A stretch of 64,000 nt of DNA. Source: Roseicyclus marinus. GTDB taxonomy: Bacteria > Pseudomonadota > Alphaproteobacteria > Rhodobacterales > Rhodobacteraceae. Under the pieces are notes generated by a model. That model was not told the origin of the DNA. It was given only the letters and a program-made list of their open reading frames with translations, and did not search any database. Location: assembly GCF_030163795.1 (NCBI RefSeq), contig NZ_JASJOF010000009.1, positions 62,001-126,000 of the forward strand. The letters run 5' to 3'. The translations under genes and the position numbers were made by a program. Below are positions 1-64,000 of this stretch, piece by piece; the first letter of the stretch is position 1; each line of letters begins with the position of its first letter.

Positions 1-1
1 G

Positions 2-643
2 CCCAACATTTCGACCCATCCCGAGGCGGGGATCGGGAATTGGGATTTCGCGGATTTCGTCACCGCGCTGCAGGAAGGGACCAGCCCCGACGGGCGGCAT
101 TATTACCCCGCCTTTCCCTATACCGCCTACCGATTGGCCGAGCGGCAGGATCTCGCGGATCTGTGGGCTTTCTGGCAGGGCCTGCCGGCCTCCGACGCGC
201 CAAGTGCGGCGCATGAGGTGGGCTTTCCGTTCTCGATCCGGCGCGCGGTGGGCTTCTGGAACTTTTTGTACATGGACGACGCCTTCGCCGTGACCGGCGA
301 ATTGGACGCGGCAGAGGCGCGGGGGCGCTACCTTGTGGAGGCGCTGGCCCATTGCGCCGAGTGCCACACGCCGCGCGATGCGCTGGGCGGGCTGGACCGG
401 TCGGCATGGATGGCGGGAGCGCCGAACCCGTCGGGTTCTGGCACGATCCCCGCGCTGACACCCGACCGGTTGACCTGGTCCGAGGGCGAGATCGCCGCCT
501 ATCTGAACGACGGCTTCACCCCCGATTTCGACAGTGCGGGCGGGCACATGGTGTCGGTGATCCGCAACATGGCCATGCTGCCCGAGGCGGATCGCATGGC
601 CATTGCCGCCTATCTCAAGGCATTGCCGCCCGCGGGCGAATGA
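2..643 (+). CDS. c-type cytochrome, C-terminal part (5' end outside window)
   Basis: The reading frame is open from the left edge, so the start lies outside the window. The visible part contains one haem-binding CxxCH motif (CAECH, around base 355) and an upstream NIST...GIGNW...DGRHYYPAFPYTAY stretch. That stretch is typical of the diheme or triheme cytochrome c subunits that accompany periplasmic alcohol, aldehyde or sorbosone dehydrogenases. By family analogy the first haem site would lie upstream of the window. The protein should act in the periplasm passing electrons to the respiratory chain. It ends 4 bases before the convergent lipoyl synthase gene. The partner dehydrogenase is not visible, so the exact substrate system is unknown. 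Confidence 0.85.
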   Translation, partial: PNISTHPEAGIGNWDFADFVTALQEGTSPDGRHYYPAFPYTAYRLAERQDLADLWAFWQGLPASDAPSAAHEVGFPFSIRRAVGFWNFLYMDDAFAVTGELDAAEARGRYLVEALAHCAECHTPRDALGGLDRSAWMAGAPNPSGSGTIPALTPDRLTWSEGEIAAYLNDGFTPDFDSAGGHMVSVIRNMAMLPEADRMAIAAYLKALPPAGE

Positions 644-647
644 CGCC

Positions 648-1598
648 TCAGGCCATCCCGAGCTTTTTCAGGCGCGCATCCCGCAGCCGGGCGAAATCAT
701 CGCCCGCGTGGTAGGAGGAGCGGGTGAGCGGCGTGGCCGAAACCATCAAGAAGCCCTTGCCGTAGGCGGATTTTTCATAGGCGGCGAATTCGTCGGGATG
801 GACGAAGCGGTCGACGGCATGGTGTTTCGGGGTCGGCTGCAAGTACTGGCCGATGGTCAGGAAGTCGACATCCGCCGCGCGCATGTCATCCATCACCTGA
901 AGGACGGATTGGCGATCTTCGCCCAAGCCCACCATGATGCCCGATTTCGTGAACATGGTTGGGTCCATCTCCTTGACCCGCTGCAAGAGGCGGAGGGAAT
1001 GGAAATACCGCGCGCCGGGCCGGACCGAGGGGTAGAGCCCCGGGACGGTTTCGAGATTGTGGTTGAACACATCCGGCTTGGCCGCAACCACGGTTTCCAG
1101 CACGGTGGCATCGCATTTCAGGAAATCGGGTGTGAGGATCTCGATCGTGGTGTCGGGCGAGCGTTTGCGGATGGCGCGGATCGTCATGGCGAAATGTTCG
1201 GCCCCGCCATCCTCGAGGTCGTCGCGGTCGACCGATGTGATCACGACATGGTTCAGGCCGAGCTTGGCCACGGCATCGGCGACGCGGCCCGGTTCGAACA
1301 CGTCGAGTGCCTGCGGCTTGCCGGTGGCGATGTTGCAAAAGGAACAGCCGCGGGTGCAGATGTCGCCCATGATCATCATGGTGGCGTGGCCCTGGCTCCA
1401 GCATTCGCCGGCATTGGGACAACCCGCTTCCTCGCAGACGGTCACCAGCTTGTGCTCGCGCATGATGCGGTGGGTTTCCTGATACCCTTTGCCCACGGGC
1501 GCCTTGACGCGAATCCAGCTCGGTTTCTTGGGCTGGGCGTTGTCGGGGCGATGCGCCTTTTCGGGGTGGCGCTGTTCGGGGATCTTCAGGTCGCGCAT
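648..1598 (-). CDS. lipA: lipoyl synthase
   Basis: A 316-residue radical SAM enzyme that inserts two sulfur atoms into octanoyl groups on lipoyl carrier domains of pyruvate and 2-oxoglutarate dehydrogenases. Both iron-sulfur signatures are present. The auxiliary-cluster motif [13 protein letters not shown] is followed by the radical-SAM motif [13 protein letters not shown]. The C-terminal RSSYHAG motif, which supplies the conserved serine ligand of the auxiliary cluster, is also visible. Length and N-terminus match the family, and the ATG start opens MRDLKIPEQ. It is convergent with the cytochrome gene and lies downstream of the DUF6456 gene on the same strand, with a 135-base gap. Confidence 0.97.
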
Positions 1599-1733
1599 GG
1601 GAGAGGTGCCTCTCTGGTCTGTATGCCCCCTATGTAGCGCATCCTTGACGGGTCTGCATGTGCATTTCGGCGCAGGTGCCTTGCGCGCGGTGCAAACCCG
1701 CCTTTCGATGCGATTTTCGACAAATATGAGGGA

Positions 1734-2930
1734 TCAGCCCCGCAGCGCGGGGACGAAACCGTGGCGGTCCTCGTAATGCTTGAGCAGGCGTTGCAGGCCG
1801 ATCTTGAGCACGATCTTGCCCGAGCGCGCCGACCAGCCGAGCCGTTTCTCGGCCGATTCAAGACCTTCGAGGAAACAGCAGACGCGCAGGACCACGTCGG
1901 ACAGGCCCGGGCCCAGATCGTCGAGCGCATCGGACACGCGTTGTCGGGCGGCGCGCGGACCTTCGGCAAGGCCGCTGTCGTTGAGAAAGCCGCCGCGATC
2001 GCCGCCGGTCAGGAACCGGTCCCAGTTCTGGCCGACGCGGGGGCCCATCTGGGCGCGCTCGAAATCCTCGCGCAGGCGTTCGCCGGCCTGCACGAGGGCC
2101 GGTGTGAGAAAGGCCTTTCCGTCCGCGTCCTTGCGGCGAGCCAGCGCGGTGAGGGGCGATTCCGCGAGGTTCACCCGCATCTTGCGCGACCCGCCGCCGG
2201 GCTGGGCGACATCGGCCTGCCCCCAGCGGGCATGCTGGGCCTGAAACGGCGTCGTGGCTTCGGCAAAGCCGAGCGCCTCCTGCCGGCGGCGGCGATCCTC
2301 GTCGAGAAGGCGGCGCAGCGCGGATTTGCCCGCGGCCGTGATGGCATAGCGCGCGACGCGACCCGAATTGAGGCAAACGATCCAATCCTTGACCGCGAAG
2401 GCCTGCGCGATCTTGCGATCCATCACAGCGGTGCGGGTCTGTTCGCCATCCGGCCCGGGGCGCAGCACCACCGCCTTGTCGAGATCGGCCGCCACCGCGA
2501 GGATCGCATCGGTTTCGCACAGGCGACGCAGGATGCGGCGGGCCTCGCGCGCGATCATGCCTTCATCGCCGAGCGGCGACCGGAACGGAACTGTCATTTT
2601 CAGGGGCTCCTTTGCCTGAGGGTCGTCATCTTGAGGTCGCGGCGCAGTCCTTGGCGCGTTCTGTTCGGGCCGGGGCCACCCGGCCCGCCCGAGCAGGGTC
2701 AGCGCCTCGTCGAAAAGCGGATCGTCGCGCCGTGCCTCGATCCGGCGGACGCGGCGGCAGACGGTCGACGGCGCCTCGCCCGAGACGCGGGCGATGTCGC
2801 GGAGCGACAGGCCGCGCGCCGTATGGGCCAGATATTGCCGCGTCGGGATCGGGATCCATTCGGGCAGGTTGGGGAAGGGTCGGGTGAGATCAGGCATGGG
2901 GCTGCCGTGATCGGCCGAGGCCGATGTCAT
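1734..2930 (-). CDS. DUF6456-type helix-turn-helix protein (possible GafA-like regulator)
   Basis: A 398-residue protein. Residues about 35-70 form a helix-turn-helix-like segment (LSLRDIARVSGEAPSTVCRRVRR). The C-terminal half (about 200-395) matches my recollection of DUF6456, a domain common in Rhodobacterales and other alphaproteobacteria. The ATG start is preceded by a good GGGAGG ribosome site. From family knowledge, one such protein, GafA of Rhodobacter capsulatus, is a transcriptional activator of gene transfer agent genes. Whether this gene is the GafA orthologue is inference. A DNA-binding role is likely; the target is not visible here. It is divergent from the small DUF6477 gene across about 210 bases. 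Confidence 0.75.
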   Translation of the reverse strand: MTSASADHGSPMPDLTRPFPNLPEWIPIPTRQYLAHTARGLSLRDIARVSGEAPSTVCRRVRRIEARRDDPLFDEALTLLGRAGWPRPEQNAPRTAPRPQDDDPQAKEPLKMTVPFRSPLGDEGMIAREARRILRRLCETDAILAVAADLDKAVVLRPGPDGEQTRTAVMDRKIAQAFAVKDWIVCLNSGRVARYAITAAGKSALRRLLDEDRRRRQEALGFAEATTPFQAQHARWGQADVAQPGGGSRKMRVNLAESPLTALARRKDADGKAFLTPALVQAGERLREDFERAQMGPRVGQNWDRFLTGGDRGGFLNDSGLAEGPRAARQRVSDALDDLGPGLSDVVLRVCCFLEGLESAEKRLGWSARSGKIVLKIGLQRLLKHYEDRHGFVPALRG

Positions 2931-3139
2931 GGCTCCACCTCCCTTGTGGTTGGATACGGGAGGCAGATTTTCGGTGAATTGATTACTGATTGGTTAAATT
3001 CTGGGGATAAGCCCGAATTTGTTTCCATTTTGTAAACGGATAGCGGAGCAGCGCGCGGTGGATAACTTTTCCGGCAACACCCCGTGGCGGAGCCTCATCC
3101 TGGCAGGACAACACATCCGTTCCGAAAGGTTCCTGCCAG

Positions 3140-3382
3140 ATGAAAGACGTGATCGCGACCCTCGCCCAGATGCGGCGGCCCGGATTGCTGGTGCAGGCGG
3201 CGCGCATGGCCGCGCTGACCGGCGACGCCGAAAGACGCGCCCGTCGTCGCCCCCTGCCCGTTCTTCTGGCGGAAGAAGACCGGCTGAATGCCGCGCGTCT
3301 GGGCGGCGGCTTGGGCTATTCGCCCAGCCGCCATGTCGAGGTGATGAGCGCCATCTTGTGTGCCGCGCGGTCGGTGACCTGA
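3140..3382 (+). CDS. DUF6477 family small protein
   Basis: An 80-residue basic protein opening MKDVIATLAQMRRPGLLVQAAR. It resembles the short DUF6477 proteins found next to DUF6456 genes in Rhodobacterales. There is no signal peptide or membrane segment. Its function is unknown. It is transcribed divergently from the DUF6456 gene and ends 4 bases before the convergent MttB-family gene. The pairing with the DUF6456 protein suggests a shared, possibly regulatory, role, but that is inference from position only. Confidence 0.75.
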   Translation: MKDVIATLAQMRRPGLLVQAARMAALTGDAERRARRRPLPVLLAEEDRLNAARLGGGLGYSPSRHVEVMSAILCAARSVT

Positions 3383-3386
3383 GCCC

Positions 3387-4934
3387 TCAGATGAAGGCGT
3401 CAGGCAGCGCGGCCTTTTTCTCGGTCATGTAGGCCTTGAGCGCCTCGTCCGTGGCGGGGTCGAGATAGGGCTGGCGGTAATCGGCCAGCATCTTGTCGAC
3501 CTTGACGGAGGCCAGCGCCTCGGTGTCGCGGGCGCCTTCCTCGGACCAGGTCTCGTAGGGTTTGTAATCCAGAAGGTTGGTGCGCCAGAAGGCCGAGGCG
3601 TAATTCGCCTGCGTATGCGCGCAGCCCAGGAAATGGCCACCCGGTCCGACCTCGCGCAGCGCGTCCATGGCCTGCGCGTTGGTGTCGACCGGCACGCCCT
3701 CGGCCAGCTTGTGCAAGATACCGAGCTGGTCGGCATCCATCACGAATTTCTCGGGGCTGGCGACCAGACCACCTTCGAGCCAGCCGCAGGCATGAAGCAT
3801 GAAGTTCACGCCGGACAGCAGCCCCGCATTCAGCGAATTGGCGGATTCATAGGCGGCCTGCGCATCGGGCAGTTTCGAACCGTTGAAGGCCCCGGCGGAC
3901 CGATAGGGCAGGTTCAGGCGGCGGGCGAGTTGGCCCGCCCCATAGGTGATCTGCGACGCCTCCGGCGTGCCGAAGGTGGGCGCGCCGGAGTTCATGTCGA
4001 TGGACGTGACGAAGGCCCCGAAGATCATCGGCGCGCCGGGGCGGACCAATTGGCTATAGGCGATGCCGGCCAGAACCTCGGCCAGAACTTGCGTCAGCGT
4101 GCCCGCGACCGAGACCGGCGCCATGGCGCCGCCCACGATGAAGGGCGACACGATGCAGGCCTGCCCCGCGGCCGCGTAATGTTCCAAGGCGCCCATCATC
4201 ACGCTGTCAAAGGTCAAGGGCGAGTTGATGTTGATGAGCGAGGTCATCACGCACTGCGTATCGACCACGTCAGAGCCGAAGAGGATACGCGCCATTTCGA
4301 TCGAGTCGGCGGCACGCGAGGGTTCGGTGACCGATCCCATGAAGGGTTTGTCAGACAGGCTCATGTGCGCATAGAGCATGTCGAGATGGCGCTTGTTGAC
4401 CGGCACGTCCGTCGGCTCGCAGACCGTGCCGCCCGAATGGTGCAGCCATTTCGACATGTAGGAGAGTTTCACGAACATCTCGAAATCGGCCATCGTCGCA
4501 TAGCGCCGACCACCCAGCCGGTCGCGCACGAAGGGCGGGCCATAGACCGGGGCGAGAACCAGCGAATTGCCCCCGATCTCGACGTTTCGGGCGGGGTTCC
4601 GGGCGATCTGGGTAAAGCGGGAGGGCGCGGTCGAACACAGCTTGCGCGCAAGGCCCTTGGGGATATGGACCCGCTCGCCCCGCACATCGGCCCCCGCCTC
4701 GCGCCAGCGTTGCAGGGCGGCAGGATTCTCGACGAAATTGACACCGATTTCCTCGAGCACGATTTCGGCATTGGCTTCGATGATCTCGATCGCCTCGGGC
4801 GTGAGAATGTCGAAATTCGGGATGTTGCGTTCGATGAAGCGCGCGGTCTCGAAGCTGACGGCCGAGCGTTCCGCCCGCCGCGCGGCCCCGCCGCCGCCGC
4901 GTCCGCGCCGTGCCGTCTGTTCCGCTGCCGCCAT
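3387..4934 (-). CDS. trimethylamine methyltransferase (MttB) family protein, non-pyrrolysine
   Basis: A 515-residue member of the MttB superfamily (COG5598), seen from its length and the long TIM-barrel-type sequence with motifs such as GGTVCEPTDVPVN and LHACGWLEGGL. Members transfer a methyl group from a quaternary amine to a corrinoid protein. The frame reads through with no in-frame amber codon, so it belongs to the pyrrolysine-free group. In that group glycine betaine and similar compounds are known substrates. No corrinoid protein gene lies beside it, so the true substrate cannot be named. It is divergent from guaA with a 156-base gap between them. The extreme N-terminus is Arg/Gly-rich and basic. 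Confidence 0.85.
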   Translation of the reverse strand: MAAAEQTARRGRGGGGAARRAERSAVSFETARFIERNIPNFDILTPEAIEIIEANAEIVLEEIGVNFVENPAALQRWREAGADVRGERVHIPKGLARKLCSTAPSRFTQIARNPARNVEIGGNSLVLAPVYGPPFVRDRLGGRRYATMADFEMFVKLSYMSKWLHHSGGTVCEPTDVPVNKRHLDMLYAHMSLSDKPFMGSVTEPSRAADSIEMARILFGSDVVDTQCVMTSLININSPLTFDSVMMGALEHYAAAGQACIVSPFIVGGAMAPVSVAGTLTQVLAEVLAGIAYSQLVRPGAPMIFGAFVTSIDMNSGAPTFGTPEASQITYGAGQLARRLNLPYRSAGAFNGSKLPDAQAAYESANSLNAGLLSGVNFMLHACGWLEGGLVASPEKFVMDADQLGILHKLAEGVPVDTNAQAMDALREVGPGGHFLGCAHTQANYASAFWRTNLLDYKPYETWSEEGARDTEALASVKVDKMLADYRQPYLDPATDEALKAYMTEKKAALPDAFI

Positions 4935-5090
4935 GATCCCATGCCCCCTTGGTGAGGTGATGCCCGTGGCGCTGTCCTAGCGCGCATGGGCGCGAGGCTG
5001 AGGGCGGATTGCGGCACCCTGCGGGGGAAAGCGACATGCGCGCCGCGGCGTGGGCTTGCGCGGGGTCGCGCCCGGTTCTAATGCGGGGCC

Positions 5091-6677
5091 ATGAGCACAT
5101 CCGCCACGCCAGACCCGCTTGACCATGACCGCCTGCTGATCATCGATTTCGGCAGCCAGGTCACGCAATTGATCGCCCGCCGCCTGCGCGAGCTGAACGT
5201 CTATTGCGAGATCCACCCCTACCAGAACGTCACCGACGCTTTTCTGGATGATTTCGCGCCCAAGGCCGTGATCTTTTCCGGCGGGCCCGACAGCGTGACG
5301 CGGGAAGGATCGCCCCGGCCGCCGCGCTCGGTCTATGACCGCGGCATCCCGATCTTGGGCATCTGCTATGGCCAGCAGGTGATGATGCAAGATCTGGGCG
5401 GCAAGGTGGAAGCGGGCGAACATGCGACCGCCGAATTCGGTCGCGCCTATGTCACGCGGGCAGGTGAGGCCTCGGACTTCCTGACCGGCTGGTTCGGCGA
5501 CGGCGGACGCGAACAGGTCTGGATGAGCCATGGCGACCATGTGTCGGAGATCGCGCCCGGTTTCGCGGTTCTGGGCGTCTCGCCCGGCGCGCCCTTTGCG
5601 ATGACCGCCGATCTGGAGCGGCGGTTCTACGCGGTCCAGTTCCATCCCGAGGTGCATCACACGCCCAACGGTGCGAAGCTTTACGAGAATTTCGTCCGGC
5701 TGGCGGGGTTTGCGGGCGATTGGACGATGAAGGCCTACCGCGAGGAGGCGATCCGCGCCATCCGCGAGCAGGTCGGCGATGCACGCGTCATCTGCGGCCT
5801 GTCGGGCGGGGTCGATAGTTCGGTCGCGGCCGTGCTGATCCACGAGGCGATCGGCGACCAGTTGACCTGCGTCTTCGTCGATCATGGCCTCTTGCGGCAG
5901 AACGAGGCGGAACAGGTCGTGACCATGTTCCGCGACCATTACAACATTCCCCTGATCCATGCCGACGAGAGCGAGCGGTTCCTGACCGCGCTCGAAGGCG
6001 TCAGCGACCCGGAGGTCAAGCGCAAGACCATCGGCAAGCTCTTCATCGACGTGTTCCAGCATTATGCCGACGGCATCGAGGGGGCGAAATTCCTCGCGCA
6101 GGGCACGCTTTACCCGGACGTGATCGAATCGGTCAGTTTCTCCGGCGGCCCGTCGGTCACGATCAAGTCGCACCACAATGTCGGTGGCCTGCCGGAAAAG
6201 ATGGGCCTCAAACTGGTCGAACCCTTGCGGGAATTGTTCAAGGACGAGGTGCGCGCACTGGGCCGCGAACTGGGACTGCCCGACAGTTTCATCGGCCGCC
6301 ATCCTTTCCCCGGGCCCGGTCTGGCGATCCGCTGCCCCGGCGAGATCACGCGAGAGAAGCTTGCCATCCTGCGCAAGGCCGATGCCGTGTTCATCGACCA
6401 GATCCGCAAGCACGGGCTTTATGACGAAATCTGGCAGGCTTTCGTCGCGATCTTGCCGGTCAAGACGGTGGGGGTGATGGGCGACGGGCGGACCTATGAT
6501 TACGCTTGTGCGCTCCGCGCGGTTACGAGCGTCGACGGGATGACGGCGGATTACTACCCCTTCACCCATGATTTCCTTGGCGAAACCGCGACACGGATCA
6601 TCAACGAGGTCAAGGGCATCAATCGCGTGACCTATGACATCACGTCGAAACCGCCCGGAACGATCGAATGGGAGTGA
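5091..6677 (+). CDS. guaA: GMP synthase (glutamine-hydrolysing)
   Basis: A 528-residue cytosolic enzyme converting XMP, ATP and glutamine to GMP in purine synthesis. The N-terminal class I glutamine amidotransferase domain (about 1-210) shows the nucleophile motif GICYGQQ and the later HPEVHHT motif with catalytic His and Glu. The ATP pyrophosphatase P-loop LSGGVDSSV follows at about residue 235. The C-terminal dimerisation domain contains [11 protein letters not shown] and ends with KPPGTIEWE, the typical family C-terminus. Length is standard. It stands alone, divergent from the MttB-family gene and followed after 47 bases by the YdcF-like gene. Confidence 0.98.
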
Positions 6678-6724
6678 CGCGGCCGCGCCCGTTCGAGCGG
6701 GCGTGACCGGGTAGGATGTGACCC

Positions 6725-7408
6725 ATGGCGCGATCAAGGCCGAGCCGCCTTCAAGGGATCGGGCGCATCTTGGGGCGTTTGGGTCTTCTTGGGCTTTGCC
6801 TGTGGTCGCTGACGATTCTTGCCGTCGTCGTGACGACATTCGCCCTGTCACGCCCAAGCCCCCCGCCCGATGCGGCGGATGTGATCATCTGTCTTGGCGC
6901 GGGCGTGGCGCGGGATGATCCGCGCCAGCCCGATGCGGCCTCGACCCGGCGGGCGGAGGTTTGCGCGCAGCTTTGGGCGGCGGGTGTGGCACCGCAGGTG
7001 ATTTTCACCGGGGCGGGTCTGGCGGGCCATTCCACGGCCCAAGCCATGGCTGCCCATGCCACAGCCCTTGGCCTGCCACCGGCAGCGGCACGGATCGAGG
7101 CGGAGGCGCGGTCGACCGTCCAGAACGCGGCCTATTCTCTGCCCCTTTTGCCGAACGCGGCCCGGCGTGTGGTTCTGGTCAGTGACGCGTTCCACCTGCC
7201 CCGGAGCGCGGTGATCTTTCGGCTGGCGGGCTATCCCGAGCTGGACCTGTTTCCGGTGCAGCAAAGCGCTGCCCAAAGCCTATCGACATGGCGCTGGATG
7301 TTGCGCGAAAGCGTCGTGATCTGGGTCAATGCCGCGCGCGGACTTGCCTATGTGGCGGGTGGTTGGCTGGGCATCGACAGGGATCGGCGGATCGGCTGGT
7401 TTGACTGA
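6725..7408 (+). CDS. YdcF family (DUF218) membrane-anchored protein
   Basis: A 227-residue protein with one N-terminal hydrophobic helix (about residues 17-40) followed by a DUF218 fold. Visible signatures are DVIICLGAGV, RAEVCAQLW, VIFTGAG, IEAEARSTVQNA and VLVSDAFHLPRS. Such proteins (YdcF, SanA, ElyC) act at or near the cell envelope; several influence cell-wall integrity, but a reaction is not established for this group. The ATG start follows an AGGATG-type ribosome site. It is convergent with the BamB-like gene, 14 bases apart. Confidence 0.85.
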   Translation: MARSRPSRLQGIGRILGRLGLLGLCLWSLTILAVVVTTFALSRPSPPPDAADVIICLGAGVARDDPRQPDAASTRRAEVCAQLWAAGVAPQVIFTGAGLAGHSTAQAMAAHATALGLPPAAARIEAEARSTVQNAAYSLPLLPNAARRVVLVSDAFHLPRSAVIFRLAGYPELDLFPVQQSAAQSLSTWRWMLRESVVIWVNAARGLAYVAGGWLGIDRDRRIGWFD

Positions 7409-7422
7409 GGTGCAAGGCGCGC

Positions 7423-8796
7423 TCAGCGATAGGCGTGAAGACGCCCATCCTGGCTGACCACGAGCAGCGTATCCTCCACCAGGATCGGATGAGAGGCCGC
7501 ACCACCGCGCAATTCCAGCGTACCGATCAAGTCACCGCTTTCGGGCGAGAATAGCCGGATCAGCCCATCGCCCGAAGCGACGACCAAACGGCCACCCGCC
7601 AGAACAGGCCCGTAATGGGTAAAGACCGCCTCGCGCCGCCGCGGGCGGTCGCGCTGGTAGAGCGGCAATTCCGTGCCCCAGACGCGGCTGCCGTCGGAGG
7701 CGTCGAGCCGGATCAGCTCGTTGCGATCGGAGACGAAAAAGATGGCATCGCCCGCGACAACGACCGGCGAATAGGCGCCTTCGGTCGCGGTCCAGTTGCG
7801 GGTGCCGGTGCGTGCGTTCATCGACACGACGCGGCCCGACTGGTTGCCGGCGTAGATCGTACCGCCCACGATCACAGGATCGGAGGTGATGTCGTTGATC
7901 CCGGCATAGGCCGTGCCAAGGCGACCGCCCGCGACGAAGGAATGCCACAAGGTGATGCCGGTATTGGGCATCGCCGCCACGAGTTCACCCGAGGGGAAGG
8001 GAAAAATCGCCCGTCCATCGGCCACGGCGGGGGCGGAGCCGCCCACCAGCACCGAAGGAACATCGGAGGACGGGATGCGCCACCGCTGACGGCCATCATC
8101 GGCCTCGAGCGCCCAAGCCTCGGAATTGCGGCCAACGACATAGACGAGACCGCCCGACACGGTCGGCGCGCCCAGAACGGTGCCCAAGCGTTGCCGCCAG
8201 ATCACCGCGCCCGAGGCGGCATCAAGCGCCACGACCTCGCCAAAAGGCGTGGTGGCGTAGAGCCTGTTGCCCGACAGCGCGAGGCCGCCGCCCGAGGCAT
8301 TCGCGCCGCGGTCGAAATCTGGCACGAGACTGGTGATCCACGCCGGTGCGCCGCCCGAGAGCGACGTGGCCTGAAGCTGCGAGCCCGCGTCGATCGTGTA
8401 GACAAGTCCGCCACCCGCGACCGGATCGGCGGCAATGCGGTTGCGACGGCTGTTGCCGGTGCCGATGGGCGCGGCCCAGACCTCGACGGGATTGGCCGAC
8501 AATGTGCCATGCGGCAGGCGGTTGGTGACGCTGTAGCCCCGGCTGGGCCAATCGGCCAAGCGCGTGGGACTGGGCAGATTGATCGCACGGGCCGCATCGG
8601 TCGAGACGAGACTTGAGGCGGCGGCGCGGCCATCTTCGCCCGGCAGCGTCGCTTCGAGCGCGGTGCGCGTGCCGAAACGTTCGCCGGGCAGGACAGTATC
8701 GCGTTCGCAGGCTGCCAGAACCAGCGCCGGAAGAATGCCAAGCGCCGCAATCCGCGCGAAACGGTGGCCCGCCAGTCTGCCCTTGCCCACGCTCAT
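7423..8796 (-). CDS. BamB-like outer-membrane assembly lipoprotein (PQQ-type beta-propeller)
   Basis: A 457-residue protein with a lipoprotein signal ending in the lipobox LAAC (Cys about residue 29). Repeated beta-propeller blades follow, each with an AxDAxxGxxxW pattern (for example ALDAASGAVIWRQ, ALEADDGRQRWR, LDASDGSRVWG). This is the architecture of BamB, the lipoprotein that assists BamA in inserting outer-membrane proteins. The gene directly upstream on the same strand encodes a YfgM-like protein, 38 bases away; yfgM-bamB is a conserved pair in proteobacteria. The usual next gene, der, is not present here. BamB is the best reading, though other PQQ-repeat proteins share the fold. Confidence 0.8.
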   Translation of the reverse strand: MSVGKGRLAGHRFARIAALGILPALVLAACERDTVLPGERFGTRTALEATLPGEDGRAAASSLVSTDAARAINLPSPTRLADWPSRGYSVTNRLPHGTLSANPVEVWAAPIGTGNSRRNRIAADPVAGGGLVYTIDAGSQLQATSLSGGAPAWITSLVPDFDRGANASGGGLALSGNRLYATTPFGEVVALDAASGAVIWRQRLGTVLGAPTVSGGLVYVVGRNSEAWALEADDGRQRWRIPSSDVPSVLVGGSAPAVADGRAIFPFPSGELVAAMPNTGITLWHSFVAGGRLGTAYAGINDITSDPVIVGGTIYAGNQSGRVVSMNARTGTRNWTATEGAYSPVVVAGDAIFFVSDRNELIRLDASDGSRVWGTELPLYQRDRPRRREAVFTHYGPVLAGGRLVVASGDGLIRLFSPESGDLIGTLELRGGAASHPILVEDTLLVVSQDGRLHAYR

Positions 8797-8834
8797 CTGC
8801 CCCGGCCTTCCTGTTCTTCCGCCCTGTCGGCGGT

Positions 8835-9683
8835 TCAGTTGCTTTCGGCAGGGGCCGGTTCGGCGGCATCTGCCTCGGTCTCGGTCTCAGTCTCGGTCGT
8901 CGCCCCGGTGTCGTCCTCGGCCCCGGTGGGTGCCGCGCCGTCCTGCGGGGCCGGGGCGGTTTCGGCCCCGGTTGCATCGCCCGTTTCGGGCGCGTCCGCC
9001 TGTGGCGGCACGACCGGTTCGGGCGCGGTGTCGACCAGTTGCGATCCCGCTTCGAGCGCCACAATCAACTGAGACGCGCGTTGTTGCAAGCCCGGCGTGG
9101 CCGCTGCGCTGCGTTCCAATCCGCGCAGGCGGTCGAGGGCGGCCGGAAGATCGCCCTGGCGGATGTCGACAAGCGCGAGCTGTTCCTCGGCCAGCGCGGC
9201 GAAGGGCGCGCCGGGTTCGGCCAGTGTGCCCAGCACAAGCCGCGCGGTGGCCGGATCGGACGGGTCCATCATCTCGGCGCGCAGGAGCGCGAGATCGCGG
9301 TAATGACGCGGCACATCGGCGGCTTCGGCAGCGGTGCGCAGCCGGTCCGCTGCTGCGGCGGCGCCCTGTCCGCCCTGCGCAACCTCGCCCGCCGCCATCA
9401 GCGCCAGAAGCATCTCGGCCATCGGTGTCGCGGCGTCGATCCCGTCAAGGGCCGCGACGCGCGCCTCGGGGTCGGGCAGATCGAGGGACGCCAGAAGCGC
9501 ATCCCCGAAGGCCTGCGCCGCCGCCCGATCCTGCGCGCGCTGGTATTCGAACCAAGCCGCGCCACCCACGATGCCGACGACGACAAGCGCCGCAAGCCAG
9601 CCCCAACGCCGCATCAGCGCGAACAGACGGTCGCGGCGCAGCTCTTCGCTGACTTCATCGATGAAACTGTCGCTGTTGGCCAT
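8835..9683 (-). CDS. YfgM-like membrane-anchored TPR protein
   Basis: The start is placed at the ATG opening MANSDSFIDEVSEELRRDR, preceded by a GGGGGCGG ribosome site, giving 282 residues. A single transmembrane helix lies at about residues 27-46 (GWLAALVVVGIVGGAAW). A helical TPR-like periplasmic domain of about 150 residues follows, then an acidic, low-complexity Ala/Pro/Glu/Thr tail. This matches YfgM family proteins (DUF2133/TPR_21), which sit next to BamB and associate with the SecYEG translocon or periplasmic chaperones. The tail includes a short TETETE repeat that is encoded by a hexanucleotide tandem repeat. Operon with the BamB-like gene is likely. Confidence 0.8.
   Translation of the reverse strand: MANSDSFIDEVSEELRRDRLFALMRRWGWLAALVVVGIVGGAAWFEYQRAQDRAAAQAFGDALLASLDLPDPEARVAALDGIDAATPMAEMLLALMAAGEVAQGGQGAAAAADRLRTAAEAADVPRHYRDLALLRAEMMDPSDPATARLVLGTLAEPGAPFAALAEEQLALVDIRQGDLPAALDRLRGLERSAAATPGLQQRASQLIVALEAGSQLVDTAPEPVVPPQADAPETGDATGAETAPAPQDGAAPTGAEDDTGATTETETETEADAAEPAPAESN
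8874..8897. repeat. hexanucleotide tandem repeat (CTCGGT, 4 copies)
   Basis: Four consecutive 6-base units (three CTCGGT and one CTCAGT) inside the 3' end of the YfgM-like gene. They encode the alternating Thr/Glu tail. Being in multiples of six they would change tail length without shifting frame. It may simply be low-complexity coding sequence. Confidence 0.6.
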
Positions 9684-9817
9684 TCCGCCCCCGCCCCGGT
9701 TGCGCCGGGATACCCAAAGTTGCGCGCGTCTTAGCCCGAGGCGGGCTGTCGCCGCAAGGGCCGCGCGCCCGGCGCGGGGGATTGCGCCCTCCTCTTGCGC
9801 CGCTCTTGCGTCGTGAT

Positions 9818-9835
9818 CTGAACGGATTAGTTCAG
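9818..9835. promoter_or_regulatory. operator 1, inverted repeat CTGAAC-N6-GTTCAG
   Basis: An 18-base inverted repeat with perfect 6-base half sites (CTGAAC GGATTA GTTCAG). It sits just upstream of the predicted -35 element of the efflux operon. Size and symmetry fit a TetR/AcrR-type repressor site. An identical pair of half sites recurs 47 bases downstream. Confidence 0.7.
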
Positions 9836-9837
9836 TC

Positions 9838-9866
9838 TTGCGCAAAAGCGCCGAAGATTCTAATCT
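9838..9866 (+). promoter_or_regulatory. predicted sigma-70-type promoter of the RND efflux operon
   Basis: TTGCGC at 9838-9843 and TAATCT at 9861-9866 are separated by 17 bases, a good housekeeping-type spacing. The -35 box directly follows operator 1, and the -10 box overlaps the first bases of operator 2. This layout would allow repression by blocking RNA polymerase. No transcription start has been measured. Confidence 0.55.
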
Positions 9867-9882
9867 GAACTGGTCAGTTCAG
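9865..9882. promoter_or_regulatory. operator 2, inverted repeat CTGAAC-N6-GTTCAG
   Basis: The second 18-base copy (CTGAAC TGGTCA GTTCAG) with the same half sites as operator 1. It overlaps the end of the predicted -10 element. The two centres are 47 bases apart. Duplication of an exact 12-base symmetric pattern around one promoter is unlikely by chance. Confidence 0.7.
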
Positions 9883-9973
9883 CGTAGCATGAGAAGCCAT
9901 GCCGGACGGGGCAGCGGACGCATCAGACGACAGGCCCGGTGCGGGATCGGGTCGCCCGAACAAGAGGACACTC

Positions 9974-11272
9974 ATGCGCATCTTTCCGATCATCACGGCG
10001 ACCCTTGTCTGTGTCGCGCTTTATTTCGTGATCCTCGACCGGGAAACCCTGATGTCCTTTGCCGGTCGGTTCGGCGGCGATACCACGGGCGAGACCTCCG
10101 AGACGGCACCGGCCGGCGAAACCCCTGCCCCGGCTGCGGAGCCGGGCGAGGAGGATGCGCGCATCCATGTCGTCGTCCGCAGGTCCGAGGCGCAAGTGAC
10201 CGAGAATGCCGTTGTTCTGCGCGGTCGGACCGAGGCGTTGCGGCAGGTCGTGGTTTCGGCCGAGACGTCGGGGCGGATCGTATCTGAACCGTTGCGCGCA
10301 GGTGCGCGGGTGTCCGAGGGGCAGCTTTTGTGCGAGATCGACGCCGGGACACGTTTGTCTGCCTTGGCCGAGGCCGAAGCGCGCCTTCTGGAAGCGCAGG
10401 CGCGTCTGCCCGAGGCGCGGGCACAACTCCCCCTTGCCCGGGCCCGGCAGCTTGAGGCCGAGGCCGCCCTGACGGCAGCGCGGATTGACGGCAATGCCGC
10501 CACGCGCTTGAGCGAAAGCGGATTTGCCTCAGAAACACGGGCGGCCAATGCCGTGGCGGGCGTCTCTTCGGCCGAGGCTGCGGTATCTTCCGCAGCGGCG
10601 GGCGTGGAAAGTGCGCAGGCCGCGATCCAGTCGGCCGAAAGCGGCATCCGCGCGGCAGAGGCCGCCGTGACCCGCGCCGAGGATGAATTGACCCGTCTGA
10701 CCATCCACGCGCCGTTTGCGGGCCTTCTGGAAACCGACACGGCCGAACTTGGCAGTCTGATGCAGCCGGGCACGCCTTGCGCGACGATCATCCAGCTCGA
10801 CCCGATCAAGCTGGTGGGGTTCGTGCCCGAGGCGCATGTTGACCGCGTGAGGCTGGGTGCGAGAGCGGGCGCGCGCTTGGCCTCGGGCCGCGACGTGATG
10901 GGTGAGGTCAGCTTTGTCAGCCGCTCGGCCGATCCGCAGACCCGCACCTTTCGGGTGGAGATCACGGTGCCGAACGCCGACCAGTCGATCCGCGATGGGC
11001 AGACCGCCGACATCCTGATCCAGACCGAGGGGATGGCCGCGCATCTTTTGCCCGCATCGGCGATGACGCTGAGCGACGAGGGCACGCTGGGCGTGCGGAC
11101 CGTCGTCGACGGGATCGTGCAATTCGTGCCGGTCCGCATGATCCGCGATACCGCCAACGGCGTCTGGCTCACCGGACTGCCGGACATGGCCGAAGTGATC
11201 ACCGTCGGGCAGGAATTCGTCACAGATGGCGTCGCGGTCCGCGTGACGTATGAATCGGAGCAGACGCAATGA
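9974..11272 (+). CDS. RND efflux periplasmic adaptor (membrane fusion protein)
   Basis: The start chosen is the ATG opening MRIFPIITATLV, preceded by AAGAGGA, giving 432 residues. An upstream in-frame ATG at 9899 lacks a good ribosome site. The N-terminal hydrophobic anchor (about 1-20) precedes a lipoyl-like half motif (VVSAETSGRI, ARVSEGQLLCEID). An Ala/Glu-rich coiled-coil hairpin (about residues 120-235) follows, then the second lipoyl half (TIHAPFAGLLETD) and beta-barrel and membrane-proximal domains. This is the AcrA/MexA-type adaptor linking the inner-membrane pump to an outer-membrane channel. It overlaps the pump gene by 4 bases (ATGA). No outer-membrane factor gene is adjacent. Confidence 0.92.
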   Translation: MRIFPIITATLVCVALYFVILDRETLMSFAGRFGGDTTGETSETAPAGETPAPAAEPGEEDARIHVVVRRSEAQVTENAVVLRGRTEALRQVVVSAETSGRIVSEPLRAGARVSEGQLLCEIDAGTRLSALAEAEARLLEAQARLPEARAQLPLARARQLEAEAALTAARIDGNAATRLSESGFASETRAANAVAGVSSAEAAVSSAAAGVESAQAAIQSAESGIRAAEAAVTRAEDELTRLTIHAPFAGLLETDTAELGSLMQPGTPCATIIQLDPIKLVGFVPEAHVDRVRLGARAGARLASGRDVMGEVSFVSRSADPQTRTFRVEITVPNADQSIRDGQTADILIQTEGMAAHLLPASAMTLSDEGTLGVRTVVDGIVQFVPVRMIRDTANGVWLTGLPDMAEVITVGQEFVTDGVAVRVTYESEQTQ

Positions 11273-14200
11273 CCGGGCTCATCGATTGGGCCGCCAGCCG
11301 CGCCCGCATGATCGTGGCCTTCGTGATCTTGTCGCTGACCGTGGGTACCGCGGCCTATGTCGGCCTGCCCAAGGAGGGCGAGCCCGATATCGACATTCCG
11401 GGGCTCTTCATCTCGGTGCCCTTTCCCGGCATCTCGGCCGAGGACAGCGAGCGTTTGCTGGTGCGACCGATGGAGGCCGAGTTCCAGGATCTGGACGGGC
11501 TGACCACGATCACCGCCACCGCCTCCGAAGGCTTTGCCGGCGTGTTTCTCGAATTCGAATTCGGCTGGGACAAGTCGGCCACCATCGCCGATGTGCGCGA
11601 CGCGATGAGCCGCGCCGAGGCCGATTTCCCGGCGGGTGCCGAAAGCTTCCAGATTTCCGAGATCAATTTCTCGGAGTTTCCGATCATCATCGTGGCGCTT
11701 TCCGGCGACGCACCTGAACGGACACTGATCCGGCTGGCGACCGAGATGCAGGACGCGCTGGAATCGCTGACACCCGTTCTGGAGGCAGGTCTTGCCGGCA
11801 CCCGCGACGAGATGCTCGAGGTCATTCTCGACCCGCTGGCGCTGGAGGCCTATGACGTCACCGCCGCCGATCTGATCAACGCGGTCGTCAACAACAACCA
11901 GCTGATCGCTGCAGGCGAGGTTACGACGGAAAACGGCGCGATCTCGGTCAAGATCCCGTCGAGTTTCGACAGCACCGCCGATGTCTATGCCCTGCCGATC
12001 ACGGTGAACGGCGACCGGGTGGTGACCTTGGGCGAACTGGCCGATATCCGCCTGACCTACGAGGATCGGCTGGGCACGGCACGGTTCAACGGGGAGACCT
12101 CGATCGCCTTGCAGGTGGTCAAGCGGCAGGGGTTCAACATCATCGACACCTCGGCGCTGGTACGCGAGACGGTCGAACAGGTCCGCGCGACATGGCCCGA
12201 GGATCTGCGCCAATCGGTGCATGTCACGACCACGCTGGACCAGTCGGTGACGGTTGCCGACATGGTGCGCCAGCTCGAAGGGTCGGTCCTGACCGCCATC
12301 GCGCTGGTGATGATCGTGGTTCTGGCAGCCCTTGGCACGCGGTCCGCCATGCTGGTCGGTTTCGCGATCCCCACGTCCTTCATGTTGGCCTTCGTCCTTT
12401 TGGGGATCATGGGGGTCGCGATTTCCAACATCGTGATGTTCGGCCTGATCCTTGCCGTGGGGATGCTGGTCGATGGGGCGGTCGTGGTCGTCGAATATGC
12501 CGACAAGCGATTGCAGGCAGGCGCGCGGCCCATGCAGGCCTATACGGACGCGGCCAAACGGATGTTCTGGCCGGTCGTGTCTTCGACGGCGACGACGCTT
12601 TGCGCCTTTTTGCCGATGCTGTTCTGGCCGGGCGTGCCGGGTGAATTCATGGGGATGCTGCCCGTCACGATGATCTTCGTGCTGTCGGCGTCCTTGATCG
12701 TGGCGTTGATCTATCTGCCGGTTCTGGGCGGGGTGGCGGCGCGGTTCACCCGAATTGTGGACCGCGCCAGCGCGGTCGTGACGAACCTGATCCCGTGGTA
12801 CGCGGCGCGGATCGTTCTGACCGTGGCTGTGGCTTACCTGATGTTCCTTGCCGCGCTGCAAACGATCAATCCCGGTGTTCTGGTCGATGTCGCCCCCGAT
12901 GCCCCTGCGCTTGTCCGCATGGCACCCGGCGTGATCTTGTTCGTGCTGGCCTCGGCCGGGATGTCGGTGATGCTGGGCAGCGTGCAGGTCGCACGCCGCG
13001 CCAAGCCGGTGGAGGCCGGATACAGGCGCACGCCGTTTGGCTGGACGATCCACGCCATCGTCGGCAACCCGGTGATGCCCGTCGTCACCATCGTGACCGT
13101 GATCGGCTTTGTCATGGCGACGTTCAGCTATTTCGGTGCCAACAACAACGGCGTCGAATTCTTCGTCGAGAGCGAGCCGGAAAATGCCATCGTCTATGTC
13201 CGCGCGCGCGGCAACCTGTCGGTCGCGGAACAAGATGCGCTGGTCCAGCAAGTCGAGGCGATCGTGCTGGAGGAACCGGGGGTGCGCGACGTCTTTGCCT
13301 TTGCGGGCGAAGGCGGGTTGAACAACAACACCGGGGGCGTGGCCGCACCGTCGGACACGATCGGCCAGGTTCAGCTCGACCTTGAGCCCTGGGGCGCGCG
13401 CGATGACGGCGACCTGATCCTCGACCGGTTGCAGGCGCGGTTGAACGAACTGCCGGGCATCCAGACCGAGATCTTTTCGCAATCGCGCGGCCCTGCGGCG
13501 GGCAAGCCGATCAACTTGCGTCTGTCGGGCGATGATTGGGAAGAATTGCAGCAAGCGACGCGTCTGGCCCGCGCGCATTTCGAGGGCCTGCCGGGTCTGA
13601 CCCTCGTGGAAGATACTCTGCCCCTGCCCGGCATCGACTGGCAGATCGATGTCGATGTCGAGGCCGCGGGACGGTTCGGGGCCGATGTCTCGACCGTTGG
13701 CGCCATGGTGCAACTCGTCACGCGGGGCATCTTGCTCGACACGATGCGGGTGCCCAGCTCGGACGAAGAGATCGAGATCCGCGTCCGTTTCCCCGAGGAG
13801 GCGCGGGTGCTGTCGACGCTCGACACCTTGCGCGTCCGCACGCGCGACGGGCTGGTGCCCTTGTCGAATTTCGTGAGCTACATCCCCACCCCGCAATTGG
13901 CCGAGATCCAGCGCATCGACCAATCGCGCGTCTTCGACGTGAAGGCCGATGTGACCGTGGGCCTGTCGCGGGTTCAAGACGAGGCAGGCGCGACGCGGGG
14001 CTATATCCGCGACCTGTCCACCGTGGCCGGGGGCGGCACGGCCAATTTCACCTTCGGCGAGGCGTCCTACGTGGTCTACCGCCTGTCGTCGGGCGAGACG
14101 GCCGAGACACTGGCCGACGGGTTGCGCACCGGTGCCCTGACGCTGGAACCGGTCAACGCCAACGAGCGGATCGCGGTTCTGACCGAATGGCTGCAGACGG

Positions 14201-15021
14201 AAAACCCCTTTCCCGCTTCGGTCAGTTGGGAATGGGCGGGCGATCAGGAGGATCAGGCCGAAAGCCAGGCCTTCCTCGGGCAGGCCTTCGGGGCGGCGCT
14301 GGGATTGATGTTCATCATCCTGCTCGCGCAGTTCAACTCGGTCTACAATTCGATCCTCGTGCTTCTGGCGGTGATCTTGTCGACCACGGGCGTGCTGATC
14401 GGGATGTTGGTGATGGACCAGACATTCTCCATCATCATGACGGGAACGGGGATCGTCGCCTTGGCGGGGATCGTGGTGAACAACAACATCGTGTTGATCG
14501 ACACCTACCAGGAATACGCGCGCTACATGCCGCGGCTGGAGGCGATCACGCGCACCGCGGAATCGCGGATCCGGCCCGTTTTGCTGACCACGATCACGAC
14601 GATGGCGGGGCTTGCGCCGATGATGTTCGGCATCAGCCTCGACTTCGCCAATGGCGGCTACACGGTGGATAGCCCCACCGCGCTGTGGTGGAAGCAGCTG
14701 GCGACGGCGGTGGTCTTTGGCCTTGGCATCGCGACGGTTCTGACACTGATCGTGACACCCTCGCTTTTGGCGCTGAGGATCTGGTTCTGGACCATCCTGC
14801 GCTGGGGCGCGCGGCGTGTGGCGCGGATGGGGGCAAAGGGGCTTGGACAGCGGGCCGAGGATTACGCGCTGATGCGCGAGGCGCGGCGCGCGACGAACCC
14901 CACGATCTACTGGGACGAAGATCCCCGCCCCACCGAGACCGCCCCGCCCGCGACCGATGCCGACGAGGCGGAGGACAGGGAGGACGAGGCTCCCGGAACA
15001 CCGCTCCGCGCGGCCGAGTGA
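11269..15021 (+). CDS. RND family efflux pump, inner-membrane transporter
   Basis: A 1250-residue proton-driven exporter of the AcrB/HAE1 superfamily. It is longer than the usual ~1040 residues because of an extra cytoplasmic and membrane segment mid-protein (about residues 500-600) and a ~80-residue polar C-terminal tail. Typical features are the N-terminal transmembrane helix, GEPDIDIPGLFISVPFPG, the pore-domain pattern and a second transmembrane block ending near residue 1180. In the TM4 proton-relay position the sequence reads MLVDGAVVVVEYADK (Asp about 402), so the second Asp of the classic DD pair is Gly. The gene is translationally coupled to the adaptor gene. The substrate is unknown. 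Confidence 0.93.
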   Translation: MTGLIDWAASRARMIVAFVILSLTVGTAAYVGLPKEGEPDIDIPGLFISVPFPGISAEDSERLLVRPMEAEFQDLDGLTTITATASEGFAGVFLEFEFGWDKSATIADVRDAMSRAEADFPAGAESFQISEINFSEFPIIIVALSGDAPERTLIRLATEMQDALESLTPVLEAGLAGTRDEMLEVILDPLALEAYDVTAADLINAVVNNNQLIAAGEVTTENGAISVKIPSSFDSTADVYALPITVNGDRVVTLGELADIRLTYEDRLGTARFNGETSIALQVVKRQGFNIIDTSALVRETVEQVRATWPEDLRQSVHVTTTLDQSVTVADMVRQLEGSVLTAIALVMIVVLAALGTRSAMLVGFAIPTSFMLAFVLLGIMGVAISNIVMFGLILAVGMLVDGAVVVVEYADKRLQAGARPMQAYTDAAKRMFWPVVSSTATTLCAFLPMLFWPGVPGEFMGMLPVTMIFVLSASLIVALIYLPVLGGVAARFTRIVDRASAVVTNLIPWYAARIVLTVAVAYLMFLAALQTINPGVLVDVAPDAPALVRMAPGVILFVLASAGMSVMLGSVQVARRAKPVEAGYRRTPFGWTIHAIVGNPVMPVVTIVTVIGFVMATFSYFGANNNGVEFFVESEPENAIVYVRARGNLSVAEQDALVQQVEAIVLEEPGVRDVFAFAGEGGLNNNTGGVAAPSDTIGQVQLDLEPWGARDDGDLILDRLQARLNELPGIQTEIFSQSRGPAAGKPINLRLSGDDWEELQQATRLARAHFEGLPGLTLVEDTLPLPGIDWQIDVDVEAAGRFGADVSTVGAMVQLVTRGILLDTMRVPSSDEEIEIRVRFPEEARVLSTLDTLRVRTRDGLVPLSNFVSYIPTPQLAEIQRIDQSRVFDVKADVTVGLSRVQDEAGATRGYIRDLSTVAGGGTANFTFGEASYVVYRLSSGETAETLADGLRTGALTLEPVNANERIAVLTEWLQTENPFPASVSWEWAGDQEDQAESQAFLGQAFGAALGLMFIILLAQFNSVYNSILVLLAVILSTTGVLIGMLVMDQTFSIIMTGTGIVALAGIVVNNNIVLIDTYQEYARYMPRLEAITRTAESRIRPVLLTTITTMAGLAPMMFGISLDFANGGYTVDSPTALWWKQLATAVVFGLGIATVLTLIVTPSLLALRIWFWTILRWGARRVARMGAKGLGQRAEDYALMREARRATNPTIYWDEDPRPTETAPPATDADEAEDREDEAPGTPLRAAE

Positions 15022-15029
15022 CCGCCAAA

Positions 15030-15067
15030 AAAACCGCCGCCCGTGCCGATGCAGGGGCGGCGGTTTT
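15030..15067. terminator. bidirectional intrinsic terminator
   Basis: A hairpin whose GC-rich stem (CCGCCGCCC paired with GGGCGGCGG) is flanked by A-run on the left and TTTT on the right. It lies 9 bases after the RND pump stop and about 40 bases beyond the tctA stop on the other strand. It can therefore serve both convergent operons. Confidence 0.85.
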
Positions 15068-15104
15068 GGTTAACGGTCCTTGAGGAAAGTTAAGGAAAGC
15101 TTTC

Positions 15105-16607
15105 TCAGGCGGGCTTTTTCTTTCTGAAAACTTTCACCAGCGGCAAGAGGATCAAGCTTATGGCAATGATCGTGATCGGGGCTGCGATGGGCCGGTTGAG
15201 GAAGATCATCGGATCGCCGCCGGACAGGAGGAGCGACTGGCGCAGCGTCGGTTCCGCGATGGGACCGAGCACGATGGCCAGAACCGCGGGCGCCAGCGGG
15301 TAGTCCATCCGCCGCAGCACGAAGGCCCCGATGCCGAAGATCAGGATCATCCAGATGTCGAACATGTCGCGCGTCGCGGCATAGCCCCCGATGATCGACA
15401 GAACGAAGATCACCGGCGCGAGGATGGTGAAGGGCATCCTGAGCATCCAGATGAAGACCGGGATGAACGCTAGGTTGATGATCAAAGCTGCGACATTCGA
15501 GATGTAGAACGACCCGATCAGGCCCCAGACGAATTCCGTCTGATCGACGAAAAGCCGTGGGCCGGGCGTCAGGCCCCAGATCACCATGCCACCCAAAAGG
15601 ATCGCGGTGGTGGGCGAACCCGGGATGCCAAGCGTGAGCATGGGCAGCATGGAGCCCGTGGAGGCGGAATTGTTCGCCGCCTCGGGGGCTGCCACGCCAT
15701 CGACGCTGCCGCGCCCGAAATCCTGCGGGCGGCGCGAGATCATCTTGGTCACGCCATAGGACATGAGCGAGGCAGGCGTCGCGCCGGCCGCGGGCAGGAT
15801 GCCCACGAAAAAGCCGATAAGCGAGCCGATGGTGGTTCCGCGCCAGCCGCGACGGAGCGATTCCGCCGTATCCTGCGCCATGCCCTTGGCGGTCATGCGC
15901 GGTGTCGTGTTCTCCACGTCGCCGCGTGTCTGTTCGATGGTCCAGATCATCTCGCCCAGGCCGTAGACACCGATGGCCAGAACCAGAAAACCGATGCCTT
16001 GCAAGAAACCGGTGATGTCGAAGAGCACAAGCCGCGGCGCGCCCGAGATCTGGTCGAAGCCGATGGCCCCCAGAACGAGGCCGAAGCAGATCGAAAAGAT
16101 CGTCTTGGGGATATCGTCGCTGCCCAATCCCACGAAGGTCGCGAAGGCCAGTAGCATCAGGGCAAAGATCTCGGGCGGGCCGAAGGAGAGCGCCACGCCG
16201 GCCAAAAGCGGCGCGAAGCCTGTGAAGATGATGTTGGCGACCGTGCCCCCGATGAAGGAGGCGATGGCCGCCGTCACCAGCGCGAGCGAGGCACGACCCT
16301 GCATCGCGAGTGGTCGCCCGTCGAAGGTGGTCGCCACCGCCGTCGAGGCGCCGGGGATACCCAGCGTGATCGACGAGATCGCGCCCCCATACATCGCCCC
16401 GTAATAGATCGCGGCGAGAAAGATGATCGCGCCCGTGGGCGGTACGAGGAAGGTGATCGGCAAAAGGATCGCAACCCCGTTGACCGACCCCAGCCCCGGC
16501 ATTGCGCCGATGAACAGGCCGACGGTCACGCCGATCACGATCAGAAGCAGGTTGATCGGCTGGAGCGCGATCAACATGCCGTCGCCAAGAAGGCCGAGAG
16601 TTTCCAT
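15105..16607 (-). CDS. tctA: tripartite tricarboxylate transporter, large permease TctA
   Basis: A 500-residue polytopic inner-membrane protein with the TctA family signature near the N-terminus (IGAMPGLGSVNGVAILLP) and its mirrored copy in the second half (GILPAAGATPASLMSYG). About twelve membrane segments are visible. It forms the transport channel of a TTT uptake system for carboxylates. It is the last gene of a tctC-tctB-tctA operon on the minus strand. The substrate cannot be predicted from sequence alone. Confidence 0.95.
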   Translation of the reverse strand: METLGLLGDGMLIALQPINLLLIVIGVTVGLFIGAMPGLGSVNGVAILLPITFLVPPTGAIIFLAAIYYGAMYGGAISSITLGIPGASTAVATTFDGRPLAMQGRASLALVTAAIASFIGGTVANIIFTGFAPLLAGVALSFGPPEIFALMLLAFATFVGLGSDDIPKTIFSICFGLVLGAIGFDQISGAPRLVLFDITGFLQGIGFLVLAIGVYGLGEMIWTIEQTRGDVENTTPRMTAKGMAQDTAESLRRGWRGTTIGSLIGFFVGILPAAGATPASLMSYGVTKMISRRPQDFGRGSVDGVAAPEAANNSASTGSMLPMLTLGIPGSPTTAILLGGMVIWGLTPGPRLFVDQTEFVWGLIGSFYISNVAALIINLAFIPVFIWMLRMPFTILAPVIFVLSIIGGYAATRDMFDIWMILIFGIGAFVLRRMDYPLAPAVLAIVLGPIAEPTLRQSLLLSGGDPMIFLNRPIAAPITIIAISLILLPLVKVFRKKKPA

Positions 16608-16619
16608 GATGAGGCGCGC

Positions 16620-17123
16620 CTAGTAAATGATGTCGTAAAGGATGTCGAAAACGGGATCGGTGAACGACCAGCCGCTGGGCATGGTGATCCGCATCGCGCC
16701 TTCGAAGAAGAAGAAGAGCGCGATCGGGGCCACGACCGCGAAGACCAGCGTCAGGGCCCATGAGTGACGGCCCAGAAACCGCAGGTAGTAGATCAGGAAC
16801 ACCGCGATCGCCCCGTACATCGACAAGATGTCGATCAGCGCGACGAAGCCCAGAAGCCCGCCGCCCACCAGCGCCAGTGTGCGCCAGCCGTAGCCGTCGA
16901 GAAACGGCTCGTCGGATTGCGCGGCGGGGCTGGTGCCGCGCCACCATCTGACCATGACCATGATGCAGCTGAGCAGCATGATGGCCGAAAGCCAGAAAGG
17001 CCAGGCTCCTCCGCCTGGCCCCCTGCCCTCGATGAAGCCGATGGGCAGTTCGGTGCTTTTCCACATCAGGTAGATGGAAAAGAGCGCCAGAACGCCCGCC
17101 GTCAGGATTTCGCCGTAGCGCAT
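16620..17123 (-). CDS. tctB: tripartite tricarboxylate transporter, small permease TctB
   Basis: The start is placed at the ATG opening MRYGEILTAG, giving 167 residues; a longer in-frame start adds only a basic, GC-rich leader. Four transmembrane segments are visible, typical of the small TctB subunit. It lies 12 bases upstream of tctA on the same strand, so the two permeases are co-translated. It partners TctA in the membrane and with the periplasmic binding protein encoded upstream. Confidence 0.9.
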   Translation of the reverse strand: MRYGEILTAGVLALFSIYLMWKSTELPIGFIEGRGPGGGAWPFWLSAIMLLSCIMVMVRWWRGTSPAAQSDEPFLDGYGWRTLALVGGGLLGFVALIDILSMYGAIAVFLIYYLRFLGRHSWALTLVFAVVAPIALFFFFEGAMRITMPSGWSFTDPVFDILYDIIY

Positions 17124-17186
17124 TCGTCTTCCCCTTGCCCGTCCGGCCGGCACGGCGCGGACGGGGCCCTGGTGCCCGAGGGCGGA

Positions 17187-18158
17187 TTATTGGCCCAGCG
17201 AGGCCAGCAGGTCGCGGTGATTGGCGACCTGGGTGTCCCAATAGGCGCGCTGTTCCTCGGGGCTCATCCAGAGCGGCGAGAGGCTTTCGGATTCGAGATA
17301 GCCCTGCCATTCCGGGCTTTCGTAGACCTGGGTGAAAACGGCCTGGTAATAGGCTGCCGCCTCGTCCGACATGCCCGGTGCGCCCACCACGGCGCGCTGG
17401 TTGGCATAGGAGAAATCATGCCCCAGTTCGCGGATAGTCGGGATATCGGGGAATGCGGGCAGGCGTTCGTCGGAGAAGGCCAGAAGCGGCACGACATCGC
17501 CCGCCTCGTAGAAGCCCTTGGCCTCGGCGGGGTTGTTCACGGTGGCCATGATCTGCTGGCCCGCGAGGTCGCGCGCCACGGCCCCGCCGCCGTCATAGGG
17601 GATGTAGGTGATGTCGAGGTCATAGGCGTTGGACAGGAAGGCGATGACGATGCTGTCCTCCTGCCCGGAACCGGTGCCGCCCATGACGTAATCACCGTTC
17701 ATGCCGCGCACGGTTTCGAGCCATTGGTCGAAATTGGTGATGCCGCTGTCGCGGTGGACCCAGAGCACGAAGGGATCGACGCCCATCATCGCGACCGGCG
17801 TGAAGGTCTGGATGTCGATGCCGAGATTGGCCTGCCGCAACGGCGTGGTGAAGAAGGAGTTCAGCGTCACGAGGATCGTGTGATCGGGATCGTTGGCGTT
17901 GTTGAGATGCAAGAGCGCCTCGGCCCCCGAACCGCCACCTTGGTTGTTGGGCACGAGCGGGCGGGAGGTCAGGTCGTAGCGTTCGGCCACCGACTGGATG
18001 AAGCGGGCGATCTGGTCGGCACCGCCGCCGGGGCCGGCCATGATGACGAAATCGATCGGGCGGCGCGGTTCCCAATCCTGCGCGAGCGCGGGAAGGGGCG
18101 AGAACGCGACGAGCGCCGCGCAGGACAATTTCAAGACAGCACGCTTGGTGAACGACAT
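17187..18158 (-). CDS. tctC: TTT solute-binding protein TctC (Bug family)
   Basis: The start is the ATG opening MSFTKRAVLK, preceded by a strong GGAGGAGG site, giving 323 residues. An N-terminal Sec signal peptide (about residues 1-23, ending PALAQ) is followed by the Bug-family pattern RPIDFVIMAGPGGGADQIAR, and further on NNQGGGSG. These loops bind carboxylate substrates. This periplasmic receptor delivers substrate to TctAB and is the first gene of the operon. The ligand could be a tricarboxylate, dicarboxylate or aromatic acid; sequence does not decide it. Confidence 0.93.
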   Translation of the reverse strand: MSFTKRAVLKLSCAALVAFSPLPALAQDWEPRRPIDFVIMAGPGGGADQIARFIQSVAERYDLTSRPLVPNNQGGGSGAEALLHLNNANDPDHTILVTLNSFFTTPLRQANLGIDIQTFTPVAMMGVDPFVLWVHRDSGITNFDQWLETVRGMNGDYVMGGTGSGQEDSIVIAFLSNAYDLDITYIPYDGGGAVARDLAGQQIMATVNNPAEAKGFYEAGDVVPLLAFSDERLPAFPDIPTIRELGHDFSYANQRAVVGAPGMSDEAAAYYQAVFTQVYESPEWQGYLESESLSPLWMSPEEQRAYWDTQVANHRDLLASLGQ

Positions 18159-18291
18159 GACGGCTCCTCCTCCGTAACTTGAAAAGACGCGGCGCAGGAT
18201 CCCTCGCCCTGCGCCGCACGATTGTGGAGGAGTAACTATCTTTCCGAATTGCCTCTTCAAGAATTATTTTATTTCGCGTTGAAACGATTGC

Positions 18292-19146
18292 TCAATGCGC
18301 AAGCACGACGGGAATTTCTGCTTTGTCGACAACGGATTGGGTGTTGCCGCCAAAGAGCGTCTCGCGCTCGTGGCTTTGGCCATAGGCCCCCATGACGAGG
18401 AGGCCCGCGCCCAGTTCGGCGGTGCGTTTCAGAAGTGCGAGGCCGGGATTGCGGGCCTCGAAGCGGACGAGATCGGCGGTGATGCCGCGCAGGCGGTAAT
18501 AGTCGAGAAGGTCCTCGGGCGTGGCACCATGCGGCTTGCCGCTGCCGGCGGCCAGAACGGTGACCTTTTGCGCAGCGGCGACCAGATCGAGGGTCAGGGC
18601 GACGGCGCGCGACGCCTCGATCGAGCCGTTCCAGCCCACGGTGACATGGCCGCCGAAGTCGGGGGCCACATCCCCGCCCGAGGGGCACATCAGGACCGGA
18701 CGACCGGTCTGGAACAGGCCCGATTTCAGCGCGTTCTGCCCGAGGTTGCGGTCGCGGTCGGGCTTGGCCACGACGATCAGGTCGGCGAGGCGACCGTTGT
18801 GCTTGATCATGTCGGTCAGGCGTCCGTGTTCCTCGACGAAATGGACGGTGGCCGCGTCGCCCGTCGGGCGTTCCGCCTCCTGCAGATCGAGGGCCATGGC
18901 GAAGCGGTGCAAGCGATCCCGCAGGCCGGTTTCCTCCTGATCGGCCATTTGGGCCGCCTGTTTCAGGATGGCGTCGCGCACAAAACCGGGCAGCGGAATG
19001 CCATGGGGCATCATATCCTCGGGGCGCGCCCGGCAATGGGCGACGACGATATGCGCCTTGTGCCGATGCGCCAGCGCGGCGGCATGCGCCAAAACGGTTT
19101 CCCCCACGTCTTCGCCCCAGACCGGAACGAGAATCCTTGCCAACAT
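18292..19146 (-). CDS. tandem universal stress protein (UspA family)
   Basis: A 284-residue cytosolic protein with two UspA-like halves. The first begins MLARILVPVWGEDVGE; the second (about 165-284) contains VTVGWNGSIEASRAV and ends with LLVMGAYGQSHERETLFGGNTQ. The latter is the G-x2-G-x9-G-(S/T)-type nucleotide-binding loop in the second half only. The ATG start follows a GGGAGGG site. Family members respond to stress or starvation, often binding ATP. It stands alone upstream of the TTT operon on the same strand, separated by 133 bases. Confidence 0.9.
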   Translation of the reverse strand: MLARILVPVWGEDVGETVLAHAAALAHRHKAHIVVAHCRARPEDMMPHGIPLPGFVRDAILKQAAQMADQEETGLRDRLHRFAMALDLQEAERPTGDAATVHFVEEHGRLTDMIKHNGRLADLIVVAKPDRDRNLGQNALKSGLFQTGRPVLMCPSGGDVAPDFGGHVTVGWNGSIEASRAVALTLDLVAAAQKVTVLAAGSGKPHGATPEDLLDYYRLRGITADLVRFEARNPGLALLKRTAELGAGLLVMGAYGQSHERETLFGGNTQSVVDKAEIPVVLAH

Positions 19147-19621
19147 GCCTGCATCCCTCCCTTGAGCGGGGTGGCCGCGCCACCCCCGGCCGGTTCAATA
19201 TAGCGGGTTTTGCCGCGCCGCCCCCGGAAATCGCGCGTGACAGCCTGCGAATGGACAGGGCGGAACGGGAGGCGGTGGTCGGCCGCACGACCTGCGCGCG
19301 CAAGCGACGACCCCGCGACGGACCTTCGCGGGCCGCCCATAAAAGCGGCAGGGCCGTGCGTGCGATGCCCGTCTTGCTGCCAGTCCACGCAGATTTCCGA
19401 TGGTTCGTCCAAAGACCAAATTTTTTTCAAGGAATCGCTGACAGGCGAAGAATCGCTGCTTATCGTGCGGTGGGGCTTAGTCATTTTCACAGTTCTCAAA
19501 CGGCTTTCCCACCGATGCGAGCGGCGCTGCGGTGCCGTGGGACATCGGCAAATTATCAGCGGCCGGCGACAGCCCGGATATGGACGGCTGGCCTTCTCTT
19601 CTCCTTGAGGGAGACGGCGAC
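19147..19621. other. intergenic region upstream of the polyketide/lipid synthase cluster
   Basis: About 475 bases lie between the divergent Usp gene and the synthase start. No convincing gene is visible on either strand. The right half is locally less GC-rich, with a T-run near 19425 and direct copies of GAATCGCTG near 19430 and 19450. The promoter of the large plus-strand cluster should lie here. I cannot pick a convincing -35/-10 pair. Confidence 0.5.
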
Positions 19622-22600
19622 ATGCAGTCTGAAGCTTCTCCGGACCTCCACCGTTTCACCTCGCAGCCGCGCCCCGCCTTCGATTGCATGACCCTGCTGC
19701 CCGCGCGACAGATCGCGGCGATCAAGGCCGTACTGGTCGCACAGGGCAAGGTTATCCTCGACGCGCGCGACGGGATGTCGGGTTTGCAGACGGCGCTTCG
19801 GGCGGCCGAGGATATCGGCGCGCGCGACGGTGTGTTGATCACGGTCGAGGCGGGGCGGGACGACATTCTGGGAATGCTGTGCGAGGCTTTCGCGGATGTC
19901 GGCCTAATCCTCAGATGCCGCGATCTGGACGAGCTGGACCGGGTTGCCACGCTGGAACATGGCGGTCCTTGCCTTGTCGAAAGCGGGGTCTTCGCCGTGC
20001 TCGAGGCGGCGGCGCGGGTGCCTTCGGTGTCGGGGCTGATCGCGGTCGGAGAGGAAGCGGGCGGCTGGTGCGGGTCGGAGGCGGCTTTCATCTTGGCGCA
20101 GCGCATGGCCGCGCTGGGGCGCAGCCTGCCCGAGCTCGTGCCGTGGTTCATGCGCGGCGCGACCGGGCCGGAGGGCGCGGGGGCGCTGGCGCTGGCGGGC
20201 GCGGCGGGGGTCGTTCTGTCGGACGAGCTGATCTTGCTGCCCGAGAACGGCATGGAGCGGCGCGTGTTGCGCGCGTTGGATGGGGCCGACGGGACCGAGG
20301 CGGTGGTTTTGGGTGCGCCGCTTGGGGCGCCCTACCGGGTGTTCCTGCACCCCTCGCAGCCCGGGGCGCGCGCGCTGGAGGCGGAGGCGCTGCGGATCGA
20401 GGCGCGGGGCGGCGACGCGGGCCAAACCCGCACGGACTGGATCGCGGCTGTCGAGGCGGCACTGGCGGAGGCCACCGTGCGCCCGATGGGACAGGGGATC
20501 GGGATCGCGCGCGCGCTGCGCGACAGATATGGCCGGATCGGGCCGGTGATCGCGACCTATCGCGATGCCGCGCAACGTGTCCGGTCCAAGGCCTCGCTTC
20601 TGGCGGCCGCCATAGGCCCCGAGGCCGCGTTGGCCAAAGAGCATGGTTGCGCGATGCCCATCGTGCAGGGACCGATGACGCGGGTGAGCGACAGGCCCGG
20701 GTTCGCCGCCGCCGTTGCCGCCGCCGGGGGTTTGCCGATGCTGGCGCTGGCAGCGCTCCGGGCGGAAGAGATCGCACCGCTTTTGGCCGAGGCCAAGGCG
20801 CAGCTCGACGGCAAGCCATGGGGCGTGGGGATGCTGGGCTTTTTGCCGACGGAGCAATTCGCGCAGCAGATGGAGGCGGTGCTGGCCGCCGCCCCGCCCC
20901 TTGCCATCCTTGCGGGCGGGCGCGCCGACCAAGTGCTGCGGCTCGAGGCGGAAGGCATCCGGACCTATGTCCATACGCCGACCGCGCAGCTTGCGCGTCT
21001 GATGATCGACGGCGGCGCGCGGCGTCTGATCCTCGAGGGGCGGGAATGCGGCGGGCATGTAGGGCCGCTGCATTCCATGGTTCTGTGGGAAACGGTGGCG
21101 ACGGACCTTGCGCGCCATCCGGCGGCCAAGGACCTGTCGATCCTGCTGGCGGGCGGCATCCATGACGGGTTGAGCGCGGCCATGGCGATGGCGGCGGCCG
21201 CCCCGCTTTTGGAGGCCGGGGCCAAGCTCGGCGTTCTGATGGGCACCGCCTACCTGTCGACGCGGCAATTGTGCGAGGCGGGTGGTATCGGGGCCGGGTT
21301 CCAATCCGCGCTGATCGAGGCGACCGATACCGCGACGATCGAAAGCGGGCGGGGCCATTCGAACCGCTGCCTGCGCACGCCCTTCGTCGACACGTTCCAC
21401 GCCGAGCGGCGCGCGCTGCTGGCAAAGGGCACCGACCCGGAGACGATGCGCGACGCGCTGGACGGGCTGCTTCTGGGGCGGCTGCGGCTGGCCAGCAAGG
21501 GGCTGGAACGCAACGACGGGACGCTGGTGGCCGTCACGCCCGAGACGCAGCGCGCCGAGGGCATGTTCATGGCGGGCGAGGCCGCATCCCTCATCACCAC
21601 GACCCGTGACGTGGAGGATCTGCACCGGGGCGTGAGCAAGGGAGCCGCCGATCTTTTGGCGGGTATCGCGCGCCGTCCCGCCAGCGGCCTGAGCGGCAAG
21701 GATGCCGTGGCAGCGCGGGCGGCCGCCTGCGACATCGCCATCATCGGCATGGCCGTGCATGTGCCGGGCGCGACGGATGCTCAAGGGTTCTGGCGCAACA
21801 TCCTCGACAAGCGCGGCGCGATCTCGGAAATCCCGGCGGATCGCTGGGATCACCGCGTCTATTCCGACGATCCGGACGCGCCCGATTGCGTGACCAGCCG
21901 CTGGGGCGGCTTCATCGAACCCATGCTGTTCGACCCGCTGCGGTTCGGCATCCCGCCGAAATCGGTACCGCATATCGCACCGGGTCAGTTGCTGACGCTG
22001 GAGGCGGTGCGGCGCGCCTTTGAGGATGCGGGTTACGCCGAGCGCGATTTCGACCGGGAAAATACATCCGTCGTGGTGGGCGGCGAGGATGCGGGCGGGT
22101 TTCTCGGCAATGCGCTGACGCTGCGGGCGCTGGCGCCGCTGGTCACCGATGCCGAGGGTGTGGCGGAAATCCGGGACCGCACGCCGGGTTGGACCGAGGA
22201 AACCTTTCCCGGTGTTCTGACCAGCGTGGTGGCGGGGCGGATCGCAAACCGGTTCGACCTTGGCGGGGCGAATTACACGATCGATTCCGCCTGCGCGTCG
22301 AGCATCACGGCGCTGGCGCAGGCGGCCGACGAATTGACCTCGGGGCGCAGCAACCTTGTCGTGTTGGCGGGCATCGACACGACGCAGACACCCTATCACT
22401 ACACGGCGTTTTCCTCGGTCACGGCGCTGTCGCGGCGTGGTCGGCTGTCGGCCTTCGACCAATCGGCGGACGGCACCGTTCTGGCCGAGGGGGTGGCGGC
22501 CTTCATCCTGAAGCGGCGGGTGGATGCCGAACGCGACGGGGATCGCATCTATGCGACGATCAAGGCCGTCGCCTCGTCCAGCGACGGGCGGGGCATGGGC

Positions 22601-25600
22601 ATGACCGCGCCGCGCCCCTTGGGCCAGAAGCGCGCCCTGCGCCGGGCCTATCACGCGCTGGGGTCGAGCATCGCGGATATCGCCTATTACGAGGCGCATG
22701 GAACGGGCACGCCGGTGGGCGACACGGCCGAACTCGACTCGGTCGGATCGCTGATGACGGAGGCCGGCGCGGCAGGCGAAAGCTGTGTTTTGGGATCGGT
22801 CAAAGCCTTGATCGGCCATACGAAGACGGCGGCGGGGGCGGTTGGCCTCGCCAAGGTGGCGATGGCGCTGCATCACCGCACCCTGCCCCCGCAACCGGGG
22901 ATCGAGCGGCCCGTCGGGGCGCTGGGTCAGGCCGAATTCCCACTTTATTTCACGGATGGGCCGCAGCCTTGGCTGGCGGAAGATCGGCCAAGACGCGCCG
23001 GGATCAGCGCCTTCGGCTTTGGCGGCACGAACGCCCATGCCGTGCTCGAGGAGCACAGGGCCTTTGGCGAGACGCTGCCGGGCGCGCGGCGCTGGCCCGC
23101 GCATGTGGTCGCGGTGACCGGGCGTTCGGCCGAGGATCTGTCGCGGAAGTGGGCCATGGTGCGCGACCTCGCGGCACAGCCCAAGGGTGGCCCCACGCTC
23201 GAGGAGATTGCGGGGGCCGCGATGGCGCAGTGTGACGGCGAGGCCGGCCTGCGGTCCGTCATCGTGGCCGAAAGCACCACCGATCTGGCGACGCAGGCCG
23301 CGCGGATGATCGCGCATCTGGCCGATCCTGTGCGCGCGCTGCCCGACAGTGCCTTTCTGGGCGAGACGGGGCCGGTGCCGCCACTGGCCTTCCTGTTCCC
23401 CGGGCAGGGCAGCCAACGGCCCAACATGTGCCGGGAAGCTGCGGTCTACCTGCCCGAGATGCGCGAAAGCCTTGAGGCCGCGCAAGTCGCGGCGCTGGCC
23501 GGGACCGGGGAAAAGATCGGGCGCATCCTGTATCCGCCCGCCGCCTTCGATGCGGAGAGCAAGGCCGCGCAGGCCGCCCGGCTCACCCAGCCGCAAAACG
23601 CGCAGATCGCGCTTGGCGCAGTCTGTGCCGGGCTGGTCGACCTGTTGCGCCGGATCGGCGTCGCGCCCGATCTGGTGGCGGGCCACAGCTATGGGGAGCT
23701 GGTCGCACTTTATGCGGCGGGGGCGATGGGGCGTGCAGAGCTGATGCAGCTGTCGGTGGCCCGTGGCAGCGCCATGGCAGGGGCCGCGCCGGGGGCCATG
23801 TGCGCCGTGACCGCCGCGACCGATCTGGTCGCCGAGGTGATCGCGGACCATCCCGAGGTGGTGATCGCCAACCGCAACACGCCGCAGCAGACCGTGATCT
23901 CGGGGCCGAGCGATGCGGTGCGCGCGGCGGCCGACGCGCTGGAGGCCGGGGGCCAGTCGGTGCGCATGTTGCCGGTGGGCGGTGCCTTTCATTCGCCCCT
24001 GATGACAGAGGCTGCGGCACAATTCGCCAAGGCCCTCGACGCGGACATGTTCCGCGCGCCGTCTTGCCCGGTGATCTCGGCCCGGGGCGGTGCGGCCTAT
24101 CCCGAGACGCCCGTGGGCATCGCGGACCAGTTGGCGGCGCAGATGACGGAAAAGGTGGATTGGGTCGCGCAGGTCGAGACGCTCTACGAGAAAGGCGCGC
24201 GCGTGTTCCTGGAGGTCGGGCCCACGGGTGTCCTGACCCAGCTGGCGACGAGCGTGCTTGGGCGGGCGCCGGACAGCGCGGCTGAGACCGGCGGGGCCGC
24301 GGTGGAATTCCTGACGCTCGACGATGGGCGCGGCCTGCGCGGAACGCTGGGCACGTTGGCGCGGCTGTGGGTGCGGGGTTATCCGGTCGAGATGCCGGAG
24401 CTTGCGCCCCGCACCGGACAAAGCCTGTCGGGGCTGGCGGAGGCCGCAGCGCGCGCCGTGCCGAAATCGGCCTGGCTGGTCGACGGGATGCACATTCGCC
24501 CCGCCCATGCGCCTCAGCCCGTCGCGGCCGCGGCCGCGACGGATGGTTATGACCTGCGGGGGATCGACGCCCCGCCTACGCCACGCGCCGCGCCGCAAGC
24601 GGCCCACGCCCCCCCCATTGCCCAAGGAGAGCCGATGCACCCCGGAGCCGAAGACGGCCTGCTCAAAGCCTATGGCGAATACCAGGCCACGATGCGCCAG
24701 TTCCTGCACACGCAGGAGCAGGTGATGAACCTGCTTTTGTCGGGGACACCCGGCGCGGCGATGCCTGCAGCCACCGCAGCGCAGGCCTTGGCCGCGCCGT
24801 CGACGCCAGCGGTCGCCCCGGTCGCCGTGACGGCCCCGGCGCCAGCCCCTGCCCCCGCGCCAGTTGCCGAGCCTGTGGCGGCCGCCCCGGCCAAGGCCGA
24901 CGCAGCCGCCGACCGGCCCGCCATCGCCGCCATGCTGCGCGATACGGTGGCCGACCGCACGGGATATCCCGACGACATGATCGCCTTCGACGTCGATATC
25001 GAGGCGGAATTCGGGATCGACTCGATCAAGCGACTGGAAATCCTCGAGAGGTTTATCGCAGGCCTGCCCGCCACGGCGGTCGAGGCGTTCCGGGCCGACG
25101 CCGAGCGCGTGGCGCGGGAGCGGGTCCTGGATGTCTGGGTCGAGGCCGCAATGGCGGCCATCGCCCGGACGGAGGGCGCGCGCCCTTTTGATCTAGGGGC
25201 GTCGGGGACGGAGGCCGCGACGGCCCCTGCCCCGGCGCCCCGTTCCGATATCTGCCCGGCCTACCGGATGGTGCCGCGCCTGTCGCCCCTGCCCGAGGGC
25301 GATGCGCCGCTGCGCTGCGGGCCGGTCCTCGTGCTGCGCGGCCCTGAGGATCTGACCCGGGCGGTGACCCGCGCGCTGGAAGATGCTGGACTGCCCCATG
25401 CGACGGTCGACCCCGATCCGGCAAGGCTGCCCGAAGCCATCGCTGCCGCACGCAAGACGTTGGGACGGATCGGGGGCATCGTGCATCTGTCGGGGTGCGC
25501 ACCGCCCGGGGCATGGCCCGAGGCAACCGACATCGCCACGAAGGCGCTGTTTTGCGCCATATCGGACTGCCTGCCGGAGTTGGCTGCCAGCGCCACGAAG

Positions 25601-26812
25601 GACGGGCCGGAGCGGGCGCGCATCGTCGCGCTGACGCGGCTGGGCGGCCTTGGCGGACGGGCGGAGGCAGGCGGTCATGCGCCCGCGGATCTGGCGTCTT
25701 GCGCGGCAGGCGGCGTGCAGGGCCTGTTCAACAGCCTGACGCTGGAACATCCGGGGATCGTGACGCGGGGCATCGACCTTGCGCCCGAGATCACGGACGC
25801 GGCGGCGGCGGCGATCCTGATCGGGGAAATGCGGTTCGCGGACGGACGGGTCGAGGTGGGCCATACGGCAGAGGGGCGGGTGGTTCTGGATGTCGCGCCC
25901 CTCGAGATCGGCGGGACGGTCCACGCGCCGACGCTCGGCCCGGGTTCCGTGATCCTTGCCACCGGGGGGGTGCGGGGGGTGACGGCCGCGACGCTCAAGG
26001 CCATCGCGGCCCCGGGCGCGCGGATCATCGCGCTGGCCCGCCGCGCCGAACCGGAAGCGGAGGCCCCCGGACTCGCCGAAGCGGGCGATGCGCAGGCGCT
26101 GCGCCGGGTGCTGATCGCACAGGGGCGCGCCGCAGGCGCCATCCCCCGACCGCAGGAGATCGAGGCGCGGATCGAGCAGATCCTGCGCGACCGCGCGGCG
26201 CGCCGGGGGTTGGAGGATTTGCGCGCTCATGGCTTTGACGTCGAGGTTCACGCCGTCGATCTGTGCGACCGAGCGGCGACCAGCGCCCTTCTGGACGCGG
26301 CGCTGGCCCGGCACGGCCGGATCGACGCGCTGGTCCATGGCGCGGGCGTTGTCGAGGACAAGCTGGTTGCGGACAAGACGCAAGCCTCCTTTGACCGGGT
26401 GCTTGGAACCAAGACCCGGGCGCTGGACCTGTTGCTGACCCACGAGGCCGCGGCGGGCTATCGCCATGTGCTGTTCTTCAGCTCGATCGCCGGGCGGCTC
26501 GGCAACCGGGGACAGGCCGATTACGGCGCGGCCAACGAGATCCTGAACCGCGCGGCCCTTTGGTTCGCGGCCACCCGGCCCGATGTGCGCGTGGCGTCGA
26601 TCAACTGGGGACCATGGGGCGGTGCGGGCATGGCCTCGGACGCGGTCAACGCGCAATTCGTGGCGCGCGGCATCCACCCCATCGACCTAGTGGCGGGTGC
26701 GGCGTTGGCCAACCGGGCGCTGGGCAACGGCGCGGCCCCGGTCGAGTTGATCGCGGGGCGGGGCGACTGGATGGAAAACCTCGGGGCGGAAGCGCCGCCG
26801 GCACAAGCATGA
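19622..26812 (+). CDS. PUFA-synthase-like type I polyketide synthase (NPD/ER-KS-AT-ACP-KR)
   Basis: The ATG opening MQSEASPDLH, preceded by GAGGGAGA, gives 2396 residues. The order of domains is as follows. First, a PfaD/nitronate-monooxygenase-like flavin reductase (about 330-640; GPMTR, then ECGGHVG with His about 479). Second, a ketosynthase (702-1130; DSACASS with Cys about 891, HGTGT, GHTKTAAG). Third, an acyltransferase (1255-1560; FLFPGQGSQ, GHSYGE with Ser about 1356). Fourth, an Ala/Pro linker and an acyl carrier domain (GIDSIKR, Ser about 1801). Fifth, a ketoreductase (about 2110-2390; ATGGVRG, SS about 2287, Tyr about 2301). The KR and ACP resemble PfaA of polyunsaturated fatty acid synthases. 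It likely builds a polyketide or secondary lipid iteratively. No thioesterase or in-chain dehydratase is present; the dehydratase is on a second protein. Confidence 0.93.
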   Translation: MQSEASPDLHRFTSQPRPAFDCMTLLPARQIAAIKAVLVAQGKVILDARDGMSGLQTALRAAEDIGARDGVLITVEAGRDDILGMLCEAFADVGLILRCRDLDELDRVATLEHGGPCLVESGVFAVLEAAARVPSVSGLIAVGEEAGGWCGSEAAFILAQRMAALGRSLPELVPWFMRGATGPEGAGALALAGAAGVVLSDELILLPENGMERRVLRALDGADGTEAVVLGAPLGAPYRVFLHPSQPGARALEAEALRIEARGGDAGQTRTDWIAAVEAALAEATVRPMGQGIGIARALRDRYGRIGPVIATYRDAAQRVRSKASLLAAAIGPEAALAKEHGCAMPIVQGPMTRVSDRPGFAAAVAAAGGLPMLALAALRAEEIAPLLAEAKAQLDGKPWGVGMLGFLPTEQFAQQMEAVLAAAPPLAILAGGRADQVLRLEAEGIRTYVHTPTAQLARLMIDGGARRLILEGRECGGHVGPLHSMVLWETVATDLARHPAAKDLSILLAGGIHDGLSAAMAMAAAAPLLEAGAKLGVLMGTAYLSTRQLCEAGGIGAGFQSALIEATDTATIESGRGHSNRCLRTPFVDTFHAERRALLAKGTDPETMRDALDGLLLGRLRLASKGLERNDGTLVAVTPETQRAEGMFMAGEAASLITTTRDVEDLHRGVSKGAADLLAGIARRPASGLSGKDAVAARAAACDIAIIGMAVHVPGATDAQGFWRNILDKRGAISEIPADRWDHRVYSDDPDAPDCVTSRWGGFIEPMLFDPLRFGIPPKSVPHIAPGQLLTLEAVRRAFEDAGYAERDFDRENTSVVVGGEDAGGFLGNALTLRALAPLVTDAEGVAEIRDRTPGWTEETFPGVLTSVVAGRIANRFDLGGANYTIDSACASSITALAQAADELTSGRSNLVVLAGIDTTQTPYHYTAFSSVTALSRRGRLSAFDQSADGTVLAEGVAAFILKRRVDAERDGDRIYATIKAVASSSDGRGMGMTAPRPLGQKRALRRAYHALGSSIADIAYYEAHGTGTPVGDTAELDSVGSLMTEAGAAGESCVLGSVKALIGHTKTAAGAVGLAKVAMALHHRTLPPQPGIERPVGALGQAEFPLYFTDGPQPWLAEDRPRRAGISAFGFGGTNAHAVLEEHRAFGETLPGARRWPAHVVAVTGRSAEDLSRKWAMVRDLAAQPKGGPTLEEIAGAAMAQCDGEAGLRSVIVAESTTDLATQAARMIAHLADPVRALPDSAFLGETGPVPPLAFLFPGQGSQRPNMCREAAVYLPEMRESLEAAQVAALAGTGEKIGRILYPPAAFDAESKAAQAARLTQPQNAQIALGAVCAGLVDLLRRIGVAPDLVAGHSYGELVALYAAGAMGRAELMQLSVARGSAMAGAAPGAMCAVTAATDLVAEVIADHPEVVIANRNTPQQTVISGPSDAVRAAADALEAGGQSVRMLPVGGAFHSPLMTEAAAQFAKALDADMFRAPSCPVISARGGAAYPETPVGIADQLAAQMTEKVDWVAQVETLYEKGARVFLEVGPTGVLTQLATSVLGRAPDSAAETGGAAVEFLTLDDGRGLRGTLGTLARLWVRGYPVEMPELAPRTGQSLSGLAEAAARAVPKSAWLVDGMHIRPAHAPQPVAAAAATDGYDLRGIDAPPTPRAAPQAAHAPPIAQGEPMHPGAEDGLLKAYGEYQATMRQFLHTQEQVMNLLLSGTPGAAMPAATAAQALAAPSTPAVAPVAVTAPAPAPAPAPVAEPVAAAPAKADAAADRPAIAAMLRDTVADRTGYPDDMIAFDVDIEAEFGIDSIKRLEILERFIAGLPATAVEAFRADAERVARERVLDVWVEAAMAAIARTEGARPFDLGASGTEAATAPAPAPRSDICPAYRMVPRLSPLPEGDAPLRCGPVLVLRGPEDLTRAVTRALEDAGLPHATVDPDPARLPEAIAAARKTLGRIGGIVHLSGCAPPGAWPEATDIATKALFCAISDCLPELAASATKDGPERARIVALTRLGGLGGRAEAGGHAPADLASCAAGGVQGLFNSLTLEHPGIVTRGIDLAPEITDAAAAAILIGEMRFADGRVEVGHTAEGRVVLDVAPLEIGGTVHAPTLGPGSVILATGGVRGVTAATLKAIAAPGARIIALARRAEPEAEAPGLAEAGDAQALRRVLIAQGRAAGAIPRPQEIEARIEQILRDRAARRGLEDLRAHGFDVEVHAVDLCDRAATSALLDAALARHGRIDALVHGAGVVEDKLVADKTQASFDRVLGTKTRALDLLLTHEAAAGYRHVLFFSSIAGRLGNRGQADYGAANEILNRAALWFAATRPDVRVASINWGPWGGAGMASDAVNAQFVARGIHPIDLVAGAALANRALGNGAAPVELIAGRGDWMENLGAEAPPAQA

Positions 26813-26831
26813 CTGGATGGGAGAGTGACAG

Positions 26832-27824
26832 ATGAGCCAAGCACAGATGACAGAGGCTGATTTCGACACGGCACCGATCGACGAGGGTATAGGCGCCATC
26901 ATCGAAGCGCGGGGACGCGGCCTTGACGATCTGGCGCCCGAGCATGTCGGCACGTTGTTGCGCCGTCACGGGGTTCTGCTTTTTCGGGGGTTCACCAAGG
27001 ACACCGAAGGGTTCGTCGCCTTTTCGGATCGGCTGACCGAGGATTTCTCGAATTACCGGGGCGGTGGCTTGCGGTTTGCGATGCTCGACCGCGAGGCGGT
27101 GGGCGGGCACAGCACGGTTCTGACCACGACGGGGCATACGCAGAGCTTCGGCATCCCGCTGCATGGCGAGATGTATTACATGAAGCATCCGCCGCAATTG
27201 CTGTGGTTCTACGCCGAGGTGCCGCCCGTCGCGGGCGGGCAGACAACGCTGGGCGATGGCGCAGCCCTGTTCCGGGCGCTCAAGCCCGAGACGCAGGCAT
27301 GGTTCCGCGAGAACGACATCAAATATGTGCGCAACCTCGTCGAGGGCGATTGGCAGGCGACGTTCATGACCGACGATCTGGAGGAGGCGCGCGCCTTTGC
27401 GGCGCAGAACGACCTGACCATGACGCATGATCCCCAGACCGGCACTGTCGGGGCGGAGTTCCGGTGTTCGGCCCTGCGCCAACACGGCGGCGAGACGCTG
27501 TTCATCAACAACGTCCTTTTCATCTACCTGGGCGAGATGGCGTTCCGGTCGGGTTGGGCGAGCAAGAACCTGCCCGGATTGCGCAGCGCGGACTGCCCGA
27601 TGGTGGTGCGCGCCGGCGATGGCGGCGAGATCCCCCGCGCCGTGATGGAGGATGTGCGCCAGACCTCGGACCGGATGACCCGCAAGATTCCGTGGGAACA
27701 GGGCGATATCGTGCTGATCGACAACCACCGTATCTTGCACGGCCGCGCCGAGACCGATGGCGGCAAGCGCTCCATCCTCGTGCGTCTGGGCGGCCCGGCC
27801 TTTCCCCTGCCGAAAGCCGCCTGA
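26832..27824 (+). CDS. TauD/SyrP-like Fe(II)/2-oxoglutarate dioxygenase
   Basis: A 330-residue TauD/TfdA-family oxygenase starting at an ATG with a GGGAGAG site, 19 bases after the synthase. The iron ligands are visible as an H-x-E pair (PLHGEMYY, about residue 114) and the distal His in DNHRILHGR (about 300), followed by an Arg for 2-oxoglutarate. The HxE form and PLHGEM context resemble SyrP-like hydroxylases that modify natural-product intermediates. It probably hydroxylates the assembled chain or a building block; the substrate is unknown. It overlaps no neighbour but is closely followed by the PLOD-like gene. Confidence 0.88.
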   Translation: MSQAQMTEADFDTAPIDEGIGAIIEARGRGLDDLAPEHVGTLLRRHGVLLFRGFTKDTEGFVAFSDRLTEDFSNYRGGGLRFAMLDREAVGGHSTVLTTTGHTQSFGIPLHGEMYYMKHPPQLLWFYAEVPPVAGGQTTLGDGAALFRALKPETQAWFRENDIKYVRNLVEGDWQATFMTDDLEEARAFAAQNDLTMTHDPQTGTVGAEFRCSALRQHGGETLFINNVLFIYLGEMAFRSGWASKNLPGLRSADCPMVVRAGDGGEIPRAVMEDVRQTSDRMTRKIPWEQGDIVLIDNHRILHGRAETDGGKRSILVRLGGPAFPLPKAA

Positions 27825-27826
27825 CC

Positions 27827-28582
27827 GTGCAGACCGAGACCACACACGAGGGCCGGACGCGGTTTCACAATGCCCTGACGGGCACCGAGCCGCTGGCCTT
27901 TCACGCGCAGGGCTACCACGAATACAAGCCGGTCTGGCCGCGCATCCGGGCGCATGTCTTTGACGCGGCCCCCCGGTCCATTGGCCCGAGCGACCGGATC
28001 ACCGTCCTGACCTGCAACAACGGGCATGGGGCGATGGGCCTGTTCGAGACCAGCTGCGCCCAGTTGGGCGTGCCGGTCGTGGTGGGGGGGCGCGAATTCC
28101 CCGACTGGATCAACGCGGTCCACAAGCCGCGCGCCATCCTGAACGCGCTGGAGGGTATCCGCACGCCTTGGGTCATGTATGCCGACAGCCGCGACGCCAT
28201 CCTTGCGGGCGATCCCGACCGGCTGGTCGATGACATGGATTTGCATTTTCCGGGGGCGCAGATGGTGTTCGGTGCCTGCCAGTTGAGCTGGCCCAATGCC
28301 GAGGATCTGACGGAATTCGAACTGGATCTGCCCGGGGCGAAGGGGTCGGATTACAAGCATCTGAACGGGGGGCTCTGGATTGCGCGAACCGAGTTCGCAC
28401 ATCGGATTTTCGCCGAGGTGGAGGCGATCGCGCCGCATCCCGCCGCACCGGAGTCCGAGCAGGGCAAGCTGCGCAAGCTGTTCCCCGATCATTACCCCGA
28501 GATCACGCTCGATTACGGGCTGCGCATGTTCCACAATGTCGGCTTCACCTTCGTCGATACCTACGAGGAGCGCCCGGTGTGA
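27827..28582 (+). CDS. PLOD/procollagen-type glycosyltransferase-like protein
   Basis: The start is a GTG two bases after the dioxygenase stop, giving 251 residues. The sequence has a Rossmann-like beginning (ITVLTCNNGHGAMG), then the GVRTPWVMYADSRDAIL-like region (here GIRTPWVMYADSRDAIL) with an acidic metal-type motif. It continues FGACQLSWPNAEDL, then YKHLNGGLWIAR. These are features of the glycosyltransferase domain found in procollagen lysyl hydroxylases (PLOD) and related bacterial GTs. A glycosyl-transfer role is therefore likely but untested, and donor and acceptor are unknown. It overlaps the next gene by 4 bases (GTGA). Confidence 0.65.
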   Translation: MQTETTHEGRTRFHNALTGTEPLAFHAQGYHEYKPVWPRIRAHVFDAAPRSIGPSDRITVLTCNNGHGAMGLFETSCAQLGVPVVVGGREFPDWINAVHKPRAILNALEGIRTPWVMYADSRDAILAGDPDRLVDDMDLHFPGAQMVFGACQLSWPNAEDLTEFELDLPGAKGSDYKHLNGGLWIARTEFAHRIFAEVEAIAPHPAAPESEQGKLRKLFPDHYPEITLDYGLRMFHNVGFTFVDTYEERPV

Positions 28583-29706
28583 CGGAGATGACCGAACCGC
28601 GGCGGAGCTTTGTCTATCGGGGAACCGATATCGACGGGGTGTCGATCGACCCCGACCGGCTGGAGATCCGGGGGCGGTCGATCACCGATATCATCGGCGC
28701 GCTGTCGCTATGCGAGGCGGCGCTGTTCACGCTGGGCGCAGAAACGGACGCGGCGGCGGCGCTGGACGCGGGCTTAGCGCGGGTGATCGCCGCCTGCGGG
28801 CCGGAGCATCCGGGGCCGCGGATCGCGGCACTGGCCGCAGGGGCCGGGGCAGATCTGCCGCGGGCGGTGATGGCGGGGCTTTGCGCCTTGGGCGAAGCGG
28901 AGGCTGGGGCGATCCGCGAGGCTGTCCCATCCCTGCCCGAGGGCGCGGCGGAAGGGCTGTCGGTCTGCGCGGCGGTGCCCGCGCTGATCGCGGCCTGGGC
29001 TGCGGCGCAGGGGCGGCCTGCGGGTCGGGCGCAGGGGGCGGGTTTTGTCTCGCTGGCCCATGGTCTTTGCGCCGAGGGGGCGGAGTGCGCCCCGGCCGAT
29101 CTGGCGCTGGTCGAGGATGTTCTGGTGGGCTGGATCGGCGGCTTCGGCCCGCTGCCGCCCTCGGTGATGATCCCGCGCATCGCCATCGGGACGGGCGTGT
29201 CGATCCAGCAGGCCGTCGCCGCGGCCTTTGCCGCGGCGGGGCCGCTTCATATCGGGGCGACGATGCAGGCCGTGGCGATCCTGAACCGGGCGCTGGACGC
29301 GAAGGCGGAGGGGCCGGTCGAGGCGCTGCTCGACCGGATGCTGGCGGCGGGGCAGAAGATCGGCGGGTTCGGCCATCCGCTTCTGAACCGCGATCCACGC
29401 CCCCCGCATCTGCGAACGCGGGCGCGCGATCTCGGATCCTCCCACCCGGTCTGGGCCGTCTACGATGCGGCCTGCGCCCATATGGCCGCCACCACGGGGC
29501 TGGAGCCGAATGTCGATTTCTCCTGCGGCGCGGCGATGATCGCCGCGGGCGTCCGCGACCCTGCGGCAGCGGCGGGGCTGGCGATGATGGCGCGCGGGAT
29601 CGGCATCACCGCGCATGTGCTGGAGCGGCGCGCGCGCCCCGCCTTCGGCATCCGGCGGCAGGCGGCGCGCGATCACCTAGAGGCCTTTCCGGAAGGATGG
29701 TTGTGA
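28579..29706 (+). CDS. citrate synthase-like enzyme
   Basis: A 375-residue protein starting at GTG behind a GAGGAG site; an ATG nine bases later is too close to its ribosome site. The three catalytic positions of the citrate synthase fold appear to be kept: His in AGPLHIGA, His in GFGHPLL and Asp in NVDFSCG. The protein is shorter than housekeeping citrate synthase and Ala-rich. Position inside the synthase cluster suggests it condenses an acyl-CoA with a keto acid, or cleaves such an ester, to make a precursor or release a product. That is inference. It could also be a citryl-CoA-lyase-like enzyme. Confidence 0.75.
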   Translation: MTEMTEPRRSFVYRGTDIDGVSIDPDRLEIRGRSITDIIGALSLCEAALFTLGAETDAAAALDAGLARVIAACGPEHPGPRIAALAAGAGADLPRAVMAGLCALGEAEAGAIREAVPSLPEGAAEGLSVCAAVPALIAAWAAAQGRPAGRAQGAGFVSLAHGLCAEGAECAPADLALVEDVLVGWIGGFGPLPPSVMIPRIAIGTGVSIQQAVAAAFAAAGPLHIGATMQAVAILNRALDAKAEGPVEALLDRMLAAGQKIGGFGHPLLNRDPRPPHLRTRARDLGSSHPVWAVYDAACAHMAATTGLEPNVDFSCGAAMIAAGVRDPAAAAGLAMMARGIGITAHVLERRARPAFGIRRQAARDHLEAFPEGWL

Positions 29707-30374
29707 TGGCGCAGGGCTGGACCGAAAAAGGACTGCGAAACCGCCAAGATGCCACGGATTACGACCGGTTTTCCGAGGCCGTTCTGGGCCCGTGGGATGA
29801 ATTGTTCCTTGATCGCTGCGCGGCGCTGCGCCCGTCGGAGGCGGGCACCTTTGTCGATGTCGGGGCGGGCACGGGGGTGGTTCTTTACCGGCTGTCGCAG
29901 CGCCCGGTCTTTGCCGACTGGACGCTGATCGGGCTGGAATTGTTCGACGACATGGTGGAGGCGGGCAATGCGCGCTTCGCGGCGCAAGGTGTCGCCGCCG
30001 AAATGCGGCAAGGCGATGCGCAGGCCCTGCCACTGGAGGATGCCAGCGTCGACATGGTGGTGAGCCGCGCCACGATCCATCACTTGCCCGACAAGGTGGC
30101 GGCGCTGCGCGAGATGGACCGGGTGTTGCGACCCGGCGGCATCGGGCTGATCCACGATGCGCGCCGCGACATGCCCGCCGAATTGATGCAGCGGTTCAAC
30201 GCGATGCGCGCCAAGGTGGGTTATCTGCCGACGACGCTGGACGAGAAACTGACCCCCGCCGAGATGCAGACCCTTCTGGAGGAGGCGGGGCTGTCGGATC
30301 GGACGGTCCTGCATTCGGGCAACGAGGGGATCGCGGCGTTGGGCTTCGAAGTGGTCATGCGGGCGGCATCGTGA
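29706..30374 (+). CDS. class I SAM-dependent methyltransferase
   Basis: The ATG opening MAQGWTEKGLRN lies 9 bases after a GGAAGG ribosome site and overlaps the previous stop, giving 222 residues. Another ATG nine bases upstream is immediately adjacent to that site and less likely. SAM-binding motif I is FVDVGAGTGV; the acidic residue IGLELFD, the GDAQALPLEDASVDMVVSRATIHH region and RVLRPGG follow the UbiE/Methyltransf_11 pattern. It probably methylates carbon, oxygen or nitrogen on the cluster product. It overlaps the next gene by 4 bases (GTGA). Confidence 0.88.
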   Translation: MAQGWTEKGLRNRQDATDYDRFSEAVLGPWDELFLDRCAALRPSEAGTFVDVGAGTGVVLYRLSQRPVFADWTLIGLELFDDMVEAGNARFAAQGVAAEMRQGDAQALPLEDASVDMVVSRATIHHLPDKVAALREMDRVLRPGGIGLIHDARRDMPAELMQRFNAMRAKVGYLPTTLDEKLTPAEMQTLLEEAGLSDRTVLHSGNEGIAALGFEVVMRAAS

Positions 30375-33300
30375 CGGGCTGGATTCTCCCCATTCCAGAT
30401 GACAGCTCCGGTGTGGCCGGGGCGGTGTGCGGCATGACCGCGCCCGCGCTGGTCGAATGGATCGTCTCCGGCGCTGTCGGAGAGTTGTTGCACTGCGACG
30501 GTGGGGCGCTGCGCCTTATGGGCGAGCCGGTGCCGGGCGCGCAGAGGATCGCGGTGCTGGAGACCGCGCCCGATCACCTGCCCGACGTGGCGATGGCGCT
30601 GGGCGCATCGCCCATGCCGCCGCCCCTGCCCCGCCACCCGCCGCTCCGGGTCGAACACCGGCCGGCCACCGCCGATGCCGGGCAGGCCCTGTGGGAGTTG
30701 AGCCTGATGCTGCACGAGCGCCGCATCGGGCCCGGGGATGGCGACGGACCGGGCGCGTCCCGCCCGTGGATCAGCGGCCTGCCCGCCCGGGAGGCGGCGC
30801 TGGCCCTGCCCGATGGACGCTGGATCGTGTTGTGGGACGCGATGGCCGTCGACCCGCCGCGGCTGATCGGGCCCGGGGTCGAGATCGTCACGCTGGCCGC
30901 CGAGGACCGGGCGGGGCTTCTGGCTGCGCTGGACCTATGGCGGCCCGGTGCCCCCTGCCCGCCCGCGACGCCCCGGCAGCGCATGCGGTTGGGCTTTGTT
31001 CATAGCGTGGGCATGGATGCCGAAAAGACCCGTGCCCTTGGCCGCAAGGTGATCGAGACGGCGAAGGGGCGCGTCACCCATCCGTCGGGATTGTGTTTCA
31101 ACCCCGAGGCGGAACGGGAACCCGTGGCCTTCCTGTTTCCGGGACAGGGCGCGCAATACCGGGGCATGTTGCGGGCGGCGCTGGATGCGCAACCCACGCT
31201 GCGCGATTGGTTCGACGCGCTGGACCGGCATTACCCGGCCGATCTGTCGCCCCTGCCCAGCCGCCTGTTGCTGGAGGATTGGGACGATGACAGCCCGTCT
31301 GCGCGCGCCTTTCACGGGTTGGCGGGCGGCGGTTACGCAAGCCTGACCGCGGCGCTGGCCCATCACGAACTGCTGGTCGATCTGGGGCTGCGGCCCGATG
31401 CCATCCTCGGCCATTCCAACGGGGAGAATGCGGCGCTGCTCGCCGCCGGGGTGATCCGCACGACGACCCGCAAGGGCAAGTTCGCGGTCCTGTCGCATAT
31501 GTGCGGGCTGTTTTCCAATGCCGATGCCAGTTTCGGCGGGGAAGAGGCCGGTGCGGGAGAGGACACGTCGATCTGCGTGGCACTGGCGCTGCCCGCCACG
31601 ATGGAGCCCGACGTTCTGGACCGGGTGCTGGACGGCGAGATCGTCTTGATGATGGACAATTGCCCCAGCCAGAAGGTCGTCTGGGGCCCCGCCAAGCTGC
31701 TGGAGGCACGGATTGCGCCGCTGCGGGCCGAGGGATTGCTGGCGATCCGCCTGCCGCTGACAGCGCCCTACCACACCCGGCATTTCCGCCCGGTCGTGGA
31801 CCGCTTCTTGGCCGATTACATGCTGCTCGACCTCGGGCCGGGGCAGATCCCGCTCTACAGCGGGCATACCGGCGCGCCGTTTCCCGAGAACCGGGCGGAG
31901 ATCATCGAGACCGCGACGCGGCAGTGGAGCGAACCGGTGCGCTTTGGCCGGGCGATCGAACGGATGCATGCGGACGGGATCCGGGTATTTGTCGACGTGG
32001 GTCCGGGCGGGCGGCTGGCCGGGTTCGTGCGCGATACGCTGGCGGATCGGCCCCATGCCGCGCTTTCGGTCGACGAAGAAAGCCGCAAGGATGGCAGCGC
32101 CCTGCCACGGATGCTGGTGCAGGGATTCTGCCTCGGTATTCTGGACGCGGTGTCGAGCGATAGGCGGGCGGCGAGGCCGCAAGAGGCGCAGCGCCCCGAC
32201 GCGGAAGCCCGGACGGCGCGGCCAGAGCCCACCATCGCGCAGACTGTCGCCGGAGCGGCCATTCCGGCCAAGATGGCAATTTCCACGGTCCCGCCGCCAG
32301 CCGGCGCGGGTGCCCTCAACGCTGCGGGACGGAGGGCGGCGCTTGCGCAGGCGCATTTCGGCCTGATGCGAGATCACCTCGCACAGGAGGCGCGGATCTT
32401 TGCCGGTTTGCGCGACCGTCTGGCAGGGACTGCGAGCGGCGCAGCGCGGCGGCACGCAGAAGCGCCTGAACCGGACCTGCTGCGCCCGTTCGGTGCGCAC
32501 CGGATCGAGCTGACGGACGAGGGCATGACCGTTGATTTGCGGATGACGCCCGAGCGCCAGATGTTCTTGCGCGATCATGCCTTTTGCAAGGCACGCTCGG
32601 TCGATCCGGGCGCGACCGGTTTGACGGTTCTGCCTTTGATGGTCTCGGCCGAGATCGCCGCCGCGGCTGCGGTGCAGCGGGCAGGACCCGGCTGGCATGT
32701 GGTCGCGCTGGAAGGGCTGCGCGGGCATCGCTGGATCGCGGGGGATACGGGGGGGATCGACCTGCAGTTGGACTTGCGCGCGCTGCCCACGACGGAGACC
32801 GGATCGCGGCGCTACGGTGTGACGCTCTCCCATCGCAATGCGCAAGACGACAGCGGCGGCGGTGTCGCGGCCACCTGCGAGGTCATCGTGAACCGGCGTC
32901 CTGCGCCAAGCCCTGCCCCCTTGCCCGCCACGCTGCCGCCGCCCCCTGCCACCTATCCCGACGGCACGCGGATGATCACCGGCGAAGGCTTTGCCGAGCG
33001 CCTGTTCCACGGCCCTTGTTTCACCAGTATCGGCGCGGTCGGTGGCTGGTCCGACACCGGCATCGAGGTTGCGGTGACCGCGCCGTCGGAGACGGGTTTC
33101 GTCACGCCCGATCTGTCGGGGCCGCGCGTGATCAACGGACCGCTTCTGGACAATGCGGGGCAGATCCTCGCGCTGCAGCAAAAACATGCGACGATCCGCA
33201 GTTTCGGCCTGTTCCCGGTTCTGGTGGAGCGCATCAGGTTTTTCGGGCCGCGGCCGGAGGCGGGCGCGCCCTTGAGCGTGGTCACGCGGCAGGTTGCGGG

Positions 33301-34216
33301 GGAGAATACGGTCACCGGCGATTTGGATTACCGCGACGCGTCGCAGCGCGTGGTGATGCGGGTGGAAGGCATGAAGATGGTGTTCATCCATTGGCCACGC
33401 CGGTTCGAGGCGAGTTTCTTTCGCGGTCGCGCGGGCGGGTCGCTGGCCGAACCGCTGGAGGCACCCGAGGGCGTCACTCTCCGCATCCTGCGCGGCTTCG
33501 AAGGGAGTTTCCTGACGACGAGCAACCGGATCTGGCTGCGGTCGTTGGCCTGGGCCTGCCTGTCGGCGGAGGAACGCGCCGCGTTCCACGCGCTGCCGCC
33601 GCGCGGCCCGCGGCAGGAGGAATGGCTTTTGGGGCGGATCGCGGTCAAGGAAGCCGGGCTTTGCGCCCTGCCCGATCCCGATGCTGCCGACCTCGTCGAG
33701 CTGAACGTGGCGCAAGACGAGGGCGGGAGGCCGACACTTGTGCTGCCGGACGGCGCGCGGGTGCCCTGTTCGATTTCCCACAGCAACGGCACGGCTGCGG
33801 GCGCTGTGGCGGCCCCGGGCTGGGCCATCGGGCTGGACATCGAGCCGATCAGCGGGCTGGATGATCCGATCGGGCGCAATGTGCTGGCCTTCGATCCCTC
33901 CGAACGTGCGGCCCTCGACCGGTTCGGGCCCAAGGCCGTGTGGTGCGCGAAAGAGGCTGCGGCCAAGGCCATAGGCACCGGCCTGATGGGCGCGCCAACC
34001 CGGTTCAAGGCGCATCTGCGCGGGGACGCGCTTCACGTATCTGTTGCGTCGGTGGAGATACCCGTTACGTTTTCGAGGTCCGAAAGCCACCACGTCGCGC
34101 TGTGCCATATCCCGCAGAGCCAAGCCGCAGAGATTGCGGCGCATCTGACCATCTCTGCCCAACCACTTGCCAAACGGGGAACGGCCCATGTCGACCATTC
34201 ACACCATCGCCCATAG
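30371..34216 (+). CDS. AT-DH-phosphopantetheinyl transferase fusion protein
   Basis: A 1281-residue protein starting with GTG inside the previous stop. Residues about 1-240 are unassigned and Ala/Pro-rich. An acyltransferase follows (about 250-580; FLFPGQGAQ, GHSNGE with Ser about 349). A PKS-type double-hotdog dehydratase spans about 700-1030 (His about 736 in FLRDHAF, HGPCFTSI, Asp about 927 in LLDNAGQ). The C-terminus (about 1060-1260) is a Sfp/EntD-type phosphopantetheinyl transferase (GLDIEP with Asp about 1156, WCAKEAAAK about 1191). It would supply dehydration and acyl loading and activate the cluster's own carrier proteins. The free ACP gene starts 29 bases inside its end. Confidence 0.9.
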   Translation: MTGWILPIPDDSSGVAGAVCGMTAPALVEWIVSGAVGELLHCDGGALRLMGEPVPGAQRIAVLETAPDHLPDVAMALGASPMPPPLPRHPPLRVEHRPATADAGQALWELSLMLHERRIGPGDGDGPGASRPWISGLPAREAALALPDGRWIVLWDAMAVDPPRLIGPGVEIVTLAAEDRAGLLAALDLWRPGAPCPPATPRQRMRLGFVHSVGMDAEKTRALGRKVIETAKGRVTHPSGLCFNPEAEREPVAFLFPGQGAQYRGMLRAALDAQPTLRDWFDALDRHYPADLSPLPSRLLLEDWDDDSPSARAFHGLAGGGYASLTAALAHHELLVDLGLRPDAILGHSNGENAALLAAGVIRTTTRKGKFAVLSHMCGLFSNADASFGGEEAGAGEDTSICVALALPATMEPDVLDRVLDGEIVLMMDNCPSQKVVWGPAKLLEARIAPLRAEGLLAIRLPLTAPYHTRHFRPVVDRFLADYMLLDLGPGQIPLYSGHTGAPFPENRAEIIETATRQWSEPVRFGRAIERMHADGIRVFVDVGPGGRLAGFVRDTLADRPHAALSVDEESRKDGSALPRMLVQGFCLGILDAVSSDRRAARPQEAQRPDAEARTARPEPTIAQTVAGAAIPAKMAISTVPPPAGAGALNAAGRRAALAQAHFGLMRDHLAQEARIFAGLRDRLAGTASGAARRHAEAPEPDLLRPFGAHRIELTDEGMTVDLRMTPERQMFLRDHAFCKARSVDPGATGLTVLPLMVSAEIAAAAAVQRAGPGWHVVALEGLRGHRWIAGDTGGIDLQLDLRALPTTETGSRRYGVTLSHRNAQDDSGGGVAATCEVIVNRRPAPSPAPLPATLPPPPATYPDGTRMITGEGFAERLFHGPCFTSIGAVGGWSDTGIEVAVTAPSETGFVTPDLSGPRVINGPLLDNAGQILALQQKHATIRSFGLFPVLVERIRFFGPRPEAGAPLSVVTRQVAGENTVTGDLDYRDASQRVVMRVEGMKMVFIHWPRRFEASFFRGRAGGSLAEPLEAPEGVTLRILRGFEGSFLTTSNRIWLRSLAWACLSAEERAAFHALPPRGPRQEEWLLGRIAVKEAGLCALPDPDAADLVELNVAQDEGGRPTLVLPDGARVPCSISHSNGTAAGAVAAPGWAIGLDIEPISGLDDPIGRNVLAFDPSERAALDRFGPKAVWCAKEAAAKAIGTGLMGAPTRFKAHLRGDALHVSVASVEIPVTFSRSESHHVALCHIPQSQAAEIAAHLTISAQPLAKRGTAHVDHSHHRP

Positions 34217-34472
34217 TATCGCCAAGGTCCGCCCGGACCTCGATCCGGACTGGCTCGATGGCGACACGCAGCTGCGCGCAGACCTCGGCCTGAGCTCGAT
34301 CGACCTGTTGAACGTGCTGGCGCTGATCACGCAGTCGGTGGGCAAGAAGATCATGTACGAGCCGCTGTTGCTGCCAGACGGCAAACCGCGCCCGGATCTG
34401 AGCATCGGGGAGCTGGCCGCCTTCGTCGATGCGAACCGCGACGCGGCCGATCCCAAGATCGTGGCCATGTAG
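34188..34472 (+). CDS. stand-alone acyl carrier protein
   Basis: The ATG opening MSTIHTIAHS follows a GGGGAA site and overlaps the end of the preceding gene by 29 bases, giving 94 residues. The phosphopantetheine attachment region reads ADLGLSSIDLLNVLAL, with Ser at or next to the usual position. Helical pattern and length suit an ACP. It could carry a starter unit, or the substrate for the tailoring enzymes. It should be activated by the phosphopantetheinyl transferase domain encoded just upstream. Confidence 0.88.
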   Translation: MSTIHTIAHSIAKVRPDLDPDWLDGDTQLRADLGLSSIDLLNVLALITQSVGKKIMYEPLLLPDGKPRPDLSIGELAAFVDANRDAADPKIVAM

Positions 34473-34483
34473 GACGCACGCCA

Positions 34484-34819
34484 ATGAGCAACCAAGCCCC
34501 ACCAAACCCGCACACGCCCCTGACGCTTCGGATCGCGCGGGTGATCTATGGACCGCTGTCCAAGGTGTCGCGCCACCCAGTGCTGAACGTTCTTGTCGGG
34601 TTCGGCCTGCTGTTCATCGGGATCAACGAGTTCCTTGAACAAGCCTTGCCCGACTACGAGGGCTTTTTCGAATTGCACCATGCCGTGATCCTGATCGGGC
34701 TGACCACGCTGCTGCACGGGACGATCGAATTGGTCGACCGACTGGAAGCGGCATTGAGCGAACACGAGGCGCGGTTGGCCGCTGCCCCGGAGCACAGCAA
34801 CGAAACAGGCAAGGGCTGA
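34484..34819 (+). CDS. small membrane protein, unknown function
   Basis: A 111-residue protein, 11 bases after the ACP gene. Two hydrophobic segments are visible (about 33-48, LNVLVGFGLLFIGINE; and about 66-80, HAVILIGLTTLLHG), with charged ends. The C-terminus is helical and acidic. No family is recognised. The position between the ACP and the ABC exporter suggests a membrane accessory of the exporter or of the lipid pathway, which is inference. Confidence 0.75.
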   Translation: MSNQAPPNPHTPLTLRIARVIYGPLSKVSRHPVLNVLVGFGLLFIGINEFLEQALPDYEGFFELHHAVILIGLTTLLHGTIELVDRLEAALSEHEARLAAAPEHSNETGKG

Positions 34820-34834
34820 GGACCGGGACAGGAA

Positions 34835-36457
34835 ATGGAATTCGTCTCCGTCGTTCATCGCGCGATCCTGTCCAGCGGACGCTGGGTCTATGTCTATGTC
34901 GCGCTGTCCAGCCTCGGGACGCTGGGTGTGGCGATCCTCGTGAATACGGTCACCGATTACGACCCCGCCGCGGGCCCCGATTACGAATTGTTCGCCGCCT
35001 TCATCCTTGTCTGCGCCGTGACCGTCATGTCCCGGGGCGAGACGACGCGGATCATGAACGCGGTCGGCGAAGGCATCGCCCATCACATGCGGGTGCAATA
35101 CGCCCGCCTGCTCAAGGAAGCCGACCTCGTGCAGGTCGAGATGATCGGGCAGGAAAAGATCAAGTCCACGCTGGCGCGCAATGCGCAGATCCTGGCCGAA
35201 AGCCCGGCGGTTCTGACGCAAGGCGTGGCCTCGGCGGTGACTTTCGTTCTGGCCACGATCTATGTCGCGACCCTGTCGATGATGGCTGCGATCCTTGTGG
35301 TCGCGCTGACCATCGTGGTGGTTCTGGCCAGCCGTCTGCGCACGCAGCGCGCGCGGGATGCCATGGCGTTGGGTCAAGGCGCGGAGCGGCAGTTCTTCGA
35401 CAGTTTCGACCATCTGCTGGAGGGTTTGGCAGAGGCGCGGATGGACCGCGACCGGACCGAAGACCTGTTCGAGAATTTCCTGATCAAACGTGCCGTTTCG
35501 GCGCGAACCGCGCGGCTTTCGGCGCTGGATTCCATGATCGCCTTCGGGGTTCTGGTCTTTGCCAGTTTCTACCTTCTGCTCGGCACCGTCACCTTCATCA
35601 CGCCCCAATATGTCGACAGCGCCGCCACCGCGATGAAGATCGTCTATGTGTCGTCCGTCATCTGGCTGCTGATCGAGGGGCTGTTGCGGATCATGCCCAC
35701 GATCCTGCGCGGGGATGCGGCCTTTACCGAGTTGCGCAAGCTGGAACGCCAGCTGCGCGCCATCCAGCACCGCGAGACGGTGCCGAGCCTCGATCTGCCG
35801 GACTTCGAGGTGCTGACACTGGACAAGCTGTGCTACGCCTACCCCCCCCGCGAAGACAGCGCGGAAAAGACATTCGGCATCGGACCTTGCGATTTCACCC
35901 TTTCGCGCGGCGAGATCGTCTTTGTCATCGGCGGCAACGGATCGGGCAAGACCACGTTGTTGCGCAACCTGTGCCGGCTTTACGAGCCGACCTCGGGCGC
36001 GGTGTGCTGGAACGGCATCCCGATCACGGCGGCCAACGCGATCAGCTACCGCAAGCGCATCTCGGCGATTTTTGCGAGCTTTCACCTGTTCGACCGTCTT
36101 TACGGGCAGCGCGACATCCCCGAGGAGGCCGTGGACGCGGCGTTGGATAAGGTGGGCCTGAAGGGCAAGACCGCCTATCATGACGGCCGGTTCACGACGC
36201 TTCGCCTGTCGACGGGGCAGCGCAAGCGGCTGGCGCTCGCCATCGCGATGCTGGAGGATCGCGACATCATGGTGTTCGACGAGATCGCCGCCGAACAGGA
36301 CCCCGAATTCCGCCGCCGCATTTACGAAGAGATCCTGCCGGACCTGCGCGCCAGCGGCAAAGCGGTGCTCGTTATCTCGCATGACGAGCGGTATTTTCAC
36401 TGTGCCGACAGGCTTTACTTCATGGAAGAGGGGCAGCTTTCGCTGCGGTCAACATGA
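34835..36457 (+). CDS. SyrD/PvdE-like ABC exporter (fused membrane and ATPase domains)
   Basis: A 540-residue half transporter with six transmembrane helices in residues 1-320 and an ATPase domain after about 335. Walker A is GGNGSGKTT, the signature is LSTGQRKRLALA, Walker B is IMVFDEIAAEQD and the switch His is in ISHDE. The architecture matches the cyclic-peptide exporter family (SyrD, PvdE), which moves natural products out of the cytoplasm. It probably exports the cluster product or a lipid-linked intermediate as a homodimer. The stop overlaps the SPFH gene start (ATGA). Confidence 0.9.
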   Translation: MEFVSVVHRAILSSGRWVYVYVALSSLGTLGVAILVNTVTDYDPAAGPDYELFAAFILVCAVTVMSRGETTRIMNAVGEGIAHHMRVQYARLLKEADLVQVEMIGQEKIKSTLARNAQILAESPAVLTQGVASAVTFVLATIYVATLSMMAAILVVALTIVVVLASRLRTQRARDAMALGQGAERQFFDSFDHLLEGLAEARMDRDRTEDLFENFLIKRAVSARTARLSALDSMIAFGVLVFASFYLLLGTVTFITPQYVDSAATAMKIVYVSSVIWLLIEGLLRIMPTILRGDAAFTELRKLERQLRAIQHRETVPSLDLPDFEVLTLDKLCYAYPPREDSAEKTFGIGPCDFTLSRGEIVFVIGGNGSGKTTLLRNLCRLYEPTSGAVCWNGIPITAANAISYRKRISAIFASFHLFDRLYGQRDIPEEAVDAALDKVGLKGKTAYHDGRFTTLRLSTGQRKRLALAIAMLEDRDIMVFDEIAAEQDPEFRRRIYEEILPDLRASGKAVLVISHDERYFHCADRLYFMEEGQLSLRST

Positions 36458-37623
36458 GAAGATCGAACGACACCGACCTCGACCCGAACGAGCCCGACAC
36501 CGAGATCGTCATCCCCTTGGTCAGGCGAAGCTTTTTCGTCTACCCGGTGGCGGCCATCGTGCTGGCCGGCTTCATCATGATGGCGCTGTCGCGGTCGATC
36601 TTCGTCTATGTCCTGCCGGGTGAGATCGGTGTGCGCTACGACCCGTTCTTTGGCGGCACCCAGACGGAGGTCTATACCGAGGGGCTAGTGATCAAGTTCC
36701 CGTGGGACAGGTTTTACACCTATGAAACCCGCCTGCAGAACAGCCGGCACACGATGCGCGCGCTCTCCTCGGAGGGGATGGGGTTCGACATCGAGATTTC
36801 CGTGCTGTATCGCCCGCGCGCGCAAGCGTTGGGGGAATTGCACCAGGAACTGGGGCCCAATTACCGCGAGCGCGTGATCGAACCGATCGTGGTTTCCACA
36901 GTACGCGAAATCTTCGGCCGCTACACGTCGCACGCGGTTTATTCGACCGATTTCGCCACCTTCCAGGAACAGATCGCGGACCAATTGCAATCAACAGCGG
37001 TGCGCGATCTGGTGGAATTCACCTCTGTCCTGATCATGCGGTTGGAATTGCCCGAGATCGTGCGGCTGGCCATCGAGCGAAAGCTGGAACAGGAACAGAT
37101 CGCGGAATCCTATACCTTCATCCTCGACAGCCAGCGGGCCGAGGCCGAACGCCGACGGATCGAGGCCATCGGCTTGCAGAATTTCTATTCCATCGTCGCT
37201 TCGTCGCTGAGCGAGGAGGTTCTGACATGGCAGGGGATCGACGCGACTGTTCAACTGGCCAATTCCGAGAATGCCAAGGTGGTCGTCATCGGCTCGGGCG
37301 AGGGACAATTGCCGATCATTCTGGGCGGTGAGATCGGATCATTGCCACCCGGCCCGCCCGCGGCCGTGGAGCCCGCGACGTCGGAGACCGGGGTGCTGCG
37401 GTTCGACAGCCTGCCGCCGCTCTTCCCCGACACATCGCTCTCCATCCCGCCGATCGAACGCCCGGGTTTCCCAACCACGCCGGGCAGTCAGCCCGCCCCG
37501 GTGCCGCCTACGCCGGGCGTAGGATCCGTCGCGCCGTCGGGCGCGGGGGACATGCAGCTGCCCTGGCCGATGGTGCCCAATGAAGAGCGCCTTCCCGCCA
37601 CGACGGACGTTCAACGGAATTGA
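36454..37623 (+). CDS. SPFH/prohibitin-like membrane protein
   Basis: A 389-residue protein with one N-terminal transmembrane helix (about 28-50) after a charged cytosolic leader. An SPFH/band-7 domain follows (about 55-215; PGEIGVRYDPFFGG, KFPWDRFYTYETRLQN). A Glu/Arg/Ala-rich helical segment (about 200-240; LERKLEQEQIAE-like) leads to a proline-rich C-terminal tail of about 80 residues. Prohibitin-like proteins build membrane scaffolds or microdomains and can associate with proteases or transporters. Translational coupling to the exporter gene suggests a scaffold for that transporter, which is inference. Confidence 0.85.
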   Translation: MRRSNDTDLDPNEPDTEIVIPLVRRSFFVYPVAAIVLAGFIMMALSRSIFVYVLPGEIGVRYDPFFGGTQTEVYTEGLVIKFPWDRFYTYETRLQNSRHTMRALSSEGMGFDIEISVLYRPRAQALGELHQELGPNYRERVIEPIVVSTVREIFGRYTSHAVYSTDFATFQEQIADQLQSTAVRDLVEFTSVLIMRLELPEIVRLAIERKLEQEQIAESYTFILDSQRAEAERRRIEAIGLQNFYSIVASSLSEEVLTWQGIDATVQLANSENAKVVVIGSGEGQLPIILGGEIGSLPPGPPAAVEPATSETGVLRFDSLPPLFPDTSLSIPPIERPGFPTTPGSQPAPVPPTPGVGSVAPSGAGDMQLPWPMVPNEERLPATTDVQRN

Positions 37624-37717
37624 CGTAGGGAAACAAACGCATGTCCCAAGATCCCGCCATTCATGCTAAAAGGAGACAAACGAGTAAGCAGCGTTCTGTT
37701 CCGAGGAGAGAATCGTC

Positions 37718-38449
37718 ATGAGGCGCAGGCTCTTGCTTGCCCCTTTTCTTGCCCTAGAGGCCCCATTCGCGCTGGGAAGGTTCGCCCTGTCGACCGGCGC
37801 AAGATTGAAAGAGATCGCCATGCCCACGAACTCGAAGACATCCGACACGACGGCCGCGGAAACCAAAAGCGCAGCCAAGGAAACCGCCGTGACCGAAACG
37901 GCGCGTGACACGACCGAGGAACAGGCCGTGCATGACCGTCAGTTCCGCGCCGAGATGATCGTCAAAGAACACATGATCGCGTCGCTCGGGCTGGGGCTTA
38001 TCCCCTTTCCGCTGGTCGACATCGCGACCGGCGTCGCCTCGAATGTCACGCTGGTGAGCCGCCTTTGCGCGCTTTACGACCAGCCGTTCAAGGCATCGAT
38101 CGCCCGTACCGCAATTCTGACGATCATGGGAACCGTAGGCTCCATCGGGGCGGCTGTCACCGTGGGGTTCAGCCTTGCGAAGTTCGTACCGGGCATCGGC
38201 ACCGCGGCGGGCACTGTGACCCTGCCGATCGCCAACGCGGCCACCGCCTACATGATCGGCAAGATGTTCATCGGCCATTTCGAGATGGGCGGAACCCTGT
38301 TCGATTTCGATCCCCGGTCGAACGTCCCGCAGGCCCGCAGCGCCTATGCCAAGGGGCGCGCCATGGCGACCGATATTCTGACCTCGCGCAAGAAAGCGTC
38401 CGATGACACGGCAGCCGCCTCGGCCGAGGCCGCGGCAGCGACCGCCTGA
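37718..38449 (+). CDS. DUF697/YcjF-like membrane protein
   Basis: A 243-residue protein starting at an ATG with a strong GAGGAGAG site; an internal ATG at 37820 is a weaker alternative. The first ~65 residues are polar and Thr/Glu/Lys-rich. A glycine-rich hydrophobic block follows (about 90-180; LGLIPFPLVDIATG, GTVGSIGAAVTVGFSLAKFVPGIG) that resembles DUF697 domains found in YcjF-type and GTPase-linked membrane proteins. No GTPase domain is present. Function is unknown; it likely sits in the inner membrane and may act with the SPFH protein. Confidence 0.7.
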   Translation: MRRRLLLAPFLALEAPFALGRFALSTGARLKEIAMPTNSKTSDTTAAETKSAAKETAVTETARDTTEEQAVHDRQFRAEMIVKEHMIASLGLGLIPFPLVDIATGVASNVTLVSRLCALYDQPFKASIARTAILTIMGTVGSIGAAVTVGFSLAKFVPGIGTAAGTVTLPIANAATAYMIGKMFIGHFEMGGTLFDFDPRSNVPQARSAYAKGRAMATDILTSRKKASDDTAAASAEAAAATA

Positions 38450-38478
38450 CACCAGATGCGAACGCGACAGGCGAACCC

Positions 38479-38667
38479 ATGATCTACATACTGGGCGCAG
38501 TCTACATCGCCTTGTGCATCCCGGTGGCCATCGTTGGCACCGGGTCACGGCTCGGATTTTTCGGAACCTTCCTGTTCTCGCTGCTGCTGACGCCGTTGCT
38601 CATGATCTTTCTTCTGATCATGCTCACACCGCGCAAGCGCAAGGTGGCAAAGCGCGGATCGAGCTAA
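38479..38667 (+). CDS. very small membrane protein, unknown function
   Basis: A 62-residue protein 29 bases after the DUF697 gene. It is almost entirely hydrophobic, with two membrane helices (about 3-20 and 28-48), and ends in a basic tail (PRKRKVAKRGS). No family is recognised. It is the last gene of the plus-strand cluster; the sequence turns noncoding and AT-richer after it. Confidence 0.65.
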   Translation: MIYILGAVYIALCIPVAIVGTGSRLGFFGTFLFSLLLTPLLMIFLLIMLTPRKRKVAKRGSS

Positions 38668-39643
38668 GACCCCAAGGGATGGTCGGTGCCGATGTTGCGC
38701 ACAGCTGGGCGCGCAAGGGGCCGCGCTCGGTGTCGGCACCAATCCGTGCGGTATATCTTGGCCAAGCCCGGCCCCGTCTATGTGCGGCCGGGCCAGTGTC
38801 ACGCTTGTGGTCGCACGTGAGGCAAGTTTCTCGGTCAAGGGTGGGGTGGCGGACAGTGAGTCTAAATAAATAGCGTACTATTTTTTTCCATGCTTCAAAT
38901 CAGTTAATTGCAATTCTTCGGAAAGAGATTTGTGTAGTAAAATGTGTGGCAAAATTTCCATCCGTTGATGGCGTGGCTGGAAGTGTGACGCGCGGGTTGA
39001 CGAGCTAAGAGTATGGAATGACGCGACAGGAACAGCATCGGGATTGGGATCACCTGCTGCAAATACCGGTGCTCGTTTCTAAGCCTTTTCACCGCGACAA
39101 AAATCGGTCAGCAACCTCCCTGCTTGTGCCAATCACTGCTCAACAGCGTCCCACTCATAATTAATCGTGCAACACCCGTCGTGGCCGCCTCGGTGTCGGC
39201 AGCCGCGCCCTAGGTAGATTCCGATGGATTACAGGACGGGTAAGACACCGTATGCCTTTATTGTCTGCTGTGGCCTGAAAATCCACAGATCACACAAGAG
39301 AAAGCATATTCTGTAATCCCTAGGGCGAAAGGAAGCTTCAGCAAAGGCCGCCATCGCACGCCTTTTCTTGGTCACGTATTCGTCGACCCCTGTGGGGCCT
39401 AGCACTATGCACCGGCCGTCGCGTCACCCATTGAAAATCTCCTCCAGTCAAACTCTTGACTAATGTGGATACCTGTCCAGCGCTGACACATCGGAATTAA
39501 AGTCGAACCCAATCCCAAGTACCCCATTCTGCAAGATAGTCATGGCAGACATCTGCCTACATGAACTTTAGGCGCAAAAAAATTTCTTTGTAACTCCATT
39601 CCACCAAATCCACGAAAAAACCGACCCTCACCGAGTTTATATC
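38668..39643. other. 976-base gap, AT-richer, no gene recognised
   Basis: No credible coding sequence on either strand. GC content falls clearly compared with both flanks, most strongly from about 38850 to 39640. Inverted copies of GGATTACAG (39226-39234) and CTGTAATCC (39311-39319) are present, each next to CCCTAGG (39208-39214 and 39318-39324). This is the junction between the synthase cluster and the exopolysaccharide genes and probably holds the promoter of the latter. It looks like a recombination or insertion boundary, but no tRNA, integrase or att site is seen. Confidence 0.5.
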
Positions 39644-40636
39644 ATGACCAGTCGCATACAGTTGAAAAAAACAATACTCGTTGCTGGCGGTGCAGGATTT
39701 ATTGGAGCGCAGCTTTGTTCCAGGCTCCTATCCAACGGCGCCAATGTGATCTGCATTGACAACCTGCAAACAGGCCGCGCCGCAAATTTGGCAGATATGA
39801 TGGGAAAAACAGGGTTCTCTTTCATCAAGCATGACGTCATCCATCCATTGATCATGAGTCAGCCGATTGACGAGATTTACAATCTTGCTTGCCCAGCATC
39901 TCCGTCCATGTACCAGATCGACCCCGTACACACATTGAAGACCAGTGTTCTGGGTGCGCTCAATCTGCTGAGGCTCGCACGAAACAAGGGCGCACGGATT
40001 CTTCAAGCCTCGACATCCGAAGTCTACGGGGATCCACAATTCAGCCCGCAGGCCGAAAGCTATCATGGCAACGTCAATCCTGTCGGCCCGCGATCTTGCT
40101 ATGATGAAGGCAAGCGTGCGGCCGAGACATTGTTCCGTGACTATGGTGTCCAGCATGGCGTCACGACCAAGATTGCCCGGATCTTCAATACCTACGGCCC
40201 CGGAATGACGGCCAATGACGGACGTGTGGTGTCGAATTTCATAATGCAGGCGCTGCAAGATCGGCCGATCACACTTTATGGCAATGGACTGCAGACGCGG
40301 TCCTTTTGCTTCGTGAACGATCTGCTCGATGGATTGATCCGGCTGATGTCTATGCCACCCGATGTGAGTTTCCCGATAAACCTTGGCAATGACGGCGAAT
40401 TCACGATCGCCGAACTTGCGGATATGATCATCCGCAAGACGGGTTCTGTCTCCGAGATCATCCAGCTTCCGCTGCCCATTGACGACCCAAGACAACGTTG
40501 CCCGGACCTATCGCTCGCACGAAAGGTTTTGAATTGGCAGCCCAAGGTGAGCCTCGACCAAGGTCTTGACTTGACCATTCCCTGGTTCCGACGCGCAGCG
40601 CTGATGGAAGCCCGGGCGATCGAGGTGCTGGCGTGA
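39644..40636 (+). CDS. UDP-glucuronate decarboxylase-like SDR (UXS type)
   Basis: A 330-residue extended short-chain dehydrogenase. NAD-binding motif GGAGFIG is at residues 15-21. The catalytic YxxxK reads YDEGK, with the upstream TSEVYGDP motif. The stretches NLACPASP and [10 protein letters not shown]...DGRVVSNF are highly characteristic of UDP-xylose synthase, which converts UDP-glucuronate to UDP-xylose. The needed UDP-glucuronate would come from the UDP-glucose dehydrogenase encoded at 44480. Codon use is less GC-biased than in neighbours, suggesting transfer. No strong ribosome site precedes the ATG. It overlaps the next gene by 4 bases (GTGA). Confidence 0.85.
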
Positions 40637-41634
40637 CCTGCAAACCCAATATCTTGGTTACGGGGGGCGCAGGCTTCATCGGGAGCCACACCTGCAAAGC
40701 CCTTGCAGATGCGGGCTATAACCCGATCACGCTGGACGATTTGAGCACCGGGCATGAAGACGCGGTGAAATGGGGCCCCATCGTCAAAGGGGATGTTCGC
40801 AATACCGATCTCGTCCAAAGGATTCTGACGCAAAACAACATTGTTGCGGTCGTTCATCTGGCCGCGAAGGCCTATGTCGGCGAGTCCATGGTCGAGCCTG
40901 CAAGTTACTACGCCGCAAATGTCGGCGGCACGATCTCCCTTTTGCAGGCCTGTAACGACGCGAAGGTCGCAAGGATCGTCTTTTCGTCAAGCTGTGCGAC
41001 CTACGGCATTCCCGAACACTTGCCGATCTCCGAAGCTGCAGCTCAGAACCCCCTCAGCCCCTATGGACGCACAAAGCTGATGTGCGAGCAGATGATCCAC
41101 GATCATGGTGCCGCCTATGGTCTGCAGTTTGTCATTTTGCGCTATTTCAATGCCGCCGGGGCAGACCCCTCGGGAGATTTGGCAGAGCGACATGATCCCG
41201 AGACGCACTTGATCCCGCTGGCTCTCATGGCCGCCTACGGACAGATGCGGGCATTGACGGTCTTCGGCACCGATTACGATACGCCGGATGGCACCTGCAT
41301 CCGGGATTATATCCACGTCTGTGATCTTGCGCGCGCACATGTTTATGCCGTGGCCCATCTCCTCAGGAATGGGCCGAACCTCGCGGTCAATCTGGGATCG
41401 GGCCACGGATATTCGATCCTTGAGATCGTCACGGAAATTCAACAGCTGACGGACCGTCCTATCCCGATGAGCGAGGCGCCGCGTCGCTTGGGCGACCCAC
41501 CTGCCCTTGTGGCAGACGCGCGCGTTGCGGCCCGCACGCTCGGCTTCGTCACGCAACGATCCGACATTTCAAGCATTGTCGCCGATGCAGCGCGGCGGTT
41601 TCAGATCGATGCGGTCCATGCAAACAACAATTGA
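40633..41634 (+). CDS. galE: UDP-glucose 4-epimerase
   Basis: A 333-residue extended SDR starting at GTG within the previous stop. GGAGFIGSH binds NAD. The catalytic motif is SSCATYG followed by YGRTK, and [10 protein letters not shown] and [14 protein letters not shown] are classical GalE motifs. It interconverts UDP-glucose and UDP-galactose to feed polysaccharide synthesis. Some relatives act on UDP-xylose/arabinose or UDP-GlcNAc. With a UXS-like gene next to it, a pentose epimerase role is also possible. Confidence 0.88.
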
Positions 41635-43441
41635 CATGGTCCCCAAGGCCGCCGCGTCAGACGGGAATTTTCTCGTTCCTTTGCTGTCACCTGCTCAAAA
41701 TGTCAAATACCGGATTGCGGCGACCCTATGGCTCGCAACATCCGCCTATTTCTGGGTCTGGTGGTTTCTACCCCCACACAACACCAACCTGTTCAGCTTT
41801 CTGGTTTTGACCATCGGGATTGGCTGGCTCTTCTTTGTTCAGGTCTATTTTCTCGCTATATTTTTACGCGCAAAAGTGTCGCGTGGGCAGATTGAAAGCC
41901 TTGGGAAGGCTCGCGTCGCCATGATTACGACCAAGACGCCCGCAGAACCTTTCGCTGTGGTTCGTGACACGCTTGAGGCGATGCTGGCGCAAGATCATCC
42001 ACATGATACGTGGTTGGCCGATGAAGACCCAAACCACGAAACACAGACCTGGTGCGATATTCATGGCGTGAAGGTTTCATCGCGCAAGGGTGTGCAAGGC
42101 TACCATTCCGGCGACTGGCCCCGTCGCGCCAAGTGCAAAGAGGGAAACCTCGCCTATTTTTACGATCAATATGGATACCGCGATTACGATTTCGTCGTTC
42201 AGCTGGACGCCGATCATGTCGCCCAGCCCGGTTATCTGAGACAGATTTTGGCCCCTTTCGCCGATGACCGCGTGGGCTACGTCACGGCTCCAAGCATTTG
42301 CGGATCCAATGCCACCAGAAACTGGGCCGCGCGCACGCGTCTGTTTGCCGAGGGCATGTTTCACGGCGTGCTGCAATCTGGGTATACGAACGGTCTCGCA
42401 CCTGTCTGTATCGGTTCGCATTATGCTGTGCGGACCGTTGCATTGCGGCAGGTCGGCGGTCTCGGGCCGGAATTGGCCGAGGATCATTCGACGACCATGA
42501 TTTTCAACGCCAATGGCTGGCGTGGTGTTCACGCAATCGACGCGGTCGCCGTGGGTGCGGGTCCGGTCACGATCACGGATCTGATAACCCAGGAATTCCA
42601 ATGGTCGCGCAGTCTGATGACGATCATGCTGGCGCATACGCCGCGCTATTACTCAGCTCTACCGGTACGGATGAAGGCGCAATTCGTCTTCATGCAGATG
42701 TGGTATCCGCTGCAAGCGACATTCATGGCAGTTATGTTCGCCCTGCCGATCATCGCCTTGTTGCTCGATATCCGTTTCGTCGATGTGACCTTTCCTGCCT
42801 TCGTCGGTCACATGCTGCCGTCGACGCTGGTGCTGTTGTGGATCGCATATGCCGTGCGCCGCGACGGTTTCTTTCGTCCATGCGACGGGCGGGTTCTGAG
42901 CTGGGAAAAAGCTCTGTTCATGCCTATCCAGTGGCCATGGGTCTTGTGGGGGACCGGAACTGCAATCCTCGATCACTTGCGCGGAACACAGGCCGTCTTT
43001 CGCGTTACCCCGAAGGGAGAAGCGGCGGACGACGTGCTGCCGATCAAGGTTCTGGTGCCGTATTTCGTGCTGGCGTTGTCGTCCGGGCTGCCAATACTTT
43101 GGGCTGCGGATCTTGAGAACGCGCGCGGCTTCTACATTCTGGCGGCGTTCAACCTGTTTCTCTATGGAACGATCTTTGCGGTCATTGTGATCCGGCACAT
43201 CCGCGAGAACACGGTCACACTGCCGCGTGATCTTGCATCCGCGTCCCTTCAGTTCGTGGGCATCGCGGTTTTGGCAACGCTTGGTGTCCAAGCAATGTCG
43301 CTGCGCGGCGTCGAAGGTCTTCACGTTCTGTCCATGGGGCTCGAGCCGCTGCATGTCACGAGGATCCTGTACCCGGTGTCTGGGGCTGGTCAGCCGGGTG
43401 ACACGCCCGGGCGCATTCACTTCGAGGTCTGGTGGGAATGA
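41618..43441 (+). CDS. processive family 2 glycosyltransferase (cellulose-synthase-like)
   Basis: The start is ambiguous; the ATG opening MQTTIDMV, overlapping the end of galE, gives 607 residues, and ATGs at 41609 or 41636 are also possible. Two N-terminal membrane helices precede a GT2 domain with DEDPNHET, VQLDADHV (DxD) and LAEDHSTT (acid-base position). The product-binding motif reads QEFQW in place of the usual QxxRW. At least four further membrane helices follow. It should polymerise and extrude a beta-linked polysaccharide across the inner membrane. There is no PilZ domain. Neighbours supply UDP-sugars and a secreted GH26 glycosidase. Confidence 0.88.
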   Translation: MQTTIDMVPKAAASDGNFLVPLLSPAQNVKYRIAATLWLATSAYFWVWWFLPPHNTNLFSFLVLTIGIGWLFFVQVYFLAIFLRAKVSRGQIESLGKARVAMITTKTPAEPFAVVRDTLEAMLAQDHPHDTWLADEDPNHETQTWCDIHGVKVSSRKGVQGYHSGDWPRRAKCKEGNLAYFYDQYGYRDYDFVVQLDADHVAQPGYLRQILAPFADDRVGYVTAPSICGSNATRNWAARTRLFAEGMFHGVLQSGYTNGLAPVCIGSHYAVRTVALRQVGGLGPELAEDHSTTMIFNANGWRGVHAIDAVAVGAGPVTITDLITQEFQWSRSLMTIMLAHTPRYYSALPVRMKAQFVFMQMWYPLQATFMAVMFALPIIALLLDIRFVDVTFPAFVGHMLPSTLVLLWIAYAVRRDGFFRPCDGRVLSWEKALFMPIQWPWVLWGTGTAILDHLRGTQAVFRVTPKGEAADDVLPIKVLVPYFVLALSSGLPILWAADLENARGFYILAAFNLFLYGTIFAVIVIRHIRENTVTLPRDLASASLQFVGIAVLATLGVQAMSLRGVEGLHVLSMGLEPLHVTRILYPVSGAGQPGDTPGRIHFEVWWE

Positions 43442-43482
43442 TCCCATCAGATGTTTCTGCATCTGCAAAAGAGGAGTGTTTG

Positions 43483-44406
43483 ATGAACATGTTCAATCGC
43501 GATCTTCCTCGGCGCCGCGCCCAGCCGCCTGTGGCCATCCGCCGGATCGTTCCGTTGCTTGTCGCGGGATTGACGGTCTTCAGCGGCATTGCCTTTGCAG
43601 CACCGCCGGGGCCCCTGCCCTTCGGCGTGTATGATCCGGAGGGCCGCTTTTCCAACGATCCCGAGGTGAGTATCGAGCATGTCTTCCTGCCTTGGGAGGG
43701 CGTCGACCTTGAGACGCTGCACATCGCTGATGCCTATGCCCGCCAACGAAACCGGTCGATGCTCGTCACGATCGAGCCTTGGATATGGGGGGAGCGTGGC
43801 ACGGCAGCCGAACTGCGGAACAACGTTTTGGCGGGGCGCCACGATGCAACGATGCGCGGCGTATGCCGCGTTCTTGGCACGCTCGACAGCCCTGTGACCG
43901 TGCGATGGGCACAGGAAATGGACAACCGAAACGGTCATTTCCCATGGTCCCAGTGGCGGCCCGACCAACATATCGAAGCGTATCGACGCATGGTGGGTGT
44001 CTGCCGATCGGCAGCGCCGGGGCTGCGCTATATGTGGTCGCCTGCGGGGGACGAGGGGATGGAGGCATACTACCCCGGCGATGATGTGGTCGATGTCATC
44101 GGGATATCTGTCTTTGCAGCCCAAGACTTCCAACAAAGGTTTCAGGGATCCGACCTGTCCTTTGCGGAAGTCCTGGGGCCGCGCTACGACCGGGCAGTCC
44201 GTTTTGGCAAACCCATCATGGTGGCCGAACTGGGATTTGTCGGGGACCAAGCCTTTCTGAACGATTGGTACAATTCCGTCCGCCGCATCGACGCTCGTTT
44301 CCCGGCATTGGAAGCAGTCATCTATTTCAATCGCGAGGAAGTCTGGCCGTGGCCGAACAACTTCGGCCTTCCCGATTGGCGCGACAGCGCCCAACCGCTC
44401 AATTGA
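43483..44406 (+). CDS. secreted glycoside hydrolase family 26-like protein
   Basis: The ATG opening MNMFNRDLPR follows AGAGGAG, giving 307 residues. A signal peptide with a long basic n-region ends near residue 39-40 (AFAA). GH26 signatures are visible: acid/base Glu about 145 in VRWAQEMDNRNGHFPW (the usual His of HEM is Gln) and nucleophile Glu about 249 in MVAELGF. GH26 members are mainly beta-mannanases, some beta-1,3/1,4-glucanases. In this locus it probably trims or releases the polymer made by the GT2 enzyme in the periplasm, which is inference. Confidence 0.8.
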   Translation: MNMFNRDLPRRRAQPPVAIRRIVPLLVAGLTVFSGIAFAAPPGPLPFGVYDPEGRFSNDPEVSIEHVFLPWEGVDLETLHIADAYARQRNRSMLVTIEPWIWGERGTAAELRNNVLAGRHDATMRGVCRVLGTLDSPVTVRWAQEMDNRNGHFPWSQWRPDQHIEAYRRMVGVCRSAAPGLRYMWSPAGDEGMEAYYPGDDVVDVIGISVFAAQDFQQRFQGSDLSFAEVLGPRYDRAVRFGKPIMVAELGFVGDQAFLNDWYNSVRRIDARFPALEAVIYFNREEVWPWPNNFGLPDWRDSAQPLN

Positions 44407-44479
44407 GCCAAAGCAGAGCCGCAGCGATTCAGGCATCGCTCCGGCAACCACCTCCTGCGGTGGCATGAAGGGAAAAACC

Positions 44480-45934
44480 ATGAAGATCACGATTGTCGGA
44501 ACAGGATATGTCGGGCTGGTCTCCGGCGTTTGTCTGGCGGAATTCGGCCATCAGGTCACCTGCCTCGATTCCTCGCTGCACAAGATCGAACGGCTGCGAT
44601 CAGGTGAAATCCCGATCTTCGAACCGGGCCTTGAGGAGATGATGGGCCGCAACATCGCAGCAGGTCGGCTTGGTTTCGAAACGCAGATGCAGCGAGCCCT
44701 GCGCAACGCAGAGGTGATTATCCTGGCCGTGGGCACGCCCATGCGGGAGAGCGACGGTCAGGCAGATCTGACACAGGTTTTTGCCGCAGTGGACGAGGTG
44801 GCGAACGCGCTGACGCATCACGCCGTCATCGTGACCAAGTCCACGGTGCCCGTAGGCACCTGCCGCAAAATCGGTGAGCGCATCAGGATGCTCCGGCCCG
44901 ACTTGGATTTCGATATTGCTTCGAACCCCGAATTCCTGCGCGAGGGTAGCGCGATCATTGATTTCATGCGGCCTGACCGGGTGGTCCTTGGGACGACATC
45001 AGACCGAGCGGCCCTGCTGTTGAGCGAGATGTATGCGCCGCTGAAGCGACGAAACATTCCCATCCTTCAGACCGGACTGGAAAGCTCCGAGCTGATAAAA
45101 TACGCCTCGAACGGGTTTCTGGCCACCAAGATCAGCTTTGTGAACGAACTGGCCGGGCTGTGCGAACGTGTCGGAGCGGACATGCGCGACGTGTCGCTGG
45201 GCATGGGCCTGGATGGACGCATCGGACCCGCATTCCTGAAGGCCGGACCGGGATATGGCGGCTCGTGCTTTCCGAAAGACACACATGCGCTTGCGCGAAT
45301 GGGGCAGGAGAACGGATTAACCTTACACGTCACCGAGGCCGTCATGCATGCCAACGAACTGGTCAAGGCGCGCATGATCCAAAAGATTGTGCGGGCCTGC
45401 GGCGGCAGGGTCACCGGAAAAACCGTCGCTGTCCTCGGCGTGACGTTCAAGGCCAATACCGACGACGTGCGTGATGCGCCTTCGCTGACCATCCTTCCCG
45501 CGCTGATCGGAAATGGCGCGCGCGTTCGGGTCGTCGACCCCAAGGGACATCGTATGGGCGAACAGCTTCTGCCCGGCGTCACATGGCACTCCTCGGCCTA
45601 CGAAGCCGCAAAAGGAGCGGACGTTTTGGTCGTGATGACGGAGTGGCAGGACTTCGACACGTTGGACCTGAAGCGACTGGCAAAGGACATGTGCCAACCC
45701 CACATGGTCGACCTGCGCAACATATTCTCTCCGGCCAGCGCAACGACTGCGGGATTTCGCCTTTATGATGCCATCGGCAGCAAGGCCAACTGGGTCGAAG
45801 CGCCCCAAACGGCCGTGGCTGTGCATATGCCACCGATGGACTTGAGCGTTTACACGCCGGCGACTGCGCTGAACGGACAGTCGAGGCCTTTGGCGGCCCC
45901 CATACAGATGGAAGTGTCGAAACCTGCGCCGTGA
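44480..45934 (+). CDS. UDP-glucose 6-dehydrogenase
   Basis: The ATG opening MKITIVGTGYVG follows a GAAGGGA site, giving 484 residues; another ATG 15 bases upstream is possible. The NAD loop is GTGYVGLVSG. Further family motifs are STVPVGT, SNPEFLREG and the catalytic GYGGSCFPKD with its Cys. The last ~50 residues are a nonconserved tail. It oxidises UDP-glucose to UDP-glucuronate, the substrate for the UXS-like enzyme and a possible monomer of the polysaccharide. Length and motifs fit UDP-glucose rather than GDP-mannose dehydrogenase; the GDP-mannose enzyme is the separate AlgD at the right edge. Confidence 0.9.
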   Translation: MKITIVGTGYVGLVSGVCLAEFGHQVTCLDSSLHKIERLRSGEIPIFEPGLEEMMGRNIAAGRLGFETQMQRALRNAEVIILAVGTPMRESDGQADLTQVFAAVDEVANALTHHAVIVTKSTVPVGTCRKIGERIRMLRPDLDFDIASNPEFLREGSAIIDFMRPDRVVLGTTSDRAALLLSEMYAPLKRRNIPILQTGLESSELIKYASNGFLATKISFVNELAGLCERVGADMRDVSLGMGLDGRIGPAFLKAGPGYGGSCFPKDTHALARMGQENGLTLHVTEAVMHANELVKARMIQKIVRACGGRVTGKTVAVLGVTFKANTDDVRDAPSLTILPALIGNGARVRVVDPKGHRMGEQLLPGVTWHSSAYEAAKGADVLVVMTEWQDFDTLDLKRLAKDMCQPHMVDLRNIFSPASATTAGFRLYDAIGSKANWVEAPQTAVAVHMPPMDLSVYTPATALNGQSRPLAAPIQMEVSKPAP

Positions 45935-45980
45935 TCGGGTGTTTGTCTGTCGCGAATGCAGGGTAGCCCCGTACGGAGTG

Positions 45981-46199
45981 TCAGGTGCCCCAGCAACTGC
46001 CTGCCATGCCGGCCCCGGAGACAGTGCACGTCCAGCGCGGCGTTCGCGCCGCAGGGCCGGTTGATACCAGTGTCCCTGTCCCCGACGAGGAATATTGCCG
46101 TTGCACGTTTTGCGGCACCGAAAAACCGGACTGCGTGTCTTGGCAGGCCGAAACCAGCACGGCGAAGACGACAAGTCCAAAGCCAATCTGAGTGTTCAT
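45981..46199 (-). CDS. small lipoprotein, unknown function
   Basis: A 72-residue product with a lipoprotein signal (MNTQIGFGLVVFAVLVSAC, lipobox VSAC, Cys 19) and a Ser/Thr/Gly-rich mature part with a late Cys pair. An AGAAAGA ribosome site precedes the ATG. No family is recognised. It is convergent with the UDP-glucose dehydrogenase gene, 46 bases apart. Confidence 0.55.
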   Translation of the reverse strand: MNTQIGFGLVVFAVLVSACQDTQSGFSVPQNVQRQYSSSGTGTLVSTGPAARTPRWTCTVSGAGMAGSCWGT

Positions 46200-46875
46200 T
46201 GTGATCTTTCTTTTGGTTCACGGGGAAACGGGATCGGGAACACCGGGACGAAACATCAAAAATCGTCAACTGCAGTGGGCAAGCACGTTGCCGTTGGGAG
46301 GGCCACCTGAACCGATAGGCTCGAGGCCTTGCCAACGGCGTCATACGCTAGCGATCAATTCGGATGGAGGCAAAAGGAACCTTGGCCTGCCGGCGGGAAG
46401 CCGCCCAAAGCTCCGATCGGCCGGGCAGTGGCGTGGCCAAACAAAGACGGTGCGCCATGATTTTGCGGCCGTGCAGAGAACCGTGTCGAGATCCCCGCCC
46501 GCCAATCAGACACGGCAGTGTGCCGATGGACAGGACACAGATCACGTGTCCGAGCGCAGGACTTCCGCTGCAACATTTCCGGCCTTTCGACATGCGGAAA
46601 ATGCCGATGAACAACCAACCTGCATCAGCCTACAAAAGCCAATCCTGCTGCATGGTTCATCGGACGGCAGCAGTTTCAGTCGTCGATCGATTGTTCCGAG
46701 TTCCGGCGCAGTATCCCGGCAGGGCGAACGGGCGTGCCCGTCAGTCACGCGGGGATGCTGCGTCTATTCAATCAGATCGGGAACGAACGACCACAATGAA
46801 CAAAAAAAGCGTCCAAATCCGGGACTGCCGACAAGATGAAGACCGTAAAAGAGGCGTGGAATGACACGCGCACAG
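46200..46875. other. noncoding or decayed stretch
   Basis: About 675 bases without a recognisable gene. Overlapping frames on both strands are open but show no family resemblance, ribosome sites or hydrophobic pattern. They look like chance frames in decayed DNA next to the IS21 remnant. Confidence 0.5.
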
Positions 46876-47045
46876 GCCCCTTGAAAACCGCCGCTCGCGG
46901 CAAATCTCCTTGATCGGCTCGCCTTTAACAGAATGCGCACGCCTGATCTTCGCGATCGTCTCCACAACCAACATCCCCTGATTGCTCCCTGATGCCTCTG
47001 AGGACGCTTCTGATCAGAATTGTCAGGGGGACACTTTTGGACGCC
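46876..47045 (-). mobile_element. IS21-family remnant (istA 5' end and element terminus)
   Basis: On the minus strand, about 32 codons from 46974 to 46879 read MLVVETIAKIRRAHSVKGEP then IKEICRERRFSR. I recognise this as the N-terminus of IS21-family IstA transposases (helix-turn-helix region). The match stops abruptly after that. Upstream on that strand the sequence contains TCCAAAAGTGTCCCCCTGAC, consistent with the terminal region of such elements. No further istA or any istB sequence follows, so this is a dead fragment marking past insertion and deletion. Confidence 0.75.
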
Positions 47046-47159
47046 GACCACCCCAGTATAGAGGTCAATCTACCATGCCGATCTACACCGCAGACGCAGC
47101 CTTCGACGTCGGAATAAGCGAATGACCCGCTGCGGCCAGACCACCTGGCACCAGACGTC

Positions 47160-48113
47160 ATGAAGAAACATCCGACGCTTCCCTTACAGGCAAGGCGCCC
47201 GCACCTCAGCCCTCTCGAGACCTTCGGGACGGATCCGGGAGGGTTGCGCGCAAGCACCTTCGTGCCGAAATCCTTTACCGAGAACGGCCCACTCGTCGTC
47301 GTGCTGCATGGCAGCAGCCAGTCGGCGAGAAGCTATGACATCGGGTCGGGTTGGTCCGTCCTTGCCGAGGAACTTGGGGTGACCCTCCTCTTCCCTCGAC
47401 AGCGACTGGCAAACAATTCCATCGGAAGTTTCAACTGGTTCATGACCAGCGACAGCCGCCGCGGGAAAGGTGAGGCGCTGTCCATCCGCCAGATGATCCG
47501 GCGCGTCGTAAAGGACCACAAGGTCGACCCCAAGCGCGTCTTTGTGACGGGGCTGTCCTCGGGCGGGGCCATGACATCGGTGATGCTTGCGACTTATCCC
47601 GAGGTCTTCGCGGGCGGCGCCATCGTCGCGGGCCTGCCCTACCGCAGCGCCGACAACCTGACCGCTGCGCTCTTTCGCATGAACGGCTACGGCATACCAT
47701 CCGACCGCAGGCTCAGCGCATTGGTGCGCGGCGCGTCGAAATTCACAGGTCCCTGGCCGACGATCTCGGTTTGGCATGGCGACAGCGACACAACGGTCGA
47801 CCAAGCCAATGCCGGAGCCATCGTCGGTCAATGGCAAAAGCTTCACAAGGTCGAAGGTCCGCCAACACGGATCGAAAAGATCGACGGCGCGGTCCGACGG
47901 GTCTGGTGCGAACCAAAGGGACGGGCGGTGATCGAGGAATACATCGTCGCAGCGATGGGCCACGGCATGCCGATCAACCCGAGATCGGCGCATGGTCTGG
48001 GAAAGGAGGGTAAATACATGCTGGATGTCGGCATATCCTCAACCCGACACATCGCGGCATTCTGGGGCCTCACGCCCAAGGTTGCGCCGGCCCGAGTAAA
48101 CGCCGGCGCCTGA
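47160..48113 (+). CDS. PHB depolymerase-type alpha/beta-hydrolase (esterase)
   Basis: A 317-residue protein of the esterase-PHB/LpqC family. The chain shows VVVLHGSSQSA (oxyanion region), nucleophile motif TGLSSGGAM, Asp in WHGDSDTTVD and His in GHGMPI. No obvious signal peptide is seen, so it may be cytosolic. Homologues hydrolyse polyhydroxybutyrate or feruloyl and acetyl esters on polysaccharides. Given the flanking polysaccharide loci, deacetylation or deacylation is possible but unproven. The ribosome site is weak. Confidence 0.85.
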   Translation: MKKHPTLPLQARRPHLSPLETFGTDPGGLRASTFVPKSFTENGPLVVVLHGSSQSARSYDIGSGWSVLAEELGVTLLFPRQRLANNSIGSFNWFMTSDSRRGKGEALSIRQMIRRVVKDHKVDPKRVFVTGLSSGGAMTSVMLATYPEVFAGGAIVAGLPYRSADNLTAALFRMNGYGIPSDRRLSALVRGASKFTGPWPTISVWHGDSDTTVDQANAGAIVGQWQKLHKVEGPPTRIEKIDGAVRRVWCEPKGRAVIEEYIVAAMGHGMPINPRSAHGLGKEGKYMLDVGISSTRHIAAFWGLTPKVAPARVNAGA

Positions 48114-48132
48114 CTGTCTTCTTTTATGGAAC

Positions 48133-48163
48133 GTCCGGGGCGATAATCCACGTCGCCCCGGAC
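48133..48163. terminator. long perfect hairpin between convergent genes
   Basis: An 11-base perfect stem (GTCCGGGGCGA / TCGCCCCGGAC) with a 9-base loop lies between the convergent esterase and NTF2-like genes. It lacks a T-tract on either side, so it may slow transcription or protect RNA ends rather than act as a classical intrinsic terminator. A 10-base direct repeat (GACAGGTCAG twice, 48161-48180) follows. Confidence 0.5.
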
Positions 48164-48166
48164 AGG

Positions 48167-48532
48167 TCAGGACAGGTCAGATGCGGACACGGGGGTCTGT
48201 TGGTGCAAGATGCGCAACCATGCCTCGCCATCGTTCAGATAAGATGACGTGCAATAGGTTTCGTAGACCGGTTGTCCTTGCCGTTCTGCCGATGCGCGGT
48301 AGGCCAGAACGACGATATCCTTTTCCCGGCTGAAGCACCGTTCGGAAAATTCGACCGAGCGCCACCGCTGCGCCACCAAATCTTCGCGCCAGATCCGGTC
48401 GCCCTGCAAGATGCCTATTGGATAGGGAAAGACGAAGACCGCGCCCTTGGCCGTCATCGTCCGCGCGCTGTCCGCGCCTTGCGTCCAGAACTGTTCCTCA
48501 GTCGCCCAAAGCGTGTCTTCTGTCGTCATCAC
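48167..48532 (-). CDS. NTF2-like (SnoaL/DUF4440-type) small protein
   Basis: A 121-residue soluble protein. The helix-rich start (TTEDTLWATEEQFWTQG) followed by beta-strands with WRSVEFSERCF and DGEAWLRILHQQTPV fits the NTF2-like fold used by DUF4440 and SnoaL-like proteins. GAGGAAGGG precedes the ATG. Such proteins are ligand-binding or small enzymes of varied role; none can be assigned. It stands apart from the alginate operon, separated by 402 bases. Confidence 0.7.
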   Translation of the reverse strand: MMTTEDTLWATEEQFWTQGADSARTMTAKGAVFVFPYPIGILQGDRIWREDLVAQRWRSVEFSERCFSREKDIVVLAYRASAERQGQPVYETYCTSSYLNDGEAWLRILHQQTPVSASDLS

Positions 48533-48934
48533 ATTCTACCCTTCCTCATTTTGTGCTGCGTTCCGGCTGATCGGGACCCTGTCGTTGCAAAGGGCTCGGC
48601 GAGGCTCTAAGAGTTTGCCGCGAACTGCCTGGAGCAGGGCCTTCATCTCGCTTGCTGCCTTTTTCGTGGCCTGCCCGATCGTTTTCGACGCGACCTTGGC
48701 GCGACCGGCCGCTCACCCTTGACCCCCTCACTCTGAGCGTGGGTTCGATGTCTTAGGGTCTTGATCTTTCGGCATTTCAGCCTCGAGGAAGCCCCCCGCC
48801 CGGCGTCATTGCCCCTCGAAATGCGCGGCGCCGTGCCGGATCGTGACGAAGAAGCCCACGCTCCGGCCGGCACGGACAATCGGCGTCGCGATGTTCACCT
48901 ATTCTAGGTGGAGCAAGGAGAACGGTGTCCTTGC
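48533..48934. other. 402-base gap without a recognisable gene
   Basis: Short frames on both strands show no family resemblance. The region carries the 5' signals of the NTF2-like gene and the end of the alginate operon. I see no promoter I can support. Confidence 0.4.
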
Positions 48935-49957
48935 CTACCACAGTAGAGACTGATCGCCGCCGAGTTTCGAATTGCTGAGCGGGCGGTACTCCTCCACGAA
49001 GGCGGTTATTTCGGCATCTACGAAAAGCGACAGATAGGCCTCAGCCCAAGCAAGTTCAAAACTGGCAAGATCGTCCTCGCCAGTTTGGTAAGTTTGACGT
49101 TCTCCTGCGATGCGCTCGGCAATCGAGAGGTCTGCGAAGGCCATAGGCACGAAGCCTACGATCCTATGGATGGCCCCGTCGCAAAGGCTGAACAAGTCTG
49201 GCCAATCGTCAAACAGCATCGCGGCGGTGACCACCAGCGGGCCAACGGAATGCACCTGGTAGTGCAGAGCGCGGGCGCCACGCGCCATCTCAAGCGGCAG
49301 GGCACCATCGGCGTTCGCTTGGCAGGCTACAAGCTCGACCGTATTGGCCGCCCAAGCCGCGAGAGCCGTGTCACCCGTGGCTTCAGCCACGGAGGCAGCG
49401 GCCAGTCCGGCCCAGGCTCGGAGATTGTTACGGCTGGCGTTCGGCGGAGCTTGATCGTCAAAGTAGGCGGCCATGGCATGACCACGGCGGTTAAACCACG
49501 CCTCGACCATGCTGCGCGTGTCGGCGTCAATCTCGGTTGCCACAGTCGACGCCTGACGCCAGGCAAAAGCCATACCAGCAATCCGTGATGGGCTGGAAAT
49601 TTGCGCATTCATGGTGCGAAGGTCACTCAATGCATCTGCCTCTGCCCAGGCCGCAATAGCAGCGACAACGCAATTGGCCGATCTGGCGGCGTTTGCCCCC
49701 CCTTCCAGCGCAAGATTGGACGCCTGCGTGAGATCGACAATGAAATCGTCGATCGGCCCGAGGGCTGCATTCACTTGCGTGTTCGCCTCAAGATCGATGT
49801 CCGACCGGTTCTGACTTTCTTCGGTATAGCGGCTACCGTACGAGAGCGAGGTCACCGGCTCCAGCACTGCAAAACAATCTTCTGCAGCCCCTGCGTCTTG
49901 GGCGAGCATGAGACCGAGCAAGAAGCCAACCGGGATCGCAAGTGGTCTGATCGTCAT
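48935..49957 (-). CDS. algL: AlgL-like alginate lyase family protein (PL5) with altered active site
   Basis: The ATG opening MTIRPLAIPV follows GGAGGAAACG, giving 340 residues with a signal peptide ending near residue 25 (AGAAE). Fold-level similarity to PL5 lyases includes PLEMARGARALHYQ with Arg 226 and Tyr 233, the family's catalytic Arg and Tyr. The family motif NNHxYW reads NNLRAW (177-182), so the catalytic His is Leu. Canonical AlgL degrades stray periplasmic polymer during alginate export. This copy may be inactive or act on a different polymer. It overlaps the AlgK-like gene by 4 bases and is last in the operon. Confidence 0.8.
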   Translation of the reverse strand: MTIRPLAIPVGFLLGLMLAQDAGAAEDCFAVLEPVTSLSYGSRYTEESQNRSDIDLEANTQVNAALGPIDDFIVDLTQASNLALEGGANAARSANCVVAAIAAWAEADALSDLRTMNAQISSPSRIAGMAFAWRQASTVATEIDADTRSMVEAWFNRRGHAMAAYFDDQAPPNASRNNLRAWAGLAAASVAEATGDTALAAWAANTVELVACQANADGALPLEMARGARALHYQVHSVGPLVVTAAMLFDDWPDLFSLCDGAIHRIVGFVPMAFADLSIAERIAGERQTYQTGEDDLASFELAWAEAYLSLFVDAEITAFVEEYRPLSNSKLGGDQSLLW

Positions 49958-52746
49958 CTTGTCGTTTCCTCCAGCGTCAGGAGCCGGACTGTCGCGATGG
50001 CCCCGGCGTTTCCGGCTTCGGCGGCCCGAAGCAGCCACGTGCGCGATGCCTCCAGCGAAGGCGACACGCCAAGCCCGTATGAATAGGCCTCGGAAAGCAA
50101 AACCATCGCATCGGCCTCGCCTTGTTCCGCTGCGCTGGTCAGAAGTGTTGCGTAGCGGACAAGCGTGTCTGGCCCTTGACCCTCGCGCCGCACGATGCGG
50201 GCAAGTTCGAGTTGCGCGACGGCAGACCCCGCAAGTGCGGCATCAGCGTAGATCATGCGAGGATCGACCACATTCGTCACCATCGCCTGCACGGCGGAGG
50301 ACTCAAATCGCAAGCGTTCCAGCACATCGGGAATACCGCTTACCTCTGTCAACGCCACAAGCTCTACGAACAGATCGGCGGTGCCAGCATCATCCAGATC
50401 GAGATCAAACCGATCATCATCCCTTAACGCCAAGAGGCGCAAAATCCCGACGCGGTCGCCCGCCGCCACTGCACGCTCGAAGAGGGCGAGAGCGCGGCGC
50501 GCGCCGTCTGGCTCGCCGCTGATCTGCAGAACGGCATCGCCAAGGGCAATGAGCTGCCAGCCGACGTCGTCGACCAAGATGGCCGCGATGTTGAGCCAAG
50601 TCTCGGCATCTGATTGCCGCGCCAGACGGTGTGTTGCGCGCGCCATCTCCAGTGATGACAGCAGATCGCAATCCATGGCGGCGCGGGCGCGCTGCACGTA
50701 AACGTCGGCTTCGGGTCCTGCAGACATGCCTTCCATTGCAAAAACAAGCGCGTCGAAATCGCCCCGTGCCGCGATCGTATTCTGATACTCGAGGCGGATC
50801 GCGTTGGTTGCCGCAGCATCGCGGCCATCAAGATCCACAAGGGTGCGCATCGCAGCACCGTTGCCATCCGCGGCAAGTGTTTCCGCGACGTGGCGTATCT
50901 CGGAAAGCTGGTCGGCTGTCTGGTGCGGATGAGCGATGAGCGCCCGAAGAAGCTGCGTCCGTGCGCGTGGCTCGCCGGCCTCGACCGCCGTTCGAAGCAA
51001 ATCGAGGGTAGCGGCCGATGGCCCATCCTCTCCGGATAAACGGATTTGCAGCTTGCCGATCTCTGACATGGGTGAGCTATCGGCGGATCGCGCGAGGCGA
51101 GCCAAGAGGTCTCGATCACCTGCGATGCTGTTCGACCCCTCCTGCATGAGGACGAAAATTGCAAAGGCGGTGCCGCGACCGCTCAGTGTTTGGCTTTGAA
51201 CCGTGGCGAGCAGATCCGGGTCGGGATCGAGCATGGCCGCCTGCAGATCCGTGTCAGACAATACCGGGGTCAGATTGGCCGACATGTCCTCTGCTGCAGC
51301 CCAAAAGCGGGCACGCTGGACTTCCGGCGCACGCGGACTTTGGCACATATAGGCGTTGCGTAACTGAACAATCGGTCCATTCGATCCGTTTATCCGCACG
51401 CTGCGCTCGAGTGGTCCGATCACGTCGAGATAGGATTGGTAATCGCTCAGGCCGTTCATGCGCAGGTTGACCAGCCGAGAAATCGTTAGCGGTTGGGTCG
51501 GGTCGATCTCATGGGCGCGCTCATAAAGCGCAAGCGCCACAGCCTCGCCCGCCCAACGCCCCTCGGCCCTGAGCAGCTCGTCCCCCAATTGTATGAAGGC
51601 CCAATCCGGTGGATCGTCCAGTTCGGTAAGGGCACGCAAGCTTTGGAGCCATGCTGCATGGTCTTCCGGCGTGGGGTCGTCCAAATCTCCCAGCAGCTGG
51701 GCAAGCCGGACCTGTGCGAAAGGATAGCCGGTCTCGGCAGCTTGCGTGTAGAGATGGCGGGCAAGGTCCAGATCCTGTTCTGCCAGCGCGCCCATTTCAT
51801 AAATGCTGCCAAGCTCGGCCTGCGCGAAGGTCAGGCCCCCTGCTGCTGCCTGTTCCAGGTAGGCCAGCAAGGTCTCGTTGTCTTTAACGATGCCATTCGA
51901 CTCCATATGCATTTGCGCGACAGACCACGCTGCATTGAAGTCGCCGAGGTCGGCAGACAGGCGGTACCAATCCTCGGCAAGCGGCATATCTTGCCTAACG
52001 AGTGTCCCTGTGCGGAACTCGTTGGCAATACGGTTCATGCGATCGCAGATCGCTGCATCCAGCCCCCCCACAAGACTGCCGAAGGCCAGCGTCACCGCCA
52101 CCTCGGGTGAGATGTCCCAACCCGGAACCTGTACACCGTCGATCGTCATTTCCGCCAGAACGATCAGCGCCTCGGAATTGCCGCCATAGCCCGCGGACAC
52201 GAGGTGGCTCATCGCCAACTCCCGATCACGGGGAACGCCGGTGCCGGACATCAGCATTTCTGACAAAAGAAGTTGCGCCCGGAGCGAGGTCGAGACGTCG
52301 ATCGCCAACAGTCGCTCGGTCAGTCCAGCATTCTGCATATCGGAGATCCGGCCAGCCGCGATATGCAGATCGACATGGTCCATGAGCATGTCGGTTTCGG
52401 AATACCCGGTGTCGAGGTCGTGCAAGAGCAGGGTCGCCGCGATGATCGTATCGAACCAGCGATCCGCGTCGATCCCGCGCAGCAACCGGAGATCGCGTCG
52501 GATCTGCGACGTAGAGAGGTCAGGCATCCGGGAGCCGTCCCAATCCATCCAACGCGCCGTTACCACATCGTCGGTTGGACGCGGCTCGCAGATCGGATCG
52601 CGTGAAATGTCTGGCGGCAAGAAACGGATGTCGAGAGGCTCCGCACCTGCCGACAAGGTGGCGTGAAAGGTAAAGGTGGCGGCCAAGATGAGGCACGCTA
52701 GGGATCGCCTAGGATGCTGCGCTCGGGGGTCAGTCATCATAGACAT
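49954..52746 (-). CDS. large periplasmic Sel1/TPR-repeat protein (AlgK-like)
   Basis: The ATG opening MSMMTDPRAQ has GAGGG at a good distance, giving 930 residues; ATGs at 52755, 52740 and 52737 are alternatives. A signal peptide (about 10-36) precedes many Sel1-like helical repeats throughout, for example AEDWYRLSADLGDFNAAW and ARTWLLRAAEAGNAGA-type units. AlgK in Pseudomonas is a ~475-residue Sel1 lipoprotein that localises the AlgE porin. This protein is about twice as long, with no lipobox visible and no beta-barrel. The role as scaffold of the export complex is inference from operon context. Confidence 0.8.
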   Translation of the reverse strand: MSMMTDPRAQHPRRSLACLILAATFTFHATLSAGAEPLDIRFLPPDISRDPICEPRPTDDVVTARWMDWDGSRMPDLSTSQIRRDLRLLRGIDADRWFDTIIAATLLLHDLDTGYSETDMLMDHVDLHIAAGRISDMQNAGLTERLLAIDVSTSLRAQLLLSEMLMSGTGVPRDRELAMSHLVSAGYGGNSEALIVLAEMTIDGVQVPGWDISPEVAVTLAFGSLVGGLDAAICDRMNRIANEFRTGTLVRQDMPLAEDWYRLSADLGDFNAAWSVAQMHMESNGIVKDNETLLAYLEQAAAGGLTFAQAELGSIYEMGALAEQDLDLARHLYTQAAETGYPFAQVRLAQLLGDLDDPTPEDHAAWLQSLRALTELDDPPDWAFIQLGDELLRAEGRWAGEAVALALYERAHEIDPTQPLTISRLVNLRMNGLSDYQSYLDVIGPLERSVRINGSNGPIVQLRNAYMCQSPRAPEVQRARFWAAAEDMSANLTPVLSDTDLQAAMLDPDPDLLATVQSQTLSGRGTAFAIFVLMQEGSNSIAGDRDLLARLARSADSSPMSEIGKLQIRLSGEDGPSAATLDLLRTAVEAGEPRARTQLLRALIAHPHQTADQLSEIRHVAETLAADGNGAAMRTLVDLDGRDAAATNAIRLEYQNTIAARGDFDALVFAMEGMSAGPEADVYVQRARAAMDCDLLSSLEMARATHRLARQSDAETWLNIAAILVDDVGWQLIALGDAVLQISGEPDGARRALALFERAVAAGDRVGILRLLALRDDDRFDLDLDDAGTADLFVELVALTEVSGIPDVLERLRFESSAVQAMVTNVVDPRMIYADAALAGSAVAQLELARIVRREGQGPDTLVRYATLLTSAAEQGEADAMVLLSEAYSYGLGVSPSLEASRTWLLRAAEAGNAGAIATVRLLTLEETTR

Positions 52747-53356
52747 TGGGCGCATCCCTCATCACGTACGCCCCTGCGTTTCCCGTGATGACGAGGCTTG
52801 TTCCCGTGCGTGGGCGCATCGCAACCGAGGGCGCTTGGGCAATGTCCTGCCCCTCGAAGCGCGCGACAAACCCCAGCGTCAGGGGAGCGCGAAGAGCCAC
52901 ACCTGCGCCCTGCCCCGGCCCCACAGGCGAGACGGCGACCACCCCGGCCTCTGGCACGAAAAGATCCACCGCGTCCAGATCGGTGAAATTGTAGAAGATC
53001 AAATCCGCCTCACCGGGCGCGTTGGTCACCGCGTCGGTCAGGAGAACGCTTTCCTCCACCGTGGACGCCGGTACAAAAGTGTAATGCTCGCTTGCTCCGG
53101 CTTCGATGGTGTATTCGTTGGGACCGATCCGGATGACGACGAGACCTGGCCGGATCTCGGTATATTCGGTCAGCCCGTTGGCTGTTTGATCAAGTGATTG
53201 GCCCCTTTGAACAGAGACATTTTCGGTGGGTCCGGCATAAACCCGAACGAACGATGCGTCCGGGGCGCTTGGCTCTGGGTATAACCCCTCATCTTGCGCG
53301 AATACGGGGGCTGCGGACAGTCCGGCCGCCAGAGCGATACAGAAGATGCGTTTCAT
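52730..53356 (-). CDS. algF: alginate O-acetylation protein AlgF
   Basis: The ATG opening MKRIFCIALA gives 208 residues, close to the usual ~216, with a signal peptide ending APVFAQ. Motifs VYAGPTENVSVQRG, YTEIRPGLVVI and NEYTIEAGASEHYTFVP resemble AlgF. AlgF is a periplasmic adaptor that joins AlgI, AlgJ and AlgX in alginate acetylation. The start overlaps the algX stop by 4 bases and the gene overlaps the AlgK-like start. Confidence 0.88.
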   Translation of the reverse strand: MKRIFCIALAAGLSAAPVFAQDEGLYPEPSAPDASFVRVYAGPTENVSVQRGQSLDQTANGLTEYTEIRPGLVVIRIGPNEYTIEAGASEHYTFVPASTVEESVLLTDAVTNAPGEADLIFYNFTDLDAVDLFVPEAGVVAVSPVGPGQGAGVALRAPLTLGFVARFEGQDIAQAPSVAMRPRTGTSLVITGNAGAYVMRDAPNVYDD

Positions 53357-54681
53357 GATGCGGAAGTCCCTCCATCGGAGCAAAGTGAAACGGACGCCGA
53401 CGCACCGATCGGTCGGCCGAACCGAACCTCGATGCGATCCACTTGGCCGAAATGACCGGCGTCCAGATAGAAGAGTGGCGTGGGATCGCCGCGCCGCGTG
53501 CGATCGATGGCGTTTTGGGCGATGCCATTCGCGGTTACGATACTGAATTCTGCGGAATAAGCCCCCGATGCTCCGACATCGGCGCGCAAGAAGTGCCCTT
53601 CGGACAGAGATATGGATGGCCCTTCAGCAACGAGCACACCCGCCTCGGTGGTGACTGTCGTCAAGGGCACACAGTCATTGACCGCCGCCACGATGATTTC
53701 TCGAACGGCAAGACCGCCAAATTCTCCCAGGTTGTTGTAGATCGGGTTCTCCCACACGAGGAAATGTGGAGGGTTGGAGGCGAAATCACCCGACATCATG
53801 TAGCCAAGCATCGCGCCGAACTGATTGCCGCCCGTCACGGCGTAGTTTGTCAGATCAAGCTGCGCCGCCTCGGCCAAAAACCCGTCGAAGTTGAATTCGG
53901 AAGTCTGCGACATGGAGGTGCCGACCAGCATGATCCCTGGCCGTCTGGCCTCGGCAGCGAAGATGCCTGCTCCAATCGACAAGCCACCATCGACTGGCTG
54001 CGTTTCGAAGGCCTCCGTGACGGCGCGTGGTATGTGATCGCGACAACGGGCTTGGACGGACCGGCGGAACGCCGAGGCGATTTCCCTTGGCCCTATGGAT
54101 GCGGTCACGTGAGGCACCGGCGTAAGATCGTTATAGCCGGGGCGAGCCCTAATGACCTCGGCCACGGCAACTGCGGCGGCCCGCGCGCCAGACGGCGACC
54201 AGTGAAAATCCGTCCTGAGGAACGGGTAATCAGGCTCGCCCACTTCCAGCAGCGGGGTCTGAATATCGACCGTTTCGATACCGGCTGACCGCAAACGATC
54301 TACGAAATGCAGATACATCATCGTCGCGATCTCGAAGTCGAAGCCGTAGGCTGCAGCTTCGGGCGGCAACAGGTCGGGCATGACCAAGCCCTTGGTCGGA
54401 ACAGGCACATAGATGAGTGTCGTACCCCGCTCGGCCAAGGCGTTGGAAAACGCCACCATCAAGTCGATGGACCTGTCGGACAGAGGATGGTTCATCCGTA
54501 GGTCAGTGAGGCGGAAGAACATTCCATCAAGACCCTCGATGACCGGGACGGGTTCCAGCGAGTCAAGCATCGAACAGCCGAAGGCGGACCCTGATGGCAC
54601 CTCCTGAGCGACCGCGTGGCTCGGGAGTGTCGCCAGCAATGCGGACGCGAAGATAGGGCCCATGCGAGCGCGCTTGGTCAC
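53353..54681 (-). CDS. algX: AlgX-like alginate O-acetyltransferase
   Basis: A 442-residue periplasmic SGNH-type enzyme starting with GTG behind AGGAGGATC. A signal peptide ends near residue 25. Catalytic residues are visible as Asp 158 and His 160 (RTDFHW) and Ser 256 (VGTSMS). A C-terminal ~110-residue beta-rich part corresponds to the alginate-binding module of AlgX, with a final Cys-containing strand. AlgX adds acetyl groups to the polymer, taking them via AlgI, AlgJ and AlgF. Slightly shorter than the Pseudomonas protein (~474). The start overlaps the preceding stop (GTGA). Confidence 0.88.
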   Translation of the reverse strand: MTKRARMGPIFASALLATLPSHAVAQEVPSGSAFGCSMLDSLEPVPVIEGLDGMFFRLTDLRMNHPLSDRSIDLMVAFSNALAERGTTLIYVPVPTKGLVMPDLLPPEAAAYGFDFEIATMMYLHFVDRLRSAGIETVDIQTPLLEVGEPDYPFLRTDFHWSPSGARAAAVAVAEVIRARPGYNDLTPVPHVTASIGPREIASAFRRSVQARCRDHIPRAVTEAFETQPVDGGLSIGAGIFAAEARRPGIMLVGTSMSQTSEFNFDGFLAEAAQLDLTNYAVTGGNQFGAMLGYMMSGDFASNPPHFLVWENPIYNNLGEFGGLAVREIIVAAVNDCVPLTTVTTEAGVLVAEGPSISLSEGHFLRADVGASGAYSAEFSIVTANGIAQNAIDRTRRGDPTPLFYLDAGHFGQVDRIEVRFGRPIGASASVSLCSDGGTSAS

Positions 54682-55487
54682 GGCAGATCCTCCTGCAAAG
54701 CGGTGGGTGTAGTGGCGATGTATCGAGCCGGATCAGCGTCATAGAGGCGGCGCATGTTCAGCGCCGTCGCGCGCTGGCCGGGATCGCCGCTGGTTTCCAG
54801 CGTAGCGAACCAGGCCTCGATGTCATGCGGGCTGGCCCCGGCCACGCCCTGGCCCGACATCAACTGCATCACCAGATCCAGGGCGGCCTCCGCATCGCCG
54901 GACCTTGCCCGGTTGCTCTGCATCGCGGCAGCGTCGGCGCGATGCGGCCCGAACGGGTGGCCGGAACTATAGAAAGCCATCAACGCGGTTGCCGCGGGTT
55001 CGTTCCCGCTGTCGGCAAGGGTCCGCAAGACGTTTTCGAGATGGCGGAGGCGTGCCTGCGAAAACGCCACGTCCTCCCGCCGCAGCAGCCGGATCAACGG
55101 CCCGACCGCATAATCCCGGTTGGTGAGGGCCGCCGCCGCGTAATAAAGGGCCGCGGCGGACAGCAGATCGGGCCGGTCCAAGTCCATCAACCGGTTGGCA
55201 TAGCGGAACGCGGCAAGCCCGTCGCCATGATCGGCAAGCGCGCGCATGTCCTCGAAACTAATGCTCTGCCCCGCCAGCATCCGGCGGCGGGCCTGTTGCA
55301 GGGACAAGGTTGGCAGGTCAAGCGTCTGGGTGATCCTGTCGTCCCAGACCAGCACCACACCTGGGTTCGACACTGGATCCAGTCGTGGCCCGGCTTGCAG
55401 GGGTGGCGCGGCTGAGGCCGCAGCGGCGAGCCCGAAAAAGACGACCGAGGCGATTACCAGGGACACGGTACCCAGACGGTCAGTCAT
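54678..55487 (-). CDS. small periplasmic Sel1-like repeat protein
   Basis: A 269-residue protein with a signal peptide (MTDRLGTVSLVIASVVFF..ASA) and an AGGAG site. The mature part is helical with Sel1/TPR-like units (DHGDGLAAFRYANRLMDL, SGNEPAATALMAFYSSGHPFG, SGDAEAALDLVMQLMSGQG). It has no counterpart in the canonical Pseudomonas operon. Located between algJ and algX, it may scaffold the acetylation machinery or, together with the larger repeat protein, replace AlgK. It overlaps algJ by 8 bases. Confidence 0.75.
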   Translation of the reverse strand: MTDRLGTVSLVIASVVFFGLAAAASAAPPLQAGPRLDPVSNPGVVLVWDDRITQTLDLPTLSLQQARRRMLAGQSISFEDMRALADHGDGLAAFRYANRLMDLDRPDLLSAAALYYAAAALTNRDYAVGPLIRLLRREDVAFSQARLRHLENVLRTLADSGNEPAATALMAFYSSGHPFGPHRADAAAMQSNRARSGDAEAALDLVMQLMSGQGVAGASPHDIEAWFATLETSGDPGQRATALNMRRLYDADPARYIATTPTALQEDLP

Positions 55488-56592
55488 GGGAGGGTGCTCC
55501 TGAACTTGCGAGCGCCATGATGGGTGTGACGTCAGGCCAGATGCCGGGGTCGGCGAGGTAGCGAACCGGGAATTCCCAGATCACGGTCGCAGGAGCGGCT
55601 TGAGTGAAACTGTCCGCAGCAACGAATGCCGCCATGGTCCGGATCGGGCCCAGTCCCTGCTCGGCGAGGTTGATCAGCGGACGACGCAGCACGAGAGTTA
55701 GAGCTGGTCCGAAGCTCCAGCTTGCATTCGCGCTGTAGCTTGTGCCGATCAAGACAAGGTCGGGGTCCGGGGCGTCAGTTGCGAAGATCCCAGCGGCGGC
55801 TGGGCTTGTATCTTCTGCCACCCAAGGCACGACCGTTTCCGGGACCAGTCCAAGGCGCGAGGCGATTGGATCGGTCGTGACGAAGGACACGAGATCGCCG
55901 GCGAAAACCACCGGTGTCGCAGCGACACGCCGGAAGGTTGATGCACCCAATGGTATAAACCCCGAGGCCGCAACTGCCTCGGCAACTGATGCGGCGCCGT
56001 GTGGGCTCCAATGCGTATCGGTGCGCAGGAAAACCGGCTCGTTTTCGTCATTCGCGGCGACCAGTGCCGGGCGGGTGTCGACCACGCTGATACCGCGTTC
56101 GCTCAGCGCGGCGACGAAAGTCGCGTATTGCGTTGCCATATCCTCGACCGGAAGCGCCCCGACAACCGCAGCGCGCGCGATGTCGAGCTTGGCGGGGAGC
56201 ACCACGACAACAAGATGGCTGCCGGCCGCGCTCAACTGACGATCGATCATGCTGACGTGATCAACCGCCCTCAAAATCTGCTGCGGGTCTGCAAGGCGTG
56301 TCTCTTCACTGGTGAACAGCCAGCCATCGCGCCCGACCAGCACCCCCTCGCGCCCCTCGCCGGCAAGAAGATAGCGCGCCGCTCCAAGCCAGCCCTGCGC
56401 AAGCGGTCGATGCGGAAGCGATTGTTCATATTGGTCGCCGAAGGCAACCGTGACATCGCCGTTCAGCCAGCCGCCATTCTCGGGAGGAGGACGGAACCAA
56501 TCGCGCTCCAGCACTGCGAGATTGGCCACGAGGGCGTAAGTCAGGAATACCACTGCCGGGAGCGTGCGAGCGAAGGACAAGATTTTTTGCAT
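55480..56592 (-). CDS. algJ: AlgJ-like O-acetyltransferase
   Basis: The ATG opening MQKILSFART follows AGGAGCG, giving 370 residues with an N-terminal membrane anchor (about 8-27). The SGNH-type catalytic residues are Asp 192 and His 194 (RTDTHW) and Ser 284 (IGTSYS). GREGVLVGRDGWLF is a typical AlgJ/AlgX hairpin. AlgJ relays acetyl groups from AlgI to AlgX in the periplasm. It lies 10 bases after algI. Confidence 0.88.
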   Translation of the reverse strand: MQKILSFARTLPAVVFLTYALVANLAVLERDWFRPPPENGGWLNGDVTVAFGDQYEQSLPHRPLAQGWLGAARYLLAGEGREGVLVGRDGWLFTSEETRLADPQQILRAVDHVSMIDRQLSAAGSHLVVVVLPAKLDIARAAVVGALPVEDMATQYATFVAALSERGISVVDTRPALVAANDENEPVFLRTDTHWSPHGAASVAEAVAASGFIPLGASTFRRVAATPVVFAGDLVSFVTTDPIASRLGLVPETVVPWVAEDTSPAAAGIFATDAPDPDLVLIGTSYSANASWSFGPALTLVLRRPLINLAEQGLGPIRTMAAFVAADSFTQAAPATVIWEFPVRYLADPGIWPDVTPIMALASSGAPSHD

Positions 56593-56602
56593 CAATCGCT
56601 CC

Positions 56603-58033
56603 TCAAAACTGAAAATAAAGGAAGGGAGAAACGCTCTGCTCGGCCAGCCGCAGGATCGCGAGCATGGCTATCGCCGTCACCACCAGCGTTGGTACCAACG
56701 TGTTGACGACCGTCATCGTTCCGCCGGACTGCGGCTGAAAATGCGTGAACGACAGTTTTTTCAGTTTCGGCTCGAGCACGGCCACGAGAATGCTGAGGCC
56801 CAGCGCCGCCGACATCTCTCGCGTGATGGAAAAGCGAATGTCCTGTGCAATGTCGAAGCCGTTTAACCCGATCATTCCGGCATACATGTCGACAGCGTCA
56901 CCCAAGGTTGCCGCCCGAAAGGCGACCCAGCCCAAAAGAACGATCAGCAACGTCCGGCCCAGCGCCCAAGTGCCTGTGGCGCGGGCCAGACCCGTCCACC
57001 GCTCGGCCGCAAGCCAGCCGCCGTGCCACGCACCCCACAGGACATACGTCCAGGCCGAACCGTGCCAAAGCCCGCCCAACACCATGACGACCATAAGGTT
57101 GACGTAGGTTCGTGCAGCGCCCTTCCGGTTGCCACCGATCGGGATGTAGAGGTAATCCCTCAGCCAGACCGAGAGGCTGATATGCCAGCGCTTCCAGAAC
57201 TCGGTGATCGAGCGCGAGGCATAGGGCGTGTCGAAATTCTCGATGAAGCGAAAACCCATCATCATGCCAAGCCCGATTGCCATGTCGGAATAGCCCGAGA
57301 AATCGAAGTAAAGCTGCAGCATGTAGGCCAAGGCCCCAACCCATGCGATCGGCGCGGTCGGATCAGGGTTTTGGAACGCGAGATCAGCCAGAGGCGCGAC
57401 CGCATCCGCCAGCAACACCTTCTTGGCGAGGCCGATGAAGAACCGCTGCATCCCCGCAGTGAACAGATCCAACGAGTGTTCCCGGTGCCGGAACTGGTCG
57501 GCCAGATCCTTGTAGCGCAGGATGGGGCCAGCGATCAGTTGTGGGAACAGCGCTATGAAAGCTGCGAAGTCGATGAAACTCGGGTCTTCGTCGGCATCGC
57601 CACGATACGTGTCCACAAGATAACTGATCGATTGGAAGACATAGAAAGATATGCCGATAGGCAGCAGGATCTGCCAATGCACCCCCATGGCCTCGGGCGT
57701 GGTCCCAAGGAGGCCAGCGAAACTGTCTACGAAGAAATTGAAATACTTGAAGACCCCCAGAACACTGAGACAGCCGGTCACCCCGATCGCGGTCATGGTC
57801 TTGGCGCGGCGTAGGTTGCCGGTCCGCAAACTCGCGCGAGTTGCGCGGCCCAGCGCCCATGTCCAGACAGTGGTCAGTACCAACAATCCGAGGAAGTCGA
57901 TCCGCCACCAAGCATAGAACAGGTAGGATCCGGCCAGCAGTACGCCAGACCTCCAGCGCATCGGCGCGAGGTAGTAGATCAGCAGAAAATTCGGCAGAAA
58001 CAAGAATAGGAAGATTTCAGAGGAAAAGACCAT
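56603..58033 (-). CDS. algI: alginate O-acetyltransferase AlgI (MBOAT family)
   Basis: A 476-residue polytopic inner-membrane protein opening MVFSSEIFLFLFLP, the typical AlgI start. MBOAT signatures include QSISYLVDTYRGD, YFDFSGYSDMAIG, FWKRWHISLSVWLRDYLYIPIGGN and the catalytic-His motif GGLWHGSAWTYVLWGAWHG. It moves acetyl groups across the membrane to AlgJ/AlgX. All recognisable key residues are kept. The start codon overlaps the algG stop (TGATG). Confidence 0.95.
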   Translation of the reverse strand: MVFSSEIFLFLFLPNFLLIYYLAPMRWRSGVLLAGSYLFYAWWRIDFLGLLVLTTVWTWALGRATRASLRTGNLRRAKTMTAIGVTGCLSVLGVFKYFNFFVDSFAGLLGTTPEAMGVHWQILLPIGISFYVFQSISYLVDTYRGDADEDPSFIDFAAFIALFPQLIAGPILRYKDLADQFRHREHSLDLFTAGMQRFFIGLAKKVLLADAVAPLADLAFQNPDPTAPIAWVGALAYMLQLYFDFSGYSDMAIGLGMMMGFRFIENFDTPYASRSITEFWKRWHISLSVWLRDYLYIPIGGNRKGAARTYVNLMVVMVLGGLWHGSAWTYVLWGAWHGGWLAAERWTGLARATGTWALGRTLLIVLLGWVAFRAATLGDAVDMYAGMIGLNGFDIAQDIRFSITREMSAALGLSILVAVLEPKLKKLSFTHFQPQSGGTMTVVNTLVPTLVVTAIAMLAILRLAEQSVSPFLYFQF

Positions 58034-59601
58034 CAGCCTGCCTCCCCGCCCTGACAGGCAGCGAAGGCGCGCACAGAGGCATCAGCGGCCGCAGGCGTGA
58101 CCGACAGGCTGGCGGTCACATGCCGGATATCCAGATCGGCCATGCTGCCCGCTCGCATCGCACGTAGCAGCAGCGGCGTGTGTTGGGCCAGATCACCGGT
58201 AAGCAGGCGCGGCAGTTGCTGCGAAAGATCATTGCCCGACAACCGCAGATGACCTTCGGTCGCGCTGTAAAGACCGGCCGTGTTGTCTGCGATGACATTC
58301 CCTACAATCAGGGTGCTCGAGCCCTCGATACCCTCTCTCAGGGCCAGCCCGGCGCCGCCATTGGCGAGCAACAGATTGCCCGTCACCACCAGATCGCCCG
58401 TTGCCTCTGCGCGCACCGCATTGCCGCCGTTCTCGAGGATCACGTTGCTCTGCAACCAGACACATCGCGCACCTTGCACGACGGCAACGCCTTCGCCGCG
58501 AAAATCCTCGATCAGGTTGCCGCTGACCTCGACCCCGGCGACCCCTGTATCGAGCCGCAGGCCGCCATAGTCCCCGCCAGAAAGGATGTTTTCTCGCACC
58601 TCGACCATCCGGCCCGGCCCGCTCAGACGAACGGCATGAGAGCCTTGTGTCCCGGTGACGACATTATGAAGCAAACTGGCGCCCTGAGAGCCTTCGACCC
58701 GGATTGCGGTCTGACGGGCATCGGCGACCCAGTTTCCCTCGATCATGACACTGTCGCTGTCTACCACGCTGACCCCACCCAGATCCGTGAAGATGCTGCG
58801 CGAGATGACCGAAGGTGTGTGTGCGCCGTAAAGCCCCGCGGTTGCTACAGACAGGCCCGACAGGGCCGGGGACGGGCCGAAGCCAAGCCCGTTGAATCGG
58901 CTGTCTCGTACGCTAAGGCCCCCGCTTCCCAAGCTGGCGACAAAGGGACGAAACGCATCAGGGCCGATTGCATGTTGCGAGATGTCGGCGGTTATGGTCG
59001 CTCCCACAATCGAGAGGCTGCCAAACGACAGGAGAAAGCCGCCGTGCTCCCCGGAGAAAACAAGCGTTTCTCTGTCAACCACGGCCAGCGCAGCGCCGGC
59101 CAGAACGATGATGGGCACGCTTGCCGTATATGTCCCGGCCTCACTGCGGAGTGCGTTCGGATGCCCGGCTTCAGCGGCAAGAATGACCAGATCAGCCAAC
59201 GTCGCCCGGCCCTCTCGCAGGTAAAGCGCGGGGGCATTGGCGGATGGCAAAGCGGCATAGATTTCGGCCTGACCTTCCGGACCGACGGCAAGCGCCATCT
59301 GCATCAGGCCGAGCCGAACATCCGATATCGCGATCTTGGGCAAAAGATCGGTCGCCTGCCTGATGGCCGCGCTGGTCATGCCCGACGTATCATGGAGCGG
59401 CGGGTGTATCGGGGGCGCGATACCATAGGACGCGAAAGCGCGATCACGCCGCGCCAGACCGGCCTCCAGCGCCTCGGAGGCCGAAATTGGCTGATCGGTC
59501 TGAGCTGTGGCGGGTGGCGCTGTCGGGATGGCCATGGCTACCAACAGGGCGCCTATGCTGATGCGCTTAAGCAAAATGGCGATCCAGTGGAACCCGCTCA
59601 T
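58033..59601 (-). CDS. algG: AlgG-like right-handed beta-helix protein
   Basis: The ATG opening MSGFHWIAIL is chosen because a signal peptide follows (ending PPATAQ), giving 522 residues; longer starts up to 59670 are possible and would overlap algA more. The C-terminal two thirds show parallel beta-helix repeats (NAVRAEATGDLVVTGNLLLANG-like units, pectate-lyase/CASH type). By position and length this is AlgG, the periplasmic mannuronan C5-epimerase. However, the catalytic DPHD motif of AlgG is not found anywhere in the chain. It may be a non-catalytic protective scaffold or a divergent epimerase. Confidence 0.75.
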   Translation of the reverse strand: MSGFHWIAILLKRISIGALLVAMAIPTAPPATAQTDQPISASEALEAGLARRDRAFASYGIAPPIHPPLHDTSGMTSAAIRQATDLLPKIAISDVRLGLMQMALAVGPEGQAEIYAALPSANAPALYLREGRATLADLVILAAEAGHPNALRSEAGTYTASVPIIVLAGAALAVVDRETLVFSGEHGGFLLSFGSLSIVGATITADISQHAIGPDAFRPFVASLGSGGLSVRDSRFNGLGFGPSPALSGLSVATAGLYGAHTPSVISRSIFTDLGGVSVVDSDSVMIEGNWVADARQTAIRVEGSQGASLLHNVVTGTQGSHAVRLSGPGRMVEVRENILSGGDYGGLRLDTGVAGVEVSGNLIEDFRGEGVAVVQGARCVWLQSNVILENGGNAVRAEATGDLVVTGNLLLANGGAGLALREGIEGSSTLIVGNVIADNTAGLYSATEGHLRLSGNDLSQQLPRLLTGDLAQHTPLLLRAMRAGSMADLDIRHVTASLSVTPAAADASVRAFAACQGGEAG

Positions 59602-60997
59602 CGCGCCAACCATCGATGCAATCGAGCGCCAGAAGGCCGTCATACTTTTGTACGGCCCGCGCCTCACCAAGCTCGACTGCTACGAGGGTCAACACATCGT
59701 CGCCCGCATTCACGATGCGGACCTTTTCGCCGGGGCGCACGATCAACGGCTCTCCGGCGCCAACGGTCAAGGTCTCTCCATGAACCTTGATCATCGCATG
59801 GCCGGCGGCCACGATGATGACCGTCCCAGCCGTACTTGACCCTGTCGGGGTAGCGGCATCGCCCAAGGGAACGGTCAGGCGGTCCATGCCGGACAAGATG
59901 CCCACCTCAGCGATCAGGAGGTGGCATTCGACTTCAGGCCGCGCGGTCGTCTTCAGTGCCGCTACAGCATCCTTCACCTTTTGGGCGTTCTGGTGATTTG
60001 TCACCAGAAGCGCGTCGGGCGTGTCCACAATGATCACATCATCCAGTCCCACGACGGCAATCAATCGTCCGCATCCCCGCACAAGGGAATTGTGGGTATC
60101 GACGGTGAGCACCTCGGGGGACAATACATTCCCGTCGGCGTCCTTGGTGCCGATGGTATGCACCGCCGACCATGCGCCAACATCGTTCCAACCAACCGAC
60201 ACGGGCGCCATAGCGACCATCGGAGAATGCTCGAAGATCATGCGTTCGGTCGGCTCGGAGCGGGCGCGTGTGAAATGTCCGCGGTCCAGGTGAAGGGTCG
60301 TCCCGACCTCCTTGCCATTCGCAAGGGCCAATTCGACAGCGGCCAACGTCTCGGGTTCAAGCCGCGCAAATTCCGCAATGATCAAATCCGCTCGCATGAT
60401 CGAAATGCCGGTTGCCCAGAAAGAGCGGCCCTCGCGGATCAAGGCCTGGGCAAGTTGAAGGTCGGGCTTCTCAACAAAGGCGCTCACGTGATGAAGTGCG
60501 GGATAACCCTCGACCACGCCCCCCGAGGTCATGTAGCCGAAACCTGTTTCCGCGTAAGTGGGGGCGATACCCAGCACGACGATCCGCCCCGCGTCGGCGC
60601 CGCGCGACGCCTCCAAGATGGTCCCGTTCAGATCGCCGTCGATCACGTGATCGGAAGGAAGAACAAGGAGCATCGCATCCGGATCGCGACGCCGCAGGTG
60701 AAGCGCCGCGGCCAGGACGGCCGGGCCTGTGTTGCGCCCGACGGGTTCGCCGATGATCTGGGGCTTAAGGCCGATCGCCGACATCTGGCTATCGATCATG
60801 GCCGATTGATCGCTGTTGGCGACGATCAGAGGGGCATGGAAGGCATCATTGCAATGACGCAGCACCGTGGTCTGCAGGAAACTTGGCCCACCATTGCCGT
60901 CTATGGTCTGAAACTGCTTTGGGCTGCTGACCCGCGAAATGGGCCAGAGACGAGACCCCATACCACCGGACAAAATCACTGGATGTATTTTAAACAC
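59567..60997 (-). CDS. algA: mannose-1-phosphate guanylyltransferase (AlgA/ManC type) with degenerate cupin
   Basis: The start is a GTG with GGAACGAGG upstream, opening (M)FKIHPVILSGGMG; a TTG 21 bases earlier is possible. It gives 476 residues. The guanylyltransferase part (1-~340) is intact: GGMGSRLWPISR, LPSDHVI, FVEKPD and WNDVGAWSAV. It makes GDP-mannose from mannose-1-phosphate. In bifunctional AlgA the C-terminal cupin is a phosphomannose isomerase with a PWG start and clustered metal-binding His. Here the C-terminal ~120 residues keep a cupin-like strand pattern but lack PWG and the HxH cluster. Isomerase activity is therefore doubtful. It overlaps the algG start. Confidence 0.88.
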   Translation of the reverse strand: MFKIHPVILSGGMGSRLWPISRVSSPKQFQTIDGNGGPSFLQTTVLRHCNDAFHAPLIVANSDQSAMIDSQMSAIGLKPQIIGEPVGRNTGPAVLAAALHLRRRDPDAMLLVLPSDHVIDGDLNGTILEASRGADAGRIVVLGIAPTYAETGFGYMTSGGVVEGYPALHHVSAFVEKPDLQLAQALIREGRSFWATGISIMRADLIIAEFARLEPETLAAVELALANGKEVGTTLHLDRGHFTRARSEPTERMIFEHSPMVAMAPVSVGWNDVGAWSAVHTIGTKDADGNVLSPEVLTVDTHNSLVRGCGRLIAVVGLDDVIIVDTPDALLVTNHQNAQKVKDAVAALKTTARPEVECHLLIAEVGILSGMDRLTVPLGDAATPTGSSTAGTVIIVAAGHAMIKVHGETLTVGAGEPLIVRPGEKVRIVNAGDDVLTLVAVELGEARAVQKYDGLLALDCIDGWRDERVPLDRHFA

Positions 60998-61067
60998 GAC
61001 CCTCGTTCCTTTCTGCAAATGTCAGAATGTACATGCGTTGTCCGTCATCGTTGGGCTTGCGGGTGCC

Positions 61068-62201
61068 TTATCGGGTGAAGTCCAGACCCCGTTCAGTGAG
61101 CTGGAGAAAGAAGGCAGAGCGGTCGTGAACCAAACGCATCTCGACGAAGCCGCCGATGCGGCCAGCCTCGAGCGGCTCTGAAGGTGCAAAACGGACTGAG
61201 ACGGTGCCCCTGCCGTCGACTGTTGCCAAATCTCGGTCCAGAAGCGTGGCGTCACGCCAAGCGCTACCCGCAAAACGAAACTCGGCACGTCCCTCTGCAA
61301 GAAGAGCCACGGCATCCATGGCAGGCAGTTCGGCTTCGATCACCACAGGCGCGGATGGTTCGATCAGCCGGACGAGATCCTCGCCGGACAGAACCGTGCT
61401 GCCCTCGCGAATGCCGATGGCGAGTACCTCGCAATCGCACGGCATGGCGAGTGACAGGGTCTCACCCGAGGTTGCCGCGATGGCGACAACCACGCCGCCC
61501 TCCATCGCCTCGAGATCGAGGAAGGCGATCTGCCCGTCGGCAACCGCTCGCAGCGTCTCCCCTTCCACTATTACGTGTCCAGGGGTCTGAAATTCGGTGA
61601 TAAAAAGACGATGATCGACCAAGAGCCACGCGGTGACGAGAAGCGCGGCGGTGGCGACTAGAGCAAACACCGTCCCAGCCGAGGATATGATCCATTTCAC
61701 GAAGCTTTCGCGCGGTGGTCGCACGCCTTCGCCGCTTGGCTCGCTCATCGTGCCCGCGGAAATGACAGAACCAACGGTCGTGAGATTGCCGGAGATGTAT
61801 TCGTTCAGAATGTAGCGCAACTGCGGCAAGTGGGGGCCTGTCGGCTCTGTGAAATGCAGGATCAGGGAGCCGGACGAGACGCGTTCGATCCGCATAAGTG
61901 GTGCGAGAGACACAGAAAAACCGTGAAACTCAAACGCCAACCTGACCAACCGGTTGCCGCCTTCCAGGCCCTGTTCCGCAAGACCGCTTACCTGAGCCTC
62001 TACAAGCGACAGCGCCTTACCTGCGAACTGGCGGCCATCGATGTAGGCCGTAAAGGGCATGGAGATGAGCGGATGCTCAGGGCCACCCGACCTTGGGACC
62101 GCGCCGTCAAGCGACGCCAAGGTATCCGTTTTGGAAACGCCGTTGGGCTGCGCATCATCCATCAGTGGCACGCTGCTGGCGGAAAACGGTCTGTCGGTCA
62201 T
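61068..62201 (-). CDS. alg44: Alg44-like protein (PilZ-like plus membrane-fusion domain)
   Basis: A 377-residue protein with a GGGAGAG site before its ATG. Residues about 40-150 are at the PilZ position; one transmembrane helix (about 172-196) follows, then a periplasmic HlyD-like domain with lipoyl halves (VIVEGETLRAVADGQI, VLAIGIREGSTVLSGEDLV). In Pseudomonas, Alg44 binds c-di-GMP through PilZ and activates Alg8. Here the RxxxR and (D/N)xSxxG residues needed for c-di-GMP are not visible. It lies 27 bases after alg8. Confidence 0.85.
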   Translation of the reverse strand: MTDRPFSASSVPLMDDAQPNGVSKTDTLASLDGAVPRSGGPEHPLISMPFTAYIDGRQFAGKALSLVEAQVSGLAEQGLEGGNRLVRLAFEFHGFSVSLAPLMRIERVSSGSLILHFTEPTGPHLPQLRYILNEYISGNLTTVGSVISAGTMSEPSGEGVRPPRESFVKWIISSAGTVFALVATAALLVTAWLLVDHRLFITEFQTPGHVIVEGETLRAVADGQIAFLDLEAMEGGVVVAIAATSGETLSLAMPCDCEVLAIGIREGSTVLSGEDLVRLIEPSAPVVIEAELPAMDAVALLAEGRAEFRFAGSAWRDATLLDRDLATVDGRGTVSVRFAPSEPLEAGRIGGFVEMRLVHDRSAFFLQLTERGLDFTR

Positions 62202-62228
62202 TTTGGCACTCTCCCGTTCTCCTGGATT

Positions 62229-63689
62229 TCAAAGAATATCGGTCATCACGAAGACACCGAGGGCCAGCCATCCGAGGGCGAGCGCCTGCATGCCGGTCGA
62301 CGTGGCGTGGCGCAGCCAGATGGCCGCACTGACAGGGGCAGTTTGCTTGGTGGCCTGACGGGTCCATTTCTGGCGGTCGAGACGAAAGATCACACCGCTT
62401 TTGATCGCGGCTGCGCTGATCTGGCTGAAATACAAAAGCGGGGGGTAGATGATCGGAAAGCCGCCGCCGCGAAACAGCGACAGCACCGCGCAGAAGACGT
62501 AGCGGGTGAACATAACCCAGGCGCAATAGGCGGGTATGACCAGCGGATCGATGAAGAACGCGGTTGCCAGAACTGCGATCGGACCGGCCAACGTGGTCCA
62601 AATCGACAGGCGCTGATCGAGGATCGACCACCAGGTGAACGCACCGATGCGACCCGGCCCGAGCGACAGGGCGCGCGCATTTGTCCGCATCATGTTTCCG
62701 AACCACCGGCGCATCAGGACAAAAGCGCTTTCGCAGAACCCGTCAAGCGGCTGAGTCTCCATCGAGATTGAGGATACATCCGGCAGGTAGGTCATGTGGT
62801 ACCCCCGCGAGAGCAGCCAGAACCAAGTCGACTTGTCGTCGCCGGTCAGGAATCGGATCTCGCCAAGACGCCAGTGATCTATGCGGTCGTATTGAACCTG
62901 CTGGATAAAGGAGGGGTCAGTGGCGAGGTCGGCACGCACGACCGACATCCGCCCCGTCAACGTCAAGACCCGGCCACCAAGCGCCATCGAGGACATCATC
63001 GCCTGCCGCTGCATGAAGCGCAGATTGAACCAGTTGCGGAACAAGGGGTCGTCGGGGATCTCGACGCCCTCATCGGTGGTAAGCGCGCCGACCCGAGGAT
63101 TGGTAAAGAACGGGGCTGCGCGCGCCACGATGTCGACGGGAACGCAACTGTCTCCGTCAACGAAGATCAATACGTCCCGGCGACTGGGCGCCTCGCGTCC
63201 GATCAGCCGAAGTGACCGGGCGATGGCATCGCGTTTGCCCGTGCCGGGAATGCGATCCACGATAAGCTTTACACTGCCAGACCCGCCCTGAAGCCGTTCG
63301 AACAAGTCTTGGATGATACGTGAATCAGCCTCATCCACGACCGAGGCGACGATGGTCGCGCCTCCCTCCGAGCGCGCTGCGGCAAGAAAAATCGAACGGT
63401 AGACCCGTGTCGTGATCGACGCTTCGATCTTGTAGGTCGTGACCATGAAATAGGCGTGCGCAGGACCGGATCGGGCGGCATAGGCCCGTTCAGCGCCAGC
63501 ACGTTGTCTTGGATAAGCCCAGAGAATGTAGACTGCCGCTCGGCCGAAATTCACCGCAGCCCAAGAATAACGCCAAAGGCCAATCGCCCCAATCACGAAC
63601 AGCGCTGGCGAAAGATTGCTTGTCGCTTGGCTTGTGACCGCGGTGGTCAGGGCGACCAGGGCCGCCAAATATGCAAGATGGCCAATCAT
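62229..63689 (-). CDS. alg8: alginate polymerase Alg8 (family 2 glycosyltransferase)
   Basis: The ATG opening MIGHLAYLAA, 7 bases after the algD stop, gives 486 residues, close to Alg8's usual ~494. Two N-terminal helices precede a GT2 domain with VASVVDEADS, IFVDGDSC (DxD), LTGDDKSTWFW (acid-base Asp region) and LMRRWFGNMMRTN, all Alg8-like. At least three more membrane helices follow. It polymerises GDP-mannuronate and extrudes the chain. All motifs look intact. Confidence 0.95.
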   Translation of the reverse strand: MIGHLAYLAALVALTTAVTSQATSNLSPALFVIGAIGLWRYSWAAVNFGRAAVYILWAYPRQRAGAERAYAARSGPAHAYFMVTTYKIEASITTRVYRSIFLAAARSEGGATIVASVVDEADSRIIQDLFERLQGGSGSVKLIVDRIPGTGKRDAIARSLRLIGREAPSRRDVLIFVDGDSCVPVDIVARAAPFFTNPRVGALTTDEGVEIPDDPLFRNWFNLRFMQRQAMMSSMALGGRVLTLTGRMSVVRADLATDPSFIQQVQYDRIDHWRLGEIRFLTGDDKSTWFWLLSRGYHMTYLPDVSSISMETQPLDGFCESAFVLMRRWFGNMMRTNARALSLGPGRIGAFTWWSILDQRLSIWTTLAGPIAVLATAFFIDPLVIPAYCAWVMFTRYVFCAVLSLFRGGGFPIIYPPLLYFSQISAAAIKSGVIFRLDRQKWTRQATKQTAPVSAAIWLRHATSTGMQALALGWLALGVFVMTDIL

Positions 63690-63696
63690 CCCGGCA

Positions 63697-64000
63697 TCAC
63701 CAACAGATGCCCTGATACCGACCGTTCGACACCGCCGTGCGGTCAATCCTGGTCAAGTCGATGATCTTCTGATGCGCCATGGCGGCCATCAGGTCAGGCT
63801 GGACTTCTTCGTAGGTATTGCCGACCAGCAAGATGTCCGAGTGAGCAATGAGTGCCGCGATAGACGGCTCCATGCGGGAACTGAGATCTGGGACCACGGC
63901 ATTGCCACGTCCCGCAGCCTCGGGATCGGTCTCAAACGCGGTCGAGACATACGGGTCATAGATACGCACGTTCTGCCCCGCCTCAATCAAACGCGCAGCG
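63697..64000 (-). CDS. algD: GDP-mannose 6-dehydrogenase, C-terminal part (5' end outside window)
   Basis: About 100 C-terminal codons are visible; the frame is open to the right edge. RLIEAGQNVRIYDPYV and the final RYQGICW are typical of the UDP-binding domain of GDP-mannose dehydrogenase AlgD, and the genomic position just before alg8 supports it. AlgD makes GDP-mannuronate, the committed monomer of alginate. The catalytic Cys and the NAD domain lie outside the window, as does the operon promoter. Confidence 0.9.
   Translation of the reverse strand, partial: AARLIEAGQNVRIYDPYVSTAFETDPEAAGRGNAVVPDLSSRMEPSIAALIAHSDILLVGNTYEEVQPDLMAAMAHQKIIDLTRIDRTAVSNGRYQGICW

What the first reader, a model, noticed from the sequence alone, without database searches (positions are those of the whole stretch)
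19622..38667. Large unassigned PUFA-synthase-like polyketide/secondary-lipid cluster
Thirteen closely spaced plus-strand genes combine a one-chain PfaD-like ER-KS-AT-ACP-KR synthase, an AT-DH-phosphopantetheinyl transferase protein and a free ACP. Tailoring genes encode a 2-oxoglutarate dioxygenase, a PLOD-like GT, a citrate-synthase-like enzyme and a methyltransferase; the rest encode a SyrD-like exporter, an SPFH protein and small membrane proteins. Domains and motifs are seen directly. PfaA-like KR and ACP context is established family knowledge. I cannot match the full set to any described pathway. A glycosylated, hydroxylated and methylated secondary lipid that is exported is the inferred product type.
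Basis: partly seen in the sequence, partly recalled or inferred. Interest (0 to 1): 0.88.

Follow-up and report, generated by a model that had tools for sequence, protein, structure and literature searches.

The report
Citrate-headed secondary lipid gene cluster
A rare bacterial gene cluster joins a self-contained long-chain fatty acid factory to enzymes that probably add a methylated citrate head and perhaps a sugar and pump the product out, so it probably makes an exported lipid not yet described.

Summary
They encode an ER-KS-AT-ACP-KR synthase, TauD dioxygenase, glycosyltransferase-like protein, citrate-synthase-like enzyme, methyltransferase, AT-DH-PPTase, ACP and an export module. The set recurs in the near-identical Fluviibacterium aquatile / strain SC52 pair and, less one small membrane gene, in a distant alphaproteobacterium (G952). 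No other complete copy was seen in the samples searched. The KS is outside the PUFA-synthase clade; it lies in a clade with phenolic-lipid ArsA-type synthases, on its own long stem. New assignment: the citrate synthase and methyltransferase are specifically related to an adjacent Burkholderia pair that I identify as AfcS/AfcT (BolR/BolS in bolagladin), which build an O-methylated citrate/malate head on a fatty acid. Best reading: a dedicated iterative fatty acid synthase whose chain carries a methylated citrate-derived head, is hydroxylated, possibly glycosylated, and exported. Whether citrate primes or releases the chain is open. The exporter (ABC, SPFH, DUF697, 62-residue protein) is a recurrent module, often beside NRPS/PKS genes. 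New variant of a known kind; the product is inferred, not shown.

The parts
19622..26812 (+). Iterative synthase A: N-terminal region, PfaD-type ER (NMO), KS, malonyl-type AT, single ACP motif, KR
   Evidence: Pfam; active-site Cys891, EAHGTGT, IGHTKTAA, GHSYGE, GIDSI, YGAAN motifs
26832..27824 (+). TauD/clavaminate-synthase-like 2-oxoglutarate dioxygenase
   Evidence: Pfam; HxE and distal H kept in all 5 aligned rows
27821..28582 (+). Small glycosyltransferase-like protein with DxxD motif, weakly PLOD/LH3-like; start CTG 27821 or GTG 27827
   Evidence: searches (below cut-off; E 0.16), D122/D125 invariant in the 4 rows
28579..29706 (+). Citrate-synthase-like enzyme, AfcS/BolR type
   Evidence: Pfam; 35% to the Burkholderia enzyme; H224, H266, D313, R274 kept
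29703..30374 (+). SAM-dependent methyltransferase, AfcT/BolS type
   Evidence: 46% to the Burkholderia enzyme
30371..34216 (+). Synthase B: AT without an arginine aligned to the malonyl-binding one, DH, PPTase; lacks the KS seen in related B proteins
   Evidence: Pfam
34188..34472 (+). Free acyl carrier protein
   Evidence: DLGLSSI motif, matched in L031, L032, L124
34484..34819 (+). Small membrane protein, two predicted TM stretches
   Evidence: 65% in L031/L032; no match in the other 20 loci searched, G952 included
34835..36457 (+). YojI/SyrD-type ABC exporter
   Evidence: NCBIfam PRK10522 298.7 bits and TIGR01194 258.5 bits, both below cut-off
36454..37623 (+). SPFH/Band 7 protein
   Evidence: Pfam
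37718..38449 (+). DUF697 membrane protein
   Evidence: Pfam; matched in L031, L032, L108
38479..38667 (+). 62-aa membrane protein of the export module
   Evidence: 83% in L031/L032, 73% in L108, match in 15 of 22 loci searched

Best explanation
The cluster is a self-contained pathway for an exported, citrate-headed secondary lipid. The PPTase of protein B activates the ACPs. Protein A (ER-KS-AT-ACP-KR) with the DH of protein B forms a complete iterative, reducing fatty acid synthase. The citrate-synthase-like enzyme makes a citrate-type unit by Claisen condensation of a thioester with oxaloacetate, and the methyltransferase O-methylates its tertiary hydroxyl, as the related pairs do in AFC-BC11 and bolagladin. 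That unit becomes the polar head of the chain, most likely loaded as a starter by the second AT or via the free ACP. The dioxygenase hydroxylates and the glycosyltransferase-like protein may glycosylate the lipid, and the ABC/SPFH/DUF697/62-aa module exports it. Shown: gene content, domains, active-site residues, homology, synteny, KS placement. Inferred: every reaction, the order of steps and the product.
For: Complete domain set. KS in the ER-fused clade with ArsA-type rows, 99/96 support, outside the PUFA clade. Against 72,556 plasmid records the CS query finds 4 records (E limit 1e-5) and the MT query 3 (E limit 1e-15); the same two Burkholderia records are in both, with CS and MT adjacent in the same order as here. 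In the papers, loss of afcS takes C3H4O2 or C3H4O3 and loss of bolR takes C3H4O2 from the acyl part, and loss of afcT or bolS takes the methyl group (PMC12186527 section 12; PMC7756342 passages). Catalytic His/His/Asp kept. The three genomes checked (own, G952, the Fluviibacterium genome) each hold a separate, far higher-scoring citrate synthase. Ten genes are kept in the distant G952 cluster and an eleventh, the 62-aa protein. In 13 stretches with related or Ars-like synthases none of g2, g3, g4, g5, SPFH or DUF697 has a match at 0.01, so the head module looks specific to this variant, as far as those stretches reach.
Against: No metabolite data. CS identity to the Burkholderia enzyme is only about 35%, and its best NCBIfam match is a citryl-CoA lyase model, far below cut-off. 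Purified BolR gave free citrate, and a separate acyl-CoA synthetase (BolB) is proposed to re-activate it (PMC7756342); no such ligase is among the 12 genes, nor the acyl-AMP ligase, KAS III or FAD oxidoreductase of afc/bol. No thioesterase is present, so chain release is unexplained under the starter model. The dioxygenase is not specifically related to the Burkholderia one. B-type ATs of related clusters also lack an arginine at the malonyl position, several having one two columns away, so this does not prove citryl loading. The export genes have lower GC (about 0.62 from 34 kb on) than the synthase genes (about 0.70), so the two halves may differ in origin.
Confidence: 0.58

Rival explanations
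1. The citrate-synthase-like enzyme acts at the end, not the start: it condenses the finished acyl thioester through its alpha carbon with oxaloacetate and hydrolyses it, releasing a 2-alkylcitrate. It would take the place that type III PKSs hold in Ars clusters and that alkylcitrate synthases hold in fungal pathways.
For: No thioesterase, hydrolase or acyl-CoA synthetase domain in the 12 genes, whereas two of the five related clusters whose tailoring genes were scanned (L039, L085) carry an alpha/beta hydrolase and L074 and L075 are annotated with one. Ars-type loci of Beijerinckia and Methylosinus place KAS III-type genes, taken as type III PKSs after PMC3098273, between the two synthase genes; here g4 lies between the synthase genes too. 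The domain set is otherwise complete without a special starter.
Against: The closest characterised relatives (AfcS, BolR) put the citrate-derived part at the far end of the chain (PMC12186527, PMC7756342). No pocket model: the structure prediction failed. The fungal parallel is recalled; the two listed papers that use the term alkylcitrate synthase are fungal.
Confidence: 0.27
2. g4 is a citryl-CoA-lyase-like or supply enzyme that only feeds acetyl-CoA or malonyl-CoA; the product is an ordinary hydroxylated, methylated, glycosylated fatty acid with no citrate part.
For: Best NCBIfam matches are citryl-CoA lyase models, below cut-off.
Against: CS-MT pairing with the Burkholderia pair; conserved condensing residues; no citrate-activating ligase domain in the cluster.
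Confidence: 0.12
3. A true PUFA synthase variant making polyunsaturated chains.
For: TIGR02813 is the best NCBIfam match of g1.
Against: Score 830.6 is below the cut-off of 1010.1; KS outside the PUFA clade; one ACP motif in g1; one DH; ER fused in the main chain.
Confidence: 0.03

Closest known systems
Secondary lipid synthases of Shulse and Allen (PMC3098273), especially Types M to P
   Same: KS, ACP, KR, AT, DH, ER and PPTase on few proteins; KS grouped with ArsA-type rows; PPTase with the P1b' pattern hShxH (CSISH)
   Different: KS on its own long stem; B protein lacks the KS; citrate synthase, methyltransferase, dioxygenase and glycosyltransferase-like genes between A and B
ars phenolic lipid operon (Azotobacter in the paper; Beijerinckia and Methylosinus loci L035, L036 here)
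   Same: ER-KS-AT-ACP-KR plus DH-PPTase proteins, with the chain-capping genes between them
   Different: No type III PKS; a citrate-synthase-like enzyme instead; extra AT in protein B; different exporter
afc (AFC-BC11) and bol (bolagladin) clusters of Burkholderia
   Same: Related adjacent citrate synthase and O-methyltransferase pair that makes an O-methylated citrate/malate fatty acid head (PMC12186527, PMC7756342); compared here with two Burkholderia loci that I take for afc, not with BolR/BolS themselves
   Different: No peptide machinery, acyl-AMP ligase, KAS III or FAD oxidoreductase domain; the chain would come from a dedicated type I synthase, not from a C14 acid or the primary FAS
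Fused pfaDA / pfaBC-PPTase synthases (Renibacterium, Aquimarina, Flavobacterium; Ottowia pfaBC lacking KS-CLF) as passages of PMC13291983 describe
   Same: ER fused to the KS protein; B protein with PPTase (Aquimarina, Flavobacterium) or lacking KS-CLF (Ottowia)
   Different: The Aquimarina, Flavobacterium and Ottowia clusters are PKS-NRPS hybrids; no citrate synthase was mentioned in the passages seen
Fungal alkylcitrate pathways (maleidrides and others; recalled, listing)
   Same: Multidomain synthase plus citrate-synthase-type enzyme, some with 2-oxoglutarate oxygenases (recalled)
   Different: Fungal; no homology tested; no O-methyl head recalled

Membership tests
Secondary lipid synthase (Shulse and Allen 2011) | At least one KS, ACP and KR plus AT/DH/ER/PPTase domains in one cluster | tested here: met
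   (ACPs by motif)
Secondary lipid synthase (Shulse and Allen 2011) | KS phylogeny shared with validated FAS/PKS pathways | tested here: met
   15-row clade with ArsA-type rows, 99/96
PUFA synthase (PfaA) | TIGR02813 score over 1010.1 bits | tested here: not met
   830.6 bits
PUFA synthase (PfaA) | KS inside the PfaA clade | tested here: not met
   the 11 rows from genomes over the PfaA cut-off are all in another clade (21 rows, 100/99)
ars (Type P) cluster | Type III PKS between the synthase genes | tested here: not met
   no such domain in the 12 genes
ars (Type P) cluster | KS inside the ArsA clade | tested here: not met
   the two Ars-type rows form their own pair, 100/100; the window is in a neighbouring group of the same clade
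AfcS/BolR head-group enzyme | Specific sequence relationship and catalytic His/His/Asp | tested here: met
   (against two Burkholderia loci taken for afc)
AfcS/BolR head-group enzyme | Condenses oxaloacetate with an acyl thioester | not testable with these tools
   needs an assay
AfcT/BolS O-methyltransferase | Specific sequence relationship and adjacency to the citrate synthase | tested here: met
afc/bol lipopeptide cluster | Peptide-forming genes, acyl-AMP/CoA ligase, KAS III | tested here: not met
   no such domain in the 12 genes
PLOD/LH3 glycosyltransferase | Pfam GT_PLOD gathering score | tested here: not met
   22.1 against 27 bits; DxxD motif shared in a weak alignment
SyrD-type cyclic peptide exporter | TIGR01194 cut-off of 286.2 bits | tested here: not met
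   258.5 bits

The most novel reading that the evidence does not exclude
A bacterial megasynthase that ends its chain by citrate-synthase-type Claisen condensation: the enzyme both releases the long acyl chain and installs a citrate head, giving O-methylated, glycosylated alkylcitrates. This would be a bacterial counterpart of fungal alkylcitrates and a new kind of capping enzyme on an Ars-like synthase, exported by a so far unnamed four-protein module (ABC, SPFH, DUF697, 62-aa protein) that serves secondary metabolites in several Alphaproteobacteria.
Probability: 0.25. Interest if true: 0.8.

Novelty: new variant of a known kind. Interest (0 to 1): 0.62.

Why it matters
How the citrate-derived head of bolagladin and AFC-BC11 is attached (starter unit or late addition) is left open in the two papers whose passages I read. 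Here a related enzyme pair sits beside a complete dedicated synthase in a compact cluster from bacteria not known to me as pathogens, which makes the question testable by reconstitution. It also adds a class of probable amphiphilic, possibly metal-binding lipid (the metal binding is a guess from bolagladin) and points to a recurrent export module beside NRPS/PKS genes.

Tried and rejected
Rejected: PUFA product (score, KS tree); TCA-cycle role of g4 (separate, far higher-scoring citrate synthase in the own genome, G952 and the Fluviibacterium genome; of SC52 only the plasmid was searched); GFGHP as a mark of citryl-CoA lyases, as I wrote in a note, because a solved 2-methylcitrate synthase shows the same GFGHP (3o8j); the TauD protein as proof of a shared afc pathway, because among 104 plasmid records the 25 rows seen show other TauDs after SC52 and no Burkholderia. 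Led nowhere: AlphaFold models of g4 and g3 from two-row alignments (mean pLDDT 38 and 34), so no fold search was run; one lone GT relative in G1224 (39%) with no other cluster gene in 19 kb; the Acaryochloris TauD neighbourhood. First KS tree held wrong rows (further ORFs of the FabF locus) and was replaced; of 59 KS stretches collected, 8 near-duplicates or odd rows were dropped. In one search the L082 B protein was translated in a wrong frame and did not enter the AT alignment. In one search the ACP-KR part of the G952 synthase was not listed; one search shows it at 50% identity over 637 residues.

Full report
Genome and observation. The window is G000:C25:62001-126000 of a 3.6 Mb genome whose name is not told; the named relatives of the cluster are Rhodobacterales. 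The finding's stretch holds 12 supported plus-strand genes from 19622 to 38667, tightly packed, five neighbouring pairs overlapping by 4 bases. Pfam gives NMO (ER), KS, AT, KR for the first protein; TauD; a sub-threshold GT_PLOD; Citrate_synt; Methyltransf_11; AT, PS-DH, ACPS for the 1281-residue protein; ABC, Band_7, DUF697. ACP motifs were read directly. The last gene, a 62-residue membrane protein at 38479-38667, was found by comparing frames with the SC52 plasmid.

Distribution. A one-protein scan of 84,980 species with g6 (close relatives only; near kin of the window may be left out) found one locus, in Fluviibacterium aquatile, with gene 1 cut by the contig end (taxonomy now gives the name Meridianimarinicoccus aquatilis). 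A plasmid search found the set in the same order on pSC52_2 of Rhodobacteraceae bacterium SC52. These two loci are 98.4% identical over 20,429 bases, so they count as one lineage. A third lineage, G952 (same class, other family), came from an SPFH search of 337 class genomes, 15 of which, the own included, matched at 1e-25. It carries ABC 66%, SPFH 53%, DUF697 54%, g1 57% (N-terminal part) and 50% (ACP-KR part), TauD 60%, GT 62%, CS 49%, MT 60%, g6 42%, ACP 62% and the 62-aa protein 73%, but no match to g8, and has TolC, HlyD and RND genes between GT and CS. A CS profile made before G952 was found matched only the own genome among 398 phylum and 13 genus genomes at 1e-45 (G952 was not in those samples as far as listed). 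A GT profile matched 2 of 390 order genomes, the own and a lone GT. The cluster is rare and patchy, as a mobile cluster would be.

The synthase. A g6 search of 295 family genomes matched 220, mostly over the AT part. The seven strongest non-own loci (L002-L008) carry a KS ahead of the AT, which g6 lacks. In a 51-row KS tree the window and SC52 form a 100/100 pair on a stem of 1.05 changes per site, within a 10-row clade (98/96; six rows from same-family genomes and two from other families besides the pair), within a 15-row clade (99/96, inner order open) that also holds the Beijerinckia and Methylosinus Ars-type rows, a Streptomyces row and two more. The 11 rows from genomes over the PfaA cut-off (7 on one stretch alone, 4 with neighbouring stretches added) all lie in another clade (21 rows, 100/99). 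G952 was not in the tree, but its KS is 75.6% identical to the window's. KS, AT, ACP, KR, DH and PPTase active-site motifs are kept. The PPTase has CSISH, the P1b' pattern that PMC3098273 (sections and passages read) gives for Types M, N, O, P, R, S and T. The AT of g1 keeps the arginine typical of malonyl ATs; in g6 and the other B proteins no arginine aligns there, though several have one two columns away (the meaning of that arginine is recalled).

The head module. Against 72,556 plasmid records, g4 found 4 records (E limit 1e-5) and g5 found 3 (E limit 1e-15); beyond SC52 both found the same two Burkholderia replicons, and g4 also a weak Nonomuraea match. There the CS-like (35%) and MT (46%) genes are adjacent in the same order, followed by a TauD gene, near a carrier protein, an AurF-like protein, a KAS III-like protein (just below cut-off), a PLP decarboxylase and ABC genes. 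This fits the afc cluster of PMC12186527 (sections 8 and 12 and passages read); the identification is mine, not an annotation. In that paper loss of afcS takes C3H4O2 or C3H4O3 from the acyl part and loss of afcT takes a methyl from the malic acid portion. In PMC7756342 (passages read) purified BolR makes citrate from acetyl-CoA and oxaloacetate, the bolR mutant makes a metabolite smaller by C3H4O2, the bolS mutant loses the O-methyl, and citryl-CoA is proposed as starter, made from citrate by a CoA synthetase. Catalytic residues of the four clusters' enzymes and the two Burkholderia ones align with those of the own housekeeping enzyme. In 13 stretches with related or Ars-like synthases (10 to 40 kb, some cut by contig ends) g2, g3, g4, g5, g7, SPFH and DUF697 have no match at 0.01.

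Mechanism. I commit to a citrate-headed secondary lipid. The starter model follows the closest characterised relatives. The release model is favoured by the absence of any thioesterase and of a citrate-activating ligase, and by g4 lying between the synthase genes as the type III PKS genes do in Ars clusters. I give the starter or undecided form 0.58 and the release form 0.27.

The export module. Around 16 SPFH loci from 14 other genomes, an ABC relative lies within 6 kb in 12, DUF697 in 12, both in 9 (some contigs are short). Of the 16, 8 contain an NRPS or KS match, one of them the G952 cluster itself (a small control of two window flanks and one other locus had none). The 62-aa protein matches in 15 of 22 loci at 0.1, the weakest at 3e-4; L031/L032 are near-identical, and L089/L120 are by length and matches the same replicon. 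On annotated plasmids the module lies beside NRPS genes in Azospirillum brasilense and Skermanella mucosa. In the window the export half has lower GC than the synthase half, so the two may have come together from different sources. One literature search for this combination gave two papers, neither on this subject by title and abstract start; one of the two holds both 'cyclic peptide export' and 'prohibitin' and was not read.

What is not in print. Searches for alkylcitrate synthase with bacteria, citryl-CoA starter units, AfcS/BolR and Fluviibacterium or Rhodobacterales with secondary lipids listed no paper that by title and abstract start describes this gene set. Only listings were seen there, capped at 8 to 15 rows, and subscription papers are mostly missing. 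A further citrate-synthase lipopeptide paper (Dose et al. 2020) is known to me only from a reference list and could not be opened.

Noticed in passing
window 34835-38667; L087, L088, L089, L108-L123: Recurrent export module: YojI/SyrD-type ABC, SPFH, DUF697 and a ~62-aa membrane protein, often beside NRPS or PKS genes in Alphaproteobacteria.
   Followed up: partly
window 39644-59670: Exopolysaccharide genes downstream: two NDP-sugar epimerases/dehydratases, GT2, UDP-glucose/GDP-mannose dehydrogenase, alginate lyase, Sel1 protein, AlgX and a weak DltB-like (MBOAT-type) match: alginate-like. Azotobacter cysts combine alginate and alkylresorcinols (recalled), but no such genes are annotated beside the SC52 copy.
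   Followed up: partly
window 15070-16607: Minus-strand TctA gene of a tripartite tricarboxylate transporter next to the cluster; its neighbours were not tested.
   Followed up: no
window 9899-15021: HlyD and AcrB-type RND efflux genes. A TolC-HlyD-RND set lies inside the G952 cluster.
   Followed up: no
L074 17068-32042; L075 11068-26039: Streptomyces plasmids carry a related two-protein synthase with ACP, alpha/beta hydrolase, glycosyltransferase and methyltransferase; L074 has no match to g4.
   Followed up: partly
L037-L042, L082-L085: Related synthase clusters; tailoring genes scanned in L037, L038, L039, L082 and L085 include phosphodiesterase, alpha/beta hydrolase, UDP-GT-like, epimerase and TPR genes, products unknown.
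   Followed up: partly
L032 28494-28724: A 231-base tet(A) prediction by PLSDB lies just after the SC52 cluster on the other strand; a short fragment by its length.
   Followed up: no
window 27821-27829: The glycosyltransferase gene seems to start with CTG (27821) at the place where relatives have ATG, or with GTG at 27827.
   Followed up: no
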